Below are positions 1 to 64,000 of a DNA stretch of 64,000 bases, piece by piece. The notes under the pieces were generated by a model. It had not been told where the DNA came from and did no database searches. It saw nothing but the letters and a program-made list of their open reading frames with translations. Numbering within the stretch: the first letter of the stretch is position 1; the number at the start of each line of letters is the position of its first letter. This DNA comes from Patiriisocius marinistellae (lineage in GTDB: Bacteria; Bacteroidota; Bacteroidia; Flavobacteriales; Flavobacteriaceae): contig NZ_BKCF01000001.1 of the NCBI RefSeq assembly GCF_009014635.1, positions 744,001 to 808,000 of the forward strand. The letters run 5' to 3'. A program made the translations under genes and the position numbers.

Positions 1-2
1 TA

Positions 3-485
3 AATGACATGCACATAAAGACAAATGTACCTGAAGGATACCTCTCTGATGTTGTTACAGGCAAGGATGTAGAGGTGTTTTTTCCAGTATTGAATAAAAG
101 AATGGAGGCTAAAGTAAGTCAAACAGGAAACTATATTAACCCTAATAATAGAACTTATAAAATTGAGATTGATATTCCCAATAAGGAAAAGGATATTAAG
201 CCTAATTTAACAGCTCGCCTTAAAATTAATGATTACACACGCCCTAACTCTATCTTAATTCCACAAAGTATAATTAGTGAAAATGCAATGGGAGATCAAT
301 ACGTATATGTTTTGTCTAATAAAAAAGGAGAAGAGGCTGTAGCAAAGAGGGTAATTGTTAAACCAGGAAAAACGCAAGGTGATTCAATAGAAATTCTTGA
401 AGGCTTAAAAGCAGGTGATGAGATTATTGAAGAAGGAGCACGAAGTGTGAAAGACGGTCAAACCGTAAAATTAATCTCATACTAA
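3..485 (+). CDS. RND efflux periplasmic adaptor (membrane-fusion protein), C-terminal part; 5' end outside window
   Basis: The reading frame is open to the left edge, so this is the last ~160 residues of a longer protein; the ATG at 9 is internal, not the true start. The visible part matches the beta-barrel and membrane-proximal domains of HlyD/AcrA-type adaptors: a VPEGYLSDVVTGKDVEVFFP stretch (G-x-x-V-x-V at the start of the barrel), then YKIEIDIPN, then LIPQSII, and an EGLKAGDEIIEEGARSVKDG tail typical of the family. Such proteins link an inner-membrane RND pump to an outer-membrane channel in the periplasm. The pump gene follows after 33 bp on the same strand, so the two almost certainly form one operon; the outer-membrane factor may lie upstream outside the window. 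Confidence 0.9.
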   Translation, partial: NDMHIKTNVPEGYLSDVVTGKDVEVFFPVLNKRMEAKVSQTGNYINPNNRTYKIEIDIPNKEKDIKPNLTARLKINDYTRPNSILIPQSIISENAMGDQYVYVLSNKKGEEAVAKRVIVKPGKTQGDSIEILEGLKAGDEIIEEGARSVKDGQTVKLISY

Positions 486-518
486 CCATAAATATGTTCG
501 CATTAGCGAAACCAAATC

Positions 519-3500
519 ATGGCAAAAAAGAAAAAAGATACCGAAAAAGAATTTAAACTCTCCAGCTGGGCTATAAATAATAAAACTACTATTTATGCGG
601 CTATGGCACTTATCCTTTTTTTAGGATACAGCGCATATAATTCAATGCCGCGAGAGGCATTTCCAGAAATTAGAGAGACTAAAATTTATATTAGTTCATT
701 GTTTCCAGGAAATACTGCAGAGGACATTGAAAAACTGATTACAGATCCATTAGAGGACAAATTGAAAACCGTGAGCGGAGTTACTGAATTGACCTCTACA
801 TCACAGGAAGACTATTCAATGATTGTTGTTGAGTTTGATGATGACATTCCTGTAGAACAAGCAAAACAATTAGTTAAAGATGAGATTGACGGGGAAACAT
901 CTGGTGAAGACTGGCCCACTTTTAATGGTGCAAAAATAGAGCCTAATGTTTTTGAGCTAAGTATGAGTGAAGAAATGCCCATTTTAAATATTAACATATC
1001 TGGGGATTATACTGTAATGCAATTGAAGGAATTTGGTGAATATCTTCAAGATGAAATAGAGAACCTAACGGAAATTAAAAAGGTGGATATTCGCGGTGCT
1101 CAAGAAAAAGAAGTAGAGGTTGCTGTTGATATTTATAAAATGATGGCGAGTAATGTGAGTTTTACAGACATTAGTAATGCCATTAGTAATGGAAATATGA
1201 CAATGTCTGCCGGAAACTTTAAGTCAAGTGGACAGCGTAGAACTATTAGAATTTTAGGTGAAATTGAAAACCCAAATGAGCTCAATAAATTTGTTGTAAA
1301 AAGTGAGGATGGGAATACGGTATATCTTGAGGATGTTGCTTCGGTATCATTTAGAGAGAAGGATAAAACAACATTTGCAAGAGAGTTTGGTGAGCAAGTT
1401 GTTATGCTAGATGTAAAAAAACGTTCAGGAAAAAACATGGTGGCTGCTGCAGAAAAAGTAGAGGTTATTGTAGCACAGGCAAAAGAGAATAAATTTCCAT
1501 CAGATTTAAAATTATCGATTAGTAATGATCAGTCTTCTAAAACCATTGGTCAGGTTGATGATTTAGTGAATAATATTATTTTCGGAATTATTCTCGTTGT
1601 AACAGTTTTAATGTTTTTCTTAGGATTTAAGAACGCTCTGTTTGTAGGTTTTGCAATCCCAATGTCTATGTTTATGTCATTGATGATATTGAGCTGGATG
1701 GGTTATACGCTTAACACTATGATTCTTTTTGGTTTAATTATGGGGCTAGGAATGCTTGTAGATAATGGTATTGTGGTTGTTGAAAACGTATATCGTTTAA
1801 TGGATGAGGAGGGGATGGGTAGAGTAGAGGCAGCTAAAAAAGGTATTGGTGAAATTGCATTTCCTATTATTATTTCTACTGCTACAACTGTAGCTGCATT
1901 TATACCTTTAGGATTATGGCCAGGTTTGATGGGGCAGTTCATGATTTATTTTCCTATAACACTTTCAGTGGTTCTTGGTTCTTCTTTATTTGTTGCTATT
2001 TTCTTTAATTCTGTACTGGTATCACAATTTATGACTACAGAGGATAAGGATATGCCTATTAGTAATTTGATTAAAATTTCGGCAATTGTTGGAGGAATAG
2101 GTTTAGTAATTGCTATTGTTGGAGGTGCATATAGAGGTATTGGAGTGCTTATGATAGTTGTTGCCATAATGCTATGGGTTTATCGTTTGGTTTTACGTAA
2201 AATGGCGAATAGATTTCAGAAAAAATCCTTAGTAAAATTAGAAAATTTCTATGAGCGTAATTTGACTAAAGCTTTTAAGGGAAAGCGTCCTTATATAATT
2301 TCGGTACTTGCATTACTATTATTTGTAGGGTCAATTATGGCGTTTGGAGGGTCAGTTGCTGCACAAAGGACAAAAATAGAGTTCTTTCCAGATAATAAGC
2401 CTAATCAAATAATTGTGTATTTAGAATACCCAGAAGGGACAGCTATTGAAAAAACAAATGCAATTACAAAAGAGGTAGAGAAGCGTGTATTTAAAATTCT
2501 TAATAGTGATTCTTATACAGATGGTGATTACAACTTTTTAGTAGAGAGTACGGTTTCACAGGTAGGTGCTGGAGCAGGAAATCCACAAACCGATGGTGGG
2601 TCTGCTGCTGAAATGCCGCATAAAGGAAAAATTACAGCATCAATGCGCGAATATAAATATAGACGCGGCGAGGATAGTGAGGTGTTAAGAAAAAAAGTAC
2701 AAGAAGAGTTAGAGGGTGTTTATCCAGGATTATTAGTTTCGGTAGAGAAGGATGCAAATGGTCCACCTCAAGGTGCTGCGGTAAATATTGAATTAGAAGG
2801 TGAAGATTATAATGAGTTAATTGCAACTGCAGAAAATATGCGAAAGTTTTTAAATACACGAAACATAGCCGCTATTGATGAATTGAAGATAGATGTAAAT
2901 AAAGATAAGCCTGCAATGCAAGTTGTTGTGGATAGAGAAAAAGCAGGAGAACTAGGTGTTAGTACTGGACAAGTAGGGCAGCAATTGAGAAATGCAATTT
3001 TTGGGACAAAGGCTGGCGTTTATAAGGAGGATGGAGATGATTTTGATATTTATATTCGTTTCAATGAAAATAGTCGATACAATAAAAGTGCTCTTTTTAA
3101 TCAAACAATGACTTTTAGAACAAATACTGGTCAAATGAGAGAAATACCAGTAAGCGCAGTAGCTTCTCAAGAAAATAGCTCAGGTTTTAGTGCTATTAAG
3201 CATAAAGAGACTAGAAGAGTAGTTACAGTTTATTCTGGGCTTAAGCCAGGTTACACAGATGCAGGTGCTGCAGTTGCTGAAGTTCAAGATGCAATGAGAA
3301 GTTATGAAGGAATGCCAGAGGATATTAAAATTGATTATACTGGACAATTAGAAGAACAAAATAAAGAACAAGCTTTCTTAATGGGAGCATTTTTTAGTGG
3401 ATTAGGCTTAATTTTCTTGATTTTGATATTCCAATTTAATTCTATTTCAAAGCCTACTATTATTATGGTGGCAATATTTTTAAGTTTAATTGGAGTTTTT

Positions 3501-4028
3501 GGTGGAATAGTAATTAGTGGTTCTTCATTTGTAATATTGATGACTATGATGGGTATTATCTCACTAGCAGGTATTGTTGTAAATAATGGAGTTGTGTTAC
3601 TTGATTATGCACAATTATTAATAGATAGAAAGAAAAACAAACTTGATATTGATGATAAAGATTATCTTGAAAAAGACGATTTATTAGAAAGTATAATCAA
3701 AGCAGGTAAGGCTCGTTTGCGTCCTGTTTTATTGACAGCAATAACAACTATTCTTGGATTAATACCACTAGCAATAGGTTTAAATATTGATTTCTTTTCT
3801 CTATTTAGTGAGTTTAATCCAAATATTTACATGGGTGGAGATAATGTAATTTTTTGGGGACCTCTAGCTTGGACTGTAATTTATGGTTTGTTTATAGCAA
3901 CATTCTTGACATTAATTATTGTACCTGTGTTGTTTTATCTTGCAATGAGAATGAAAATGTGGATTCATGGTTTAAGAAGCTCAAAGGATGAAAATATCGA
4001 TGACATAAATCTTGAGGCAGCAGAGTAA
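519..4028 (+). CDS. RND family efflux pump permease (AcrB/CusA-like), inner membrane
   Basis: An 1169-residue protein with the two-fold RND layout: TM1 at about residues 20-40, a large periplasmic loop, a TM cluster at about 345-555, a second periplasmic loop, and a C-terminal TM cluster at about 955-1150. The TM4 region carries the proton-relay type motif GMLVDNGIVVVEN near residues 410-424, and the second half has VVNNGVVLLDYAQ near 1020. The early sequence PREAFPEI and SLFPGNTAEDIEKLITDPLE is typical of Bacteroidota hydrophobe/amphiphile efflux pumps. It is slightly longer than the usual ~1040 residues, partly through insertions between TM segments and a charged C-terminal tail. It should extrude toxic compounds or other substrates using proton motive force together with the adaptor encoded just upstream. 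The substrate cannot be told from sequence. Confidence 0.95.
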   Translation: MAKKKKDTEKEFKLSSWAINNKTTIYAAMALILFLGYSAYNSMPREAFPEIRETKIYISSLFPGNTAEDIEKLITDPLEDKLKTVSGVTELTSTSQEDYSMIVVEFDDDIPVEQAKQLVKDEIDGETSGEDWPTFNGAKIEPNVFELSMSEEMPILNINISGDYTVMQLKEFGEYLQDEIENLTEIKKVDIRGAQEKEVEVAVDIYKMMASNVSFTDISNAISNGNMTMSAGNFKSSGQRRTIRILGEIENPNELNKFVVKSEDGNTVYLEDVASVSFREKDKTTFAREFGEQVVMLDVKKRSGKNMVAAAEKVEVIVAQAKENKFPSDLKLSISNDQSSKTIGQVDDLVNNIIFGIILVVTVLMFFLGFKNALFVGFAIPMSMFMSLMILSWMGYTLNTMILFGLIMGLGMLVDNGIVVVENVYRLMDEEGMGRVEAAKKGIGEIAFPIIISTATTVAAFIPLGLWPGLMGQFMIYFPITLSVVLGSSLFVAIFFNSVLVSQFMTTEDKDMPISNLIKISAIVGGIGLVIAIVGGAYRGIGVLMIVVAIMLWVYRLVLRKMANRFQKKSLVKLENFYERNLTKAFKGKRPYIISVLALLLFVGSIMAFGGSVAAQRTKIEFFPDNKPNQIIVYLEYPEGTAIEKTNAITKEVEKRVFKILNSDSYTDGDYNFLVESTVSQVGAGAGNPQTDGGSAAEMPHKGKITASMREYKYRRGEDSEVLRKKVQEELEGVYPGLLVSVEKDANGPPQGAAVNIELEGEDYNELIATAENMRKFLNTRNIAAIDELKIDVNKDKPAMQVVVDREKAGELGVSTGQVGQQLRNAIFGTKAGVYKEDGDDFDIYIRFNENSRYNKSALFNQTMTFRTNTGQMREIPVSAVASQENSSGFSAIKHKETRRVVTVYSGLKPGYTDAGAAVAEVQDAMRSYEGMPEDIKIDYTGQLEEQNKEQAFLMGAFFSGLGLIFLILIFQFNSISKPTIIMVAIFLSLIGVFGGIVISGSSFVILMTMMGIISLAGIVVNNGVVLLDYAQLLIDRKKNKLDIDDKDYLEKDDLLESIIKAGKARLRPVLLTAITTILGLIPLAIGLNIDFFSLFSEFNPNIYMGGDNVIFWGPLAWTVIYGLFIATFLTLIIVPVLFYLAMRMKMWIHGLRSSKDENIDDINLEAAE

Positions 4029-4040
4029 AAAATAGTGTTT

Positions 4041-4081
4041 AAAAAAAATCCCGTTATCATTACTTGATAACGGGATTTTTT
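4041..4081 (+). terminator. Intrinsic terminator after the RND operon, probably bidirectional
   Basis: Perfect 13-bp stem, 4047-4059 pairing with 4065-4077 (AATCCCGTTATCA / TGATAACGGGATT), 5-nt loop, flanked by A8 on the left and T5-T6 on the right, so it can work in both directions. It ends the RND operon and also any minus-strand transcript coming through from the regulator genes. Confidence 0.9.
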
Positions 4082-4093
4082 CTGCAATTTAAA

Positions 4094-4210
4094 TTAAATA
4101 AAATAATTAAGGACGTTCATTCCAATTACGCTAATGATTATAATAATTAAAACGACATAAAAGAGTCTATTGCCAATTAGTAAATTTGATTTTTCTATAT
4201 CGTCCTTCAT
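4094..4210 (-). CDS. Possible 38-aa single-pass membrane peptide
   Basis: ATG at 4210-4208, stop at 4096-4094. The peptide begins MKDDIEKSNLLIGNRL, continues into a hydrophobic run (FYVVLIIIIISVIG) and ends MNVLNYFI. A charged N-terminus followed by a ~20-residue hydrophobic segment is what a small inner-membrane protein looks like. It lies 87 bp downstream of the response regulator on the same strand and its stop is 17 bp before the terminator stem, so the ORF fills the space between regulator and terminator neatly. There is no Shine-Dalgarno site, but an A/T-rich leader precedes the ATG, as usual in this phylum. It is short enough to be a chance ORF; function unknown. Confidence 0.45.
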   Translation of the reverse strand: MKDDIEKSNLLIGNRLFYVVLIIIIISVIGMNVLNYFI

Positions 4211-4297
4211 TTTTTAAAAAACTATGTTACAAATGTGGGGATATTTATACAACTAATCAATACGTATTTCTACGTATATTGTTTTAAGTGCCTCATT

Positions 4298-4921
4298 TTA
4301 AGATTGGTGCTTTTTTGCCCAGATCAATAAACTATTGGTTTTAGGTTCTAAATTAAGTTTTGTAATTATATTACTACGATGTTTTTCTACAGTTCTGTAA
4401 GAAATAAAAAGTAGTGAAGCTATTTCTTTATTAGTTTTGTCTTGAGCAATCAATTTTAAAATTTTCTTTTCAGAAGGAGTTAGCATACTTAATGAGCTTT
4501 CTTTTAATTGCTCGACGCCAAGTAGCTTTTTCATATTTTCACTAAAATAAGTTTCTCCTTTACTTACAGTTTTAATACAGTTTTCAATTTCTTCTAAAGC
4601 AAACTCTTTAAGAATATAACCATATATATTTAGGTCCTTGGCTTTTTTAAATAACTCCTTTTCTTTATGTAGGGTAATAAGTACAATTTTAGTTTCGTAA
4701 GCATTAGCCTTGCACATTTTTGCAATTTCAAGTCCAGATATGAAAGGCATTTGTATATCTAAAATAGCAATGTCTGGTTTTTTTGTAATAATCATTTCTA
4801 AAGCATTATTACCGTCTAAAGCGCTACCTATAATGTTATAGTCCTTTTCAGTGAGAAAATCCCGTAAACCTTTTAAGAGTAATGGGTGGTCATCTGCTAT
4901 GATTATTGATTTTTTTATCAT
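4298..4921 (-). CDS. Response regulator, NarL/FixJ family (REC + LuxR-type HTH)
   Basis: 207 residues. The REC domain opens with IIADDHPLLLKGL (acidic pair at residues 10-11) and the phospho-acceptor is Asp55 in IAILDIQMPF. The C-terminal HTH (about 141-200) contains LTPSEKKILKLIAQ and TNKEIASLLFISYRTVEKHRSNI, a textbook GerE/LuxR helix-turn-helix. The ATG overlaps the stop of the upstream histidine kinase in a TAATG arrangement, so the two are co-translated and form a cognate pair. It should bind DNA as a phosphorylated dimer; targets are not evident here. Confidence 0.95.
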   Translation of the reverse strand: MIKKSIIIADDHPLLLKGLRDFLTEKDYNIIGSALDGNNALEMIITKKPDIAILDIQMPFISGLEIAKMCKANAYETKIVLITLHKEKELFKKAKDLNIYGYILKEFALEEIENCIKTVSKGETYFSENMKKLLGVEQLKESSLSMLTPSEKKILKLIAQDKTNKEIASLLFISYRTVEKHRSNIITKLNLEPKTNSLLIWAKKHQS

Positions 4922-6927
4922 TATATAGGAAATTGAAATTCGAGTAATGTTCCGTTTTCTTTTCTTGATTGTACTTTCATTTGTCCGTTTAATGATTTGG
5001 TTCTTTCTAAAAGTGTTTTTAAGCCTAGTGACTTGGTGTCTTGATATTTCTCAGGAAAGTCAAAGCCGCTCCCATTATCTCTTATAGCTATAATAACAGA
5101 ACTCATAGCTTTAGTTACTGTCAATTTTGTTGCTTCGGCAGCGGCATGTTTTACAACATTACTTAATGCTTCTTGTACAATGCGGTAAATATTTACTTCT
5201 TGTTCTTTAGTAAAAACGTTATCGATGTTATCTATTTCGGAAGAGATAAATAAACCTGTATTTTCGTCTATTTCTGAAATTGTATATTCTATAGCTTTAG
5301 TAATTCCAAGTTCTTGTAACTGGAAAGGGTGAAGGTCTCTGGTTATTGTTCTAACTTCTTCAATAGTTGTATCTACCATTTTTTGACTTTCTAAATCACC
5401 ATTAGCAATGAGCTTGTTTTTTAAAACCAACAAGCGTTGCCCTAACCCATCATGTAAATCGTTTGAAATTCTTTTGCGTTCTTCCTCTTGAGATATTAAT
5501 AGATCTTGACTAAATCGCTCTTGGAGTAGTTTATTTGTTTTGTGTTGGCGTTGCGCGCGATACAGTAAAATTATTCCAAAAAGTAATACTCCTGCAATAC
5601 TAAGATATATGGATTGTCTCTTAAATTCATCATTTTGTCCCTGTAAGCGTTCAATATTTGCTGTTTTTTCAAATAATTCTTTTTCTTTTTTTTCGGATTC
5701 ATAGCGTGATTGATAAAAAGCTAAAGAGTTAAGTTTGTTCTCACTAAAAAGTGAATTTCTTTTACTGAGATATTCGTTTTTGTTTATTAGAGCATCTTTA
5801 TAATTTCCTAGTTTTTCATAAATTTCAGAAATTAATAAATTTGAGTCCATAACCTCTTCGCTATGACCTAGTGTTTCTGAATTTTTAAGTTTTTTGAGAG
5901 CTGCTAGTAATGATGCTTCATACTCTCCTGTTTTTAATAGATATCTAGCTTTTGCGCCATTAAAAACAACAGATTTTAAAAGTTCGCTTTCCTCTTTAAA
6001 TGGTATGCTTTTTAATAAATTATATTGTTCTCTTGCGTTTGTAATATCATTAGCTCTTAAATAGTATTCACAAAGTTTTGCATGAATATTAAGAATAAGA
6101 TCATTGTTCTCGTTTCCTTTTAAACTATTTTTTGCGTTGAGTAAACTTTCAAACTCTTTGTCAAACTTCCCCATTTGTTTAAAGTCTAATGCTTGATTAT
6201 AATAAGCTGTAACTAGATATTGAGGTCTTTCTAATTCGATTGCTTTACTTATAAATTTTAAACGTTCTTTATAGGCTTCCTCTAAAAACCCGTTTTTACT
6301 AAGCATTGCTATATTTCCTTGTTGTGAATATAGCATATAGTTTATCCTTCCTGTAGATTGATATAATGAATATGCTTTATTGAAATCTTTACCAGCTTCA
6401 ATGAAATTACCTAAGTTAGAATTAGTTTGGCCTCTAAATAAATAATTATCCGCTCTAAGTAGTGTGTCTTTGACGGCGTAATTATCAATAGCTAGGGTGT
6501 AGTTTTTAACAGCGTCTTCAAGCGATACACTTTGATACGCTTTTGCTTTTCTATTATAAAGACTACCTAAAAGAAAGCTGTCTTTAATTTTATACTTATA
6601 AGCTAAAACACCTTTGATTATGCTCACAGCTTTGTATGGATCATTACCGTGGGAGGTAAGAGGTCCTTGTAGGTTAATAGCCTTCTTAGCTGCACTTTCA
6701 AAATAATCGTGCTTTTTTGCTAATTCAATATATTTTAAACTATAATCAATAAAAACATCTTCGTCTTTTCTAAAAGATTTTGAAATCACAGAGTCAAGAG
6801 ATTCAAGAATTATCTCTGTATTTTTATTAGTCGTCGCAATATATTTATAATGTTCAATATCTTGAGCTTTCACAAGTTGCGAAGCAGATATTAGTAATAA
6901 AAAAAATAAAACTATTCGGATATTCAT
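4921..6927 (-). CDS. TPR-containing sensor histidine kinase (HisKA_3 family)
   Basis: 668 residues: N-terminal signal peptide ending near SQLVKAQ, a long periplasmic region of TPR-like helical repeats (about 60-430), one TM segment near 438-458 (SIYLSIAGVLLFGIILLY), a coiled linker, then the dimerisation/phospho-acceptor helix ERKRISNDLHDGLGQRL with His492, and the HATPase domain with EALSNVVKHA and DNGSGFDF motifs. This is the usual NarX/DegS-type kinase of flavobacteria that pairs with NarL-type regulators. It is translationally coupled to the regulator downstream. The sensed signal is unknown; TPR sensor domains suggest protein or peptide binding. Confidence 0.95.
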   Translation of the reverse strand: MNIRIVLFFLLLISASQLVKAQDIEHYKYIATTNKNTEIILESLDSVISKSFRKDEDVFIDYSLKYIELAKKHDYFESAAKKAINLQGPLTSHGNDPYKAVSIIKGVLAYKYKIKDSFLLGSLYNRKAKAYQSVSLEDAVKNYTLAIDNYAVKDTLLRADNYLFRGQTNSNLGNFIEAGKDFNKAYSLYQSTGRINYMLYSQQGNIAMLSKNGFLEEAYKERLKFISKAIELERPQYLVTAYYNQALDFKQMGKFDKEFESLLNAKNSLKGNENNDLILNIHAKLCEYYLRANDITNAREQYNLLKSIPFKEESELLKSVVFNGAKARYLLKTGEYEASLLAALKKLKNSETLGHSEEVMDSNLLISEIYEKLGNYKDALINKNEYLSKRNSLFSENKLNSLAFYQSRYESEKKEKELFEKTANIERLQGQNDEFKRQSIYLSIAGVLLFGIILLYRAQRQHKTNKLLQERFSQDLLISQEEERKRISNDLHDGLGQRLLVLKNKLIANGDLESQKMVDTTIEEVRTITRDLHPFQLQELGITKAIEYTISEIDENTGLFISSEIDNIDNVFTKEQEVNIYRIVQEALSNVVKHAAAEATKLTVTKAMSSVIIAIRDNGSGFDFPEKYQDTKSLGLKTLLERTKSLNGQMKVQSRKENGTLLEFQFPI

Positions 6928-6990
6928 GAGGTTTTGCGAGGAGACGTAAATTTAATAAATTTTCGGACTTATAGTAATAAAGCCTTTAAA

Positions 6991-7449
6991 TTATTTGAGA
7001 TACAAACAATTACGTCCGTAATCTATTACTGCGCGTTTATTTTTAAGATAGTCTGCGCCTATAATTCCATGAACAATATTAGAGTCGATTAATGAAAGCG
7101 CTTGATTTACATGTGAGAGATCAAAAAGGACAAAAGCCATATTTAAAGTGGTGTGGTTTTCTATTTTTACAATATTGTTTTCAGAAAGCTCTGTCGTCAT
7201 ATTTGTCGCACCCGCACCAGCTGCAATAACATCGCTTTTAGAGGTTTTTAATTTAAAAAAGTTAATGTAATCTAACCCTATGCAGCTTGTAGAGGCCCCA
7301 GTATCAACAATGAAAGTGCCTTTGATGTTATTTAATTTTATTGCACATGTGAAATGGCCAGAGCTCATTGTTTTTAATGGTACTCTAGTAAATCCTTTTG
7401 CTTCTAAAATTTCACGTAGTTGCACCCTCTTTTTTTGTAAAGATAGCAA
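6991..7449 (-). CDS. Retropepsin-like aspartyl protease family protein
   Basis: 152 residues with one aspartyl protease half: FIVDTGASTSCIG carries the catalytic D-T-G, and GIIGADYL near the C-terminus matches the second conserved Gly-rich turn of clan AA proteases. One D-T-G per chain means it must act as a dimer. There is no signal peptide, so it is probably cytoplasmic. The start is uncertain: the frame has no ATG before the domain, and candidates are TTG at 7449 (used here) or GTG at 7425. It is transcribed divergently from tatD with only 22 bp between the coding regions. The substrate is unknown. Confidence 0.85.
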   Translation of the reverse strand: MLSLQKKRVQLREILEAKGFTRVPLKTMSSGHFTCAIKLNNIKGTFIVDTGASTSCIGLDYINFFKLKTSKSDVIAAGAGATNMTTELSENNIVKIENHTTLNMAFVLFDLSHVNQALSLIDSNIVHGIIGADYLKNKRAVIDYGRNCLYLK

Positions 7450-7467
7450 ACAAAATGACTAGATTTG
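7434..7467 (+). promoter_or_regulatory. Probable promoter of tatD, possibly giving a leaderless mRNA
   Basis: TTTG at 7434-7437 and a perfect -7 box TAGATTTG at 7460-7467, spacing 22 bp. The Bacteroidota consensus is TTTG-N17-23-TAnnTTTG. The -7 box ends only four bases before the ATG at 7472, so transcription would begin at or next to the start codon. The spacing is at the long end, which lowers certainty. Confidence 0.5.
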
Positions 7468-7471
7468 TCCC

Positions 7472-8248
7472 ATGTTAATTGATACCCACACACATTTATA
7501 TAGTGATGCATTTAATGACGACCGTGATGCCGTGATGCAACGCAGCTTTGATAAAAATATCCATCATTTTTTTCTTCCCGCAATAGATGCAGCTCACACA
7601 AAGTCTATGCATGATTTAAAAGCGGCTTACCCAAAAAACATCCATTTAATGATGGGATTGCACCCCACAAGTGTGAACGAAAATTATAAGGACGAACTTG
7701 TGCATGTGGAGGACCAATTTAGAGAACATAAATTTGTAGCAGTTGGAGAGATAGGTATTGATTTATACTGGGACAAGAGCACATTAGGTATTCAAAAGGA
7801 TGCATTTAAACGCCAGATTGCTTTAGCAAAAAGTAATAAGCTCCCTATTGTAATTCATTGTAGAGATGCTTTTGATGAGGTTTTTGAAGTTTTAGAAAGC
7901 GAAAAAAGTGATGAGCTATTTGGAATATTCCATTGCTTTACGGGTACGATTGATCAAGCTCATCAAGCTATTTCTTATAATATGAAATTAGGAATTGGGG
8001 GTGTCGTCACATTTAAAAATGGAAAGATTGATCAGTTTCTAAATCAAATACCATTAAAGCATATAGTGCTTGAGACTGATTCGCCCTATCTTGCTCCCGT
8101 ACCTTATAGAGGAAAGCGAAACGAAAGCAGCTATTTGTCTATAATTTGCGAAAAAGTTGCAGCAATCTATTCTATTTCGGCAGAGGAAGTTGCTACTCAA
8201 ACAACAAAAAATGCCTTTGATGTCTTCGGAAATGTGACCAATCATTAA
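7472..8248 (+). CDS. tatD: TatD family metal-dependent hydrolase (3'-5' DNA exonuclease type)
   Basis: 258 residues, the normal family length. The amidohydrolase TIM-barrel metal ligands are visible: the start motif DTHTHLYSDAF, GEIGIDLYWD (metal-bridging Glu), IVIHCRDAF, GIFHCFTGT, and ETDSPYLAPVPYRGKRNES. TatD proteins are Mg2+-dependent deoxyribonucleases linked to DNA repair and turnover in the cytosol. The C-terminal codons overlap a CTTCGGAAAT repeat that forms an 11-bp inverted repeat across the stop codon. The asparaginase gene follows 51 bp downstream and may be co-transcribed. Confidence 0.93.
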   Translation: MLIDTHTHLYSDAFNDDRDAVMQRSFDKNIHHFFLPAIDAAHTKSMHDLKAAYPKNIHLMMGLHPTSVNENYKDELVHVEDQFREHKFVAVGEIGIDLYWDKSTLGIQKDAFKRQIALAKSNKLPIVIHCRDAFDEVFEVLESEKSDELFGIFHCFTGTIDQAHQAISYNMKLGIGGVVTFKNGKIDQFLNQIPLKHIVLETDSPYLAPVPYRGKRNESSYLSIICEKVAAIYSISAEEVATQTTKNAFDVFGNVTNH

Positions 8249-8260
8249 AATTTCCGAAGA
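8223..8260. repeat. Inverted pair of the dispersed 10-mer CTTCGGAAAT
   Basis: TCTTCGGAAAT (8223-8233) and its exact complement (8250-8260) form an 11-bp inverted repeat with a 16-bp loop across the tatD stop codon. The core 10-mer is dispersed through the window. Plus orientation: 8224, 9337, 15187, 21373, 27021, 29103, 33079, 36209, 57204, 62512. Minus orientation: 8250, 18772, 27119, 28017, 34771, 50349. Ten copies are intergenic. The hairpin here could serve as a weak terminator, but no T-run follows. Confidence 0.85.
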
Positions 8261-8299
8261 GAAACCCATTCTTATTCTATAATATTTAATTTAACACCT

Positions 8300-9328
8300 A
8301 TGAATAAAATACCAAACATACTCCTTATATATACTGGTGGAACCATTGGGATGATTAAAAACTTTGAAACAGGTGCATTAAGTAATTTTAACTTTGATGA
8401 TTTGTTAAAACATATACCAGAGTTAAAACTGCTTGATTGTGAGATTGACACCTATAGTTTTGATGCTCCTATTGATAGTTCAAATATGGATCCGGCGCAT
8501 TGGGAACAACTTGTTACGGTTATTGAAGAACGGTATAATGAGTTTGACGGTTTTGTAGTATTGCATGGTAGTGATACAATGTCATACACAGCATCTGCAT
8601 TAAGCTTTATGCTAGAAAACCTAGATAAACCTGTTTTGTTTACTGGCTCTCAATTACCTATTGGTGATTTAAGGACGGACGCAAAAGAAAATTTAATTAC
8701 CACTATTCAATTAGCATCACAATGGGGTAAAGATGCACCTATTATTAGAGAAGTAGGACTTTATTTTGAGTATAAATTGTACCGTGCAAATCGTACCACA
8801 AAGATTAATGCAGAGCATTTTGAGGCTTTTGCATCTTTAAATTACCCAGCTCTTGCCGAGAGTGGGGTTCATTTAGACATTGATAAGCGGTCTTTATTAA
8901 AAGTTGATAAAACCAAAATTTTAAAGTTTCATAAAAAATTAGAATCAAATATTGTGCTTCTCAAAATGTTTCCAGGAATTACAGAAGGAGCTGTAAAACA
9001 CATATTTTCATATACTGGGATGAAGGGGTTGGTCTTAGAGACGTATGGTAGTGGTAACTTGACAACAGCACCATGGTTTTTAACTGCGTTAAAGGATTTG
9101 CTAAGACGTAATATTCCTGTAATCAATGTTACACAATGTTCAGGAGGGAGTGTAGCGATGGGTCATTATGAAACGAGTACAGCGATGAAAAAGATGGGGA
9201 TTATTAGCGGAAAAGATATCACTACAGAGGCGGCGCTTGCAAAACTAATGTACCTTTTGAAACAAGATATTACCTTTTCAAATTTTAAAAGTGTCTTTGA
9301 AACCCCTTTAAGAGGTGAAATGAGTTAA
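8300..9328 (+). CDS. ansA: Type I L-asparaginase
   Basis: 342 residues, family length. The two signature regions of bacterial asparaginases are present: ILLIYTGGTIGMIKN at the N-terminus (nucleophile Thr in TGGT) and VVLHGSDTMSYTASALSFM with the second catalytic Thr-Asp pair, followed by KPVLFTGSQLPIG. No signal peptide is visible, which fits the cytoplasmic type I (AnsA) enzyme that converts L-asparagine to aspartate and ammonia. It follows tatD on the same strand after 51 bp. A second, unrelated asparaginase-fold enzyme (isoaspartyl peptidase) sits at 52.6 kb. Confidence 0.93.
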   Translation: MNKIPNILLIYTGGTIGMIKNFETGALSNFNFDDLLKHIPELKLLDCEIDTYSFDAPIDSSNMDPAHWEQLVTVIEERYNEFDGFVVLHGSDTMSYTASALSFMLENLDKPVLFTGSQLPIGDLRTDAKENLITTIQLASQWGKDAPIIREVGLYFEYKLYRANRTTKINAEHFEAFASLNYPALAESGVHLDIDKRSLLKVDKTKILKFHKKLESNIVLLKMFPGITEGAVKHIFSYTGMKGLVLETYGSGNLTTAPWFLTALKDLLRRNIPVINVTQCSGGSVAMGHYETSTAMKKMGIISGKDITTEAALAKLMYLLKQDITFSNFKSVFETPLRGEMS

Positions 9329-9388
9329 AAGAATAGCTTCGGAAATTTTAAGAGATGAAGCTTTTTGCGATATTTGCAAATAGTAACT

Positions 9389-9473
9389 AGAAAGGTGGCC
9401 GAGTGGCTTAAGGCGCACGCTTGGAAAGCGTGTATACGGCAACGTATCGAGGGTTCGAATCCCTTCCTTTCTG
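9389..9473 (+). tRNA. tRNA-Ser, anticodon GGA
   Basis: 85-nt class II tRNA. The acceptor stem AGAAAGG (9389-9395) pairs with CCTTTCT (9466-9472), with discriminator G at 9473 and no encoded CCA. The anticodon arm is CACGC / TTGGAAA / GCGTG with GGA at 9423-9425. A long variable arm (TATACGGCAACGTATC) is the serine hallmark, and the T-loop is GGTTCGAATCC. It decodes UCC and UCU. Confidence 0.97.
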
Positions 9474-9483
9474 CTAATAGATG

Positions 9484-9515
9484 ACCGATTATGTCTTTTA
9501 GATGTAGTCGGTTTT
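9484..9515 (+). terminator. Likely intrinsic terminator after tRNA-Ser
   Basis: The stem ACCGATTATGTC (9484-9495) with GATGTAGTCGGT (9501-9512) contains three G:U pairs and a 5-nt loop, followed by TTTTG. It lies 10 bp past the tRNA, so it would end the tRNA transcript. Confidence 0.6.
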
Positions 9516-9941
9516 GCATTTAGTATAGCTTAAAAACTCAATAAAATTTATAAATCGATTCTTATTATTTGTATATCTAATTAATATATAAGAAATTAAA
9601 CAAATTATTAATTGCTGCTATAATGATTGCTTTTGTTCAATAATTAATAAGTTTCTTAACAGGATAATTTAGTTGATTTAACAATTTGTGAATGTTTAAT
9701 GGGCTATTTTAGTGCCTAATTAGATGCAAAGCTTAAAATAGATGTAAGTAATTTTAAATTTAAGGTGAGAGTTTTAATTGATTTAATTGGTTAATAATTA
9801 GCAGCTACCAAAGTTACTTTGTCTACTATTTAAACAATTTGTTACACGTCTTAGAATATTCTTGTTGTTTCCATAAATATTTTTATATCTTTAAAATCTT
9901 AAATTAAACCAATTTTAAAATCAAACTTTAAGTCGATAGCA
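9516..9941. other. AT-rich intergenic region upstream of exbB; no gene seen
   Basis: About 425 bp of very AT-rich DNA without a convincing ORF, RNA gene or repeat on either strand. The only structure I can support is the candidate promoter near its right end (9865-9893). The length leaves room for upstream regulation of the ExbB/ExbD operon. Confidence 0.6.
9865..9893 (+). promoter_or_regulatory. Candidate promoter of the exbB-exbD operon
   Basis: TTG at 9865-9867 (within CTTGTTG) and the -7-like box TATCTTTA at 9886-9893 are separated by 18 bp, close to the Bacteroidota consensus TTTG-N19-TAnnTTTG. The box ends 48 bp before the exbB ATG. Confidence 0.5.
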
Positions 9942-10742
9942 ATGAAAAAATTATTTTCTATTATGGCAATTGCCGCACTTGTTTTTGCGGGAACTTTATC
10001 AGCAAACGCAACAGCTCTTAATGCGCCAACAACCTCAAACACATTAGTAGAAGCAGCTACTGTAACATTCGTTCAAGATGAAGAAGCAGCCGCAGACGTA
10101 GAGCCAGTAGGATGGCACCAACAATTAAAAGAGCGTTTTATACAAGGGGGTCCTTTATTTATGGGGATTGTACTTGTTTGTTTGATTTTAGGATTAGCAA
10201 TGGCAATTGAGAGAATTATTTTCTTAAACATGTCTACAACTAATACACAAAAACTAGCTCAAAATGTTGAAGAAGCCTTAAATAGTGGTGGAATTGATGC
10301 TGCTAAAGAAGTTTGTCGTAATACTAAAGGACCTGTAGCATCTATATACTATCAAGGACTTGATCGTGCAGACGAGAGTATTGAAGCGGCTGAAAAGGCA
10401 GTTGTAGCTTACGGTGGTGTTCAAATGGGACAACTTGAAAAGAATGTTTCTTGGGTTTCTTTGTTTATAGCACTTGCACCAATGCTTGGTTTCATGGGTA
10501 CGGTAATTGGTATGATTACAGCCTTTGACAAAATTGAAGCGGCTGGAGATATGAACCCTTCATTAGTAGCGGGTGGTATTAAAGTGGCACTTTTGACTAC
10601 AGTATTTGGTCTTGTAGTGGCAATTATTCTTCAAATCTTTTATAATTATATCATTGCTAAAATTGATAGTATTGTAAATAGTATGGAAGATGCGTCTATC
10701 ACATTGATTGATATGTTGATTGACTACAAAAACAGAAAGTAA
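9942..10742 (+). CDS. exbB: MotA/TolQ/ExbB proton channel protein
   Basis: 266 residues. The N-terminus is a signal-like hydrophobic segment followed by a low-complexity Ala/Thr linker. Three TM helices follow at about 72-94, 163-186 and 205-232. The family signature is the Gly-rich region LFIALAPMLGFMGTVIGMITAFDKIEAAG together with GGIKVALLTTVFGLVVAI. ExbB forms the pentameric inner-membrane channel that harnesses proton flow to energise TonB and outer-membrane import. It is the first gene of a four-gene operon with two ExbD-type proteins. The extra signal-like N-terminus is common in Bacteroidota ExbB. Confidence 0.94.
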   Translation: MKKLFSIMAIAALVFAGTLSANATALNAPTTSNTLVEAATVTFVQDEEAAADVEPVGWHQQLKERFIQGGPLFMGIVLVCLILGLAMAIERIIFLNMSTTNTQKLAQNVEEALNSGGIDAAKEVCRNTKGPVASIYYQGLDRADESIEAAEKAVVAYGGVQMGQLEKNVSWVSLFIALAPMLGFMGTVIGMITAFDKIEAAGDMNPSLVAGGIKVALLTTVFGLVVAIILQIFYNYIIAKIDSIVNSMEDASITLIDMLIDYKNRK

Positions 10743-10762
10743 TACATTAAAAAACCAAATAA

Positions 10763-11194
10763 ATGGCTTTACATAAAATTTTAAAAATCGTAGCACTCGT
10801 TCTTAGTGTCGCAGGTATTGTTCTTTGGGGAATGATTGTGGCAAAAGGAGACGAGGCTATCATCGAAAGCGGTGGAGAAGGACTTGATGCCATACTATAT
10901 GTAGCTTATATTACGTTTGCTATAGTATTAGTGGCTGTGTTAATCTTTGTTATCAAAGGTTTATTCGAGGGTAACATCAAGAAAACTTTAGTTTCATTGG
11001 GAGCATTTGTACTCATATTTGTTATTGCTTATGTTCTAGCAGGAGGAGTTGAATCTGTAAATAGAGATGGCGAAATTATAACAGCACAAACATCAAAATG
11101 GATTGGAACTGGACTTTATGCTTTTTATATTATGGCTATATTAGCTATAATTGCAATGGTGTTTAGTGGAGTGAAGAAATTAACAACAAGATAA
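10763..11194 (+). CDS. Small multi-pass membrane protein of the exbB-exbD operon
   Basis: 143 residues, function unknown. Hydrophobicity suggests four membrane helices, near residues 8-28, 48-66, 76-96 and 113-136. No catalytic or binding motif is visible. It is placed 20 bp after exbB and 2 bp before the first exbD, so it is tightly embedded in the operon. From memory, a protein of this kind often sits at this place in flavobacterial ExbB/ExbD clusters, so it may be an accessory subunit of the energising complex. That role is inference. Confidence 0.8.
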   Translation: MALHKILKIVALVLSVAGIVLWGMIVAKGDEAIIESGGEGLDAILYVAYITFAIVLVAVLIFVIKGLFEGNIKKTLVSLGAFVLIFVIAYVLAGGVESVNRDGEIITAQTSKWIGTGLYAFYIMAILAIIAMVFSGVKKLTTR

Positions 11195-11196
11195 TC

Positions 11197-11796
11197 ATGG
11201 GAAGAAGAGCAACACCAGAAGTAAATGCAGGGTCTATGGCAGACATCGCGTTCCTGTTGCTTATCTTTTTCTTGGTAACAACTACTATTGAGAAGGATAA
11301 AGGGATTGCACGTCAGTTACCACCTAAGCAGGAGAAACAAGAAACTCCTCCACCTATTAAAGAAAAAAACATTTTTATTATTTCTATAAATAGAAGTAAT
11401 GATATGTTGGCAGATAATGAATTGATGGAAGTTGAAGACTTACGTCAAGCAGCTATTGAATTTTTAGATAATGGTGGAGATGGTTCATGTACTTACTGTA
11501 AAGGTAGAAAGAACCCAGCATCATCAGATAATCCTGATAAGGCTGTTATTACTGTAAAAAATGACCGTGAAAGTACTTACTCTATGTATATACAGGTTCA
11601 AAACGAACTTGTAGGTGCTTATAATTTTTTAAGAGATAGAGAGTCACAACGTCTATACGGGTGGAAATTTACAGAAGTAAATAAGGCAATTGATGAGGGT
11701 AGCTATAAAGGAAACATTGAAAAAGCAAAGGATCGTTTAAAAGAGATTCAAAAGTTATTCCCAATGAAGCTATCTGAAGCAGATACGAAGCAATAG
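11197..11796 (+). CDS. exbD: ExbD/TolR family biopolymer transport protein (first copy)
   Basis: 199 residues. The N-terminal GSMADIAFLLLIFFLVTTTIEKDKGI is the ExbD TM segment with the conserved Asp that carries protons. A Pro-rich linker (KQEKQETPPPIKEK) and a periplasmic domain follow. It is longer than the usual ~140 residues because of an insertion around CTYCKGRKNPASSDNPDKAV containing a C-x-x-C pair, and a helical C-terminal tail. It starts 2 bp after the previous gene. It should partner ExbB and the second ExbD at the inner membrane. Confidence 0.93.
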   Translation: MGRRATPEVNAGSMADIAFLLLIFFLVTTTIEKDKGIARQLPPKQEKQETPPPIKEKNIFIISINRSNDMLADNELMEVEDLRQAAIEFLDNGGDGSCTYCKGRKNPASSDNPDKAVITVKNDRESTYSMYIQVQNELVGAYNFLRDRESQRLYGWKFTEVNKAIDEGSYKGNIEKAKDRLKEIQKLFPMKLSEADTKQ

Positions 11797-11817
11797 TAAT
11801 ACTAAACAGAACAACAA

Positions 11818-12294
11818 ATGTCAAAGTTTAATAAGAAAAAAGGTGGTGAACTACCTGCAGTAAATACAGCATCGCTACCAGATATTGTATTTATGTTATT
11901 GTTCTTTTTTATGGTTGTAACCGTATTAAGGAAAGATAATTTAATGGTAAAACAACAATTACCTAAAGCAGATCAAGTTGAAAAACTACAAAAAGACCGT
12001 TCTGTATATATTTATGCCGGAAAGCCTAGCGCTAGGTATCAAGAAAAATATGGTACTGAAGGTAAGATTCAAATAGGTGATAAGTACACAGATGTTACTG
12101 GATTGCAATTTGCATTAACTGAAGAACGTGCTAAATTATTACCAGAACTTCAAAATAGTGTTGTTGTCGCTTTAAAGGTTGATGAAGATACGAATACAGG
12201 ATTAGTTACAGATATTAAAGAAAAGCTTAGAGATTTAAATATGGTTAAAGTAATTTATATTACAACACCAGGAAATGAATTGACAGACAAGTAA
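11818..12294 (+). CDS. exbD: ExbD/TolR family biopolymer transport protein (second copy)
   Basis: 158 residues. LPDIVFMLLFFFMVVTVLRKDN is the single TM segment with the conserved Asp, followed by KQQLPKADQVEKLQ and a compact periplasmic domain ending NMVKVIYITTPG. It lacks the C-x-x-C insertion of the preceding ExbD. Two different ExbD proteins in tandem are usual in Bacteroidota and suggest a heteromeric stator. It is the last gene of the operon; a strong terminator follows after 20 bp. Confidence 0.93.
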   Translation: MSKFNKKKGGELPAVNTASLPDIVFMLLFFFMVVTVLRKDNLMVKQQLPKADQVEKLQKDRSVYIYAGKPSARYQEKYGTEGKIQIGDKYTDVTGLQFALTEERAKLLPELQNSVVVALKVDEDTNTGLVTDIKEKLRDLNMVKVIYITTPGNELTDK

Positions 12295-12314
12295 TAGCTT
12301 TAAAATTTAAATTT

Positions 12315-12346
12315 AAAAGCCTTTTCAGAAATGAAGAGGCTTTTTT
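12315..12346 (+). terminator. Intrinsic terminator of the exbB-exbD operon
   Basis: Stem AAAAGCCTTTTC (12315-12326) pairs with GAAGAGGCTTTT (12333-12344) with one G:U pair, a 6-nt loop and a following T-run (six T in total). Confidence 0.88.
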
Positions 12347-12384
12347 AATTTTATGAACTTGGTAAATACAACTATATTTAGCTT

Positions 12385-13095
12385 ATGAAAAAACTGTTTC
12401 ATTACTCTTTCTTTTTTATTTTGTTGATTGCTACTAATTATGGTTATGGTCAAGAAAATATTGTGGTTAATGATAGTATTGATACAAAATATAGAGAAGA
12501 CCAATTTTATATAGGAGTTAACTATAATGTATTGCTTAATAAACCTGGAGATGCTCGTACAAGAGGTTTGAGCGGTGGAATTCATTTTGGGTATTTAAGG
12601 GATATGCCAATTAATAAACAGAGAAATGTTGCTTTAGCCTTAGGTTTAGGATTGTCTTTTGATGAGTATGGCCAAACAGTATTTATAGGAGAAACACTTC
12701 AAGATAAGTCAATTTATACGGTACTTGATGATGATGATGTAGCGTATGATCGAAATAGGTTTAGTATGTCTACTATTGAAATTCCATTCCAATTACGATG
12801 GCGATCTTCAACTGCTGAAACTTATAAGTTTTGGCGTATCTATGCGGGAGTTCGTTTGGGTTATACTTATTGGTATAAAGCTGCATTTAAACAGCCTGGA
12901 AATAACGTTAATCAAACAGATATTTCAGAGTTTAATAGAATGCGATTAGGTGCTTCTTTTTCTTTTGGATACAATACAGTTAATTTTTACGCTCATTATG
13001 CAATTACGCCTCTATTTACAGGTGCTGTAACAACTAATGGTGAAAGTGTAGATATGACTCCTCTTAAATTAGGTCTTATTTTTTATATTTTATAA
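12385..13095 (+). CDS. PorT-like outer-membrane beta-barrel protein
   Basis: 236 residues: a signal peptide ending NYGYGQ, then alternating amphipathic beta-strands with many aromatic girdle residues (FYIGVNYNVLLNKPG, GIHFGYLRDMP, LALGLGLSFDEYG, AGVRLGYTYWYK, LGASFSFGYNTVNFYAHY) and a C-terminal strand KLGLIFYIL. This is the layout of small 8-stranded barrels annotated as the PorT/porin family in Bacteroidota. Whether it is the true T9SS component PorT/SprT cannot be decided here. It follows the ExbD genes past a terminator, so it has its own promoter. Its 3' end overlaps the convergent gene by 6 bp. Confidence 0.75.
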   Translation: MKKLFHYSFFFILLIATNYGYGQENIVVNDSIDTKYREDQFYIGVNYNVLLNKPGDARTRGLSGGIHFGYLRDMPINKQRNVALALGLGLSFDEYGQTVFIGETLQDKSIYTVLDDDDVAYDRNRFSMSTIEIPFQLRWRSSTAETYKFWRIYAGVRLGYTYWYKAAFKQPGNNVNQTDISEFNRMRLGASFSFGYNTVNFYAHYAITPLFTGAVTTNGESVDMTPLKLGLIFYIL

Positions 13096-13695
13096 CCAAT
13101 AGCTAAATAATATAAGTTGAGGAATAACCCCTATAAAAAAGCCTCCTATTAGCTCAGGATAGGTGTGTGACTTTGTATGAAGTCTAGATGTTGCAACAAG
13201 CCCATTTACAAAAAAGAAAAAGGCCATAGTGTAAATTAAATTAATTTGAAAATGAATACTAAGCCCTATAATAAACATTGTTACACCAGCAATAGCCATT
13301 TGATGAAGACTAATTTTGAATGAAAAAAATACCAGAATCAATGCTGTCATTGTTGTAAATAGAATACCAACGAAGAAATAATATAATTCAGGATCATCAT
13401 ATGGTTTAAATACCATTTTCATTAATAGTAAAATAAGTAAACATTGTGCCATCAATGGATATTTCCGCTCTGCGATATCTGATAGATGAATAGACTTTAC
13501 AATCCCTAAGCTTCTTAATAAGAAATATGAAACAAGAGGAATAAATATTGTAATGATAATGACGGCATACATTTTTGCCATCATAAATTGTGGCTCTGTA
13601 TAGCGGGGTGTTACTACAAAATAGGTGCCTACACCTAACAATGGCATGAAGAGAGGGTGAAATATATATGCGGCAATACGCAGTAAAAAATTCAT
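13090..13695 (-). CDS. Multi-pass membrane protein, PAP2-like
   Basis: 201 residues with six predicted TM helices. The C-terminal stretch SRLHTKSHTYPELIGGFFIGV resembles the SRxxxxxHxxxDxxxG signature of the PAP2 phosphatase family. The N-terminal catalytic KxxxxxxRP motif is not clear (IAERKYPLMAQ may be a remnant), so enzyme activity is uncertain. The ATG overlaps the rpoN stop in TAATG, which indicates translational coupling. The PAP2 relation is motif reading only. Confidence 0.7.
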   Translation of the reverse strand: MNFLLRIAAYIFHPLFMPLLGVGTYFVVTPRYTEPQFMMAKMYAVIIITIFIPLVSYFLLRSLGIVKSIHLSDIAERKYPLMAQCLLILLLMKMVFKPYDDPELYYFFVGILFTTMTALILVFFSFKISLHQMAIAGVTMFIIGLSIHFQINLIYTMAFFFFVNGLVATSRLHTKSHTYPELIGGFFIGVIPQLILFSYWL

Positions 13696-15155
13696 TATAT
13701 TTCTTTTCTAAGTCTAGCTACGGGCAAATCTAGTTGCTCCCTATACTTAGCGACGGTTCTTCTTGCAATAGGATATCCCTTTTCTTTAAGAATTTTGGCT
13801 AATTTGTCATCAGTAAGTGGCTTCCTTTTATCTTCTTCTCCAATTGTAATTTCAAGGATTTTTTTAATTTCTTTTGTAGAAACATCTTCACCTTGATCGT
13901 TTTTCATAGATTCACTAAAAAAATCTTTAATTAATCTAGTACCGTAGGGGGTGTCAACATATTTGCTGTTTGCAACACGAGATACTGTCGAAATATCCAT
14001 GTCAATCTTATCCGCAATATCTTTTAAAATCATTGGCCTCAAATTACGTTCATCACCTGTCAAAAAATATTGTTCTTGACGATGCATAATTGCATTCATG
14101 GTAACAAAGAGTGTTTGTTGCCTTTGTTTAATTGCATCAATGAACCATTTTGCAGCGTCTAATTTTTGCTTTATAAACATAACAGCATCTTTCTGGGACT
14201 TTGATTTGTCCTTAGACTCCTTATAGCCTTTAAGCATGTTTGTGTACTCCCTTGAAACATGAAGCTCTGGAGCATTACGACCATTAAGTGTTAAGTCTAA
14301 CTTACCATCTACAATCTTTATTGCAAAGTCTGGAACAACATGTTCTGTAATACGTATACCACTAGATATGGTGCCTCCTGGTTTTGGATTTAAGTGCTCT
14401 ATTTCATGAATGGCATCTCTCAACTGGTCTTCCGTTATATCAAATTTAGCAATTAATTTTTTATAATGTTTTTTTGAAAAATGGTCAAAAGCATCATTAA
14501 TAATAATTGTAGCTAAAGCAACTGGAGGACTTTGTTCTTTACGTTCTAATTGTAATGAAAGACATTCTTTTAAATCTCTAGCACCTACGCCTGCAGGATC
14601 TAATTCTTGTACAACTTTTAAAACTTTTTCCACTTGTGTTTCATCAGTATATACATTTTGAGTAAAAGCTAGATCGTCTACAATATCTGCAATTTCTCTA
14701 CGTATGTAACCACTCTCATCAACACTACCAACTAGAAATTTTGCAATCTCCTTTTCATCATCATTAAAACGATACGTATTTAGTTGTTGTAATAAATGTT
14801 GATTAAATGAAGTCCCAGAAGCATAAGGCATGTTAGTTTCTTCATCATCAGCACTATAATTATTAGCAGATAATTTATAGCTTGGAGTTTCATCGTCGCT
14901 TAAATAGTCATCAACATTAATTTCGGTTTCAATTACATCTGTGCCATCATCAAAATCTTCTTGATATTCATCGTTAATATCCTCATCAAACTTATCAGCT
15001 TCTTCCTTTCCACCTTCTAGCGCAGGGTTTTCGTTCATTTCTTGTGAAATACGCTGTTCAAATGCCTGCGTAGGTAATTGAATTAACTTCATCAACTGTA
15101 TTTGTTGTGGAGATAATTTTTGAGATAATTTAAAATTTAAATATTGTTTGAGCAT
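13695..15155 (-). CDS. rpoN: RNA polymerase sigma-54 factor
   Basis: 486 residues in the sigma-54 order. Region I is Gln/Leu-rich (KLSQKLSPQQIQLMKLIQLPTQ), the acidic region II is at about 50-100, then the core-binding domain with DPAGVGARDLKECLSLQL, the HTH with DIADKIDMDISTVSRVANSKYV, and the RpoN box ARRTVAKYRE at residues 464-473. It directs transcription from -24/-12 promoters that need AAA+ activators. It has its own upstream gap of ~110 bp holding the asnS terminator and a CTTCGGAAAT copy, and is coupled to the PAP2-like gene downstream. Confidence 0.97.
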   Translation of the reverse strand: MLKQYLNFKLSQKLSPQQIQLMKLIQLPTQAFEQRISQEMNENPALEGGKEEADKFDEDINDEYQEDFDDGTDVIETEINVDDYLSDDETPSYKLSANNYSADDEETNMPYASGTSFNQHLLQQLNTYRFNDDEKEIAKFLVGSVDESGYIRREIADIVDDLAFTQNVYTDETQVEKVLKVVQELDPAGVGARDLKECLSLQLERKEQSPPVALATIIINDAFDHFSKKHYKKLIAKFDITEDQLRDAIHEIEHLNPKPGGTISSGIRITEHVVPDFAIKIVDGKLDLTLNGRNAPELHVSREYTNMLKGYKESKDKSKSQKDAVMFIKQKLDAAKWFIDAIKQRQQTLFVTMNAIMHRQEQYFLTGDERNLRPMILKDIADKIDMDISTVSRVANSKYVDTPYGTRLIKDFFSESMKNDQGEDVSTKEIKKILEITIGEEDKRKPLTDDKLAKILKEKGYPIARRTVAKYREQLDLPVARLRKEI

Positions 15156-15210
15156 TTGCTGTAATTAGATATTATTCCAAAATATTCTTCGGAAATATAA
15201 AGTTAAAAAA

Positions 15211-15243
15211 AATCCAGCTACAAAATTGAATTGTAGCTGGATT
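15211..15243 (-). terminator. Intrinsic terminator between asnS and rpoN
   Basis: Perfect 13-bp stem, AATCCAGCTACAA (15211-15223) with TTGTAGCTGGATT (15231-15243), 7-nt loop, and on the minus strand a following run of T from the A7 at 15204-15212. It ends asnS transcription. Confidence 0.88.
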
Positions 15244-15264
15244 TAATAAAAGGTTGTGATATTC

Positions 15265-16707
15265 TTAAAACTCTGCGTTACCAGGACTCCTAGGGTAGGG
15301 AATTACATCTCTTATATTCCCCATTCCTGTTACAAATAATACTAGACGCTCAAAGCCAAGTCCAAAACCACTATGTGTACATGTTCCAAATTTTCTTAAA
15401 TCTAAATACCAGTATAATTCCTCTTCACTGATATCCATATCTTTCATTTTCTTTTTCAAAACATCATAACGTTCCTCACGTTGCGACCCACCTACAATTT
15501 CACCAATGCCAGGGAATAAAACATCCATCGCGCGTACTGTTTTTTCATCTTCATTCAATCGCATATAAAATGCTTTGATCGTTGCAGGGTAATCAAATAA
15601 AATTACTGGACATTTAAAGTGCTTTTCAACTAGAAAACGCTCATGCTCACTTTGTAAATCTGCACCCCATTCTTCAATAATGTAATTAAATTTTTTCTTC
15701 TTGTTGGGTTTGCTATTCTTTAATATATCAATCGCCTCTGTATAGCTTACACGTTTAAAATTATTATCAACTACAAAATGTAGTTTCTCACGTAAAGTCA
15801 TTTCTTGACGCTCAGCAACAGGCTTTGACTTGTCTTCTTGAATTAACCTATTTTCTAAAAACTCCAGATCATCTTGGCAGTTTTCAATAGCGTATTTAAT
15901 AACATACTTGATAAAATCCTCGGCAAGATCCATATTATCTGCCAAGTTGTTAAAAGCAACCTCAGGTTCAATCATCCAGAATTCAGCCAAGTGCCTTGAC
16001 GTATTACTATTTTCAGCTCTAAACGTAGGGCCAAAGGTGTACACCTTTCCTAATCCCATCGCATATGTTTCAGCCTCTAATTGTCCACTTACAGTTAAAT
16101 TAGTTTCTTTTTCAAAAAAATCTTCTTTATAGTTAACATTTCCGTGGTCATCAAGAGGTGGATTTTTTGTATCTAGTGCGCTTACCTTAAACATCTCGCC
16201 AGCACCTTCGGCATCACTTCCTGTGATAATAGGCGTGTGCATATAGTAAAATCCGTTTTTCTGAAAGTACTCATGTACCGCAAATGACAATTTAGAACGC
16301 AAACGCATCACAGCGCCAAAAGTATTTGTACGTACTCTCAAATGTGCTTGTTCACGCAACTTTTCAAGACTATGCCTTTTAGGAGAAAGTATTGTTAATT
16401 TTACTTCTTCAGGATCTGCAATTCCAAGAACTTCAACCTTCGAAACTTGAATCTCCACATTTTGACCTTGTCCTTGACTTTCAACAAGTACTCCACTAAC
16501 TTCAATAGCAGCACCAGTAGTGATATTTTTCAAAGTTTCCTCTTCAAAATTCTCAAAATCAACAACACATTGAATGTTGTTGATCGTTGAGCCATCATTT
16601 AATGCAATAAAGCGATTACTCCTAAAAGAGCGTACCCATCCGCGAACGGTAATTTCGTGCAAAGACGGTTCTTGTTTTAAAACGTGGACAATATCAATAT
16701 GTTTCAT
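15265..16707 (-). CDS. asnS: Asparaginyl-tRNA synthetase
   Basis: 480 residues. An N-terminal OB-fold anticodon-binding domain ([20 protein letters not shown]) is followed by a class II core: motif 2 with [25 protein letters not shown], and motif 3 with [15 protein letters not shown] and [13 protein letters not shown]. The latter ending is typical of AsnRS rather than AspRS. It charges tRNA-Asn. I place the start at the ATG at 16707; a TTG two codons upstream is possible but less likely. A TATCTTTA box at 16734-16727 may be part of its own promoter. Confidence 0.97.
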
Positions 16708-16769
16708 GGTCAATTTTTATAAGCTGTAAAGATACTTTTTAATTAAGAAATTTTAAAAAGGGTAAGCTT

Positions 16770-19199
16770 CTAATTTTTATTAGATTTAGTGGGGTTTTCT
16801 TCAGAAATATTATCCTCATCATCCATATTATCAGGAAGAATACGTAGTGATGGTTTTTTGAAAGTTTCTTTATTTGCGATACTTTTTTCTAACGAAAGTA
16901 ACAAAGAAGGAAGTAATAATAAATTAGCTAACATAGCAAAAACAAGCGTTACCGAAACAAGCGCCCCGAGGGCTACAGTTCCTCCAAAACTAGAAATGGT
17001 AAATACTGAAAACCCAAAGAATAAAACTATTGAGGTGTAAAACATGCTAACACCAGTTTCTCGCAATGCTGCGTAAACAGATTTTTTAATTTTCCAATCA
17101 TTGGCGATTAACTCCTGCCTGTACTTTGCAAGAAAGTGAATTGTATCATCCACAGAAATCCCAAAAGCAATACTAAATACCAAAATAGTTGAAGGCTTAA
17201 TAGGTACGCCAATGAAGCCCATAAGTCCTGCTGTTACCAACAATGGCAATAAATTGGGTAATAAAGAAACAAGTATCATTCTAAAGCTTCTAAACATCCA
17301 TGCCATAAATAAAGCAATAAGTAAAATTGCGAGCGATAGTGATAATATTAAATTGTTTACTAGATATTTTGTTCCTTTTTGAAAAACCAATGCTTTTCCT
17401 GTAAAGGTCACATTGTATCTATCCTCGGGGAAAATTTTAGCAGCTTCAGCTTTTAAATCTTCTTCAATTCTATCAAATCGTTCAGTTTTTGTATCCTTCA
17501 TAAATGCAGTAATCCGTGCATATTGCCCCGTACTATCTACATAGCTTGTAAGTAAATTAGTATTGCTCGCACTACTTTTTGCATAGCTTAAAATAAATGT
17601 GCGTTCTTGACTATTAGGTAGTTGGTAATACTCAGGGTTGCCATTATAATAAGCTTGTTTTGAAAACTTTACTAAATCAACAATAGAAAGGGGTTTTGAA
17701 AACTCAGGAATTTCTTCAATATATTCCTGTAACTCGTCCATTCTTTTTAGCGTGGCGAGTTTCATAACTCCTTTTTTACGCTTAGTGTCAACTAAAATCT
17801 CGAGTGGCATAATGCCTTCGTATTCTTTTTCAAAGAAGCGTATGTCCTTAAAAAAATCGGTATTCTTGGGCATGTCCTCAATAATGCTCCCTGAAATTTT
17901 AATGTTAAAAATTCCAATAATGCTTAAACATAATAGCGAAATAGAAACAATATAAATAGCAATTCGGTTTTTGCGCACCATATTTTCCATCCAATCCACA
18001 AAGCTGTTTATCCATCCTTTATTAAGGTGTTTTAAGTGCTTGTACTTAGGTACTCGCATGTAGCTATATATAATAGGAATGATAAATAAGCAGAGCAAAA
18101 AGATTGCAATAATGCATATTGATGCAACAACACCAAACTCTTTTAATAATTGACTATTAGTTAAAATAAATGTAGCAAAACCAGAAGCTGTTGTTACATT
18201 AGTCATCAATGTAGCGTTTCCTACTTTTGCTATAACACGCTGTAAAGATTTTGCTTGATTACCGTGTTGCTTAATTTCTTGCTGGTATTTATTTATGAGA
18301 AATATACAATTGGGAATTCCTATGACAATAATCAATGGTGGAATTAAAGCTGTTAAAACGGTTATTTCATATTTGAGCAATCCCAAAATTCCAAAAGACC
18401 ACATTACACCAATTATTACTGTAAACATGGAAATAAATGTGGCTCTAAATGATCTAAAAAAGAAAAAGAAAATTACTGAGGTAACCAATAATGCAGCACC
18501 AATAAACAACCCTATTTCATCAATAATATTCTGTGAGTTTAACGTCCGGATGTAGGGCATTCCAGAGGTATGCACTTTAATTCCTGTCTCACTTTCAAAC
18601 TGTTTAATTTGAGGAATTAAGACTTCTTCAATGAATTCTTTTCTTGCTGGGGTGTTGACAATATCTTTTTTAAGATAAACAGCTGTACGCACGCCAGTCT
18701 TGTCTGGACTATAAACTAATCCTTTATAAAAAGGGAGTTTTTCAAATAGCTCATATTGTAATTGATTTAATATTTCCGAAGTAAAAACACTGTCCTTTAC
18801 CAGCGGGGTCATTACAAAACCTTCCTTTTCTTCGTTTTTTTCTAGTTTCTGTAAATCACCAATGGAGAGCGTTAGTTCAACACTTGGATCTTTTTTAAGG
18901 TTAGTCGAAAGCGCATTCCAAGCTTGAAAATTTTTAGGGGTAAATAATGTACTGTCTTTAACACCAAAGACAATGAGATTTCCTTCTTCGCCAAACTTTG
19001 ATAAAAACTCGTTATATTCTTGATTTATTTCGTGGTCGTCAGGGAGTAAGTTTGCTTCTGTGTATGTAAAGCGCATATGCTTCCACTGCATTGCAAAAAA
19101 TACGGTAAGCAGAGCAATCCCTATGATTATAAAGGTTCGGTTTCTTAAAATGAAGCGAGCCGTGGCACTCCAAAATCCTATGCTGAAAAGTTTATTCAA
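16770..19199 (-). CDS. MMPL/RND superfamily transporter (HAE3-like)
   Basis: 809 residues with the duplicated RND topology in a shorter form: TM1 near 20-40, a periplasmic domain, a TM group near 225-400, a TM at about 415-435, a second periplasmic domain, and a TM group near 630-780. AFGISVDDTIHFLAKYR in the second half is the typical G-x-x-x-D-D of MMPL proteins, and the first half has the matching IVIGIPNCIFLINKYQ. Substrates in such families are often lipids or hopanoids; here they are unknown. The only in-frame start before TM1 is TTG at 19199 (an in-frame stop lies five codons upstream), so a TTG start is likely. No adaptor gene is next to it. Confidence 0.9.
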   Translation of the reverse strand: MNKLFSIGFWSATARFILRNRTFIIIGIALLTVFFAMQWKHMRFTYTEANLLPDDHEINQEYNEFLSKFGEEGNLIVFGVKDSTLFTPKNFQAWNALSTNLKKDPSVELTLSIGDLQKLEKNEEKEGFVMTPLVKDSVFTSEILNQLQYELFEKLPFYKGLVYSPDKTGVRTAVYLKKDIVNTPARKEFIEEVLIPQIKQFESETGIKVHTSGMPYIRTLNSQNIIDEIGLFIGAALLVTSVIFFFFFRSFRATFISMFTVIIGVMWSFGILGLLKYEITVLTALIPPLIIVIGIPNCIFLINKYQQEIKQHGNQAKSLQRVIAKVGNATLMTNVTTASGFATFILTNSQLLKEFGVVASICIIAIFLLCLFIIPIIYSYMRVPKYKHLKHLNKGWINSFVDWMENMVRKNRIAIYIVSISLLCLSIIGIFNIKISGSIIEDMPKNTDFFKDIRFFEKEYEGIMPLEILVDTKRKKGVMKLATLKRMDELQEYIEEIPEFSKPLSIVDLVKFSKQAYYNGNPEYYQLPNSQERTFILSYAKSSASNTNLLTSYVDSTGQYARITAFMKDTKTERFDRIEEDLKAEAAKIFPEDRYNVTFTGKALVFQKGTKYLVNNLILSLSLAILLIALFMAWMFRSFRMILVSLLPNLLPLLVTAGLMGFIGVPIKPSTILVFSIAFGISVDDTIHFLAKYRQELIANDWKIKKSVYAALRETGVSMFYTSIVLFFGFSVFTISSFGGTVALGALVSVTLVFAMLANLLLLPSLLLSLEKSIANKETFKKPSLRILPDNMDDEDNISEENPTKSNKN

Positions 19200-19271
19200 T
19201 GAATGGGGTTCTTACTTTAAGTTACAAAAGTAAGGATTTGATTTGTGGGAAAGCAGGCTAGATAGTATTTA

Positions 19272-20537
19272 TTAAAGCTTGAGATAAAAAGTGAATTTTG
19301 CAGAAACATTATCTTCAAAATCTGGTAGATTGTAAAAACCATAACGGTATGCAAAACTAAGTCCGAAACCAAAAGCGATTTTATTTAATTCAAAACCAGA
19401 CTCATTAAACACCTGATCAAGTGTATTGAATGGTATACCTATATGTTTTTCTTGATTGTCTAAATTACCTACAGCATGGCGAGTTACTATAACTAACTCA
19501 GGTTTTAGCCACTCAGCAATATAAAAACGTCTTAAGCTATGTCTTACTTGAAGTGAAGTAAGTTTATCTGAGAAAAATTCACCAAAATACATAGTTTCAA
19601 AACTACGGCGCCCTGCCACAGAAAACCGTTGTAAAATTTCGTCTTTCGTAGGGTTATTAGGATAAGCGTGAAATAAATGTGTTAATGGAACATCGCCTGT
19701 TGCCAGTAATCCCTCTAATAAAAAATTTGTTGAAGAAAGATCTGTTCTTTTTATATAGTAATCTAGTTTGAGACCAAATTTTGTGTAATTAAAATCACTT
19801 CCAGTAATGCCGCTAAATCCTTGTGTAATTTGAGCACTTATTTTTGGGAAACCATCAAAGTATTCTATGCGACCATCTTCGGCAGTGAAAAAATTAGTTT
19901 TTGGACTTATTCTAACCGAAACGGTTGCTTCTGCAGTTTCGTAATCTGAGATGGGTGTTTCGTCAAGGACATATTGGTAGTCTTCAATTTGTTCAATCCG
20001 ACTTCGGGATATTCTGGCTTCTGCTAAAAATTTTGGAGAGAATTCAGTTTGTATGTTTGTTTGCCAAGTACGATGCTTGTAAAATTGAGTGACATTTACA
20101 AGACGAGGTTCAAAAACTGAATATACTCTGTCATCTGTGAGGTATTTAAATGAACCTATCTCGGCAATATCATCAATATAATATAGGTTTATCCACGTTT
20201 TTTTTTCTTTATTGATCCGAAGGCTATTTCCTAAACTAAATTTTATATCTCTATCTTTAAATCCATAAGCAAAATATCCTCCTATCTTATAGCGATCACT
20301 TAATTTATCATTAGTTGTGCCTCCTATACCTAGACGAAGTCCCTCATAATTGTTGTATTTTATAATATACTTTAAATCAACGTCAAAGAAACTTACAGGG
20401 TAAAAACCATTTACAAATGGACTTTCTTTTTTCTCTGCTCTAGTAGCAGATGTATCTTGTTTGGTTTGTATTGCAGGCTCTTGCGCGTATGACAGTAAAG
20501 GCACTGTCAATAATAAGAGTAATAGATAGTAACGCAT
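19272..20537 (-). CDS. Outer-membrane beta-barrel protein related to DUF5686
   Basis: 421 residues with a signal peptide ending LLSYAQ, followed by a long run of aromatic beta-strands (YEGLRLGIGGTTN, YKIGGYFAYGFKD, TWINLYYIDD) and a C-terminal strand VSAKFTFYLKL typical of an outer-membrane barrel. The sequence resembles the C-terminal barrel of DUF5686/carboxypeptidase-regulatory-like proteins of flavobacteria, but it lacks their N-terminal domain and is about half their length. It lies between frr and the MMPL gene on the same strand. The role is unknown; lipid or protein handling at the outer membrane next to an MMPL transporter is a guess. Confidence 0.75.
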   Translation of the reverse strand: MRYYLLLLLLTVPLLSYAQEPAIQTKQDTSATRAEKKESPFVNGFYPVSFFDVDLKYIIKYNNYEGLRLGIGGTTNDKLSDRYKIGGYFAYGFKDRDIKFSLGNSLRINKEKKTWINLYYIDDIAEIGSFKYLTDDRVYSVFEPRLVNVTQFYKHRTWQTNIQTEFSPKFLAEARISRSRIEQIEDYQYVLDETPISDYETAEATVSVRISPKTNFFTAEDGRIEYFDGFPKISAQITQGFSGITGSDFNYTKFGLKLDYYIKRTDLSSTNFLLEGLLATGDVPLTHLFHAYPNNPTKDEILQRFSVAGRRSFETMYFGEFFSDKLTSLQVRHSLRRFYIAEWLKPELVIVTRHAVGNLDNQEKHIGIPFNTLDQVFNESGFELNKIAFGFGLSFAYRYGFYNLPDFEDNVSAKFTFYLKL

Positions 20538-20580
20538 AAAATTGCAAAAAGGTAAGGATGAGTAATGTAAAAGTATACAT

Positions 20581-20602
20581 AAAGCGGCATTAGAGCCGCT
20601 TT
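20581..20602 (-). terminator. Intrinsic terminator after frr
   Basis: AAAGCGGC (20581-20588) pairs with GCCGCTTT (20595-20602) over a 6-nt loop. It sits 31 bp past the frr stop. The T-run is short, so it may be weak. Confidence 0.6.
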
Positions 20603-20632
20603 ATTGTGTATAGTTTAACTTAATGTAAAGAA

Positions 20633-21187
20633 TTACACTGTCATTATTTCTTTTTCTTTCACTGTAAGTAATTCATCTATAGTTTTAATGTGTGCGTTGG
20701 TCATTTCTTGAACATCGTCTTCAAGGTTTTTTTGAAGGTCTTCACTAATGTCAAGGTCTTTAATTTCGTTCATCGCATTTTTACGGTCGTTACGAACTCC
20801 TATTTTTGATTCTTCTGCTTCATGCTTTGCCTGTTTTGCAAGATCACGACGGCGCTCTTCTGTTAGAGGTGGTACATTAATGATAACGCTTTCTCCATTA
20901 TTCATAGGATTAAAACCTAAGTTTGCTAGGTGAATTCCTTTTTCAATTTCTGGTATTAACCCTTTTTCCCAAGGCGCAATAGTTATTGTCATACCGTCTG
21001 GTGTATTGACATTAGCAACTTGACTCAAAGGTGTAGGGCTGCCATAATAGTCTACCATTACTCCACCTACCATTGAAGGAGTTGCTTTCCCAGCGCGTAT
21101 ATTAACAAATTTCTTTTTAAGATGCGTTAGCGCATTTGCCATTGCCTCTTTTGTGCTGTCAATTATAAAATCTATTTCGTCTTCCAT
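20633..21187 (-). CDS. frr: Ribosome recycling factor
   Basis: 184 residues, exactly family length. Recognised by LKKKFVNIRAGKATPSMVGGVMVDYYGSPTPLSQVANV, the DGMTITIAPWEKG strand, the PPLTEERRRDLAKQAKHEAEESKIGVRNDRK helix region and the C-terminal helix. With EF-G it splits the post-termination ribosome complex. It follows pyrH on the same strand (243 bp gap), the conserved pyrH-frr order. Confidence 0.97.
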   Translation of the reverse strand: MEDEIDFIIDSTKEAMANALTHLKKKFVNIRAGKATPSMVGGVMVDYYGSPTPLSQVANVNTPDGMTITIAPWEKGLIPEIEKGIHLANLGFNPMNNGESVIINVPPLTEERRRDLAKQAKHEAEESKIGVRNDRKNAMNEIKDLDISEDLQKNLEDDVQEMTNAHIKTIDELLTVKEKEIMTV

Positions 21188-21430
21188 TTTAATATTCCGT
21201 ATATGCGGATAGCTTTAATTGTTTAGAATTTCCTATGTGTTTCACTTTAGAAATACTAATTTAATTTTTGTTGTAATGAGTCTTATTCAAAATTCAGACC
21301 ATCCCAAAAATAGTAATTTATTTTATCTTGATACTTATATAGAAATAACTATAGTGTATTTTGTACTATTCTCTTCGGAAATGTGACTGAAATAAAAAAT
21401 CTACCGTTGTTTTAAAATTTCGGCTATTGC

Positions 21431-22138
21431 TTAAAGATTTACTTTAGTTCCAATTTTTTCACCCATCACTACTTTCATCAAATTACCTTTAGTGTTCATG
21501 TCAAAAACTATAATTGGTAATTCGTTTTCTTGACTAAGAGTAAATGCTGTAGTGTCCATCACTTTAAGACCTTTTCGTAATACATCTTCAAAACTTATGT
21601 CATCAAATTTAGTGGCATCACTATTTTTTTCTGGGTCGCTTGAGTATATACCGTCAACACGTGTTCCCTTTAAAATAACATCTGCTTTAATTTCAATTGC
21701 CCTTAAAACAGCTGCGCTATCAGTTGTGAAATAAGGGTTTCCTGTACCCCCTCCAAAAATTACAACGCGACCTTTTTCCATATGTCGCATTGCTTTACGG
21801 CGTATAAATGGCTCTGCAACTTCGTTAATTTTAATGGCGCTTTGTAAACGTACTTGAATATCTTCATCTTCTAAGGCACTTTGTAGTGCTAAGCCATTAA
21901 TAACAGTTGCTAGCATGCCCATATGGTCACCTTGAACACGATCCATTCCACGACTAGCACCTGCAACTCCTCTAAAAATATTACCGCCACCTATAACAAT
22001 GGCAACTTCTACTTTTTTATCTACAAGTTCTTTGATTTCCTGAGCATATTCTGCAAGTCTAATAGGATCTATACCGTATTGACGTTCGCCCATTAAGGCC
22101 TCGCCCGAAAGTTTTAAAAGGATTCTTTTGTAGTGCAT
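21431..22138 (-). CDS. pyrH: Uridylate kinase (UMP kinase)
   Basis: 235 residues from the ATG at 22138 ([18 protein letters not shown]). The open frame runs further upstream to 22399, but that extension would give an 87-residue low-complexity N-terminus, overlap the divergent M23 gene and has no counterpart in the family, so I reject it. Motifs: [22 protein letters not shown], a [21 protein letters not shown] nucleotide-binding loop and a [11 protein letters not shown] segment. It phosphorylates UMP to UDP in pyrimidine synthesis and is usually allosterically regulated by GTP/UTP. Confidence 0.97.
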
Positions 22139-22322
22139 GTGTGTGGATTTGTTGGCTACAAAAATAGTTAAAAAGTTGTTAGTTGATAGATGGTGGCGGT
22201 TGTTTTTAGTTAAGATTCGAGTATTATTAAAATAATAGGTTGTATTAACCTTAGCCATGTTGTGATGACATTTATTTATTTTTTCGATGTGTTGATATGT
22301 ATAACCATTAAAATTATAAATC

Positions 22323-23720
22323 ATGAAAACACTATTATTTATGTCCATTGTGTTGTTTAGCGCATTAAGTTTTTCACAAAATAAGCCACAAAAGAACATG
22401 ATGCTGCCAACTACTTTTAAATCTGTTTCATTTGAAAAATCAAAATGTATTACTACTGTTCAGAGGCAAATTGTACGAAATGATATTGAAATAAATAAGC
22501 AATTTATTTTACGAGAAAACCCCAATGCTTTTGATAGAAAGGGAAGCCACCCATTATTTATACTTCCATTACAATCCAAATCCTCATTTGATAATTATGG
22601 ATATTACATTGTCAATAATCAAGTAGATCAAAATCTTGCTTTTAATAATAATTTAGAAGATTATAATTGTGATGAACGCACGTACGATTGGAATAGTGGA
22701 AATCATGAGGGTACAGATTTTGTTTTGTGGCCTTATCCCTGGAAGTATATGCAAGAAGAGGTAATGGAAATTGTTGCTGCTAGTGAGGGAATAATAGTGG
22801 ATAAGAGAGATGGAAATTTTGACTTAAATTGTGATAACAGTGGCAATCCATTATGGAATGGAATTGTTGTAGAGCATATAGATGGGTCACAAGCTTGGTA
22901 TTGGCATTTTAAAAATGGTGCTATCACTAATAAAAACATTGGAGACACGGTTGCTCAAGGCGAATATTTAGGTGCTGCAGGGAGTTCTGGTAGTAGTACT
23001 GTTCCTCATTTACATTTTGAAGTTTATGATGCAAATAATAATTTAATAGATCCGTATACGGGGCCTTGTAATATGTTAAATAATGATAGTTGGTGGCTTA
23101 ATCAGCCAGCGTATTTTGTTCCTAAAATTAATCATTTATCAACCCATAATACTCAAAATTTTGATGATGACTGTGGTGTTGTTGAAAACACCTATGAAGA
23201 ACTTAATTTTATTCAAGGAGAAACTGTTTATTTTAGAATTTTTTATAGAGATATTCAAACAAATATGAATACTCATATTACAGTAAATAACCCTGACGGG
23301 GTTATTGTCTATGATTATGATTTTGTTTCACCTTGGCCTAACTTAACAGGTGCTTATGCAGAGTGGCAATACCCAATTGACTCGAGTTTTGACGATGGAG
23401 TTTATACTATTACGGTAATGTTTTCTGGTGATATCTATGAAACAATTTTTGGAGTTAACACTAATTTAGGTAATGATGATATTGAAACACCTACTTTCTC
23501 GATAGTTCCTAATCCATCTGCTCAATTTATTACAGTAGAAAGTAATGTTATTGTACAGGAAATAACCATTTATGATGTGCATGGTAAAAATATTTTATGC
23601 AAAAAGCCTAGAGATATTAATTTTAAATTAGATTTAAGTGCGTTAAATGATGGATTGTATCTTGCTCAAATCACAACAGAAACTGGATTTAAAATTTTAA
23701 AGCGGATTATTAAGAATTAA
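22323..23720 (+). CDS. Secreted M23 metallopeptidase with T9SS C-terminal sorting domain
   Basis: 465 residues: a signal peptide ending SALSFSQ, a propeptide-like region, then the LasA/LytM peptidase fold with metal ligands H and D in [14 protein letters not shown], a WYWHFKN strand, and the H-x-H motif [14 protein letters not shown] beta-sandwich linker follows, and the C-terminus (about 390-465) is a type A T9SS sorting domain ([16 protein letters not shown] ... [22 protein letters not shown]). It should cleave peptidoglycan cross-links or Gly-rich proteins outside the cell. It is the only plus-strand gene inside a conserved minus-strand ribosomal/pyrH block, which suggests local insertion. 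Confidence 0.92.
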
Positions 23721-23735
23721 AGAATCTAAAAAATA

Positions 23736-23769
23736 AAATCCGTCTTTGGCAAAAGCCATAGACGGATTT
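23736..23769. terminator. Bidirectional terminator between the M23 gene and tsf
   Basis: AAATCCGTCT (23736-23745) pairs with AGACGGATTT (23760-23769), with an inner TGGC/GCCA stem and an AAAA loop. A-rich on the left and T-containing on the right, it serves the two convergent genes. Confidence 0.85.
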
Positions 23770-23790
23770 ATGTAAATATAAAATTTTGGT

Positions 23791-24759
23791 TTAAGCCAAA
23801 GTAACTCTTTTAAATCCTACAACTTTTACATCACCATAAGAAGTTACGTGATCTGCTACGCTTTTCTTATCATCCATAATAAAGTTTTGATCTAATAAAG
23901 CCATCTCATGGTCAAGGGTTGTATTGTCAGCTACAAAACGCTCCATTTTACCTGGAAGGATACGGTCCCAGATTTGCTCTGGTTTTCCTTCAGCTTTTAA
24001 CTCAGCTTTAGCAGCCTCTTCAGCTTTTGCTAAAACATCATCGTTTAATTGAGCTCTAGATATAAAGCTAGGTACATTTTTTAATGTTTTTCCAAGACGT
24101 CCAAGTTCAATATTATCTTTTTCAATTGCAGCAATACGAGCTTCAGTTTCGCTAGCAACAAATGCTGGATCAAAATCTTTGTAAGATAGTGTAGTCGCTC
24201 CCATAGAGGCAACTTGCATTGATACTTCTTTTGCTAATTGAGCAGCATTATCAACTGGTGTAGAAAGACCTGTTAAAGCGCCAATTTTCTTCCCGTGAAT
24301 ATAAGTCCCAACAAAAGGAGCTTCAAGAACTTCAAACCCTCCAATTTCTAATTTTTCACCAATTACTCCTGTTTGCTCAATTAATTTTTCGGCAACAGTC
24401 ATATCTGCATCAAATTTTGCAGCTAGGAAAGATTCTTTTGTATCGTGATTGATTGCAATTGCAGCCATATCATTAGCCATTGCAGTATAAGAGTCGTTGT
24501 TTGCAACAAAATCAGTCTCACAGTTTAAAGACAATACAACGCCTCTTGTATTAGCATCGTTTATTTTTGAAACAACAGCACCTTCACTTGAGTCACGGTC
24601 TGCTCTTTTTTCAGCAATTTTTTGTCCTTTTTTTCTAAGAACAGTAATTGCATCTTCCATGTTACCTTCAGCTTCAACAAGGGCGTTTTTACAGTCCATC
24701 ATTCCAGCTCCAGTAGCTTTTCTTAATTCGTTTACTTGTGCAGCAGTTATTTTTGCCAT
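23791..24759 (-). CDS. tsf: Translation elongation factor Ts
   Basis: 322 residues. The N-terminal UBA-like domain holds the signature LRKATGAGMMDCKNALVEA and DAITVLRKKGQ, followed by the core with VLSLNCETDFVANND, the TDF motif that contacts EF-Tu. It is the nucleotide exchange factor for EF-Tu. It is somewhat longer than the E. coli protein (283), as common in Bacteroidota. It lies downstream of rpsB on the same strand, but a terminator separates the two, so part of its expression may be independent. Confidence 0.97.
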   Translation of the reverse strand: MAKITAAQVNELRKATGAGMMDCKNALVEAEGNMEDAITVLRKKGQKIAEKRADRDSSEGAVVSKINDANTRGVVLSLNCETDFVANNDSYTAMANDMAAIAINHDTKESFLAAKFDADMTVAEKLIEQTGVIGEKLEIGGFEVLEAPFVGTYIHGKKIGALTGLSTPVDNAAQLAKEVSMQVASMGATTLSYKDFDPAFVASETEARIAAIEKDNIELGRLGKTLKNVPSFISRAQLNDDVLAKAEEAAKAELKAEGKPEQIWDRILPGKMERFVADNTTLDHEMALLDQNFIMDDKKSVADHVTSYGDVKVVGFKRVTLA

Positions 24760-24823
24760 TATAATCGTAGATTATATTCCCTTGAATAAGAGAATCTCGT
24801 TAATAATTTGATTTAATTTAAAA

Positions 24824-24870
24824 AAAGTCGCTTCGCAAATTTCAATGTTAGAAATGAACTTAGCGACTTT
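24824..24870 (-). terminator. Terminator or attenuator between rpsB and tsf
   Basis: Outer stem AAAGTCGCT (24824-24832) with AGCGACTTT (24862-24870); the inner region can form a second ATTTC/GAAAT stem. On the minus strand the 3' arm runs into T7. It lies between two genes that are usually co-transcribed, so partial termination is possible. Confidence 0.75.
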
Positions 24871-24937
24871 TATATTTTATGAAATAGTTAAGATTTCAAA
24901 ATATATTATAAGTGTTGCATTAAAGCAACTCAAAAAT

Positions 24938-25843
24938 TTATTCTTCTTCTTTAGCTGCTTCTAAAGTCTCTTTTTTAGACTCTAATTTCACAGGTTTTTT
25001 TGCATCAGCCATTGCTTTTTCGTCGCTTACGCTAGTTGTAGGAGCTTCGCTTACTTTAGTAGCATCTTTTGCAGGAGCTGCTTTTTTAGCAGGTTTGTCT
25101 GCTTTTTTAGTTTTAGCTTTAGTGTCATCTCCACCTTCTTTTCCTGCTTTGCGTTCTGCTAATCCTTCAATAATAGCACCAGAGACAGCACTCATTATTT
25201 TCTCGATAGACTTAGATGCATCATCATTTGATGGAATTACATAATCAATAACTCTAGGGTCACTGTTAGTATCAACCATTGCAAAAATTGGAATATTTAA
25301 TTTAATTGCTTCAGCTACTGCGATGTGCTCACGTGTAGTGTCAACAACAAATAATGCTGCTGGAAGACGGCTCATTTCGCTAATAGAACCTAAGTTCTTT
25401 TCTAATTTAGCACGTAAACGATCTACTTGTAAACGTTCTTTTTTTGATAGTGTTAAGAAAGTACCATCTTGCTTCATTCTATCAATTGTAGCCATTTTTT
25501 TAACAGCTTTACGAATAGTAACAAAGTTTGTTAACATCCCACCAGGCCATCTCTCAGTAATGTATGGCATATTTGCAGCTTTTGCTTTATCTGCAACGAT
25601 GTCTTTTGCCTGTTTTTTTGTAGCTACAAAAAGTACTTTTCTACCAGATGCTGCAATTTTTTTCAAAGCTTCACTAGCCTCGTCAATCTTTGCTGCAGTT
25701 TTGTATAAGTTAATAATATGAATCCCGTTACGCTCCATGTAGATGTAAGGAGCCATGTTTGGATTCCATTTTCTTGTTAGGTGACCAAAGTGTACACCTG
25801 CTTTTAGAAGTTCTTTAACTTCCATGTTGTTGTCTGTTGCCAT
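24938..25843 (-). CDS. rpsB: 30S ribosomal protein S2
   Basis: 301 residues. The S2 core runs from LLKAGVHFGHLTRKWNPNMAPYIYMERNGIHIINLYKT to about residue 230, with RWPGGMLTNF and DTNSDPRVIDYVIPSNDDA recognised. The last ~70 residues are a Lys/Ala/Glu/Thr-rich low-complexity tail (TKAKTKKADKPAKKAAPAK onward), absent from the compact S2 of E. coli (241 residues). Similar tails occur in Bacteroidota S2; their role is unknown. It lies in the order rplM-rpsI-rpsB-tsf. Confidence 0.97.
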   Translation of the reverse strand: MATDNNMEVKELLKAGVHFGHLTRKWNPNMAPYIYMERNGIHIINLYKTAAKIDEASEALKKIAASGRKVLFVATKKQAKDIVADKAKAANMPYITERWPGGMLTNFVTIRKAVKKMATIDRMKQDGTFLTLSKKERLQVDRLRAKLEKNLGSISEMSRLPAALFVVDTTREHIAVAEAIKLNIPIFAMVDTNSDPRVIDYVIPSNDDASKSIEKIMSAVSGAIIEGLAERKAGKEGGDDTKAKTKKADKPAKKAAPAKDATKVSEAPTTSVSDEKAMADAKKPVKLESKKETLEAAKEEE

Positions 25844-25917
25844 TTTGTTTTAGTTTACGTTCTGTGTGTTTAGATGTCAATCTGCGCAATGCGTATGATT
25901 TAGATACTAAACTAATT

Positions 25918-26035
25918 GTCCCGCCCGGCAGAGCGGGACTAACAGCTTATTAAAAAATATGTATGAACTTTTTGTAACTTTAAATAGCTTACGCTAGTTT
26001 AAAGCGTTTCCACAACAAGTGCGGAATGACAATGC
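25918..26035. repeat. GC-rich hairpin and repeat-like fragment in the rpsI-rpsB gap
   Basis: GTCCCGC (25918-25924) pairs with GCGGGAC (25933-25939) across an 8-nt loop; it is far more GC-rich than its surroundings. About 60 bp further on, a stretch at 25999-26030 (CGTTTCCACAACAAGTGCGG followed by AATGACA) resembles the dispersed intergenic repeats with CATTCCGC cores seen in many Bacteroidota genomes. Both look like foreign short repeat insertions. No second copy of either lies in this window. Confidence 0.5.
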
Positions 26036-26058
26036 TTTTGCATTGACATAAAAAAATA

Positions 26059-26445
26059 TTAACGTTTCGAGAATTGGAACTTTTTTCTTGCTTTCTTTTG
26101 TCCAAATTTCTTTCTTTCTACCATTCTTGGATCTCTTGTTAAAAGTCCTTCTGGCTTTAATATTCCTCTGTTTTCATCGTTCAACGTACACATCGCTCTA
26201 GATAATGCAAGTCTAATAGCTTCAGCTTGACCAGTGATACCACCTCCAAAAACATTAACATTAATGTCAAAAGTAGTTTCGTTTTCAGTCAACATTAATG
26301 GTTGCTTTACTTTGTAGCGCAACGTAGATGTTGTAAAATAGTGATCAAGTGGACGCTTGTTGATAACGATCATTCCTTTACCTTCTGTAAGGTAAACTCT
26401 CGCAACAGCGGTTTTTCTTCTTCCGATTTTGTGTATAGTATCCAT
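26059..26445 (-). CDS. rpsI: 30S ribosomal protein S9
   Basis: 128 residues, family length. HKIGRRKTAVARVYL at the N-terminus, NVFGGGITGQAEAIRLALSRAM in the middle and the basic C-terminal tail KKFGQKKARKKFQFSKR, which reaches the ribosomal P site. The ATG overlaps the rplM stop (TAATG), so L13 and S9 are translationally coupled. Confidence 0.98.
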   Translation of the reverse strand: MDTIHKIGRRKTAVARVYLTEGKGMIVINKRPLDHYFTTSTLRYKVKQPLMLTENETTFDINVNVFGGGITGQAEAIRLALSRAMCTLNDENRGILKPEGLLTRDPRMVERKKFGQKKARKKFQFSKR

Positions 26446-26903
26446 TACTTAGTTGCGGTGTTAATTTTAACTTCTCTTGGTTTTTGTGCTTCTTGACCGT
26501 GGTTTGCATCTGCATACACTTTCAAGTTTCTAAAAAGTACTGCACCTAATTTGTTCTTAGGTAGCATTCCTTTAACCGCTTTCTCAACAACGCGTGCTGG
26601 ATTCTTGTCTTTCAACTCAGTGGCAGTCAAGCTACGTTGTCCACCTGGGTAACCCGTGTGACGAATGTAAGACTTGTCTCTCCATTTGTTTCCTGTTAAT
26701 TGGACGTTGCTTGCGTTTATGATAATCACATTGTCTCCGCAATCCACGTGAGGTGTAAAGCTAGGCTTGTGTTTACCGCGAAGTAATTTTGCAACTTCAC
26801 TCGCAAGACGACCTAATGTTTGCCCGTCCGCATCCACTACTAACCACTCTTTTACAACTGTGGCTTTGTTAGCAGATACTGTTTTGTAACTTAATGTATC
26901 CAT
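26445..26903 (-). CDS. rplM: 50S ribosomal protein L13
   Basis: 152 residues. [53 protein letters not shown] and AVKGMLPKN are all L13 signatures. It is the first gene of the rplM-rpsI unit, with a perfect consensus promoter 56 bp upstream. Confidence 0.98.
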
Positions 26904-26958
26904 TATAGTTCTTTGTCTAATATTAATAATTATTTTCTGTCCTTATTCTAAGGGTTGG

Positions 26959-26989
26959 CAAAAGTAATCTTATTTGTTTGAATAACAAA
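26959..26989 (-). promoter_or_regulatory. Perfect Bacteroidota-type promoter of rplM-rpsI
   Basis: On the minus strand TTTG (26989-26986), exactly 19 bp, then TACTTTTG (26966-26959): a full match to TTTG-N19-TAnnTTTG. Expected transcription start near 26952-26955, giving a ~50-nt leader before rplM. Confidence 0.85.
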
Positions 26990-27097
26990 CAGTAGTGTGC
27001 TTATTTTTTAATCAAATGTACTTCGGAAATATTAATCTATAGGCTAATGTTTAAATATGAATATAAAATGCAAGATTTACTCTCTAGTTTTGTGGCA

Positions 27098-27144
27098 AAA
27101 AAATATGGGTGTTGTTACATTTCCGAAGAAATACGACAACACCC
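27098..27144 (-). terminator. Intrinsic terminator of the pyruvate carboxylase gene
   Basis: GGGTGTTGT (27107-27115) pairs with ACAACACCC (27136-27144). On the minus strand the stem is followed by ATATTTTTTT. The 20-nt loop contains a CTTCGGAAAT copy that can itself form a small ATTTC-TTCG-GAAAT hairpin. It lies 33 bp past the gene's stop. Confidence 0.85.
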
Positions 27145-27176
27145 AATTGTGTTACTTATCATATTATTGTAATCTT

Positions 27177-30100
27177 TTATTCTATTTTTAATACAAGATC
27201 TCCAGTCATCACCATTTCGCCTTCTTTTAAGTCAACAGAAGCTACAGTTCCATTTTTTAATGCAGTCACCGTAGTCTCCATTTTCATTGCTTCAATAATA
27301 AAGAGATGGTCATTTTCTTTAATTTTTTGTCCTGGTTTTATTAGAATTTTATATAGCATTCCTTGTAAAGGAGCCCCGTACTCATTGTCGTTATCTCCAT
27401 CTGCTTTTATGTTTTGCTGTACTTTTATGTCCATTGATTTGTCTTCAATCTCTACAAAGCGATTTTCACCATTTACTTTGAAGAAAACCATGCGTTTGCC
27501 TTCATCATTGGGAGGAGTGACCGATAGTAGCTTTACAATAATGGTTTTTCCAGGTTCTAACTCAATCATGATTTCCTCACGTTGTTTCATTCCATAGAAA
27601 AAGTTTTTTGTAGGCAAGATTGACACATTGCCGAAGAGCTTGTATTTTTCATGTGCTTGTTCAAAAACACGGGGATATAGACTGTAGCTTAAAAAATCTT
27701 CAAACTCAATCTCTCTACTAAAATCTTTTTGAAATTTCTTTTTAAAGGCTTTAAATTCTACTTCAAAATCGATGGGTTCTAAATGTGCATTGGGTCTATC
27801 TGTATAGGCAACTTCATTTTTTAGAATAATAGCTTGCAACTCTTTTGGGAAACCATCCTTGGGCTGTCCTAAATCTCCTTTAAAGAAACTTACTACAGAT
27901 TCTGGAAACGAAAGGTTCGTACCACGCTCAAAAATATCGGCAGTTGTCAAATTATTTGTAACCATATAAATTGCCATATCTCCTACAACCTTAGAACTAG
28001 GTGTCACTTTCACTAAATTTCCGAAGAGCATATTTACCTCAGCATACATTTTTTTTACTTCACTAAAACGGTCGCCAAGGCCTAGTGCAGTTGCCTGAGG
28101 GCGTAAGTTTGAATATTGACCACCAGGAATCTCATGCGTATATACCTCAGCTGTTCCTGCCTTTAAGTCAGACTCAAAAGGGTAATAATACTCGCGTATG
28201 TCTTCCCAGTAATTAGAATAACTATTTAATGAAGTTATATTTATAGGGTTTGCACGCTCGTGGTGCTTGGTCATTTCAACAATACTATTAAAATTAGGTT
28301 GTGAAGTCAACCCACTTAAACCAGCTAATGCAACATCTACAACATCAACTCCTGCTTCAATTGCTTTTAAATAGGTTGCGGATTGAATTGAAGAAGTATC
28401 GTGCGTGTGTAAATGTAACGGTAAATCAACCGTGTCCTTAAGTGCGCCTATAAGCTCAGTTGCAGCGTAGGGAGTTAATAATCCCGCCATATCCTTTATT
28501 GCTATAATATGTGCTCCAGCATTTTCAAGATCTTTTGCTAATTGTGTGTAATATGTTAATGTATATTTTGTGTTGTTTTTGTCAAGTATGTCTCCAGTGT
28601 AACTTATAGCAGCTTCTGCAAGTCCCCCTGTTTTATTGCGTACATATTCTATACTTGGAGCCATTGCATTCACCCAATTTAAAGAGTCAAAAATCCTAAA
28701 GATATCAACACCATTTTCCCAAGATTTTTCTACAAATTTTTCAATTAAATTATCTGGATATGCTTTGTAGCCTACACCATTTGAACCTCTCAACAGCATT
28801 TGAAATAATACGTTAGGCATTAGTTCTCTTAACTGTCTTAATCGCGTCCACGGACTTTCATTTAAAAAGCGCATACAAACATCAAATGTAGCGCCGCCCC
28901 ACATTTCAATACTAAAAATTTCGGGATGGTTTTTTGCATAGCTTTCTGCTACAGCAACCATGTCTTTTGTTCGCATGCGTGTTGCTAGCAATGATTGGTG
29001 CGCATCTCTAATTGTGGTATCTGTGTAGTGAATTTTCTTTTCGTTTTTTAACCATTTTGAAAAACCTTCGGGGCCTAGCTCGGTCAATAAATCTTTTGTT
29101 CCCTTCGGAAATGAAGCATTTGCATCAAAGGAAGGTACAATAGGGTTTCTAAAAATTTTACTGTTATCAACAAATTTTACGTCAGGATTTCCATTTACAA
29201 TAACTTCACCTAGATAGTTTGTAATCTTAGTAGTTCTATCCTGTGGAATTTTAATTTTGAATAGTGAAGGATTTTGCTTTATAAAATTTACAGAAGCTTT
29301 TCCGTTTCTAAAATCATCATGCAAAATTACATTTTGAAGAAAATGTACGTTTGTTTTTACACCTCTAATTCTAAATTCCTTTAATGCCCTGCTCATTTTA
29401 CGAACAGCGCCGTCCAACGTTCTCCCGTGTGCCGAAACTTTTACAAGCATTGAGTCAAAAAACGGACTTACGTTATAGGATTGGTAGATGCTCCCAGCAT
29501 CAAGCCTTATTCCCATTCCAGATGCACTACGATAGGTTGTAATAGTACCATAATCTGGTGTAAAGTCGTTTGTTGGATCTTCAGTAGTTAGTCTACATTG
29601 CAACGCAAAGCCGTATGTTGCAAGTGAATCTTGACCGTAAATTTTAATCTGTTGGTCATCAAGTTTGTAGCCACCTGCTATAAATATTTGTGATTTTATA
29701 AGGTCAATTCCTGTGACCATTTCGGTAACTGTATGTTCTACTTGTATACGTGGATTTACCTCAATGAAGTAAATACTATTATCATCATCAACTAAAAACT
29801 CAACAGTACCTACGTTATTATAATTAACCTCTCCAGCAATAGCAAGAGCATATTCATATAACTTATCTTTTACTGATTGAGATACGTTAAATGATGGTGC
29901 TACTTCGACAACTTTTTGATGACGCCTTTGTACAGAACAGTCACGCTCAAAAAGGTGTCTAATATTTCTGTGGTTATCTGCGACTATTTGTACTTCAATA
30001 TGCTTAGGGTTCTCCACGTATTTTTCCAAAAACATGGTGTCATCTCCAAATGAATTTAAAGCTTCATTTTTAGCAGACTCAAAATTTTTCTCAAGCTCCT

Positions 30101-30629
30101 CAGGTTTTTGGATTACCCGCATACCGCGGCCGCCACCACCTGATGCTGCTTTCAGCATCACTGGGTATCCTATTGTTTTAGCTTCTGAGAGGGCTATTTT
30201 TAATGAAGTTAAATCTTCTGTGTTACTATTTATAGTTGGGACATTGCATTTTTTAGCAATTTTTTTTGCCATTATTTTATCTCCCAAAGCATCCATCACT
30301 TCTGGTTCAGGTCCAATAAATATGATGCCGTTTTCTTTACATGCGCGTGCAAAATTTGAATTTTCTGAGAGAAAACCATAACCAGGATGTATCGCGTCCA
30401 CATTTTTATCTTTAGCTATTTTTATAATAGCATCAATATCTAAGTATGGCTTTAATGGATCATTGTCTGCACCTACTTGATAAGATTCATCTGCCTTTAA
30501 TCTATGTTGTGAATACCTATCTTCGTAGGTATAAATAGCAACAGTTTTTAGATTGATTTCAGTGCAAGCACGTAGCACACGAATTGCAATTTCACTACGA
30601 TTTGCTACAAGGACTTTTTTAATTTTCAT
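27177..30629 (-). CDS. pyc: Pyruvate carboxylase
   Basis: 1150 residues with all domains of the single-chain enzyme. The biotin carboxylase ATP-grasp part covers about 1-450 (KVLVANRSEIAIRVLRAC, MLKAASGGGGRGMRVI, FIEVNPRIQVEHTVTE). The carboxyltransferase TIM barrel covers about 530-800 (DTTIRDAHQSLLATRMRT, EMWGGATFDVCMRFL), followed by the PYC/OADA region. The C-terminal biotinyl domain has EAMKMET with the biotinylated lysine at residue 1116. It converts pyruvate, bicarbonate and ATP to oxaloacetate, refilling the TCA cycle. A 24-bp palindrome lies 54-77 bp upstream of the start. Confidence 0.98.
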   Translation of the reverse strand: MKIKKVLVANRSEIAIRVLRACTEINLKTVAIYTYEDRYSQHRLKADESYQVGADNDPLKPYLDIDAIIKIAKDKNVDAIHPGYGFLSENSNFARACKENGIIFIGPEPEVMDALGDKIMAKKIAKKCNVPTINSNTEDLTSLKIALSEAKTIGYPVMLKAASGGGGRGMRVIQKPEELEKNFESAKNEALNSFGDDTMFLEKYVENPKHIEVQIVADNHRNIRHLFERDCSVQRRHQKVVEVAPSFNVSQSVKDKLYEYALAIAGEVNYNNVGTVEFLVDDDNSIYFIEVNPRIQVEHTVTEMVTGIDLIKSQIFIAGGYKLDDQQIKIYGQDSLATYGFALQCRLTTEDPTNDFTPDYGTITTYRSASGMGIRLDAGSIYQSYNVSPFFDSMLVKVSAHGRTLDGAVRKMSRALKEFRIRGVKTNVHFLQNVILHDDFRNGKASVNFIKQNPSLFKIKIPQDRTTKITNYLGEVIVNGNPDVKFVDNSKIFRNPIVPSFDANASFPKGTKDLLTELGPEGFSKWLKNEKKIHYTDTTIRDAHQSLLATRMRTKDMVAVAESYAKNHPEIFSIEMWGGATFDVCMRFLNESPWTRLRQLRELMPNVLFQMLLRGSNGVGYKAYPDNLIEKFVEKSWENGVDIFRIFDSLNWVNAMAPSIEYVRNKTGGLAEAAISYTGDILDKNNTKYTLTYYTQLAKDLENAGAHIIAIKDMAGLLTPYAATELIGALKDTVDLPLHLHTHDTSSIQSATYLKAIEAGVDVVDVALAGLSGLTSQPNFNSIVEMTKHHERANPINITSLNSYSNYWEDIREYYYPFESDLKAGTAEVYTHEIPGGQYSNLRPQATALGLGDRFSEVKKMYAEVNMLFGNLVKVTPSSKVVGDMAIYMVTNNLTTADIFERGTNLSFPESVVSFFKGDLGQPKDGFPKELQAIILKNEVAYTDRPNAHLEPIDFEVEFKAFKKKFQKDFSREIEFEDFLSYSLYPRVFEQAHEKYKLFGNVSILPTKNFFYGMKQREEIMIELEPGKTIIVKLLSVTPPNDEGKRMVFFKVNGENRFVEIEDKSMDIKVQQNIKADGDNDNEYGAPLQGMLYKILIKPGQKIKENDHLFIIEAMKMETTVTALKNGTVASVDLKEGEMVMTGDLVLKIE

Positions 30630-30682
30630 GACGGCAGAAGGTTTAAACTAAGTTTTAAAAGGTTATGGCGTTAAAGATACTT

Positions 30683-30706
30683 AATTACTATGCATGCATA
30701 GTAATT
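30683..30706. promoter_or_regulatory. 24-bp perfect palindrome upstream of pyc (candidate operator)
   Basis: A perfect self-complementary sequence centred on TGCATGCA (30691-30698) with arms AATTACTA / TAGTAATT. A TATCTTTA -7-like box lies at 30679-30672 just downstream toward pyc, so the palindrome would overlap the -33 region of the pyc promoter. That is the position expected for a dimeric repressor or activator. It could alternatively fold as the end of the upstream gene's transcript, but no loop or strong T-run supports that. Confidence 0.6.
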
Positions 30707-30728
30707 TTGTCGACGTTTTTTTATGGAA

Positions 30729-31781
30729 TCATAAAAATGGATTTTCATTTTTATAATTCCGAATTATAAAATCAATGGCGCTTTCAAGGATTTCTCCCAT
30801 ACCATGAGATTTTTTAAAATTAATATCGCCAGTCATTTCTAAAAGTGATTTTTTTAGCTGCTCAATTTTTTCTGGTTGTGATATAGAATCTGCTTTCATA
30901 CAGGAAAGAAGTCTATTAAGTCTACTGCTTTCACTAGTGGCTCTTTTAGCAAGTAATGATCGCTCTTCTCTTTTGTATTGTTCTATCGAGGGGTTTTCTA
31001 ATACACTCGAAACTAATTTTACAAACTCGTTATTTTCCTTTAAAAACTGTGGTTTATAAACTTTTTGATTTCCTTCATAGCTTTGTTGGTCAAAATCAAT
31101 AGCACGTATTCTATATTGTATTCTGTCAAAATCATTAGTAAGTACCATTACATAATTATAGGAGCGCATATCTCCCAATAACCTTGCGAAGCATCTTTCA
31201 TTAAATTTTACAAACTCTTTTGCAATTTCTCTTTTGTCTTGTTCAGAACAAGAGGCTAAATGGTGTTCAATAAAATCATCTCCGGGAATTCCTGAAATAT
31301 GTTCTTCAATAAGCGAATTTCCATGGACCAAAAAGTTGATATGATTTGGAGAAAGAAGGTGTTCTAGTTCTAGACCGTAAATTCGGGAAGCATCGGCTTT
31401 TTTAATGTAGAAAAAAACATAGTTGTCATTTAGTACATTTCTAACTTTAATTCTAAATGGTTTGGAATTTCCAAAGGTGCAATAGTCAATACTATCAACA
31501 GAAAGATAGGGTAGTAGAGAGTCTGACCCATCACTGTGTAAAATTGAATACACTAATTTAAGACTATGCTCAATATCTATTCGTTCGTATTCTGAATAAT
31601 ATACCTGTATCCATAAAGAATCATCGCCATGCTTGTCATAAACGGTTACTGAGCCTTGATAACGCAAAAGGTCATCATAATAAATAGGAATTTTAATAGT
31701 ACGAGCATATTTAGTCAAGTAGCTAGAAAGTTCTTCGGTAATAGGGTATGTAGGCTTCTTTTTTGATATTAATTTTTGCAT
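30729..31781 (-). CDS. Conserved-type hypothetical protein with remote kinase (APH-like) fold motifs
   Basis: 350 residues, no signal peptide, not a family I recognise by name. The middle resembles the catalytic core of aminoglycoside/choline kinase-like folds: LIEEHISGIPGDDF like the hinge region, then LLGDMRSYNYVMVLTND (H/D-x-x-x-x-N catalytic loop position) and IRAIDFDQQSYEG (metal-binding D-x-D). The catalytic loop has LGD rather than HGD, so activity is unsure. It lies upstream of pyc on the same strand with a 99-bp gap containing the palindrome, and has its own TATCTTTA box at 31808-31801. The kinase reading is inference from motif spacing. Confidence 0.7.
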   Translation of the reverse strand: MQKLISKKKPTYPITEELSSYLTKYARTIKIPIYYDDLLRYQGSVTVYDKHGDDSLWIQVYYSEYERIDIEHSLKLVYSILHSDGSDSLLPYLSVDSIDYCTFGNSKPFRIKVRNVLNDNYVFFYIKKADASRIYGLELEHLLSPNHINFLVHGNSLIEEHISGIPGDDFIEHHLASCSEQDKREIAKEFVKFNERCFARLLGDMRSYNYVMVLTNDFDRIQYRIRAIDFDQQSYEGNQKVYKPQFLKENNEFVKLVSSVLENPSIEQYKREERSLLAKRATSESSRLNRLLSCMKADSISQPEKIEQLKKSLLEMTGDINFKKSHGMGEILESAIDFIIRNYKNENPFL

Positions 31782-31874
31782 CTAAATTGTATATGAACCT
31801 TAAAGATACTTTTTTTAAGAATACTAGAATTGCTTCAAATTCTAATTTACAAATGAAATTATCCTTTGACAATT

Positions 31875-32969
31875 TTATTTTTTAATTACTTTAAATGTTT
31901 GGTTCGCAATCTTCACGTAGTAAATAGTTGCAGGTAAATTTGATAGGTCTATTTGTTTAATACTTGTAGAGAGTTCTCCTTCTTTTATAAGTTGTCCCAT
32001 TGTTGAATAGACTTGGTATGAAACAGCGTTTTTCACTGAGACATTTACAATATCCTGCGTTGGGTTGGGGAAGATACCTATGTTGCTTTCATTGTCAGAA
32101 ACAGATAATAATTCACATTCAAAACTAGATAGTACACTAGATGCTGCGGGAGGATTATCTAAAAGATTTTCTGTTAAAATAGGGCAGTAACAATCGTTTT
32201 GTTCTACATATAATTTGAGCCAAGATAGCGCAATTTTTCCAACAGCTCCATTTCCTCCGTTGGGTGTGTTTGCTACAGAGTGATTACCGTTGGCAACTTC
32301 AAAAAGTAATTTGTCTGTTGAATTAGGAGTCGCATTATAATGTATGTTTGCATGCTGTGCTGGCGGAGCAGTAGGGTCATTTTCACCACTAAGAATTAAA
32401 ACTGGGCTGTCATGTTGTAATTGCGGATTTAACAAATAAGGACACAATGCTACAACACCTTTGATAGAATTATCTAACACAGCAGCGCGCTGTGCACCGC
32501 CGCCGCCCATAGACCATCCACTTACGGCAAATTTATTAGTATCAAGAGCACCTTCAAGTGGAGAAGCGCTACGGTTATTTTCCTGTCTCATTGTTTCAAG
32601 AGCATCCAACAGCGCAATACCTCTTGCTTCTGGAAGGTCAAAAAGTGAGTTTGTTCCTATTATTATTGTAACAATTCCATGACTTGCATAAAATGGTCCC
32701 CATTCTTCCACACTTGAAGGTTGGGATACAAATCCAGGAACAATCGCAATACTCGCATAGGGTGGAGTTGCATTTGTGGGATAATAAATTGTTGCTCCTT
32801 GATAATCTGGTCCATTTCTAATTCCGTCTGCTTCTGTTAGTGTTGCAATTTCAAAAGGGCCTGGGTTTGTTAAACTTGCCAAAGTAACATCTTCGCACTG
32901 TGCAAAAAGAGAAAAATTAGTAAAAAGTACTAATGTGAGTATTAATGCTGTAGTGTATATTTTTTTCAT
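31875..32969 (-). CDS. Secreted PETase/cutinase-like alpha/beta hydrolase with T9SS sorting domain
   Basis: 364 residues: signal peptide ending SLFAQ, catalytic domain to about 255, and a type A T9SS sorting domain from about 298 (IGIFPNPTQDIVNVSV ... YYVKIANQTFKVIKK). The enzyme part follows the polyester-hydrolase family closely: GATIYYPTN, IAIVPGFVSQPSSVEEWGP, ASHGIVTIIIGTNS, then the nucleophile motif GWSMGGGG with Ser153, Asp198 in SGENDPTAPP and His230 in NGNHSVAN. The Trp before the Ser is the residue seen in the Ideonella PETase where most cutinases have His. Bacteroidota relatives (PET27 and PET30 types) are known to hydrolyse PET weakly and to carry the same Por tail. A Tyr stands where PETase has Trp185. 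Natural substrates may be other polyesters or cutin-like esters. Confidence 0.88.
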   Translation of the reverse strand: MKKIYTTALILTLVLFTNFSLFAQCEDVTLASLTNPGPFEIATLTEADGIRNGPDYQGATIYYPTNATPPYASIAIVPGFVSQPSSVEEWGPFYASHGIVTIIIGTNSLFDLPEARGIALLDALETMRQENNRSASPLEGALDTNKFAVSGWSMGGGGAQRAAVLDNSIKGVVALCPYLLNPQLQHDSPVLILSGENDPTAPPAQHANIHYNATPNSTDKLLFEVANGNHSVANTPNGGNGAVGKIALSWLKLYVEQNDCYCPILTENLLDNPPAASSVLSSFECELLSVSDNESNIGIFPNPTQDIVNVSVKNAVSYQVYSTMGQLIKEGELSTSIKQIDLSNLPATIYYVKIANQTFKVIKK

Positions 32970-33125
32970 AAAATAGTGTTGATGTAGTAAATATAAGATA
33001 TCCAGCGCTATAAATTAGGATACCTCAAGCCCATATTGTACCATTAGCTTAAGTATTTATTAATAGCGTAGCATATATCTTCGGAAATTTTAAAGAATTA
33101 ACTAATCTAGACAATAAAACATTCC

Positions 33126-33167
33126 AAAAAAAAAAATTGGCCTCAAAAGCTTAGCTCTTAATGCCAA
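33126..33167 (-). terminator. Probable terminator downstream of polA
   Basis: On the minus strand TTGGC (33167-33163) pairs with GCCAA (33141-33137) around a small inner hairpin (AAGAG/CTTTT), followed by a run of eleven T. It lies 55 bp past the polA stop. The stems are short, but the T-run is long. Confidence 0.55.
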
Positions 33168-33221
33168 ATTTATTCTTTTAAGTTTTAATTGCTGTTTGCA
33201 ACTGAAATCCAATTACCAAAA

Positions 33222-36074
33222 TCAATGCGCCTCTAACCAATCTTGTCCCAATCCAACTTCTACGTCAAGTGGCACGCTCAATTTAAATGCGTTTTCCATT
33301 TCAGACTTAATTAAAATTTTCATTTCATCTAATTCTGGTTTGTAAATGTCGAAGACAAGTTCATCATGAACTTGTAATAGCATTTTTGATTTAAAGTTTC
33401 CAATTTCTAATTTGTTATAGATATTAATCATTGCTATTTTAATAATATCTGCTGCGCTTCCTTGTATTGGTGCATTTACAGCATTTCGCTCTGCGGCACC
33501 TCGCACTACTGCGTTACTACCGTTAATACCAGTTAAATATCTTCTTCTTCCTAAAACAGTTTGCACGTATCCATTTTCTCGAGCAAAGTCAACGAGTTCA
33601 CCCATGTAAGCTTTTAACTTAGGATAGGTTTCATAATAGGCGTCTATCAACTCTTTTGCTTCGCCACGGGACAAATCGGTTTGATTGCTGAGCCCGAATG
33701 CTGATACTCCATAAATTATCCCAAAGTTTACTGTTTTTGCGTTACTACGTTGTTCGCGTGTAACTTCTTCTATTGGGACATTAAAAACTTTTCCTGCAGT
33801 TGAAGCGTGAATATCTTCTCCATTCGTAAAAGCTTCAATCATTGTAGTTTCTTCACTTAAAGCTGCAATGATTCTAAGTTCTATTTGGCTATAATCTGCG
33901 GCAAGCAAGATATAATTTTCATCTTTTGGAACAAATGCTTTTCGTACTTGACGACCACGTTCTGTTCTAATAGGAATGTTTTGTAAGTTAGGGTTATTGC
34001 TGCTCAAACGTCCTGTAGCTGCAACCGTTTGCATGTAGTCTGTATGTACGCGGTTAGTACTTGGCTCTACTTGTGTAGGCAATGCATCCACATATGTTGA
34101 CTTTAATTTTGCGAGTCCACGATATTCTAATACATCATTTATAATTTGGTGGTCTTTTGCTAAGTAGCTAAGTACATCTTCTGCAGTGGAGTATTGTCCT
34201 GTTTTAGTCTTTTTAGGTTTGTCTACGAGTTTCAATTTCCCGAAAAGAATCTCTCCCAATTGTTTTGGAGACGCTATATTAAATTCCTCACCGGCTTCTT
34301 CATAAATGCGCTTTTCTAAAGTGGCAATATCTGTTTCTAAATCACCAGAAAGGCTATTTAAAAATTGTTCATCTAGATTAATACCTTCTAACTCCATCGC
34401 TGCAAGTACGCGTAGTAATGGAATTTCAATATCATCAAATAAGGTTTGTAAGTCGCTATCTTTAAGTTCCGCCGCAAAGTGTTCCTTTAGTTGTAATGTA
34501 ATATCTGCGTCTTCCACTGCGTATTCTGTTTGCTCCTCGAGTGGAACATCGCGCATGGATTTTTGATTCTTTCCTTTTTTACCAATAAGTTCGGTAATGG
34601 AAACAGGTGTGTAATTTAAATACGTTTCGGCTAAGACATCCATATTGTGCCTCATATCTGGGTTAATGAGGTAATGAGCAAGCATGGTATCAAATAATTT
34701 TCCTTTTACTTGAATATTGTATTTCGCTAAAACCTTAATGTCATATTTTAAATTTTGTCCCACCTTTTCAATTTCCGAAGCCTCAAAAAATGGACGTAAT
34801 TGCTCAATAATTTGTTGTGCTTCATCTTTATTCTCTGGAAAAGGTAAGTAAAATCCTTTTCCAGTTTCCCAAGAAAATGCAATTCCCACAAGCGCTGCAG
34901 TCAATGGGTTTAAGCCAGTAGTTTCTGTATCAAAACAAACGCTTGATTGTTTCATTAAATTACCAATGAATAATTTTGTTCCCATGCCAGGCTGGATGGT
35001 TTGGTAAAAATGCTCAGTGTCTTTTATCGTTTTTCGGCTGCTATAATTTTCGGTTGTGGTTGTTGTTTCTCCGTTTCCTCCAAAAAGTGAAAATTGACCT
35101 TCACCTGCAGATGGGGCTGGTTTTATTGAAGAAGCTTTAGATTTTTTTTCAGGTTCTTGATGACTTGTACCTACGCTTGCCATTCCTTCAATTGAAAATG
35201 CTTTGAGAAAGTTGTCTTTAAGTCTTCTAAATTCAAGCTCTTCAAAAATTTCCATCACTTTTTCTGTGTCTGGAGGGCACATTTCAAAATCTTCTTCGTG
35301 GAATTCTACAGGAACATCAAGCATAATTGTTGCAAGCTTTTTTGAAAGAAGCCCAAGCTCACCATTAGCTTCTACTTTTTCTTTCATCTTGCCTTTAAGC
35401 TGGTCTGTATTTTCTAAAAGACCTTCCATAGAACCAAATTGCTTGATGAATTTTTTTGCAGTTTTATCACCTACGCCAGGAAGTCCTGGAATGTTATCAC
35501 TTGCATCTCCCATCATCCCAAGATAATCAATGACTTGTAGTGGGTTTTCAACTTCAAATTTTTTCTGAACTTCTGGGATTCCCCAAGTTTCGTAACCACC
35601 ACCAAAAACAGGGCGATACATGAATATATTTTCGCTAACAAGTTGTGCAAAATCTTTATCTGGTGTTACCATAAAAGTAGTGTAGCCAGCTTTTTCTGCT
35701 TGTTTAGAAAGTGTGCCTATTACGTCATCTGCTTCAAACCCATCTTTGACAATGATAGGGATTTTCATTGCTTCGAGAATTTCACAAATATGAGGAATTG
35801 CAGATCGTATATCGTCTGGAGTTTCATCTCTGTTGGCTTTGTATTCTTCAAACATTTCCACGCGGTCCACACTACCTCCTTTGTCAAAACATACAGCAAG
35901 ATGATCTGGGCGTTCACGTTTTACAACGTCAATCAATGAGTTCATAAACCCCATAATGGCTGAGGTATTTTGACCCTTAGAATTGATACGAGGGTTTTTT
36001 ATAAATGCATAATACCCTCTAAAAATAAGGGCATAGGCATCAACTAGGAATAGGCGTTTTTTTTGTTCTTGCAT
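33222..36074 (-). CDS. polA: DNA polymerase I
   Basis: 950 residues with three domains. The 5'-3' exonuclease covers about 1-300 (LFLVDAYALIFRGYYAF, MVTPDKDFAQLV, GDASDNIPGLPGVGDKTA). The 3'-5' proofreading exonuclease covers about 355-545 and looks intact (VCFDTETTGLNPL, VGQNLKYDI, AVEDADITLQL). The polymerase has motif A LAADYSQIELRI, motif B RSNAKTVNFGIIYG and motif C LQVHDELVFDI. It fills gaps and removes RNA primers. It is monocistronic, with a CTTCGGAAAT copy within the gene (34771) and in both flanking gaps. Confidence 0.98.
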   Translation of the reverse strand: MQEQKKRLFLVDAYALIFRGYYAFIKNPRINSKGQNTSAIMGFMNSLIDVVKRERPDHLAVCFDKGGSVDRVEMFEEYKANRDETPDDIRSAIPHICEILEAMKIPIIVKDGFEADDVIGTLSKQAEKAGYTTFMVTPDKDFAQLVSENIFMYRPVFGGGYETWGIPEVQKKFEVENPLQVIDYLGMMGDASDNIPGLPGVGDKTAKKFIKQFGSMEGLLENTDQLKGKMKEKVEANGELGLLSKKLATIMLDVPVEFHEEDFEMCPPDTEKVMEIFEELEFRRLKDNFLKAFSIEGMASVGTSHQEPEKKSKASSIKPAPSAGEGQFSLFGGNGETTTTTENYSSRKTIKDTEHFYQTIQPGMGTKLFIGNLMKQSSVCFDTETTGLNPLTAALVGIAFSWETGKGFYLPFPENKDEAQQIIEQLRPFFEASEIEKVGQNLKYDIKVLAKYNIQVKGKLFDTMLAHYLINPDMRHNMDVLAETYLNYTPVSITELIGKKGKNQKSMRDVPLEEQTEYAVEDADITLQLKEHFAAELKDSDLQTLFDDIEIPLLRVLAAMELEGINLDEQFLNSLSGDLETDIATLEKRIYEEAGEEFNIASPKQLGEILFGKLKLVDKPKKTKTGQYSTAEDVLSYLAKDHQIINDVLEYRGLAKLKSTYVDALPTQVEPSTNRVHTDYMQTVAATGRLSSNNPNLQNIPIRTERGRQVRKAFVPKDENYILLAADYSQIELRIIAALSEETTMIEAFTNGEDIHASTAGKVFNVPIEEVTREQRSNAKTVNFGIIYGVSAFGLSNQTDLSRGEAKELIDAYYETYPKLKAYMGELVDFARENGYVQTVLGRRRYLTGINGSNAVVRGAAERNAVNAPIQGSAADIIKIAMINIYNKLEIGNFKSKMLLQVHDELVFDIYKPELDEMKILIKSEMENAFKLSVPLDVEVGLGQDWLEAH

Positions 36075-36145
36075 TACTTGTCAATTTTCGTAAAAATAGA
36101 TAAAAGTTAAAAGAGCAGAGAACAAAGAGGCGTTGAGTTAATAAC

Positions 36146-36179
36146 AAAAACCCATGCTTATAAAATTGAGCATGGGTTT
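36146..36179 (-). terminator. Intrinsic terminator after the large T9SS protein gene
   Basis: AAACCCATGCT (36148-36158) pairs perfectly with AGCATGGGTTT (36169-36179) over a 10-nt loop. On the minus strand it is followed by TTTTTGTTATT. It lies 84 bp past the stop at 36263. Confidence 0.85.
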
Positions 36180-36262
36180 GGTAAAATTTAGTTTTAAATT
36201 TTCAAGTTCTTCGGAAATTTCTATAAATCATAATTTATTTAATATTTCAGAAAAGAAGACTT

Positions 36263-38656
36263 TTAATTTTTGATTATTCTGCGTGTTATTTGACCATTAA
36301 CGGTTGTTATTGTTATAAAATAAACAGCGCTTTTTAAAGTGCTTATGTCTATCGTTTTTTCATTGGTTTTGAGATTATTAATAACATTAATAGTTCTCCC
36401 TTGAATATCTGTAATATTAATAGTTGTTATCGTTGTACTTGGTGCAATAATGTGCAACATATTATTTGCTGGGTTAGGGTAAAGACTAATATTTTGTAAT
36501 GCAATATCTTGGTTGTTTAATATTTCGGCATCTCTAAAAAAGAGTGTGAATCGATTATTAAATGTTCCAGCAGGACTATTAAATGCATAGCTTTCATTAT
36601 TTAACTGTGTAACTATATTAGTTTCATTATCTCTAAGGTAAATGGGCGCACTACTAATAAGCTCTCCATCAATATTAGATAACGAAATTGTATAAGCAGC
36701 ATCATCTTGTTGCACTTGAGAAGAAAACCCTAAACTAATTTCTATTGCATCATTAAATGTTTCTCTTCCTTGAATTGATAACTCCTCGCTATCATTTAAA
36801 AGATGAGAATAAAGGCTTACTGGTGTACCCACTCGTTTGCTATCAAAAGATGCGTCAAATCCAGGGGTTGCTTGATTTGTAAAACCTATAAGTGTTGTGC
36901 TTGCTACTAAATAGTCTGTGCTTTTTAAATGTAACCAAAGCCTGTTTTTATCTTCTGCAGAGTTTCTTAACGTTGTATTATTATCAACACTCCGCATACT
37001 ATTGTTAAAAGTGGCTTGATTTGCCGTTCCAGTAATAGCTCCATTACTTTTTACACCAAATCCTTGCCCAGTAGAGATATAAAAATCACCCATGTAGGCA
37101 GTATTTGGGTCGCCTGTAGCTGCGGGCATAAAACCTATACCATTGAACATAGAAATGTCTCCCATTGAAAAATTAGCTCCTAACCAACCTGGAAATTCTG
37201 TTGCTGGTGTTGTATTATGTTCCCAAAAGTATACTTGGTCAACCGCATCATTTGCAGCTATAAAAGCAGCTGCTGATATTGCAGACGGATATGGATTTGA
37301 AATTAAACTAGGACTTGCATTTTTATTTTCGGCAGGTGTACCTACCGTATTATAGTCAAGCATGTAAGTGATAATTCCGTTATTTAAAGTTCCCTCTGTA
37401 TTATCTTGATTGTATAGTATATTATATGTTTTATTGCCATCTTGCAAAGACTCTTGTGGGTTTACATAATATGCTTCTGCAGGACTAAATACATCTGGAT
37501 GCTGTGTAAAATCATCACCTTCTTCGTCAACAAAATTTGTTCCTCCTGGAAACTCATCTTGTACATCTTCATTAGGGGTAAAATTAGTTGTTGTATGATT
37601 TAGTATTCTAAAAATATTATGTGGAGCAGGATCCATTGGGTCTGGGCTAGGTGCAATTTGTGGCGTTGCGTTTGTCATAGGACTCCCCATGACCATAAAA
37701 TCTCTAGGTTTTAAAGTAGGTGTTTCTATCGTAACATTTATATTAGTGTTATTTGTGACTATTGCTTCATCATTGACTTGTACTAGACTTCCTGTAGGGA
37801 GTACTGAAAATGAACCATCATTTATAATGTTATTTTGGACTCTTACGTAAGTTAGTGGATTAATAAGTAATTCACCGCCTTCAGCGATTGTCAGTTCGCA
37901 GGCTTCAATATTTCCAAAATTTTCTGTATCATAATTACCCTCAATGATTGCGGTCATAGTTGCATCTGGAACAACTGGATCCCAAGTTTGTGCTGTGGTA
38001 AATATTGTGCTGCCTCCAGAGCATGCTTCTATTGGTAGTGCTGCACCACTATTATCAGTCCCATCATAACCAATAATTTGAAAATAATCAACGCCTACGA
38101 TACCACAATTTTTAAAAGCTGGACCGGGATCTGTATCACCGCAAGCAGTAAAAAAAGCATTAGTAAAATCGGTTCCTGTAATGTTAAAAGTTATTTGAGG
38201 GTCTTGATTGGTGTTAATCATTTCAATTTTTAAATGACCTAAAACTTTACCCGCTGCAATAATATTATTTTCGGCCATACTACCGGAGGATAAACTTTGT
38301 TCAAAAGCAATTGAAATGATTCCGTTTGAACGATTTGCGATTATTGGATCTGTGTAGATGTTAAAAACATTCATTTCCCCTAAAATGGAACTCGAAGTAT
38401 ATTCAAAGTCTACTGTTGTATTATTTATTTCAGTCCCAAATGCGTCTGGGTTGTAATTGATATAAAATTGTCCATCACCCAATTTAAAATCAGCAGTCGA
38501 AATGCGCGTTGCAATGATATCAACCTCATAAAAGTCTGAGTTGCCATCATTAGTTAACATTGCATTACTAAATGTAAGTGAAAGATTTTCATTTTGTGAA
38601 AACGATGTCATAACCGTTAAAAATATAAGTCCTATTGTACATGTAATTTTTTTCAT
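36263..38656 (-). CDS. Large secreted protein with T9SS sorting domain; possible cohesin-like N-terminal domain
   Basis: 797 residues from the ATG at 38656 (a GTG one codon upstream is also possible). Signal peptide ending TSFSQ. The N-terminal ~30-190 region is a beta-sandwich (FKLGDGQFYINYNPDAFG, VLGHLKIEMIN) with features reminiscent of cohesin-type domains. A long middle part follows, full of Asn/Thr/Asp, and the C-terminus is a type A sorting domain (ISLYPNPANNMLHIIAP ... VYFITITTVNGQITRRIIKN). No catalytic motif is seen. It starts 25 bp after the dockerin-like gene, so both should be transcribed from the repeat-type promoter at 39.6 kb. Cohesin similarity is only suggestive. Confidence 0.82.
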   Translation of the reverse strand: MKKITCTIGLIFLTVMTSFSQNENLSLTFSNAMLTNDGNSDFYEVDIIATRISTADFKLGDGQFYINYNPDAFGTEINNTTVDFEYTSSSILGEMNVFNIYTDPIIANRSNGIISIAFEQSLSSGSMAENNIIAAGKVLGHLKIEMINTNQDPQITFNITGTDFTNAFFTACGDTDPGPAFKNCGIVGVDYFQIIGYDGTDNSGAALPIEACSGGSTIFTTAQTWDPVVPDATMTAIIEGNYDTENFGNIEACELTIAEGGELLINPLTYVRVQNNIINDGSFSVLPTGSLVQVNDEAIVTNNTNINVTIETPTLKPRDFMVMGSPMTNATPQIAPSPDPMDPAPHNIFRILNHTTTNFTPNEDVQDEFPGGTNFVDEEGDDFTQHPDVFSPAEAYYVNPQESLQDGNKTYNILYNQDNTEGTLNNGIITYMLDYNTVGTPAENKNASPSLISNPYPSAISAAAFIAANDAVDQVYFWEHNTTPATEFPGWLGANFSMGDISMFNGIGFMPAATGDPNTAYMGDFYISTGQGFGVKSNGAITGTANQATFNNSMRSVDNNTTLRNSAEDKNRLWLHLKSTDYLVASTTLIGFTNQATPGFDASFDSKRVGTPVSLYSHLLNDSEELSIQGRETFNDAIEISLGFSSQVQQDDAAYTISLSNIDGELISSAPIYLRDNETNIVTQLNNESYAFNSPAGTFNNRFTLFFRDAEILNNQDIALQNISLYPNPANNMLHIIAPSTTITTINITDIQGRTINVINNLKTNEKTIDISTLKSAVYFITITTVNGQITRRIIKN

Positions 38657-38680
38657 CACTGTTCTATTTTAAAAGGAAAA

Positions 38681-39535
38681 TTAGTATTGAATTCCGCGAC
38701 CTAAATTGGGGCGAATATGTAAATTGATATCTATAGTTTGTATCTCTCCGTTCATATCTGCATCAAAAGTGCTGTAACCTGAACCACCTAGTGCAGAGCT
38801 TAAATTATTAAGGTCAATGGTTTGTACTTCGCCGTTAGGGGTTACATCTCCAGATACCATTGCAAAAACTCCGTTGAGTGCTGTTAATGAAGATGCCCCC
38901 CCAAAAACTGCAATAGGATCTTCACTAAGGTCTACAGGGGTTATTGAGGACAATGCAACAGTTGTAGCACTCAAAATTGACAAATGATTTCTGTGCCCCA
39001 CAAATATGTAGTAATCTGTTTTTGGGGATGAAAGCCCTAATGCAGATATTCCATCTACTGCCACAATATCTCCATCTCTCTGTAAAAGTGCAGAGGTAGA
39101 CTCCACAACAATAGTTCTGTCCGTTGCATCACGTAATTCTACAAGTACCCAATCAACAATAGCATCATCGCCAGTAATAGAAAAAACATTCACATCACAG
39201 ACCAAAGCATCTGCATAAGGACTAGTAGTAGGTATTTGATTGTTTTGACGTAAATTGTCATTCATCAATCCAGCTGTGTCTGGAGAAATAAATGGACCTT
39301 GCAAAAATACTTTCGGGTTGATTGTCAATTTGAGTGAAATAGGATTAATAAACCCCTCACTAACTTGTATATCCCCAGCGCTACGTTCTTGAACAAATAC
39401 TTCGCCTATAGTATAAAGCATTTGAATATTCCCTGCGGAAACAGAACCACCTCCACTATCAATGCTGGATTTAACAATTGTTTGTGCGTTTACAACTATT
39501 GAAAAAAGTAGAGCAATAATTAATGTTTTTTTCAT
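38681..39535 (-). CDS. Secreted protein with dockerin-like calcium loops
   Basis: 284 residues: signal peptide ending SIVVNAQ, an N-terminal domain (YTIGEVFVQER, SEGFINPISLKL), a beta-domain with KVFLQGPFISPDTAGLMND, and a C-terminal pair of repeats. The repeats GDVTPNGEVQTIDLNNL and DADMNGEIQTIDINLHI fit the D-x-x-x-N-G-x-x-x-x-x-D-x-N spacing of dockerin/EF-hand calcium loops. Similar proteins occur in many Bacteroidota as cell-surface proteins of unknown role. The C-terminus ends on a short GRGIQY tail and lacks a typical T9SS domain. It is the first gene of a two-gene unit with the large T9SS protein and has direct repeat site A 56-85 bp upstream of its ATG. Confidence 0.82.
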   Translation of the reverse strand: MKKTLIIALLFSIVVNAQTIVKSSIDSGGGSVSAGNIQMLYTIGEVFVQERSAGDIQVSEGFINPISLKLTINPKVFLQGPFISPDTAGLMNDNLRQNNQIPTTSPYADALVCDVNVFSITGDDAIVDWVLVELRDATDRTIVVESTSALLQRDGDIVAVDGISALGLSSPKTDYYIFVGHRNHLSILSATTVALSSITPVDLSEDPIAVFGGASSLTALNGVFAMVSGDVTPNGEVQTIDLNNLSSALGGSGYSTFDADMNGEIQTIDINLHIRPNLGRGIQY

Positions 39536-39554
39536 GATATGAGATATTTATTCA

Positions 39555-39620
39555 TAAAGTTAAAGGCGAATGATTACTTAATTTAAATTTTTTTAGTGAA
39601 CGGGAGTTTTTTTTAGTGAA
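39555..39620 (-). promoter_or_regulatory. Direct-repeat site A plus promoter, upstream of the dockerin-like gene
   Basis: On the minus strand TTCACTAAAA (39620-39611), N10, TTCACTAAAA (39600-39591), N3, TTTA (39587-39584), N21, TAACTTTA (39562-39555); 19 bp later comes the ATG. Repeats have an exact 20-bp period. The layout matches sites B-E, so I read it as a LytTR-type activator site next to the -33 element. Confidence 0.8.
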
Positions 39621-39630
39621 TAAGCGATGT

Positions 39631-40884
39631 TTATTCAGTATAGGTTATTTCTGCTCCTATTATAGCCATGTCAACAGAGGGTCCATTACTATATTTCACA
39701 TCAAAATAATAGTAGCTATTTGCATCAATAGTTATGTTTGTAGTAGTGGTATCTATAAAAACATCAGGTTGATTACGACTAGGTTGTGTTTGATATACTT
39801 CAATAGGTGTAACCGCATCTAAGAATGATTTTTCACGTAAGCTTATATAAATATTAGACCCACCTTGATTATCTCTCAAATAAAATTTAATTGAAGTTAT
39901 GGTCGCACCTGCTGAGAGTAAGAGTGGTGCTATTAACTCAGATCTTAAAAGTACGCCATCCTCATTATACGCTGCATTTAAAGATGAATTATTATTTACT
40001 ATTTGATATTCAAAAGCAGTAAAAGGAATGTGTAGTGTTTTTTCAATTGGCTCAGGCGGATTATTTAATGCAATAACTATTGCTTGATCCACATAACTTT
40101 TAACTGCGGCTTGAGTTGGGATTTTAGTGTCACTATTTTCTACTGCTATAAACCCACTTGAAAACTCTGAAATCGATGCCCCACTATTTAATTTCATTGT
40201 GCCTGTAAATTCAAATCCTAAATTTTGATTTATTTTAAGCGCATTTATATAGGTGTTGTTTGTAAATGTTCCCTTTTTTGCGATAATAAAATCGTCATTA
40301 TTATTTTCTATTTTATAATGATTGAACGAACTATTTGTACTCAATCCATTTTCTAAACGTATGGAGCTGGAGTCGTTTAAATTGTCTGTTGTAATCAAAA
40401 TACCTGCATTATCAGCGTCGTTTATATGTAATTGTTCTTGTGGATCATCTGTGCCTACTCCCACATTACCTATTTGCTTAATCGCATTATCACCGCTTTT
40501 TACAAATGCAGTATTGAGTGCTGTTATCGCATATGGAACAGCATTAAAAGCAGAAGTTCCTAAATCCACGTAACCATTACCACTATTAACTTCAACTTTA
40601 AGCATATTTGAAACACTCCAATCCACATCACTATAAGTATTAAAATTAGAACCTCCCGAACCTATGTTAAGAACTATTAACCCGTTAGCATTTGTAGTAG
40701 GTGCGTGTGTTTCAATGTATTGAATTCCAGTATTATTATTAATGGAAAAACGCACAAATACTACTTGATTTTCTATTGGGTTTCCATTAGCATCATTAAT
40801 AATAGCTTTATAATTTATAGGTGCCTGAGCAAGACCTGTTAAGATTGCCGATAAAAAAAAGAGTAGTGTGTAGATTGATTTCAA
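39631..40884 (-). CDS. Secreted protein with the shared flavobacterial N-terminal domain (paralogue 1)
   Basis: 417 residues: signal peptide ending ILTGLAQ, then the same N-terminal module found in the 46-52 kb paralogues (INYKAIINDANGNPIENQVVFVRFSI, NANGLIVLNIGSGG, GYVDLGTSAFNAVPYAITALN). A middle part resembles tail-fibre-like repeats (IGNVGVGTDDPQEQLHIND), and the C-terminus is a beta-sandwich of unknown type. Only a TTG can start the frame before the signal peptide (an in-frame stop lies eight codons upstream and no ATG intervenes), so the start is TTG at 40884. No direct-repeat site precedes it. Its stop lies just outside site A of the next gene. Confidence 0.8.
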   Translation of the reverse strand: MKSIYTLLFFLSAILTGLAQAPINYKAIINDANGNPIENQVVFVRFSINNNTGIQYIETHAPTTNANGLIVLNIGSGGSNFNTYSDVDWSVSNMLKVEVNSGNGYVDLGTSAFNAVPYAITALNTAFVKSGDNAIKQIGNVGVGTDDPQEQLHINDADNAGILITTDNLNDSSSIRLENGLSTNSSFNHYKIENNNDDFIIAKKGTFTNNTYINALKINQNLGFEFTGTMKLNSGASISEFSSGFIAVENSDTKIPTQAAVKSYVDQAIVIALNNPPEPIEKTLHIPFTAFEYQIVNNNSSLNAAYNEDGVLLRSELIAPLLLSAGATITSIKFYLRDNQGGSNIYISLREKSFLDAVTPIEVYQTQPSRNQPDVFIDTTTTNITIDANSYYYFDVKYSNGPSVDMAIIGAEITYTE

Positions 40885-41131
40885 AATGGATGATTTTAAT
40901 TGTTATACACCCATTTGTAATTATATTTTAAAAGAGGTTAACACCTAGGATTAAAAAATGTATTTTAATATTTCTTAAATGTGCAAAACATTGAAAATCT
41001 AATAATTAAATAGGATAATTTTTTTGGATGGTAAACTTTTTTTATAATTTTAAAATCCTGTTAACCTTACATATTCCTCTTTAGACTAATGGGTTTTCAC
41101 CATTAAAGCCTCAAATTATCAACCTTTATTT

Positions 41132-44100
41132 ATGAAAGTATTTTACTTATTAGTATTATCGTTCTTATTTTCTTTTAATACAGTCCAAGCCCAAGAAACA
41201 TGGCAAGAGGCTACTCATATTGCAGATTCATTATCCATGGAGTTTGAGCATAAAAAGTCTCTTAACTTCAGATTAAAGGCTCTTGAAATTGCAAATAAAA
41301 AACAGTCCGATACATTGGGTTACCTTACCGCGTTAAAAAATATTACTGAGACCGAAATGTTGTTCAATGATAGAGAAACACGTAAAAAAACTTATAAAGA
41401 ATTAGTTTTAAATGTAAAGGAACTTGAAAACTATAACCCAAAACCAGAGCAAATTTATCAAGTATATCGTAGGGTTTCTATAAGTGCTTATGATTATTTG
41501 CGAGACATGGAGGAAGCTGATAAATATGTCAAGAAATCAATAGATGCGCATCTTAATAGTGATCAAATTGATTCTATATTATTATTAAAAAACTTGCACT
41601 CTAGGGGTATGGTTTTAAGAGAAAAGGGAGACTTAAATAAAGCATTAAAAATATTTGATGAGGGAATAAAATTTTTTGAGAGTCAAAAAAAGAGAGATAG
41701 TAATACTTTAGCAACTATTTATTTTGATATGGCATATACCTACCATCCTAATTTTTTAAACATCCCAAAGAAACGATATGAATATTTAAAAAAAGCCGAA
41801 TCCGTTTTTAGAACTTTAAAAAACCCTAATCAGGATAACTATCAAACTACACTTTCACAGCTATCTGACTATGAAAGGTTTTATGGTAATTATGAAGTTT
41901 CACTGGGTTATCTAAATAAAGGATATCAACTATACCTCGATAATAAAGACTCTTCTCAAACTTTAAAATCTACTATTTTTAATTTAAGAAAAGAATTAGA
42001 TTATTATCATTATAAAATTATGTTATATGCAAAACTTGAACAAGAAAAAGAATTGCTTGAGTCTATAAAAAAAATAGAAAGTTTTGCTATAAATACAAAC
42101 CTAGATCCACTTGAATATGAATATTATGTACTATCCTATCTAAAAACTGGTAGATATTATAAAAAAACAGAAAACTATAAACAGGCAATGTTTTATTTTA
42201 ACAAAGGTTTAAAAACAGCAGATAATGCCACAGAAACAGATTATCATCCAGATTTTTATGTAGAAATAGTAGAGCTGAAACTCAACCAAAATAAAATTAA
42301 GGAAGCAAAAATATTATTAGATAATGATTCTTTGTTTATAGGGATGGTTCCTTCTGTAAAATCTCACTATTTAAAAAATAAGCTACGAGTTGCGGTTGAG
42401 TTGAGAGATTTTGATACCGCAAAAGAATATATAAATAACACGCTTTACAGTATAAGCGACAAGTCTTCTCTCATTGATATTGATAATTTAAACATTGTAG
42501 ATTATAAACCAGGACACCTGTTAATTGATATTACAATATTACGTGATTTAGCCTTTTTATTAGAAGCTAATGAAACTCCATGGGATAACGTACCTGAAAA
42601 ATTATATAAAATGGCTTTAATCCATTTTGATGCTAATTTTATTCAAGGCGAATTAAACCCAGGGGCTAAAAGATATTTAGATATGATTACTAATGGGTAC
42701 TTAAAATATCAAGAAAATGATGATCAAGAATCACTCTTATACTTTCTTGAAAAATACGAAAGTATAACGTCCCGATATTTATACTCTAAATTTAACCAAA
42801 GCCGTTATGTAAAACAAGATGAGCAAACAAATAAACTTTTAGAGCAAGAAAAACAGCTTCGGTCAAATATTACTTATTTAAAAAGAAAACAAGCAAGAAA
42901 CGATACAGATGAAGTTGCGCAGCAACTTTTTGAACTTCAATCTTCACTTGATGAAGTTGAAATAACATTATCAAGTCAAAATAAACAAATAGAAAGTGTT
43001 TTAGAGAAACAATTCTTATTCAAAAACCTTGATACAGAAAATAAAAACTATGTAAAATTTATAGAAGCAAAAAATAATTTATATAGATTTTTAATTGATG
43101 ATACAGGTATTCATTTTAAAAAATTAGGTAATTATGATGAGATTGCTAAGGATGTAATTCAATTTATTACATCAATTAAAAATCCTTCAAATAAAGAAGG
43201 TTACTCTAGTAAAATAGAAAATAAGCTTTTTGTAGATTTATTAGCAGATATCCCGTTTAAAGAGAAGACCTATATTGTTCCAGATAAGGTGCTTAATTAT
43301 TTGCCTTTTGAGTTACTTCAAAAAAACAACGTGAGCTTAATTGAAACCAACACTATTTCATACGCAATAGGCCTATCATATTTGCAAAGCGAAACTTCAA
43401 GTAAAAGAACAACAAATAACGTTGCATTATTTGCTCCTTCATATTCAAGATTTGTTCCTACTGAAACACAATTAGTAGTGCGTGGAGAGGCATATGATTT
43501 AAGTGGTGCAAAAGCGGAGGTTGCCGAAATTTCAAAAATTATTCCGTCAACAGTTTACATAGATGATGCAGCATCAAAAAAAGCATTTCAAAATTTAAGC
43601 AATAATGTTTCTGTTATTCATTTGAGTATGCATTCATTTCTTAATGATAAAGATCCAGAGTTGAGTAGTCTTGTTTTCTCTGATAACGAAGTTGAAAATG
43701 AACTTTATATTTCAGAATTATACGGGTTAAATCTTAATGCAAATCTTGCAGTTTTGAGTGCGTGTAATACTGGCGTTGGTGGTTATGATAACGGTGATGG
43801 TGTAGTCTCTATGTCACGAGCTTTTAAATATGCGGGTGTACCTGCAACGGTAAGTAGTTTGTGGAGTGCGCCAGATCTTTCTACAAAAAAAATAATGGTC
43901 TCATTTTATGAGCATTTAAAAAACGGCGCATCAAAATCAAAAGCGTTACAATTAGCAAAATTAGACTACTTAAAAAATACAAATGAACGAGAGTTAAAAC
44001 ATCCTTATTATTGGGCAGGCTTTGTTTTACATGGAGATGACAGTCCCATACTATTAGAAAACGAATTTTATAAAACGTTATGGTTCTGGGTAGTTATCGC

Positions 44101-44161
44101 TATATTATTATTAATTATTGTTTTAATATTGAGAAAAAGGACTAAAAATCAATTGAGCTGA
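41132..44161 (+). CDS. TPR-CHAT protein: secreted or membrane-anchored caspase-like protease
   Basis: 1009 residues: a signal peptide ending NTVQAQ, TPR-like helical repeats over about 25-500, a coiled-coil segment near 565-640 (QTNKLLEQEKQLRSNITYLK), a CHAT domain over about 690-980, and one TM helix near 983-1003 followed by a basic tail. The CHAT catalytic dyad is intact: His834 in LSMHSFLND and Cys878 in LSACNTGVGGYDNGDGV. The remaining CHAT signatures (GVPATVSSLWSAPD, HPYYWAGFVLHGD) are present. The topology puts the protease outside the cytoplasm with a C-terminal anchor. It converges on a TPR membrane protein and an ECF sigma gene, overlapping the former by 13 bp at the 3' ends. Confidence 0.92.
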   Translation: MKVFYLLVLSFLFSFNTVQAQETWQEATHIADSLSMEFEHKKSLNFRLKALEIANKKQSDTLGYLTALKNITETEMLFNDRETRKKTYKELVLNVKELENYNPKPEQIYQVYRRVSISAYDYLRDMEEADKYVKKSIDAHLNSDQIDSILLLKNLHSRGMVLREKGDLNKALKIFDEGIKFFESQKKRDSNTLATIYFDMAYTYHPNFLNIPKKRYEYLKKAESVFRTLKNPNQDNYQTTLSQLSDYERFYGNYEVSLGYLNKGYQLYLDNKDSSQTLKSTIFNLRKELDYYHYKIMLYAKLEQEKELLESIKKIESFAINTNLDPLEYEYYVLSYLKTGRYYKKTENYKQAMFYFNKGLKTADNATETDYHPDFYVEIVELKLNQNKIKEAKILLDNDSLFIGMVPSVKSHYLKNKLRVAVELRDFDTAKEYINNTLYSISDKSSLIDIDNLNIVDYKPGHLLIDITILRDLAFLLEANETPWDNVPEKLYKMALIHFDANFIQGELNPGAKRYLDMITNGYLKYQENDDQESLLYFLEKYESITSRYLYSKFNQSRYVKQDEQTNKLLEQEKQLRSNITYLKRKQARNDTDEVAQQLFELQSSLDEVEITLSSQNKQIESVLEKQFLFKNLDTENKNYVKFIEAKNNLYRFLIDDTGIHFKKLGNYDEIAKDVIQFITSIKNPSNKEGYSSKIENKLFVDLLADIPFKEKTYIVPDKVLNYLPFELLQKNNVSLIETNTISYAIGLSYLQSETSSKRTTNNVALFAPSYSRFVPTETQLVVRGEAYDLSGAKAEVAEISKIIPSTVYIDDAASKKAFQNLSNNVSVIHLSMHSFLNDKDPELSSLVFSDNEVENELYISELYGLNLNANLAVLSACNTGVGGYDNGDGVVSMSRAFKYAGVPATVSSLWSAPDLSTKKIMVSFYEHLKNGASKSKALQLAKLDYLKNTNERELKHPYYWAGFVLHGDDSPILLENEFYKTLWFWVVIAILLLIIVLILRKRTKNQLS

Positions 44162-44853
44162 TTTTCCAAAGAGGTTCTTTTATCTTTTTTATACATAGCA
44201 TCCACGGTTTTCAATTTTTTTAAACTTTGTAAGGCACTTTTTTTATCTTCACTCTTTAAATGAGCTAATGCACTGTACCAATGTGTCTGTGGTAGATAAC
44301 GTGTATTTGTATCCTCAATAGATTTTAATATAATGAGTGCTTTATCTGTTGCACCAGTATTTAAATGGCTCATAGCAAGATAAAATTTGATGTCTGGATT
44401 GTCTTGTAGCTCAAGCATTTTTTGAAATTCAGAAATTGCCTTCTCATAATTGCCATTCTCATACTCCATAAACGCTAAATTTCCAGGTATATCACGCACA
44501 ACAGGTTGAAGCGTATTAGGGTAGGGTTCAAAATTTGAAGCATATAAACTTTGAGCATTGTTTGAGTTTTGAAACACATAAAAACTTCCTATACCAATTA
44601 ACACAGCAATCGTCGCCGCAATTTGCCAGATTTTAAAAGGATTTTTTTTAGGAGTACGTTCATTTTCAATTGCTTGTAAACGTTTTTTTAACTTGTCTTT
44701 TTCTGAAATTTTAATGCTTGAAGCAATTAATTTATATTCATCAACAGCTGCTTTAAAAGTGGCATCTACTTTCATTTTATGTGCTACTTCTTCCATTTCT
44801 ATTTTGGAAAGTTTTTGAGCAACGTAGTGTTGTATTAGTTGTTCTTGTTCCAT
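44149..44853 (-). CDS. Single-pass membrane TPR protein, candidate anti-sigma factor
   Basis: 234 residues: a cytoplasmic N-terminal helical part (1-70), one TM helix near 76-94 (WQIAATIAVLIGIGSFYVF), then a periplasmic part with TPR-like repeats (GNLAFMEYENGNYEKAISEFQKML, KFYLAMSHLNTGATDKALIILK, HWYSALAHLKSEDKKSALQSLK). No canonical ZAS (HxxxCxxC) motif is present. The gene begins 1 bp after the ECF sigma stop, the normal place for a cognate anti-sigma factor. N-in/C-out topology with a cytoplasmic helical domain fits such a role. It ends overlapping the CHAT gene. Confidence 0.78.
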   Translation of the reverse strand: MEQEQLIQHYVAQKLSKIEMEEVAHKMKVDATFKAAVDEYKLIASSIKISEKDKLKKRLQAIENERTPKKNPFKIWQIAATIAVLIGIGSFYVFQNSNNAQSLYASNFEPYPNTLQPVVRDIPGNLAFMEYENGNYEKAISEFQKMLELQDNPDIKFYLAMSHLNTGATDKALIILKSIEDTNTRYLPQTHWYSALAHLKSEDKKSALQSLKKLKTVDAMYKKDKRTSLENQLN

Positions 44854-44854
44854 G

Positions 44855-45391
44855 TTACTTAGGGGAGTTTATAAGTTGTCTCAAACCTTTTAGACAGCGA
44901 GATTTATGGCTCTTTACTGTGTTTTCATCTTTATAATGTGTAAGTGCTACAATTTCTTTAATAGTGAGATTTCGGTAATAATACATTTTAAGTATATCTT
45001 GACAACTGGGCGACATATTTTTAAAATTAATTGCTAATTGTTTTTGTTGCTCGCTAGGTGAATTGTCTACTTCAATCTCAAAATCGGCAACTTTTTCGGG
45101 TGCATCTTTTAAAATTACTTTTTTCCGTTTTTTTAGGATGTTATACATTTTATATTTTCCTATTGCAAACAAGTATGTCCTCAACGTGCCATTTTCTATA
45201 ACTAATTGTTTACTAACAAAATTTTGATAGAGTGCAATGGTAGCATCTTGGTACACATCTAGTACTGTGTCCTTATCTAAATTAAATTTAAGCGCATAAT
45301 TAAAAAATGCTTCTTGGTTGTCTTTGTAAACTTCTTCAAAAGCGGTTGGATCTTCATCCCTCAATCTTTGTTGTAACGAAGTGTTTGTCAT
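44855..45391 (-). CDS. ECF-type RNA polymerase sigma factor
   Basis: 178 residues. The sigma-2 region lies at about 12-90 (DPTAFEEVYKDNQEAFFNYAL, VLDVYQDATIALYQNF, LRTYLFAIGKYKMYNIL) and sigma-4 at about 120-172 (MSPSCQDILKMYYYRNLTIKEIVAL, DENTVKSHKSRCLKGLRQLI). It is an ordinary ECF architecture without extra domains. It is followed after 1 bp by a membrane TPR protein and, convergently, by a TPR-CHAT protease. I infer a signalling unit in which the protease or the membrane protein controls the sigma factor. Confidence 0.93.
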   Translation of the reverse strand: MTNTSLQQRLRDEDPTAFEEVYKDNQEAFFNYALKFNLDKDTVLDVYQDATIALYQNFVSKQLVIENGTLRTYLFAIGKYKMYNILKKRKKVILKDAPEKVADFEIEVDNSPSEQQKQLAINFKNMSPSCQDILKMYYYRNLTIKEIVALTHYKDENTVKSHKSRCLKGLRQLINSPK

Positions 45392-45869
45392 TAGTCTATT
45401 GCTTATTTAAAAGATTAACAAGGTAGACAAATTTATTTTTTTTGTTTAGATAGCCGTATAATTTTCAAAATGAAAATTATACGGTCTTTTAAAACTTCAG
45501 ATAATAATATAATAAATTTAATGGTGAAGCACCTCAATATTCAATGAGCTATAGCGGTTTGAAGTGTTTAAAATTTTGGCGAAAGCCGAAATATAATACA
45601 TTCAACTAATTAAATTTCTATAAAATTTTTTGATAATTTTTAAATGGTGTTAGAAAGCAGCATAATTATTTTTCAATTTTATAAATAAAGGTATTATCCT
45701 CACCTTAATTTGTCCACTTCAAAAATGCAAACCTACTGTCGCTATTTTTGTCCAGTTTTCAAAAAAATAATCACGATATATAGATTTATATCCTCATAAA
45801 GATCTAGTATTTATTGATAACTTAGAAGAGTTGTATTTGTTGAAATATAAGGAGACATTAAACATTGTT
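45392..45869. other. Intergenic region without recognisable gene, probably decayed
   Basis: About 480 bp between the sigma gene and the pseudogene. It contains only short ORFs and no clear RNA gene. The part around 45700-45860 has codon-like stretches, but none matches a family I recognise. A hairpin-like ATTTTCAAAATGAAAAT palindrome lies at 45463-45479 (ATAATTTTCAAAATGAAAAT region), about 75 bp upstream of the sigma gene start. Confidence 0.5.
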
Positions 45870-46243
45870 GCTAAATTTGACGATTTATCCACTCTAACAA
45901 TCACGGTTAAGGTATTTAAATTTGTAAACTCATCATCACTATGTATCTGCACATTTTAAAATGATCAGCAATGTCCCCATTAATGGTTGAGAAACTACTG
46001 CTATCTACGATAACTTCTCTAAATATTTATAACTAAAATACCACATGCATCTGTAACCGGGTCATGAGTTTCTTGGTATAAATTTGTAGTTCTATTTTCT
46101 AAAATTTGGAATATATCGATGTTATGGCTAACTAGTGTATTGCTGTCACTATCTTCGATTACAGCTTTATAGTTGACACCATTTTCGTAATAATTATTCT
46201 GGAAATGAGCAGAAAGGAAATAAAAAAGATATAAACCCTTCAT
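45870..46243 (-). pseudogene. Decayed copy of the shared N-terminal domain (paralogue 2)
   Basis: The minus strand encodes 74 residues (ENGVNYKAVIEDSDSNTLVS ... DACGILVINI) clearly homologous to the N-terminal module of the following gene, with single-base losses (IDIFQILENRTTNLYQETHD where the intact copy has IQFQILENGTTNVYQETHD). After the stop, the DNA still aligns with the intact paralogue: DSSSFSTINGDIADHFKMC corresponds to GSGSFSTVNWSFANHFLNV, and similarity fades near 45870. The signal peptide is degenerate. It is a broken duplicate, with the C-terminal domain lost. Confidence 0.85.
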
Positions 46244-46271
46244 ATTATATAATACTTAAATTAAGAGTTTT

Positions 46272-47108
46272 TTATCTAATTCGTTCTATCTCTAAAAAGA
46301 AATTTTGCATTGATACTGCTGAAGACTTTGATGCATAGATTTCAATATAATCACCAGGGACAAGATACTCTATAGAGGAAATATCCCTAGATATTCTTGA
46401 AGTTCCAGCTTGAGATGATACCGTTCTGGAAAAAAACAGATCAATCTTGACGCTACTTCCGTTTTTATATATGGCTAAGTTTAAAACATATTCTATTGAA
46501 TTACCAAAAACTTGCCCTGTAGCATCTGCTGAAATTGAATAATACCCAGCCTCAGTCACGTTAAATCTGCTTAATTGAGGGTTATTTGAAAAAGAGGGGT
46601 TTGGTTCATAGTTTTCTGTAATATCAAAAATTTCATTATTGAAAGTAACTTTTGAAAAATTTGTACCAATAAATATATTTGATGCATTTGCTTTAGCAAG
46701 TGGAAATTGTGATACAGGTGATGCTATAACAGTTTCCGCAACCTTTGCATAGGGTACACTTTTAAATTCTGTAGTTCCTAAATCCACAAAACCATCACCA
46801 CTATCTACCTGGACATTTAAAAAATGGTTAGCAAAACTCCAATTAACGGTTGAGAAACTACCGCTACCAACGGTGCCTTCTCCAATATTTACAGCTACAA
46901 TACCATTTGCATCAGTAACCGTGTCATGAGTTTCTTGGTAAACATTTGTGGTTCCATTTTCTAAAATTTGGAACTGGATAATGATGTCTTGGCTAACTAG
47001 TGTATTGCCGTCAGTATTTTTAATTAGTGCTTTATAATTAATGCCATTTTGTGCAAAGCAAATTAAACTAATTAACACTGCGGAAATTGTAATTAAAATT
47101 GTCTTCAT
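46272..47108 (-). CDS. Secreted protein: shared N-terminal domain + C1q-like C-terminal domain (paralogue 3)
   Basis: 278 residues: signal peptide ending ISLICFAQ, shared module over about 20-118 (NGINYKALIKNTDGNTLVSQ, IQFQILENGTTNVYQETHD, DANGIVAVNIGEGTVGSGSF, FVDLGTTEFKSVPYAK), and a C-terminal beta-sandwich over about 130-278. The latter has C1q/TNF-like features: RFNVTEAGYYSISADATG, LNLAIYKNGSS, SSIEYLVPGDYIEIYASKS and the final strand FFLEIERIR. C1q-like domains trimerise and bind proteins or sugars at surfaces. It follows the Calx-beta paralogue by 67 bp and is probably co-transcribed from site B. Confidence 0.82.
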   Translation of the reverse strand: MKTILITISAVLISLICFAQNGINYKALIKNTDGNTLVSQDIIIQFQILENGTTNVYQETHDTVTDANGIVAVNIGEGTVGSGSFSTVNWSFANHFLNVQVDSGDGFVDLGTTEFKSVPYAKVAETVIASPVSQFPLAKANASNIFIGTNFSKVTFNNEIFDITENYEPNPSFSNNPQLSRFNVTEAGYYSISADATGQVFGNSIEYVLNLAIYKNGSSVKIDLFFSRTVSSQAGTSRISRDISSIEYLVPGDYIEIYASKSSAVSMQNFFLEIERIR

Positions 47109-47175
47109 TATAATAATTATTTAATGGGTTTAGCTATCTTCATTTTTTTATATTTCAGAAAAGAATAAAATTAAA

Positions 47176-49371
47176 TTACTGCCCAATTTTGCTAACTGCA
47201 AAGGCAAAGATTTTTGCAAGCAATCGTTCTTTATCTGTATTGACAATTCCATCGTTTGACATTTCTTCAAAGAATAAATAATCTGATAAAAAAACGCCTC
47301 TATCTTCAATAATTATTGAATATTCATCATTGTGTGGCAATTGTGAACCTAATGCCCAAACCTCAGGATTATTTGATGTACCTAATGCTATGCTTCTCTT
47401 GTTTCCAGTATAATTGACTAAGGTATTTGCTGGCACTGAACCAAAATTACCTGAGCTTAAATAAGGACTATTTGTAGTTATAATATTATTTCCTGAAAGT
47501 GTTTCTATAAATTCATGACCAAAAAGTTGATGTAAGTCATCAGTATTGTCATTGTATAAACTTGCAATGATTACTCCACCATCATCTGTATTATTTGCCC
47601 AGTCTAATAGGACTTGTGCAGCATTTTGAGGAAAAAAATTAGAGTAAAATCTATTTACCCAAATGATATCTAAATCCAATGAATTTAATGATAACAGTGT
47701 GAAATCCATATCATCAATATCTATGAAATTAACTCTGCTAAATTGATCACCGTTTCCTTTTGTATCAATTGTTTTTCCATAACCAAAATTATTTTCCATA
47801 AATGCTCTGTAACCTACTAAATCATTTGACTCATAAATATTTTCAAAATCATCGTCAAAATATCCAATATTTAATGTGGGTAATTCATCATCAATGATGG
47901 TTAAATTTTGGGTGTCTCCATTATTAGAGAATGAAAGGTTAGGAGGACCATTTATAATCTCAATAGTAAAAATAAAATCCTCGTCTGCTTCAATAATATT
48001 GTCTCCTATTATTGTAAAAACAGCAGGAATAGTATTAGAACCTGATGGGATTGTTACCATTAAACTTGCAGGTGTTATGTCACTAGTATCGCCATTATGT
48101 GTTATGTTTAATTGTATGTCAACAGAAGGATTTCCTCCATCAATTAAAGCATTTATTATATAAGGAGCGTCCGTATCCCCTTCAGTAACTTCATATAAAT
48201 CTGAATAACTACGAAGTTTTAAGTCTGGGTCTAATACAGTTGTGGTGTCTGTACAAGTGAAACCTAGGTTGTTCCAGGTAGCATTTATTATGCTGCCAGC
48301 TGTTCCTGTATCTCCTGCAAATCTATATGCAATTGTTTTTGATGTATTAGGAGGTATAATAATACTTTCACCATTAGTTATTGTTACTCCATCTACTTTT
48401 ATGTTAGTTGCATTTGGAGAAATTGTGCCTAATCCTGATCCACTCAATACGACATCTGTATAGTTAAATGTAATAGGTTGTGAGGCATAAACTGGGCTTA
48501 AATTTATTACGGTTACAGTATAGGTATAAGAACCTAGATAAGCACCTTCTTGAAAATCATCTGATAACCCATTTGAGTTACAATCTACTTCTAGTGGTGG
48601 CGCTGGCTCACTCACACATATCCAACCTTCATTACTACCACCTCTATACATGGATAAACAATTATTTACAGCGTCATAAACTAATGTGCCATAGGGCACG
48701 CTAGCTGCAGGGTCTGCTATATTTATAATATCTGTTTCAGGATTTGTTGTGGCTTTCGGTAAAATAAAACCTCCATTATTTGTGCTGTTTATATCAAGTG
48801 CTCCTCGAGGAGTATTTGTTTTTATGCCTATAACATCGTTTTGTCCACCCACAAAAAGTAAAGAATTATTTGTTACATTTTTAACTTCAAAGCCATCACC
48901 TATAATTTCTACTTTACCAGTTGCGGCATTAATAATTCTTCCAGCACCATTTCCTCCCTTGTTGTAAGCATCATTTAAAGTTCCTTTACGAGTATCCTCA
49001 GCAAAATTAGCATAGGGAACACTCATAAATTGTGTAGTCCCTAAATCTACAAATCCAGCCCCTGTGTTTATTTGTACATTTAAAAAGTGTGCTGCTAAAC
49101 CCCAATCTATCAATAAAAAGTTACCGCTATCCACGATGCCTTCTCCAATATTTACGACTACAATTCCATTTGCATCTGTAACCGCGTCGTGAGTTTCTTG
49201 ATAAACATTTGTAGTCCCATTTTCTAAAATTTGAAACTGGACAAAAATGTCTTGACTCACAAGCGCATTGCCGTCAGTATCTTTAATAAGTGCCTTGTAG
49301 TTAATGCCATTTTGAGCTATACTTATTACTGAAATGAACAGGGTGAGAATAATTAGGCAAAGATTTTTCAT
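47176..49371 (-). CDS. Secreted multidomain protein: shared N-terminal domain, Calx-beta-like repeat, GATase-like C-terminal domain (paralogue 4)
   Basis: 731 residues. Signal peptide ending ISVISIAQ, shared module to ~118, a linker (GNGAGRIINAATGKVEIIGDGFEVKN), a domain of unknown type, a Calx-beta-like segment near 395-495 (YEVTEGDTDAPYIINALI, VFTIIGDNIIEADEDFIFTIEI), and a C-terminal ~230-residue alpha/beta domain. This last part (DLDIIWVNRFYSNFFPQNAAQVLLDW, GGVIIASLYNDN, HQLFGHEF, EYSIIIEDRGVFLSDYLFF) looks like a class I glutamine-amidotransferase/ThuA-like fold without an obvious catalytic Cys. Similar proteins in Bacteroidota are surface proteins of unknown function. Direct-repeat site B lies 56-85 bp upstream of its ATG. 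Confidence 0.8.
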   Translation of the reverse strand: MKNLCLIILTLFISVISIAQNGINYKALIKDTDGNALVSQDIFVQFQILENGTTNVYQETHDAVTDANGIVVVNIGEGIVDSGNFLLIDWGLAAHFLNVQINTGAGFVDLGTTQFMSVPYANFAEDTRKGTLNDAYNKGGNGAGRIINAATGKVEIIGDGFEVKNVTNNSLLFVGGQNDVIGIKTNTPRGALDINSTNNGGFILPKATTNPETDIINIADPAASVPYGTLVYDAVNNCLSMYRGGSNEGWICVSEPAPPLEVDCNSNGLSDDFQEGAYLGSYTYTVTVINLSPVYASQPITFNYTDVVLSGSGLGTISPNATNIKVDGVTITNGESIIIPPNTSKTIAYRFAGDTGTAGSIINATWNNLGFTCTDTTTVLDPDLKLRSYSDLYEVTEGDTDAPYIINALIDGGNPSVDIQLNITHNGDTSDITPASLMVTIPSGSNTIPAVFTIIGDNIIEADEDFIFTIEIINGPPNLSFSNNGDTQNLTIIDDELPTLNIGYFDDDFENIYESNDLVGYRAFMENNFGYGKTIDTKGNGDQFSRVNFIDIDDMDFTLLSLNSLDLDIIWVNRFYSNFFPQNAAQVLLDWANNTDDGGVIIASLYNDNTDDLHQLFGHEFIETLSGNNIITTNSPYLSSGNFGSVPANTLVNYTGNKRSIALGTSNNPEVWALGSQLPHNDEYSIIIEDRGVFLSDYLFFEEMSNDGIVNTDKERLLAKIFAFAVSKIGQ

Positions 49372-49391
49372 TTTAAATTTATTTTGAATAA

Positions 49392-49456
49392 TAAATCTAA
49401 ATTGAAAGAAGGGCTTTAAAAATTTTATTTAGTGAATGAATGGTTTATTTAGTGAA
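49392..49456 (-). promoter_or_regulatory. Direct-repeat site B plus promoter, upstream of the Calx-beta/GATase-like paralogue
   Basis: On the minus strand TTCACTAAAT (49456-49447), N10, TTCACTAAAT (49436-49427), N3, ATTT (49423-49420), N20, TAGATTTA (49399-49392), then 20 bp to the ATG. It has the same 20-bp period and 27-bp distance to the -7 box as sites C, D and E. Confidence 0.82.
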
Positions 49457-49486
49457 CAAACTTTAACCTAAGTAAATAAAATATAA

Positions 49487-50302
49487 TTAACGAATCTGCT
49501 CAATTTCAAAAGTATTTCTATTAGGTAAGGATTGTGCATAACCGTTTTCTGATCCAAAAATTTCAATATAATCACCAGGGATTAAATGCACAATGGATGA
49601 TACTTTAACTGTCATCTTAAAACGATCATCTTCTCTAAACTCTACTTCGCTTTTTTTTAAAAAACTCCCATTTTTGTAAATATATAGTGAAAGATTAGTT
49701 TCATCTATATTACCATTTACAAAGCGTATTGATGCATCTGCAGAAATTTTATAGTAACCATCAACAGTACTTGTAAACCTACTCGTTAAAGGGTCGTAGT
49801 TGTTAGTGAGGTCAAAAACCTCAGTTCCATAAGTTATTTTGTTGGGATTTGAACTTGATGAAAAACTAGTTAAATAAGCTTTTGCTAATGCAAATCCAGC
49901 AATATCCACTGGAGGATTTTTTACTTTTTCTGCTAGCTTTGCATAAGGAACTGTTCCAAACCCTGAAGTTCCTAGATCTACTAATCCATCTCCAGTATCT
50001 ACTTGTACATTTAAAAAATGATCACCTATTCCCCAATCGATAGTTAAAAAGTTACCATTATTTACTATTCCTTCGCCAATGTCCACTTTAGCTATTCCAT
50101 TAATGTCGGTAGTTAGATTATGAGTTTCTTGATATACATTAGTAATTGGTCCCTGAAATATTTGAAATTGAATAGTTATTGCTTGGCTCGCAAAAATATC
50201 TCCATTGCTATCTTTAATAAGTGCCTTATAGTTAATGCCATTTTGAGCAATGCTTGTAGTTACAATTAGTAACGCAAAAATTAAATTTAAAACTAATTTC
50301 AT
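49487..50302 (-). CDS. Secreted protein: shared N-terminal domain + C1q-like C-terminal domain (paralogue 5)
   Basis: 271 residues: signal peptide ending VTTSIAQ, shared module (NGINYKALIKDSNGDIFASQ, INGIAKVDIGEGIVNNGNF, LVDLGTSGFGTVPYAKLAEKV), then a C1q-like beta-sandwich (RFTSTVDGYYKISADASI, LSLYIYKNGSFLKKS, SSIVHLIPGDYIEIFGSEN, final strand FEIEQIR). The overall plan matches paralogue 3 (278 aa), from which it differs mainly in loops. It begins 13 bp after the S74 paralogue stop, so both belong to the operon driven by site C. Confidence 0.83.
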   Translation of the reverse strand: MKLVLNLIFALLIVTTSIAQNGINYKALIKDSNGDIFASQAITIQFQIFQGPITNVYQETHNLTTDINGIAKVDIGEGIVNNGNFLTIDWGIGDHFLNVQVDTGDGLVDLGTSGFGTVPYAKLAEKVKNPPVDIAGFALAKAYLTSFSSSSNPNKITYGTEVFDLTNNYDPLTSRFTSTVDGYYKISADASIRFVNGNIDETNLSLYIYKNGSFLKKSEVEFREDDRFKMTVKVSSIVHLIPGDYIEIFGSENGYAQSLPNRNTFEIEQIR

Positions 50303-50315
50303 TAGTGATTTTTTA

Positions 50316-52394
50316 TTATTCTTCTGCTGAATTTTTTTCAGTTTTTATATTTCCGAAGTTATTATTGTTTTCTAGAGCTGAAAGTCTATTTTCAAGTGTT
50401 TCAAATTTTCCAGTCATTTCTTGTAGTTGTTGTTTAAGGTTGTCAACTTTAGCTCGTTCCTCTTCAATAATTTGTTGTTGCTCCTTGGCAACTTGGACTA
50501 ATAGCGGTGTCATTTTTCCATAGTCCATTCCTATAGCGTCAATACCATTTTCTTCGTAGGCAACAATTTCTGGTAATACGGCACCAACTTCCTCTGCAAT
50601 CATACCCATGTCGTGTTTACCACCATGTTCTTCGTCCAAGTCGTAATACACACCTCTAATTTTAGATAGTTTTTCTAAAGCATTATCAATTTCCACAATG
50701 TTGCTTTTCCATCGTATTGAAGAACCTTGCCCATACATTACACCTTGCCCATTTGCATAAAAGCTAAAACCATCTGGGCTTGATGATGAGCCCCTTACAC
50801 CTATTCCAGCACCAGTACTAGCTGCAGAGATTCCCCAAACACCTGTACTGTTCTCACCAAAAGCACGAGAGTGTAACCCATTTGTATTTGGAGCATTAGT
50901 GTCTACGTCAATACCATCACCTGTATAACCAACAAAATAAGCACCTTTACCACCGTAACCTTCAATTCCATATCCATTAGTTGATGTGCCGGTGATTCCT
51001 GGTGCATCAATAGATATTCCTCTGAGAGCTGGAAGTATTTCAGATGTTGAATTTGCCCATATATTTCCTTCAAATCTTGAATTTCCTACAACATGTAACT
51101 TCCTTCCAGGATCATTAGTTCCTATACCTACTAAACCATTACCATTGTTATTAAAATAAATATCATTTCCATTTACAGTCCAAGGACTACTTCCTCCGCC
51201 TCCACCAGTTGGTGCTTGCCAAGTTGCATTACCTTCAGAGTCTGAGGTAAGTATATAACCATTGGCAGCACCAGTTGTAATCTGGACTTCATCAACTTTT
51301 AAATCGCCATTAATGTCAAGAGATTTAGAGGGATTTGAATCATTAATTCCGACTTTGCCATCTCCTGATACGGTAAAAATATTTCCGCCATCACTATTAA
51401 AAAGGTTTAACCTGTCATCTGCTGTATTTTCACCAATAAATGCAGCTAAATCCCAATAGTCTTCTCCATTTCTATTTGTGTTTTTAAACTTTATACGTGC
51501 ATAACCAGAGTTGTCTTCTACTAATGACAGTTGTGGCGAATTACTTGAACTATTCCCTTCAATTTCCAACATCCCGTTAATGTCTGTATGTTTTCCTATG
51601 CCTATGGTACCATCTTGTAAAATGGTAAATGCATTGCTACGAGTTGAAGATGAAAGTCCGTTTCCTACTTGAAAAATAGGGTTTGAGTCGCGTAAATTTT
51701 CAGAATCTCCACCTCCCGTATTATATGTTCCTACCGCTACGCTACCTACAGCATCTGCTTTAGTACCTAATCCTATTGCTGTAGCGCTGTTTCCTGTGGC
51801 TTCGTTATTAAAGCCTAAAGCAATACTTCCTAGGGCAGAAGCTCGTGTATCTTGCCCAACAGTAAAAGAGTTATTCCCGGTGGCACCATTTAAAGATGAA
51901 GCCATAGAACTTCTACTTAAATCTACAGCATTTTTACCAATATTACCATAATTATCTGCAGAATGACCTATAAGTCTCCATCCCTTTCCATTACCTTCAT
52001 CAAGAGCTTCTAGACCATTAATATTTGTTGCATGAAGTGCATAAGGAACTGTGCCAAAGGGCTCTGTGCCTAAATCTACAAAACCAGCACCAATATCCAT
52101 TTTAACATTAAGTGAGTGCGAAGCTATGTTCCATTCTGGAGCATCACCACTAATGTATGTCCCTTGTCCAATTAAAACTCTTATTATCCCATTATCGTCT
52201 GTAGTGGGATTGTGTGATTCCTGATAAACATTAATTGTCCCGTTTTTTAAAATAGTAAACTGTATGATTACAGACTGATTAGTAATAAGGCTTCCATCGT
52301 TGTCAGTAATTTGTGCTTTGTAATTGATACCATTTTGAGCTATACTTATTGCTGAAATGAATAGGGTGATAATAAAAAGTAATTGTTGTTTCAT
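50316..52394 (-). CDS. Secreted fibre-like protein: shared N-terminal domain, YadA-head-like region, C-terminal S74 chaperone (paralogue 6)
   Basis: 692 residues from the ATG at 52394 (a GTG one codon earlier is possible). Signal peptide ending ISAISIAQ, shared module to ~118, then trimeric-adhesin-like head repeats (TGNNSFTVGQDTRASALGS, ALGFNNEATGNSATAIGLGT), tail-fibre-like strands, and a C-terminal Peptidase_S74 intramolecular chaperone near 575-640. The last contains SSIRWKSNIVEIDNALEKL, MGMIAEEVGAVLPEIV and MDYGKMTPLLVQVAKEQQ, followed by a coiled coil. In phage fibres this domain trimerises the protein and cuts itself off between Ser and its neighbour. First gene of the site C operon; a CTTCGGAAAT copy falls in its last codons. 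Confidence 0.88.
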   Translation of the reverse strand: MKQQLLFIITLFISAISIAQNGINYKAQITDNDGSLITNQSVIIQFTILKNGTINVYQESHNPTTDDNGIIRVLIGQGTYISGDAPEWNIASHSLNVKMDIGAGFVDLGTEPFGTVPYALHATNINGLEALDEGNGKGWRLIGHSADNYGNIGKNAVDLSRSSMASSLNGATGNNSFTVGQDTRASALGSIALGFNNEATGNSATAIGLGTKADAVGSVAVGTYNTGGGDSENLRDSNPIFQVGNGLSSSTRSNAFTILQDGTIGIGKHTDINGMLEIEGNSSSNSPQLSLVEDNSGYARIKFKNTNRNGEDYWDLAAFIGENTADDRLNLFNSDGGNIFTVSGDGKVGINDSNPSKSLDINGDLKVDEVQITTGAANGYILTSDSEGNATWQAPTGGGGGSSPWTVNGNDIYFNNNGNGLVGIGTNDPGRKLHVVGNSRFEGNIWANSTSEILPALRGISIDAPGITGTSTNGYGIEGYGGKGAYFVGYTGDGIDVDTNAPNTNGLHSRAFGENSTGVWGISAASTGAGIGVRGSSSSPDGFSFYANGQGVMYGQGSSIRWKSNIVEIDNALEKLSKIRGVYYDLDEEHGGKHDMGMIAEEVGAVLPEIVAYEENGIDAIGMDYGKMTPLLVQVAKEQQQIIEEERAKVDNLKQQLQEMTGKFETLENRLSALENNNNFGNIKTEKNSAEE

Positions 52395-52415
52395 CACAAA
52401 AATTTTAAATAATTT

Positions 52416-52480
52416 TAAATCTATGAATGATACTAGCCGTTTTCAAAAATTTTTAGTTAAACAAAGATTTTTTTAGTGAA
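52416..52480 (-). promoter_or_regulatory. Direct-repeat site C plus promoter, upstream of the S74 fibre paralogue
   Basis: On the minus strand TTCACTAAAA (52480-52471), N10, TTAACTAAAA (52460-52451), N3, TTTG (52447-52444), N20, TAGATTTA (52423-52416), then 21 bp to the ATG. It has the clearest -33/-7 pair of the five sites; the second repeat has one mismatch. Confidence 0.85.
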
Positions 52481-52589
52481 CACATCTTTATTCATAAAAT
52501 CTAAAACTTAGGATGGCTAAAATTTCAGAAATTATAGTGCTAATTACCTCATCAATAACTTGTATTTTCGCTTCTGAAATATAACATAC

Positions 52590-53522
52590 ATGAAAAACTT
52601 TTCAATTGCAATACACGGTGGTGCAGGTACACTAGTAAAAGGTTTAATGACTGAAGAGCTTGAGGCTAAATATAAAGCAGCCTTAAAAGATGCTAAAGAT
52701 AAAGGATATGCTGTTTTAGAAAGCGGAGCTACAGCAATGGACGCAGTAGAAACAGCAGTTAAATCATTAGAAGATTCTCCATTGTTTAATGCTGGAAAAG
52801 GAGCTGTTTTTACACACACGGGAACACACGAAATGGACGCGGCAGTAATGGATGGGAAAACATTAGAAGCAGGCGGTGTTTCATTAATCACAGGAATTAA
52901 AAACCCTATTTCTTTGGCACGTGATATCATGGAAAAAAGTGATCATGTTTTCCTAGCTGGAGAAGGAGCAATGCAATTTGCTAAAAGTCAAAATTACACA
53001 CTAGAAACTCCAGACTATTTTTATGATGAGGTGCGTTATCAACAGTGGCAAGGTATTAAAGATAGTGATAAATTTCAATTAGATCATTCTGTAAAAAAGG
53101 ATGGTAAATTTGGAACTGTTGGTGCAGTGGCATTAGATGTTCATGGAAATATCGCCGCAGCAACATCAACAGGAGGAATGACAAATAAAAAATGGGGGAG
53201 AGTGGGAGACAGCCCAATGATAGGTGCAGGAACATATGCAAATAATAAAACTTGTGCCATAAGTTGTACAGGAAGCGGTGAGTTTTTTATTCGTGGAGTA
53301 GTAGCATATGATGTTTCTTGCTTGATGGAGTATAAAGGATTGTCCCTTGAAGAAGCAACTCATGAAGTTATCCAAAAAAGAATTTTAAAAATAGGGGGAG
53401 ACGGAGGCTTAATAGCAGTTGATACAAATGGTAATATTGCCATGCCATTCAATACAGAAGGTATGTATAGGGCCTTCAAAAAGAGTAATGGAGAAATGGA
53501 TATAAAAATATATAAGGAATAA
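52590..53522 (+). CDS. iaaA: Isoaspartyl peptidase / L-asparaginase (Ntn-hydrolase type)
   Basis: 310 residues, plant-type asparaginase family. FSIAIHGGAGT at the N-terminus, GATAMDAVETAVKSLEDSPLFNAGKGAVF in the middle, and the autocleavage site with nucleophile Thr176 in GKFGTVGAVALD, followed by AATSTGGMTNKKWGRVGDSP. The precursor is cut before the Thr into alpha and beta subunits. No signal peptide. It hydrolyses beta-aspartyl dipeptides such as beta-Asp-Arg, the product of cyanophycinase, whose gene is next to it in convergent orientation. Confidence 0.93.
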   Translation: MKNFSIAIHGGAGTLVKGLMTEELEAKYKAALKDAKDKGYAVLESGATAMDAVETAVKSLEDSPLFNAGKGAVFTHTGTHEMDAAVMDGKTLEAGGVSLITGIKNPISLARDIMEKSDHVFLAGEGAMQFAKSQNYTLETPDYFYDEVRYQQWQGIKDSDKFQLDHSVKKDGKFGTVGAVALDVHGNIAAATSTGGMTNKKWGRVGDSPMIGAGTYANNKTCAISCTGSGEFFIRGVVAYDVSCLMEYKGLSLEEATHEVIQKRILKIGGDGGLIAVDTNGNIAMPFNTEGMYRAFKKSNGEMDIKIYKE

Positions 53523-53530
53523 TATTAAAA

Positions 53531-53570
53531 AAATAAAGTTCAGCATTTTTTAAAATGCTGAACTTTATTT
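53531..53570. terminator. Bidirectional terminator between iaaA and the cyanophycinase gene
   Basis: A 19-bp perfect inverted repeat: 53531-53549 (core AAAGTTCAGCATTTT) with 53552-53570 (core AAAATGCTGAACTTT), A-rich before and T-rich after. It sits in the middle of the 67-bp convergent gap. Confidence 0.92.
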
Positions 53571-53589
53571 AGTCTAAAAATCACTTGTT

Positions 53590-54450
53590 TTATTCTTCAA
53601 TTAAAGGAACTTCCATAGGTGAAATATTAACAGTTTTCTTTTTAATATTAAAACGATCTCCACTAGCTAAAATGTGCGTTTTTAAATTAGTCAACGACAT
53701 AGGTGTTCCTTTTTCTAAAAGATGATGATTGTTATGCTTAGCTTTTCTAGCGTTAAATAAAATAACCATCCCTGAGCCTAAAACTTCAAATTTTCCGCCT
53801 TTAATAATAAGTCCTGTGTCTTCAGCAAGTCCTACGCCTATGAGGTTAGGGAATCTTGCAACAGCTTCTGCCATTCTACCAAAACGTCCACGACGAATAA
53901 AATGGCTGTCAATAATTAATTCAGGAATAAAAGACATTCCTTTGTCCATGCCCACAGCTCCTTTTATAAAAGATTCTTGACTACTTCCACCAGTAATCAT
54001 CTCATGACTCATACACATTGCACCAGCACTTGTTCCTGCAATAACAAACTTTTCATTTTGATAGCGTTTTAACATAACACCATGCAATTTTGTGCCACCA
54101 ATTTTTCGAGTAATATTTGATTGGTTTCCACCAGAAAACATTACACAATCAGCTTCTTCCATTAACTTTATATTACCAGGAGTTTCAGATTGATCTCTGT
54201 CACGAATATTCATAACATGTACATTTGAACAACCTAGTTTTTTAAATGCATCTAAATAGTTTTCACCAACTTCTAAGGGTATACTTGATGCTGTAGGAAT
54301 AACTATAATCTTCGCATTAGAGCCACCAGCTTCTTTTACAACACGAGATAAAATACCATCCTCAATATATTCTAGATGATAAATTTCGTTTTCTTCAATT
54401 CCTTTATCTTCATTACCTCCTATGGGTATCAAAATTCCTTTTGCTTTCAT
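53590..54450 (-). CDS. cphB: Cyanophycinase
   Basis: 286 residues from the ATG at 54450 (MKAKGILIPIGGNEDKG). The frame is open to 54531, but the extra N-terminus is not part of the family. Recognised by the GGNEDK start, IPTASSIP, VMFSGGNQSNI, and the nucleophile motif IAGTSAGAMCMS with Ser141, then the His/Glu region. It is an S51-family serine exopeptidase that cuts cyanophycin into beta-Asp-Arg dipeptides. No signal peptide, so it is the cytoplasmic type that mobilises stored polymer. Divergent from the synthetase gene across a 111-bp gap, so the two may share regulation. Confidence 0.92.
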   Translation of the reverse strand: MKAKGILIPIGGNEDKGIEENEIYHLEYIEDGILSRVVKEAGGSNAKIIVIPTASSIPLEVGENYLDAFKKLGCSNVHVMNIRDRDQSETPGNIKLMEEADCVMFSGGNQSNITRKIGGTKLHGVMLKRYQNEKFVIAGTSAGAMCMSHEMITGGSSQESFIKGAVGMDKGMSFIPELIIDSHFIRRGRFGRMAEAVARFPNLIGVGLAEDTGLIIKGGKFEVLGSGMVILFNARKAKHNNHHLLEKGTPMSLTNLKTHILASGDRFNIKKKTVNISPMEVPLIEE

Positions 54451-54561
54451 GATGAAATGTGTTTGGGTGGGCAAAAATAGGCGTTTTAATGAAGAAAAAA
54501 TGATATATTTAAAGATTCTTGAATACCACAAATTTCAGAAACACTTAAAAACCAACCCACT

Positions 54562-57198
54562 ATGAATATACGCGAAATAAATGCGATGCGCGGTCCTAAT
54601 TACTGGTCTGTACGTCGTCACAAATTAATTGTTATGGTACTTGATCTTGAAAAGATGGAAGAATTTCCCTCTAACAAAATTAAGGGATTTTCTAAACGAT
54701 TGAAAAACATGTTTCCATCTATGTATAGTCATCGTTGTAGCGTAGGAGAACCTGGTGGCTTTTTTCAACGAGTTGAAGAAGGTACTTGGATGGGACATAT
54801 TATTGAGCACATTGCGCTTGAAATTCAAACGCTTGCAGGAATGGATACTGGCTTTGGTAGAACAAGAGACTACGGGGAAGTAGGCGTTTATAATGTGGTT
54901 TTTAGTTATATGGAAGAAAGTGTGGGGCGTTATGCCGCCGAAGCTTCGGTTAAGATATGCGAAGCATTAATCGCAGCAAAGGATTATGATCTTGACCCAG
55001 ATATTCAAAAAATGCGTGAGCTTAGAGAATCTTCTAGATTGGGACCTAGTACAGGGAGTATTGTGGAAGAAGCTGAAAGTAGAGGGATTCCGTGGATTAG
55101 ATTAAATAAATATTCATTATGCCAACTAGGATATGGTGCAAATCAAAAAAGAATACAAGCCACAGTAACTTCAGAAACTTCAAGTATAGGAGTAGAACTT
55201 GCATGTGATAAAGAAGATACAAAATACTTGTTAGAACAGGCTGAGGTTGAAGTGCCTCGTGGAGATATAATCTCACGAGAAAGTAGTCTTGAAGATGCTT
55301 GTAGATATGTAGGTTATCCATTAGTTATTAAACCTATAGATGGAAATCATGGTCGCGGTATTACGGTAGATATTCAAAATTATGAAGGAGCTGTAGTAGC
55401 CTTCCATGCTGCAAAAGAAGTATCAAGAAGAGTTATAGTAGAAAAATATATTACAGGAGAAGATTACAGGCTCTTGGTAATTAATAATGTATTAGTAGCT
55501 GGTGCAATAAGAACTCCAGCCCATGTTGTAGGAGATGGAAAACAAACAGTTGAAAGTTTAATTGATGAGGTTAATAGAGACCCAAGACGCGGCTATGGGC
55601 ATGAAAATGTATTAACACAAATTACGGTTAATGACTTAACGAGAACAATAATAAAGGATGCTGGGAAAACATTAGACTCTGTTCTAGAAGAAGGTGAAAA
55701 ATTAATTTTGAAAGATACGGCAAACCTTAGTACTGGAGGAACGGCAGAAGATATTACAGATATTATTCATCCTGCAAACGTATCAATGGCAGAACGTATT
55801 TCAAAAATTATTGATCTTGATATTTGTGGTATTGATATTATGACCACAGATATTTCTAAACCATTATCAGAAACTGGTGGTGCAATCTTAGAAGTTAATG
55901 CGGGGCCAGGTTTTAGAATGCATCTTGCTCCTACAAGTGGGTTGCCAAGAAATGTAGCAGCTCCAGTTATCGATAAACTATTCCCTAAGCAGGGTGATAC
56001 TGGACGTATTCCTATTACTGCTATCACAGGAACAAATGGAAAAACAACTACTAGTCGTTTAATTGCCCATATGGCAAAAATGAAAGGTTACCGAGTGGGA
56101 TATACAACTAGTGATGGGGTTTATATTCAAAATAGATTATTAATGACAGGTGACTGTACAGGACCATCAAGCGCAGAGTTTGTACTCAAAGATCCTACAG
56201 TTAATTTTGCAGTTTTAGAATGTGCAAGAGGTGGACTATTGAGAGCAGGTTTGGGCTTTAAAAATTGTGACGTTGCTGTTGTAACTAACGTATCTGCAGA
56301 TCATTTAGGGCTTAAGGGAATTCATACCGTAGAGCAATTAGCTCGTGTAAAAGGAGTAATACCAGAAACAGTATTGCCAGATGGTTATGCCATTTTGAAT
56401 GCAGATGATGACCTAGTGTATGAAATGCGCAGAAGCCTTGATTGTAAGGTAGCACTGTTCTCAATGGACGAAGAAAATTCTCGTGTAAAAGCGTTGCAAC
56501 GCAAAGGAGGTATTACAGCCATTTATGAAAATGGGTTTGTTACTATTTGTAAAGGAGAATGGAAAATGAGAGTAATGAAAGCGGTTAATATTCCACTTAC
56601 ATACGGTGGCAAAGCAGATTTTATGATTCAAAATGTGCTTGCGGCAGTTTTAGCGGCACATGTTCAAGGCATTCGTATTGAAGATATGAAAGTAGCTTTA
56701 GAAACATTCATTCCTTCGGCCTCTCAAACCCCTGGTAGGTTGAACCTCTTCAAGTTTGAAAATTTCAGTATTTTACTGGATTATGCACACAATCCTGCTG
56801 GGATGAGAGCTTTAAAACAATTTTCAGATAATTTAGAGGCATCACATAAGGTGTGCATTATTGCTGGAATAGGGGATAGACGTGTGGAGGATAATAACTT
56901 GATAGGAAGTATAGCTGCAGAAATGAGTGACGAAATAATCATTCGTCAAGATAAACGACTACGAGGCAAAACCGAAGAAGAGCTTATTAAAATGCTCAAT
57001 GATGGAATTAAGATGCAAAACCCAAAAATGAAAACTACTGTTATTCCAAGTGAGAAAGAAGCAATAACACATGCTGTCAACAATGCAAAAAAAGATTCAC
57101 TCATAATTTTATGTAGCGATGTAGTGCCAGATGCGCTAGAGTTAGTACAAAAATTTAAAGCACAAGAAGCGAGTGGTAAAAAGATTTTTGCGCAGTAG
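54562..57198 (+). CDS. cphA: Cyanophycin synthetase
   Basis: 878 residues, family length ~870-900. An N-terminal domain with RGPNYWSVRRHKLIVMVLDL and HIIEHIALEIQTLAGMD, an ATP-grasp domain over about 220-475 (YPLVIKPIDGNHGRGITVDI, LEVNAGPGFRMHLAPTSG), and a Mur-ligase-like domain from about 485 to the end (P-loop ITGTNGKTTTSRLIAHMA near 488, LDYAHNPAGMRALK). It builds multi-L-arginyl-poly-L-aspartate by alternate addition of Asp and Arg at ATP cost, a nitrogen/carbon store. With cyanophycinase and isoaspartyl peptidase next to it, synthesis and breakdown are complete. Confidence 0.96.
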   Translation: MNIREINAMRGPNYWSVRRHKLIVMVLDLEKMEEFPSNKIKGFSKRLKNMFPSMYSHRCSVGEPGGFFQRVEEGTWMGHIIEHIALEIQTLAGMDTGFGRTRDYGEVGVYNVVFSYMEESVGRYAAEASVKICEALIAAKDYDLDPDIQKMRELRESSRLGPSTGSIVEEAESRGIPWIRLNKYSLCQLGYGANQKRIQATVTSETSSIGVELACDKEDTKYLLEQAEVEVPRGDIISRESSLEDACRYVGYPLVIKPIDGNHGRGITVDIQNYEGAVVAFHAAKEVSRRVIVEKYITGEDYRLLVINNVLVAGAIRTPAHVVGDGKQTVESLIDEVNRDPRRGYGHENVLTQITVNDLTRTIIKDAGKTLDSVLEEGEKLILKDTANLSTGGTAEDITDIIHPANVSMAERISKIIDLDICGIDIMTTDISKPLSETGGAILEVNAGPGFRMHLAPTSGLPRNVAAPVIDKLFPKQGDTGRIPITAITGTNGKTTTSRLIAHMAKMKGYRVGYTTSDGVYIQNRLLMTGDCTGPSSAEFVLKDPTVNFAVLECARGGLLRAGLGFKNCDVAVVTNVSADHLGLKGIHTVEQLARVKGVIPETVLPDGYAILNADDDLVYEMRRSLDCKVALFSMDEENSRVKALQRKGGITAIYENGFVTICKGEWKMRVMKAVNIPLTYGGKADFMIQNVLAAVLAAHVQGIRIEDMKVALETFIPSASQTPGRLNLFKFENFSILLDYAHNPAGMRALKQFSDNLEASHKVCIIAGIGDRRVEDNNLIGSIAAEMSDEIIIRQDKRLRGKTEEELIKMLNDGIKMQNPKMKTTVIPSEKEAITHAVNNAKKDSLIILCSDVVPDALELVQKFKAQEASGKKIFAQ

Positions 57199-57224
57199 AT
57201 TTTCTTCGGAAATATTAAACATTA

Positions 57225-57257
57225 AAAAGACCGTTATTTTATGAATAACGGTCTTTT
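57225..57257 (+). terminator. Intrinsic terminator after cphA
   Basis: Perfect 14-bp stem AAAAGACCGTTATT (57225-57238) with AATAACGGTCTTTT (57244-57257), 5-nt loop. It lies 26 bp after the stop, just past a CTTCGGAAAT copy. Confidence 0.9.
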
Positions 57258-57351
57258 AATTTAAAGTGGAATTTCTAAAATTCATCAAAATTTTACATTC
57301 TATTTACATTGATTTATAACGTGTAGTAAAATGATTTAACTTATTTCGACA

Positions 57352-57924
57352 TTAATCGTCATAAGGAACATTTGTAAATCTTCCTTGCGTTACTTCAAAT
57401 GTTTGGCCAGAATCTTCATCCGTTGCAGTGAAGCTAAACTCTCCCGAAATTACTTTATTAGTCTTATCAATAAATGTAACTTTTACAATAGCATTATCTG
57501 TGTTTTCGGTTGTGGCATTTATCTCATCATTTTCTTGATAAGTGCCGAGGGCAAATTGCTCTTCAAGATTTGAGTCATTAATTCCTTGATGTACTTTTCC
57601 ATTTACAAGTGCGTCAAAATTAGAGTCACCCATTGCAATACCTATGGCAGTGGGGAGACCTCCATTTAAATCTGCGCCCCCTATGGCAAAGACATAGGCT
57701 TGATTTCCATTTATAGGAAGTAATGAGAGTCTTGCCTCTACAGCGCCCTCCACAACAAGTGAGGAAAAATCATTGCCATTTACCTTTGCTGTAATTTGTG
57801 CAATGGAACCATCTCCACCTCCGCCACCTATATCCTCAATAATATCTTCTGCATCATCGCTACCGCAAGAATTTAACGCTAAAGTTAGAAAAGAGAACAG
57901 GAGTATTTTTTTAAATACAGTCAT
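57352..57924 (-). CDS. Surface lipoprotein of unknown function
   Basis: 190 residues. The lipobox LALNSC gives a mature N-terminal Cys20. The residues after it, GSDDAEDIIEDIGGGGG, are acidic and Gly-rich, as in Bacteroidota lipoproteins exported to the outer face. The rest is a beta-rich domain (ITAKVNGNDFSSLVVEGAV, INATTENTDNAIVKVTFID, KVISGEFSFTATDEDSG) resembling the small DUF6252-type calycin-like lipoproteins of flavobacteria. No catalytic motif. It is followed and preceded by unrelated genes, so it may be monocistronic. Confidence 0.8.
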   Translation of the reverse strand: MTVFKKILLFSFLTLALNSCGSDDAEDIIEDIGGGGGDGSIAQITAKVNGNDFSSLVVEGAVEARLSLLPINGNQAYVFAIGGADLNGGLPTAIGIAMGDSNFDALVNGKVHQGINDSNLEEQFALGTYQENDEINATTENTDNAIVKVTFIDKTNKVISGEFSFTATDEDSGQTFEVTQGRFTNVPYDD

Positions 57925-57986
57925 AATTTTTAGATTTTTAAAAGTGAGTCTATTTTAATTGAGTAAACTATAGGGGAGTTTATTAT

Positions 57987-58802
57987 TCAAATTTTATTAT
58001 TTCCTTTAATTTTAAATAATTTTTTAAGGTCGTCTTTTGATGCGTTTTTTTTGATGTTTTTTAGTTTACTAGTATCTTGTTTTATTCGGCGATTTGAGGC
58101 GTTTTTTAAAGGTTTAAAACTTCCACCAGTTTTTTTATTTGCTATTTCACGAAAATAGGCGGTATTAAAAATGGGTCTTTCTTTATATTCTTCATCTAAA
58201 AGTTGAAACGCTTTTTGATATCGTTCTTGTTTTTCTAAAATCCAAGCTAATAAATATATGGCAGCGATGTTTTCCTGTTGAGTCATTTCTTTATAAATAC
58301 GAATACTTTCTCGCACATCGATTTCGGCTTTGCTATAATTTTCTAAGTAAAAATTTGCTCTTCCTCTTTCTAAATACGTGCCGTGATTGGGGTGCATAGC
58401 AACTAATTTGTCAAGTTCAACAATTTTAGCTTCTGTTATATAGGCTTTCCCTTGGTTAAATTGAAGCTCTCTAATTTCTTCTATTTTATTAAAATATATA
58501 TCACAACTGTTCACCATTTCATAAGTGAATGAAACCATTAATTCCATCCTTTTTTGTTGTCCTTTTTGGTATCTAATGTTTGCATTTTCTTCTACAATTT
58601 CGGCATCAATAAGGGCTGCATAATTGGGCAATGTGTTTTGAAAACAAGTTTCAATAGCCTTATTGGGGTTTTTTTGTGTTTCAAATTGTTGTGGTAAACA
58701 ATTACAAATTTCGGCTTTAAAACTAGTTGTGTACGACTGTGCATTTGCAATACCTAAAGCAATTGAGAGTGTTATTGAAAGTAAGCTGTTTTTTTTATTC
58801 AT
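57987..58802 (-). CDS. Secreted TPR-like protein of unknown function
   Basis: 271 residues from the ATG at 58802 (MNKKNSLLSITLSIALGIANAQ, a clean signal peptide). The frame extends to 58853 with weaker starts that would overlap the gene before it. After an N-terminal region with CNCLPQQFETQKNPNKAIETC (three Cys) comes a TPR-like segment (GTYLERGRANFYLENYSKAEIDVRESIRIY, IAAIYLLAWILEKQERYQKAFQLL) and a Lys-rich tail. It starts 4 bp after the stop of the preceding small secreted protein and probably forms a two-gene operon with it. Confidence 0.78.
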   Translation of the reverse strand: MNKKNSLLSITLSIALGIANAQSYTTSFKAEICNCLPQQFETQKNPNKAIETCFQNTLPNYAALIDAEIVEENANIRYQKGQQKRMELMVSFTYEMVNSCDIYFNKIEEIRELQFNQGKAYITEAKIVELDKLVAMHPNHGTYLERGRANFYLENYSKAEIDVRESIRIYKEMTQQENIAAIYLLAWILEKQERYQKAFQLLDEEYKERPIFNTAYFREIANKKTGGSFKPLKNASNRRIKQDTSKLKNIKKNASKDDLKKLFKIKGNNKI

Positions 58803-58806
58803 ATTT

Positions 58807-59235
58807 TTACTCTTCTTCATCGGTGCCAATAAAATATGTTTTTGATGTTGCAAGACAGTAACGTAATGCCTTTTTAGCTTTGTTTAAATTAAGTGTGGCT
58901 TTCCCTTTTCGCATAATATTGCCTTTGCCACTTCCCATATCTTCAACAACAGTGGGTAAAACTTGCCATAAGCTATCAATATCTTTTTGAGCATTTGCGA
59001 GTAGTTCGTCTTCTAACTCTGGTGGAATTTCAACACCCTTTTGGGATAGGCTATCATAAACATATATTTTATGATATAACTGAAATGTATTATCTACAAA
59101 CTGATCTGCACTTTTTATTTTTGAATTTTTTTTTGGTGGGTTTATTCTTTCTTGACAAAAAATTTGTGATGTAAAGCTAGAAAGTAACAACAAACAACTG
59201 CAGATGTAGATAATAAAGTAATTAGATTTTTTCAT
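58807..59235 (-). CDS. Small secreted protein of unknown function
   Basis: 142 residues from the ATG at 59235 (a TTG one codon upstream is ignored). A signal peptide of ~30 residues ends SQIFCQ, possibly with a Cys at the cleavage site. The mature part is helical with charged runs (KIKSADQFVDNTFQLYHK, DELLANAQKDIDSLWQVLP, NLNKAKKALRYCLATSK) and an acidic end (TDEEE). I do not recognise a family. It is first in a probable operon with the TPR protein and is divergent from the sensor kinase gene. Confidence 0.72.
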   Translation of the reverse strand: MKKSNYFIIYICSCLLLLSSFTSQIFCQERINPPKKNSKIKSADQFVDNTFQLYHKIYVYDSLSQKGVEIPPELEDELLANAQKDIDSLWQVLPTVVEDMGSGKGNIMRKGKATLNLNKAKKALRYCLATSKTYFIGTDEEE

Positions 59236-59400
59236 CAAATTTTTTTTGCGAGGTTACTGTTAAAGATAAATTTTACATTATTACTTAGCTAGCTGTAATT
59301 TGTAACCGTCGTTAAGTAAAGTTTAAGTGTTGATTGTTAGGGTTTAATCGTAAATAATTTTATACTTTTAAAAAACAACCGCAAAAAACTATTTTCATTG

Positions 59401-61482
59401 ATGAAATGTAAACTACTCTATTTCATTTTATTCTTTTGGGTATATAGCTCAGCCCAACAAAAATTAATAGATTCTCTATCAGAACAATTAAAATTATATC
59501 CTGATAATAGCATAGAGAAATTGACTTTACTTAACGATTTGTGCTATTACTATAATAATATACAACCTAAGGAGGGACTTTTATTTTGTGATAAGGCAAT
59601 TAACTTGGCAAAAAAACTAGAGTCTAAAGAGCAACTTGCATTAGCATATAAATTTAAAGGTGTTAATTATTATGCATTAGCAAATACAGCAGCAGCATTG
59701 AAAATGTATGATTCAGCAATTGAGATTCAAAAAACTTTTAATGATGAAAAAGCGCTTGCTAAGACAATATATAATAAGGGATTAGTTTATTTTAATGCTT
59801 CAGATTATAAAGAATCAAACCATAATTATCGAGAGGCTTATATAATTTTTGAAAAGGAAAAAGACTCTTTTTTAATGGCGAAAATGCTAAATAGCATAGC
59901 TATAAATCAAATGTACCAAGTTAAATATCCTGAAGCTATTAAAACTTTTAATGAGGCAGCAATCATTTATGAAAACTTAAACAAGCAAAACGATTTTGAG
60001 TATGGGAGTATCCAAGCTAATCTGGGGCTTCTGTATAAACGTTTAGATAAATTTGATCAGGCAATTGCTCAACAAGAAAAGGCACTACTAATATATCAAA
60101 GGCAAGGAAACCTCTACGGTCAAGCAAACGCCTTATCAAATTTAGGAAATTGTTACGATAGTAAAGGAAATTCTCTAAAGGCTATTGAATATTACAAAGA
60201 GTCAAATAAATTAAATGAGCGCATAGGTAATACATTATTAGAAGCTAACAACCATACAAATACTGGAATAGCTTATATATCTTTAAAAAGGTTTGATGAT
60301 GCTATTGAAAATCTAGAGCAGGCAATATCAAATTATAAAAAAATAGGTAATACCACAAACTTGGCAATTGCAAATGAAAACCTAGGAACTTGCTATCGTG
60401 AAAAGTATAAAGTCAATCCACAATCATCTTTTGTAAAAAAGGCTACAACCTATTTTAATAATGCATTAGTGGAAGCTAAAAGTGTTAATAATATTCTTGT
60501 ACAACAACAAGCCCTAGAGGGTCTTTCATGGACAAGTTCAAAATTAAATGACTTTAAAAAAGCTTTTCAACAAAAAGAGCGTGCTACAGTTTTAAAAGAT
60601 AGTTTTCTATCGCTTGAAAAAATGGAGGCATTTGCTAAGATGGAAGCTCAGTTTACGTTTGAAAAAAAAGAAGCGCTTTTAAAAGCAGCATATAGTAAAG
60701 AACAAGCACTAGCTAAAGCTCAAATGCAACGGCAAAAAATTATTAAAAATGGAACAATTGTAGGAGGCTTGTCCTTGTCTTTTTTAAGTATAATTGGATT
60801 TGTTTTATATAAAAAGAGGCAAGAAGCGGTTTTTAAAACGAAAGAGGCTCAATTTAGCACTGAGGTGGCCCAAACAGAATTGAAAGCATTAAGAGCACAA
60901 ATAAATCCACATTTTATATTCAATTCACTAAATTCAATTGGCGATTATATTATAAAAAATGATATACATTCCGCTAGCGACTATCTTTCAAAATTTGCCA
61001 AATTGATAAGGGAGATTTTGCAAAATTCAGAAAAAAAGAATGTGCTGCTTTCTGAGGATATTTCAGTATTGAAGATGTATTTAGATATTGAAAATAAACG
61101 ATTTGATAGAAAATTTTTATACACCTTTGACATAAGCGATACCATTGATGCAAATAATGTTTTAGTTCCTCCTCTTATCATTCAGCCTTTTATAGAAAAT
61201 AGTATAAAACACGGTTTAGCAAAAAACGAAAGTGATGGACACATTAAAATTACTATTGATAAAAAAGGCGATGCATTACATTATATTGTAGATGATAATG
61301 GTGTAGGCAGAAACGTAACCGCAGTAAAGTCTAATAATAGAACATCTTTAGGGATAAAAATTACTGAAAATAGAATCAACATCCTCAATAGAACCAATAA
61401 TATAAAGGGTTCGGTAAAAATAATGGATAAAGAAAAAGGTGTAAGAGTTGAAGTGTACCTCCCCTTATTATATGCATCATAA
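59401..61482 (+). CDS. TPR-containing sensor histidine kinase (LytS/YehU type)
   Basis: 693 residues from the ATG at 59401. Signal peptide near 1-19 (FFWVYSSAQ), TPR repeats over about 25-400 (NALSNLGNCYDSKGNSLKAIEYYKESN and similar), a TM helix near 452-472 (GTIVGGLSLSFLSIIGFVLY), a short coiled coil, then the His_kinase domain with phospho-acceptor His504 in AQINPHFIFNSLNSIGDYI. The HATPase part shows LVPPLIIQPFIENSIKHGLAK and VDDNGVGRN. Such kinases pair with LytTR regulators; the partner gene starts 10 bp downstream. Confidence 0.95.
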   Translation: MKCKLLYFILFFWVYSSAQQKLIDSLSEQLKLYPDNSIEKLTLLNDLCYYYNNIQPKEGLLFCDKAINLAKKLESKEQLALAYKFKGVNYYALANTAAALKMYDSAIEIQKTFNDEKALAKTIYNKGLVYFNASDYKESNHNYREAYIIFEKEKDSFLMAKMLNSIAINQMYQVKYPEAIKTFNEAAIIYENLNKQNDFEYGSIQANLGLLYKRLDKFDQAIAQQEKALLIYQRQGNLYGQANALSNLGNCYDSKGNSLKAIEYYKESNKLNERIGNTLLEANNHTNTGIAYISLKRFDDAIENLEQAISNYKKIGNTTNLAIANENLGTCYREKYKVNPQSSFVKKATTYFNNALVEAKSVNNILVQQQALEGLSWTSSKLNDFKKAFQQKERATVLKDSFLSLEKMEAFAKMEAQFTFEKKEALLKAAYSKEQALAKAQMQRQKIIKNGTIVGGLSLSFLSIIGFVLYKKRQEAVFKTKEAQFSTEVAQTELKALRAQINPHFIFNSLNSIGDYIIKNDIHSASDYLSKFAKLIREILQNSEKKNVLLSEDISVLKMYLDIENKRFDRKFLYTFDISDTIDANNVLVPPLIIQPFIENSIKHGLAKNESDGHIKITIDKKGDALHYIVDDNGVGRNVTAVKSNNRTSLGIKITENRINILNRTNNIKGSVKIMDKEKGVRVEVYLPLLYAS

Positions 61483-61492
61483 TATTTTATAA

Positions 61493-62233
61493 ATGATTAA
61501 AACAATACTTATTGACGATGAGCAGCATTGTATTGACAGATTGTTGTATCACATAAAACGTAGTACTGCAACATTTACTGTAATGGCAACGTGCAGTACA
61601 GTATGGCAAGCTGTTGAAGCTTGCAAACTGCACAAGCCAGACTTAGTGTTTTTAGATATAGAAATACAAGAAAAAACAGGGTTTGATTTTTTAAGGGAGA
61701 TGCCTCAAATTAACTTTCAAGTTATTTTCACAACCGCTTTTGATAATTATTCAATCGAAGCCTTTAAGTTTAGTGCGCTTCATTATTTGTTAAAACCCAT
61801 TGACATTGATGATTTTAATGAAGCTGTGAGGCGCTATCTTGATCGAATAAAGCCTACTAGCCAGCAAATAGATCAAAGATTTAGAGTGTTACTTGATAGC
61901 ATTAATAATAATAATTCAAAATTAACATTGCCCACCGCAACAGGATATGAGTTTGTTGAAATTACCTCAATTAATCGTTGCGAAGCAGATGGAAGTTATA
62001 CTCATATTTTTACTTTAGACAAACAATTTACTGTTTCAAAACCATTAAAGCATTATGAAAATTTGTTAGAAAACCTAAGCTTTTATCGTGTACATAACTC
62101 TCACTTGATTAATTTAAAATATGTTAAGCAGTATACAAAAGGTAACGGAGGCTACCTTACAATGGAGGATGGAACTACTATAAATGTTTCTGCGCGTAGA
62201 AAAGATGGGTTTTTAAATACACTTAACAGTTAG
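61493..62233 (+). CDS. LytTR-family response regulator
   Basis: 246 residues. REC domain with IDDEQHCIDRL (acidic patch) and phospho-acceptor Asp55 in LVFLDIEIQEKTGFDF, the Thr/Ser and Lys positions in FTTAFDNYS and HYLLKPID, and a C-terminal LytTR DNA-binding domain over about 145-245 (INRCEADGSYTHIFTLDK, FYRVHNSHLINLKYVKQYTKGNGGYLTMEDG). It is the cognate partner of the TPR kinase. LytTR proteins bind pairs of 9-10 bp direct repeats about two helical turns apart, which makes it one candidate binder of the 20-bp-period repeats in this window. Confidence 0.95.
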   Translation: MIKTILIDDEQHCIDRLLYHIKRSTATFTVMATCSTVWQAVEACKLHKPDLVFLDIEIQEKTGFDFLREMPQINFQVIFTTAFDNYSIEAFKFSALHYLLKPIDIDDFNEAVRRYLDRIKPTSQQIDQRFRVLLDSINNNNSKLTLPTATGYEFVEITSINRCEADGSYTHIFTLDKQFTVSKPLKHYENLLENLSFYRVHNSHLINLKYVKQYTKGNGGYLTMEDGTTINVSARRKDGFLNTLNS

Positions 62234-62241
62234 TTTTTTAT

Positions 62242-62414
62242 AAAAAAAGACCACGCTCCTCAATTCGTGGCCTTCAATAATGCTATAAATGCTAATTTGT
62301 TTTTCTAAATTAAAACTATCTCAAAATAATAGCGATAGATTCATTTTTTTAAATTAATAACAATAAAAGCAGGTTAAGTTTGGTAGTGGTAATTTGATAC
62401 GTTAGTTGACTTAC
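62242..62414 (-). ncRNA. Candidate small RNA (~170 nt) driven by direct-repeat site D
   Basis: The region between two convergent genes has no ORF above a few codons in the minus direction, yet it is framed by a promoter with regulatory repeats (site D, -7 box ending at 62419) and an intrinsic terminator. The terminator stem GACCACG (62249-62255) with CGTGGCC (62266-62272) has a 10-nt loop and, on the minus strand, is followed by T7. Start and end are inferred, giving about 165-175 nt. The alternative is that the terminator ends a long 3' UTR of the LytTR regulator at 62612. Confidence 0.5.
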
Positions 62415-62418
62415 AATA

Positions 62419-62483
62419 TAAATTTATTTGATTGTAAAAAACCTAACAAATATTTTTAGTGAACAAATGTTTTTTTTAGTGAA
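62419..62483 (-). promoter_or_regulatory. Direct-repeat site D plus promoter, no gene behind it
   Basis: On the minus strand TTCACTAAAA (62483-62474), N10, TTCACTAAAA (62463-62454), N3, TTTG (62450-62447), N20, TAAATTTA (62426-62419). Spacing is identical to site C. It lies in the gap between convergent genes, 129 bp past the stop of the LytTR regulator at 62612. Confidence 0.8.
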
Positions 62484-62611
62484 ACTTTGAAATTGAGTGG
62501 CATTAAGTTTTCTTCGGAAATTTTAATGGATTACAATCATTTTGTTGTTATACATTTCGGCTTAAAAACAAAGACTATTTGAATAGCTTAATTATTTAAA
62601 ATTAATAGAAA

Positions 62612-63310
62612 TTAATTAAGAGTTGGTGTTTCTGCCATTCTAGCACTGAGTTTCTTTTTTCTTGAATACCCCAAAGGAACCTCAACGGAGTCCACTTGGA
62701 CAAAATCTGTAGCCACTGCTACAACTTTTCTAAGGTTTATCCAGTAGGAACGATGACATTGAAAAAAATGTGCTTGATTTAAGGCTTCAGAAATACATTT
62801 TAAGGTGTGTGGCACCAAGTATTCTTTTGCTGATGTAACTATATAACAATAGTTATCAAAAGCTTTTAAATATTGAATACTGGATTGATTGATGGTATAT
62901 TTTTTTCCTTCAGTTTTAAAGCTGAGTTTCTCTTCGTCTTGGTTAATAGTATGCCAGGCTAGTGTTATATTACTTAAAAGTCCTGCCTCTGTAAATGGTT
63001 TAACTATATAACCTAATGGGTTTGTTTCTTTAACGCGGGATAATGTAACTGGATCTGTTTGAGAGGTTAAAAATAGATATGGAATCTGCTCATTACTTAA
63101 ATAATGAGCTATATCAACCCCATCTTTATTACTTTGTAGTTGAATATCTAATAAGACTAATGTGGGTTGTGTTTTAGAAATTTGGGCGACTGCCTCTTCA
63201 TATTCATCACTACTGCCAGCTATGGCTATATTATTTTTTTTCAAAGCCATTTTTAGGCTCATTACTATTAGCGGTTCATCCTCTACGATATAGACGTTTA
63301 GTTTGTTCAA
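62612..63310 (-). CDS. LytTR-family response regulator with direct-repeat site at its own promoter
   Basis: 232 residues. REC domain with VYIVEDEPLIVMSL and phospho-acceptor Asp55 in LVLLDIQLQSNKDG, FLTSQTDP, and YIVKPFTEAG, then a LytTR domain over about 135-228 (QYLKAFDNYCYIVTSAK, FQCHRSYWINLRKVVAVATDF, VPLGYSRKKKL). The frame offers only TTG at 63310 in front of the REC domain (an in-frame stop lies six codons upstream), so the start is TTG. It follows the HisKA_2 kinase by 96 bp, and direct-repeat site E is in that gap, so autoregulation is likely. This is the best candidate for the regulator of sites A-E. Confidence 0.94.
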   Translation of the reverse strand: MNKLNVYIVEDEPLIVMSLKMALKKNNIAIAGSSDEYEEAVAQISKTQPTLVLLDIQLQSNKDGVDIAHYLSNEQIPYLFLTSQTDPVTLSRVKETNPLGYIVKPFTEAGLLSNITLAWHTINQDEEKLSFKTEGKKYTINQSSIQYLKAFDNYCYIVTSAKEYLVPHTLKCISEALNQAHFFQCHRSYWINLRKVVAVATDFVQVDSVEVPLGYSRKKKLSARMAETPTLN

Positions 63311-63335
63311 GAAGTTTTTTGATTGTCAGTTACAT

Positions 63336-63400
63336 ACAATCTACAAATAACAAATGGACTTTTATCCTTTTTTTAGTGAACGCATACTTTTTTTAGTGAA
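63336..63400 (-). promoter_or_regulatory. Direct-repeat site E plus promoter, upstream of the LytTR regulator
   Basis: On the minus strand TTCACTAAAA (63400-63391), N10, TTCACTAAAA (63380-63371), then 27 bp to TAGATTGT (63343-63336), with no good -33 box (GGAT at 63367-63364). The TTG start follows 25 bp later. A missing -33 box next to perfect repeats suggests an activator-dependent promoter. Confidence 0.75.
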
Positions 63401-63406
63401 TAAATT

Positions 63407-64000
63407 TTATAAGATTTCAAAACGCATCATTACCACTTTTGCTTCTGTGCCTTTTGGAGATGCAGGTAGGAGTGTGAGAGTTGCTTTTAATTTTTTACAT
63501 AAACCTTCGATTAATTGAAGTCCAAAAGAGCTATCCTTAACTTTAGGGGGCATTCCTTTGCCATTATCTGTTACCGTTAATACTAGAGTTGCCGCTTGTT
63601 TTTTAAATGAAATATGTAATAAACTGTTTTCAGTTACAGGATGAAACGCATGTTTTAAAACGTTTGTAATTAATTCGTTTAAAATTAGGCCTAAAGGTGT
63701 TATTGTTTCAATGTCTAGCAATAAAGATTGTGCATCTACTTTATATTTGAGTTTTGTGGTTTCAAATTGATGACTTTCTATAACATCTTTTGTAAAATCT
63801 TCGATATATTCTTTACTATCAATACCAACTAATTTGTTTTTACTATAAAGTTTTTGATGAATAAGTACCATAGAGCGCACTCTATTTTGAGCTTCTTTTA
63901 TGGCTATTTTAGCTTCAGCGTCTTGTGCGGTTTCACTTTGAATAAAAAGCAATGAGCTTACCATTTGAAAGCTGTTTTTTACTCTGTGATGTGTTTCTCT
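63407..64000 (-). CDS. Sensor histidine kinase, HisKA_2 type; 5' part outside window
   Basis: The frame is open to the right edge (at least 197 residues visible, C-terminal part). The dimerisation helix THHRVKNSFQMVSSLLFIQ matches HisKA_2, with the phospho-acceptor His codon at 63988-63986. It continues QNRVRSMVLIHQKLYSKNKLVGIDSKEYI and the HATPase domain with GLILNELITNVLKHAF, TVTDNGKGMP and SFGLQLIEGLCKKL. It is the upstream neighbour and probable partner of the LytTR regulator. Sensor domains lie beyond the window. Confidence 0.93.
   Translation of the reverse strand, partial: RETHHRVKNSFQMVSSLLFIQSETAQDAEAKIAIKEAQNRVRSMVLIHQKLYSKNKLVGIDSKEYIEDFTKDVIESHQFETTKLKYKVDAQSLLLDIETITPLGLILNELITNVLKHAFHPVTENSLLHISFKKQAATLVLTVTDNGKGMPPKVKDSSFGLQLIEGLCKKLKATLTLLPASPKGTEAKVVMMRFEIL

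Follow-up and report, generated by a model that had tools for sequence, protein, structure and literature searches.

The 64-kb window analysed here, a stretch of 64,000 nucleotides from the genome of Patiriisocius marinistellae (Flavobacteriaceae), carries at its right-hand end a LytTR response regulator gene and the 3′ part of a sensor kinase gene with a HisKA_2 domain (Table 1). The complete kinase, which extends past the window end, has 642 amino acids, and the entire protein, with its tetratricopeptide repeats (TPRs), can be read in locus L149; by our own reading of its sequence, it probably has an N-terminal signal and a single membrane helix. In a PDB sequence search with the regulator, the solved structures retrieved matched the receiver only, and none matched the LytTR part. 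A second LytTR system, a pair at 59398–62233 (regulator at 61493–62233), lies close by. Five direct repeats of the form TTCACTAAAA-N10-TTCACTAAAA, all on the minus strand and all with a 20-bp period, are distributed over the window; they are referred to as sites A to E.

Table 1. Features of the predicted regulon, in window positions.
Feature	Position	Strand	Details
LytTR response regulator, 232 aa, TTG start	62612–63310	−	Response_reg 60.5 bits, LytTR 60.7 bits, both above cut-off
TPR/HisKA_2 sensor kinase gene, 3′ part	63407–64000	−	HisKA_2, HATPase_c
Site A, direct repeat	39591–39620	−	exact match, period 20
Site B, direct repeat	49427–49456	−	2 mismatches
Site C, direct repeat	52451–52480	−	1 mismatch
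Site D, direct repeat, directly behind the LytTR regulator gene	62454–62483	−	exact match
Site E, direct repeat, between the kinase and regulator genes	63371–63400	−	exact match
−7 box of site A, TAACTTTA	39555–39562	−	28 bp after repeat
−7 box of site B, TAGATTTA	49392–49399	−	27 bp after repeat
−7 box of site C, TAGATTTA	52416–52423	−	27 bp after repeat
−7 box of site D, TAAATTTA	62419–62426	−	27 bp after repeat
−7 box of site E, TAGATTGT	63336–63343	−	27 bp after repeat
Target A, first gene, 284 aa, secreted by inspection	38681–39535	−	no Pfam or NCBIfam family
Target A, second gene, T9SS-sorted protein, 798 aa	36263–38659	−	Por_Secre_tail
Target B, first gene, fibre-like, 731 aa	47176–49371	−	MAT_N 39.0 bits, below the cut-off of 60; no Pfam family
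Target B, second gene, fibre-like, 278 aa	46272–47108	−	MAT_N 42.3 bits, below cut-off; no Pfam family
Target C, first gene, S74/YadA-head fibre, 693 aa	50316–52397	−	Peptidase_S74 and YadA_head above cut-off; MAT_N 37.0 bits, below cut-off
Target C, second gene, C1q-like fibre, 271 aa	49487–50302	−	C1q 20.4 bits, below 23.7; MAT_N 27.5 bits, below cut-off
Predicted noncoding transcript of site D, about 172 nt	62243–62414	−	ends estimated from −7 box and terminator
Terminator hairpin of site-D unit, loop AATTGAGGAG	62249–62272	−	

An earlier note on this DNA had described the five sites as identically built. A scan of the window returned all five with the coordinates, strand and period claimed, and A, D and E are indeed exact, whereas C departs from the pattern by one mismatch and B by two. 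The chance expectation for such sites in the window is 0.09, and at least five were reached in none of 100 shuffles. The whole genome (3,338,299 bases in 30 contigs) holds six sites at up to two mismatches; allowing three adds two more, and the reversed-pattern control at up to three mismatches also gives two. The sixth site (C1:165325–165354) lies 641 kb off, upstream of a gene for a T9SS surface protein. The motif is rare across the genome and sits at promoters, and the spread unrelated to start codons that the earlier note had named as a refutation was not seen.

The −7 box lies at the claimed 27 bp (28 bp at A) past the second repeat at every one of the five sites, and among 91 repeat-defined sites, a TAnnTT was found 27 or 28 bp downstream in 84, as against 0–5 at any other distance. 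The accompanying claim that the repeats abut a −33 box had to be given up: over these 84 sites, TTG occurs 23 times in the region 14–26 bp before the −7 box, with about 20 expected by our own estimate under an assumed base composition, and is therefore not enriched at the −33 position. A published placement of the −7 box at −12 to −5 (PMC9723704) would put the half-sites roughly from −70 to −60 and from −49 to −40.

Related loci were collected from named genomes; 80 were kept, and L039–L092 formed the set used for most scans. When the window and 47 other loci were judged by a single rule, a site directly adjoined the regulator gene in 43 of these 48, a count that had no shuffled control and includes five loci lacking a −7 box at the expected distance. 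A site stands upstream of the regulator gene in 25 of 47 testable loci, just downstream of it in 38 of 48 and anywhere in the locus in 45 of 48, although sites beside related regulators share ancestry and these counts are not independent. The three loci without a site belong to Flavobacterium (about 40% identity). A scan of 54 loci for the repeats only, at a minimum of 17 matches in 20, gave 70 pairs with a period of 21, as against one in reversed sequence, and six with a period of 20, again as against one.

The earlier note had also proposed a comparison with the presence of the regulator in relatives; in the 299 genomes of the family to which this was applied, sites and regulator co-occur. 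The regulator was detected at E ≤ 1e-50 in 20 genomes. Exact period-21 sites are present in eight of these 20 and in one of the 279 others; with up to one mismatch, the figures are 14 of 20 and 18 of 279. Three further regulator genomes have period-20 sites in a search at two mismatches, which matches 49 of the 299 genomes, many surely by chance. The remaining three (G012, G045 and G079) show no site in these scans. Across 36 named regulator genomes, 45 of the 54 places with no or one mismatch lie at the regulator locus, among the matches listed and with placement read off contig positions; at two mismatches, the counts are near those of the control.

Pfam and NCBIfam bear out the T9SS and S74 assignments of the earlier note (second gene of target A and target C, respectively), but not the names it had given to the first genes of A and B. 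Relatives of the first gene of target A were found in 4 of 51 loci (tblastn). The target protein of the sixth site has 1240 aa and combines GBD_T9SS_assoc repeats with a T9SS sorting domain; each of the two same-genus genomes drawn has a relative of it (61% and 49% identity) under a site that is not linked to the regulator. Twenty of the first genes listed under sites in other loci were scanned, as two sets of ten. One set contained S74 in four, YadA_head in three, C1q in one and a sub-threshold MAT_N in three, some having none of these; in the other, four have a T9SS tail, others have LRR, receptor-L, TSP3 or GBD domains, and three lack a Pfam family. In five Aequorivita units, the first gene product is a 105-aa protein with the look of a small membrane protein and not of an adhesin. 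Secreted fibres or T9SS adhesins, varying by genus, make up the majority of the targets examined. The products of B and C partly match the N-terminal model of the mosaic adhesive trimer (MAT) fibres of Bdellovibrio, and S74 or other tips are a further common feature (PMC10769870), but Bdellovibrio belongs to a different phylum and all four scores (39.0, 42.3, 37.0 and 27.5 bits) fall below the cut-off of 60. A single-sequence fold of the second gene product of target C had a mean pLDDT of 40 and was discarded, and PDB sequence searches with two of the targets returned no informative match.

The reading that we favour, with a probability of roughly 0.87, is that the LytTR regulator paired with the TPR/HisKA_2 kinase binds these repeats and thereby activates its own gene, adhesin operons and a short RNA. 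What can be read directly from the sequences is the sites, their geometry and rarity, their conservation beside the regulator, their co-occurrence with it and a spacing linked to it. We infer that the regulator, activated by phosphorylation in response to a signal, would bind as a dimer to the two half-sites, which lie immediately ahead of the promoter. The target promoters have a −7 box and no recognisable −33 box, and the regulator would recruit RNA polymerase to them. At site E it would switch on its own gene; at sites A, B and C and at the unlinked sixth site, the fibre and T9SS adhesin operons; and at site D, a short terminated noncoding RNA. The earlier proposal that the HisKA_2/LytTR pair controls the regulon gains support from the adjacency in 43 of 48 loci, the co-occurrence across 299 genomes and the clade-linked spacing described below. 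Judged from sequence, this is a real, widely conserved LytTR regulon, and its RNA arm is its least certain part.

The product of site D is probably a short noncoding RNA that ends at a terminator: no ORF of at least 80 aa starts within 230 bp behind the site, and a terminator hairpin closes the unit after about 172 nt. The small RNA of the earlier note has weaker support than the rest of the regulon. Similar units exist in eight relatives. The unit in L082 (about 59 nt) retains the loop core TTGAGGAG, but its stem differs, and a GTG frame of 100 aa that starts inside the hairpin there was not counted as an ORF; five Winogradskyella-type loci have a unit of 58–66 nt with two hairpins, and two Aequorivita loci have one of 190 nt. 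A search of window positions 38000–64000 with the Rfam covariance models found nothing up to E = 1. A covariance model (R1) built from five of the short RNAs recovered, in 16 genomes, mostly terminators that were already known, besides weak matches. The csRNAs of CiaR are likewise short RNAs with a terminator, expressed from direct-repeat sites of a response regulator, as predicted for the site-D RNA, although the regulator family and phylum are unrelated. A unit of similar look is present in L058.

Site D and its relatives may alternatively be what is left of a promoter, leader and terminator after deletion of an adhesin gene, with no functional RNA; this is a possibility to be taken seriously, and it is compatible with the main explanation. 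The transcript contains a stretch resembling an Aequorivita adhesin mRNA leader (AACTTAACCTGC), followed by an ORF of 7 codons at the place expected for the start of a gene, and the ends of operons bear similar terminators. Covariation is also near nil in the short RNAs: the five sequences fold with 19 pairs, three of which are changed on both sides, and the covariation term of +0.16 gives no net support. Against a leftover speak the recurrence of the unit, with two similar hairpins, in the five Winogradskyella-type loci and the retention of the loop core on a differing stem in the genus of the window. The short units are, on the reading as functional RNAs, candidates for RNA control in Bacteroidota.

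Many transcripts of the regulon, coding and noncoding, end in a terminator with a conserved purine-rich loop and a variable stem. Such loops are found in 29 of 38 regulon-linked terminators and in 15 of 104 others, in a comparison that is phylogenetically dependent, in which eight of the 15 represent a single Aequorivita hairpin from mostly the same loci, and for which the finder missed some imperfect stems. At up to three mismatches, 12 of 13 genomes each contain one to four GTAGGG hairpins with a matching stem; among 12 extra hairpins that were inspected, seven lie behind a fibre-like gene and five behind no fibre gene. The pattern GTAGGGAN{4,10}CTTT alone gave 31 matches in three genomes, as against 32 in the reversed control, and only stem-matched ones were informative. 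As a finder of copies of the window RNA loop, GAGGAGN{4,8}TTTTT was no more useful than its control.

In the Winogradskyella-type loci, the loop UGUAGGGAG is complementary to UUCUCUACA, which is conserved in the 5′ leaders of adhesin mRNAs. The regulon might, therefore, have a post-transcriptional arm of its own, in which a stand-alone RNA of about 60 nt, itself under such a LytTR site, tunes adhesin mRNAs by loop–leader pairing, perhaps in competition with their own 3′ loops, but we regard this as rather unlikely. In 11 of 13 leaders (of 15; L050 and L076 were omitted because no GTAGGG loop was found in their loci), 9–10 contiguous pairs can form at one conserved place, 27–34 nt from the predicted start. 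Six of the 13 leaders beat shuffled sequence at p ≤ 0.05, as against two with reversed loops; one of these two is that of L059, which has one matching double change, the loop being that of an operon terminator. The stand-alone RNA was seen in 5 of the 12 loci. The leader motif is missing from the leaders of sites A, B and C in the window and occurs in one of five unlinked GTAGGG-terminated fibre operons. The loop–leader complementarity in Winogradskyella-type genomes is suggestive only.

The direction of regulation is not readable from sequence alone, and the regulator could bind the sites and chiefly repress, or the output could hang on other factors. This seems improbable: the repeats are located ahead of the core promoter, the position occupied by known LytTR activators (PMC6193735, PMC4227749), and a −33 box is not enriched. 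Activation is preferred over repression because of this geometry and the missing −33 box.

It is more improbable still that the other LytTR system, or another transcription factor, binds the sites. The regulator of the neighbouring pair is of the LytTR type too, and its gene end adjoins the site-D unit. However, of the 51 loci searched, this regulator was matched in L155 only (33% identity) and its kinase weakly in six, as against 47 for the HisKA_2-linked regulator and 46 for its kinase. The neighbouring pair, which does not travel with the sites, was ruled out as their binder on conservation, so that of the two LytTR regulators that the earlier note had left in play, only the HisKA_2-linked one has kept its place. 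Spacing points the same way. A period of 20 is found at the regulator of the window, at those of Patiriisocius marinus (L039), an uncultured Ulvibacter (L082) and a Nonlabens metagenome-assembled genome (L070), and at one regulator of Ulvibacter litoralis (L151), and these five form one clade with 99/95 support in a tree of 46 regulators. Ulvibacter litoralis has two regulators: three period-20 sites surround one of them, and period-21 sites adjoin the other and lie at an unlinked divergent pair (genome G063 was taken to be this species by inference from identical coordinates). An Aequorivita contig (L053) is an exception, with one site of either spacing, and was left out of the 46-regulator tree because its two sites differ; in a first tree, with L053 labelled as period 20 and L070 unlabelled, two label changes were needed. 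As the spacing tracks the clade of the HisKA_2-linked regulator, and this pair recurs in the loci, the sites are best assigned to the HisKA_2/LytTR pair and not to its neighbour.

A core promoter element, or DNA repeated here and there in the genome, in place of a regulator site is scarcely credible, in spite of the fixed distance between repeat and −7 box, given that there are only six copies in the genome (which rules out a dispersed repeat), an association with one regulator gene and half-sites about two helical turns apart.

Returning to the HisKA_2-linked regulator as activator, the system resembles those of LytTR regulators such as AgrA and YpdB in its receiver and LytTR domain and in the two direct half-sites upstream of the promoter; it differs in its HisKA_2 kinase with TPRs, its Bacteroidota −7 box and its fibre and T9SS adhesin targets. 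In published LytTR sites, the repeats are 9–11 nt long and stand 11–13 nt apart (PMC4847170). With a 9-nt core, the separation here is 11 nt (period 20) or 12 nt (period 21), within that range; with the repeat counted as 10 nt, the period-20 separation is 10 nt, just below it. LytTR regulatory systems (LRS), including LRS-like operons of Bacteroides, have direct repeats at the promoter of the regulator operon and a predicted autoregulation (PMC6193735). Both of these features are shared here, but the partner in LRS is a membrane inhibitor protein, whereas the partner gene here encodes a HisKA_2 histidine kinase. In the open-access literature searched, no paper among the matches listed deals with this regulon or describes a LytTR regulon in this family, and to this extent the regulon is, as had been claimed, undescribed.

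The analysis provides a predicted regulator, site, promoter and target list for the surface adhesion genes of a marine bacterial family. The natural shift from a period of 21 to one of 20 bp within one regulator clade offers a direct way to test how LytTR proteins read half-site spacing. Other genes of the window also recur: the DNA polymerase I gene of the window was found in 18 of 51 loci, its peptidase S51 relative in 22 and its cyanophycin-synthetase-like gene in 23, which places the switch in an old neighbourhood whose adhesin genes change. As the switch is constant and the adhesins differ by genus, it would mark a locus at which surface proteins are exchanged among these bacteria while their control stays fixed.

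Terminators with the GTAGGGA loop, the purine-rich loop of the Winogradskyella-type clade, are also found outside the regulator loci in genomes of this type (L159-L170), where 7 of 12 lie behind fibre-like genes (predicted surface adhesin genes) and the other five behind other genes or no gene. Where transcription is predicted to begin, many Winogradskyella-type adhesin units keep a AGCTATTAATCAG-like sequence, as displayed by the leaders (predicted mRNA 5' ends) of L054, L055, L056, L065, L067 and L083. The leader of an unlinked fibre operon (L168) contains AGCTATTAAT and CTCTACA, and no ACTAAA half-site of the direct repeats was seen in the 300 bp inspected there.

Ulvibacter litoralis carries a divergent pair of sites whose spacers are almost identical; each site lies upstream of one of two oppositely oriented fibre-like genes, on a contig distinct from both regulator contigs of this species. 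The 473-aa protein from the window's own genome matched no Pfam family, and no repeat site was detected at its gene.

Coordinates of the features (bare numbers, window positions)
Feature	Position	Context
Divergent sites, U. litoralis	L152:3716-4100	
QVGIGTT fibre-like gene, 473 aa	L149:6486-7907	past kinase gene, window's genome
Unlinked fibre operon	L168:71-371	
Possible second RNA, Aequorivita	L040:3280-3400; L043:11090-11240; L051:9410-9530	
TPR-LytS-type kinase and LytTR regulator	59398-62233	converging on site D
TPR-CHAT protease-like gene	within 41132-45391	convergent to TPR and sigma-factor-like genes

The possible second RNA in Aequorivita loci has CGCTTTTGAGGAGGAGCG as its 3' hairpin, and its outer stem seems to carry paired changes between loci; it may be part of the converging gene.

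The kinase-regulator pair that converges on site D, the repeat predicted to drive a short noncoding RNA, is the second such pair, and its conservation does not go along with the repeat sites. The TPR-CHAT protease-like, TPR and sigma-factor-like genes are located between the predicted target operons A and B.
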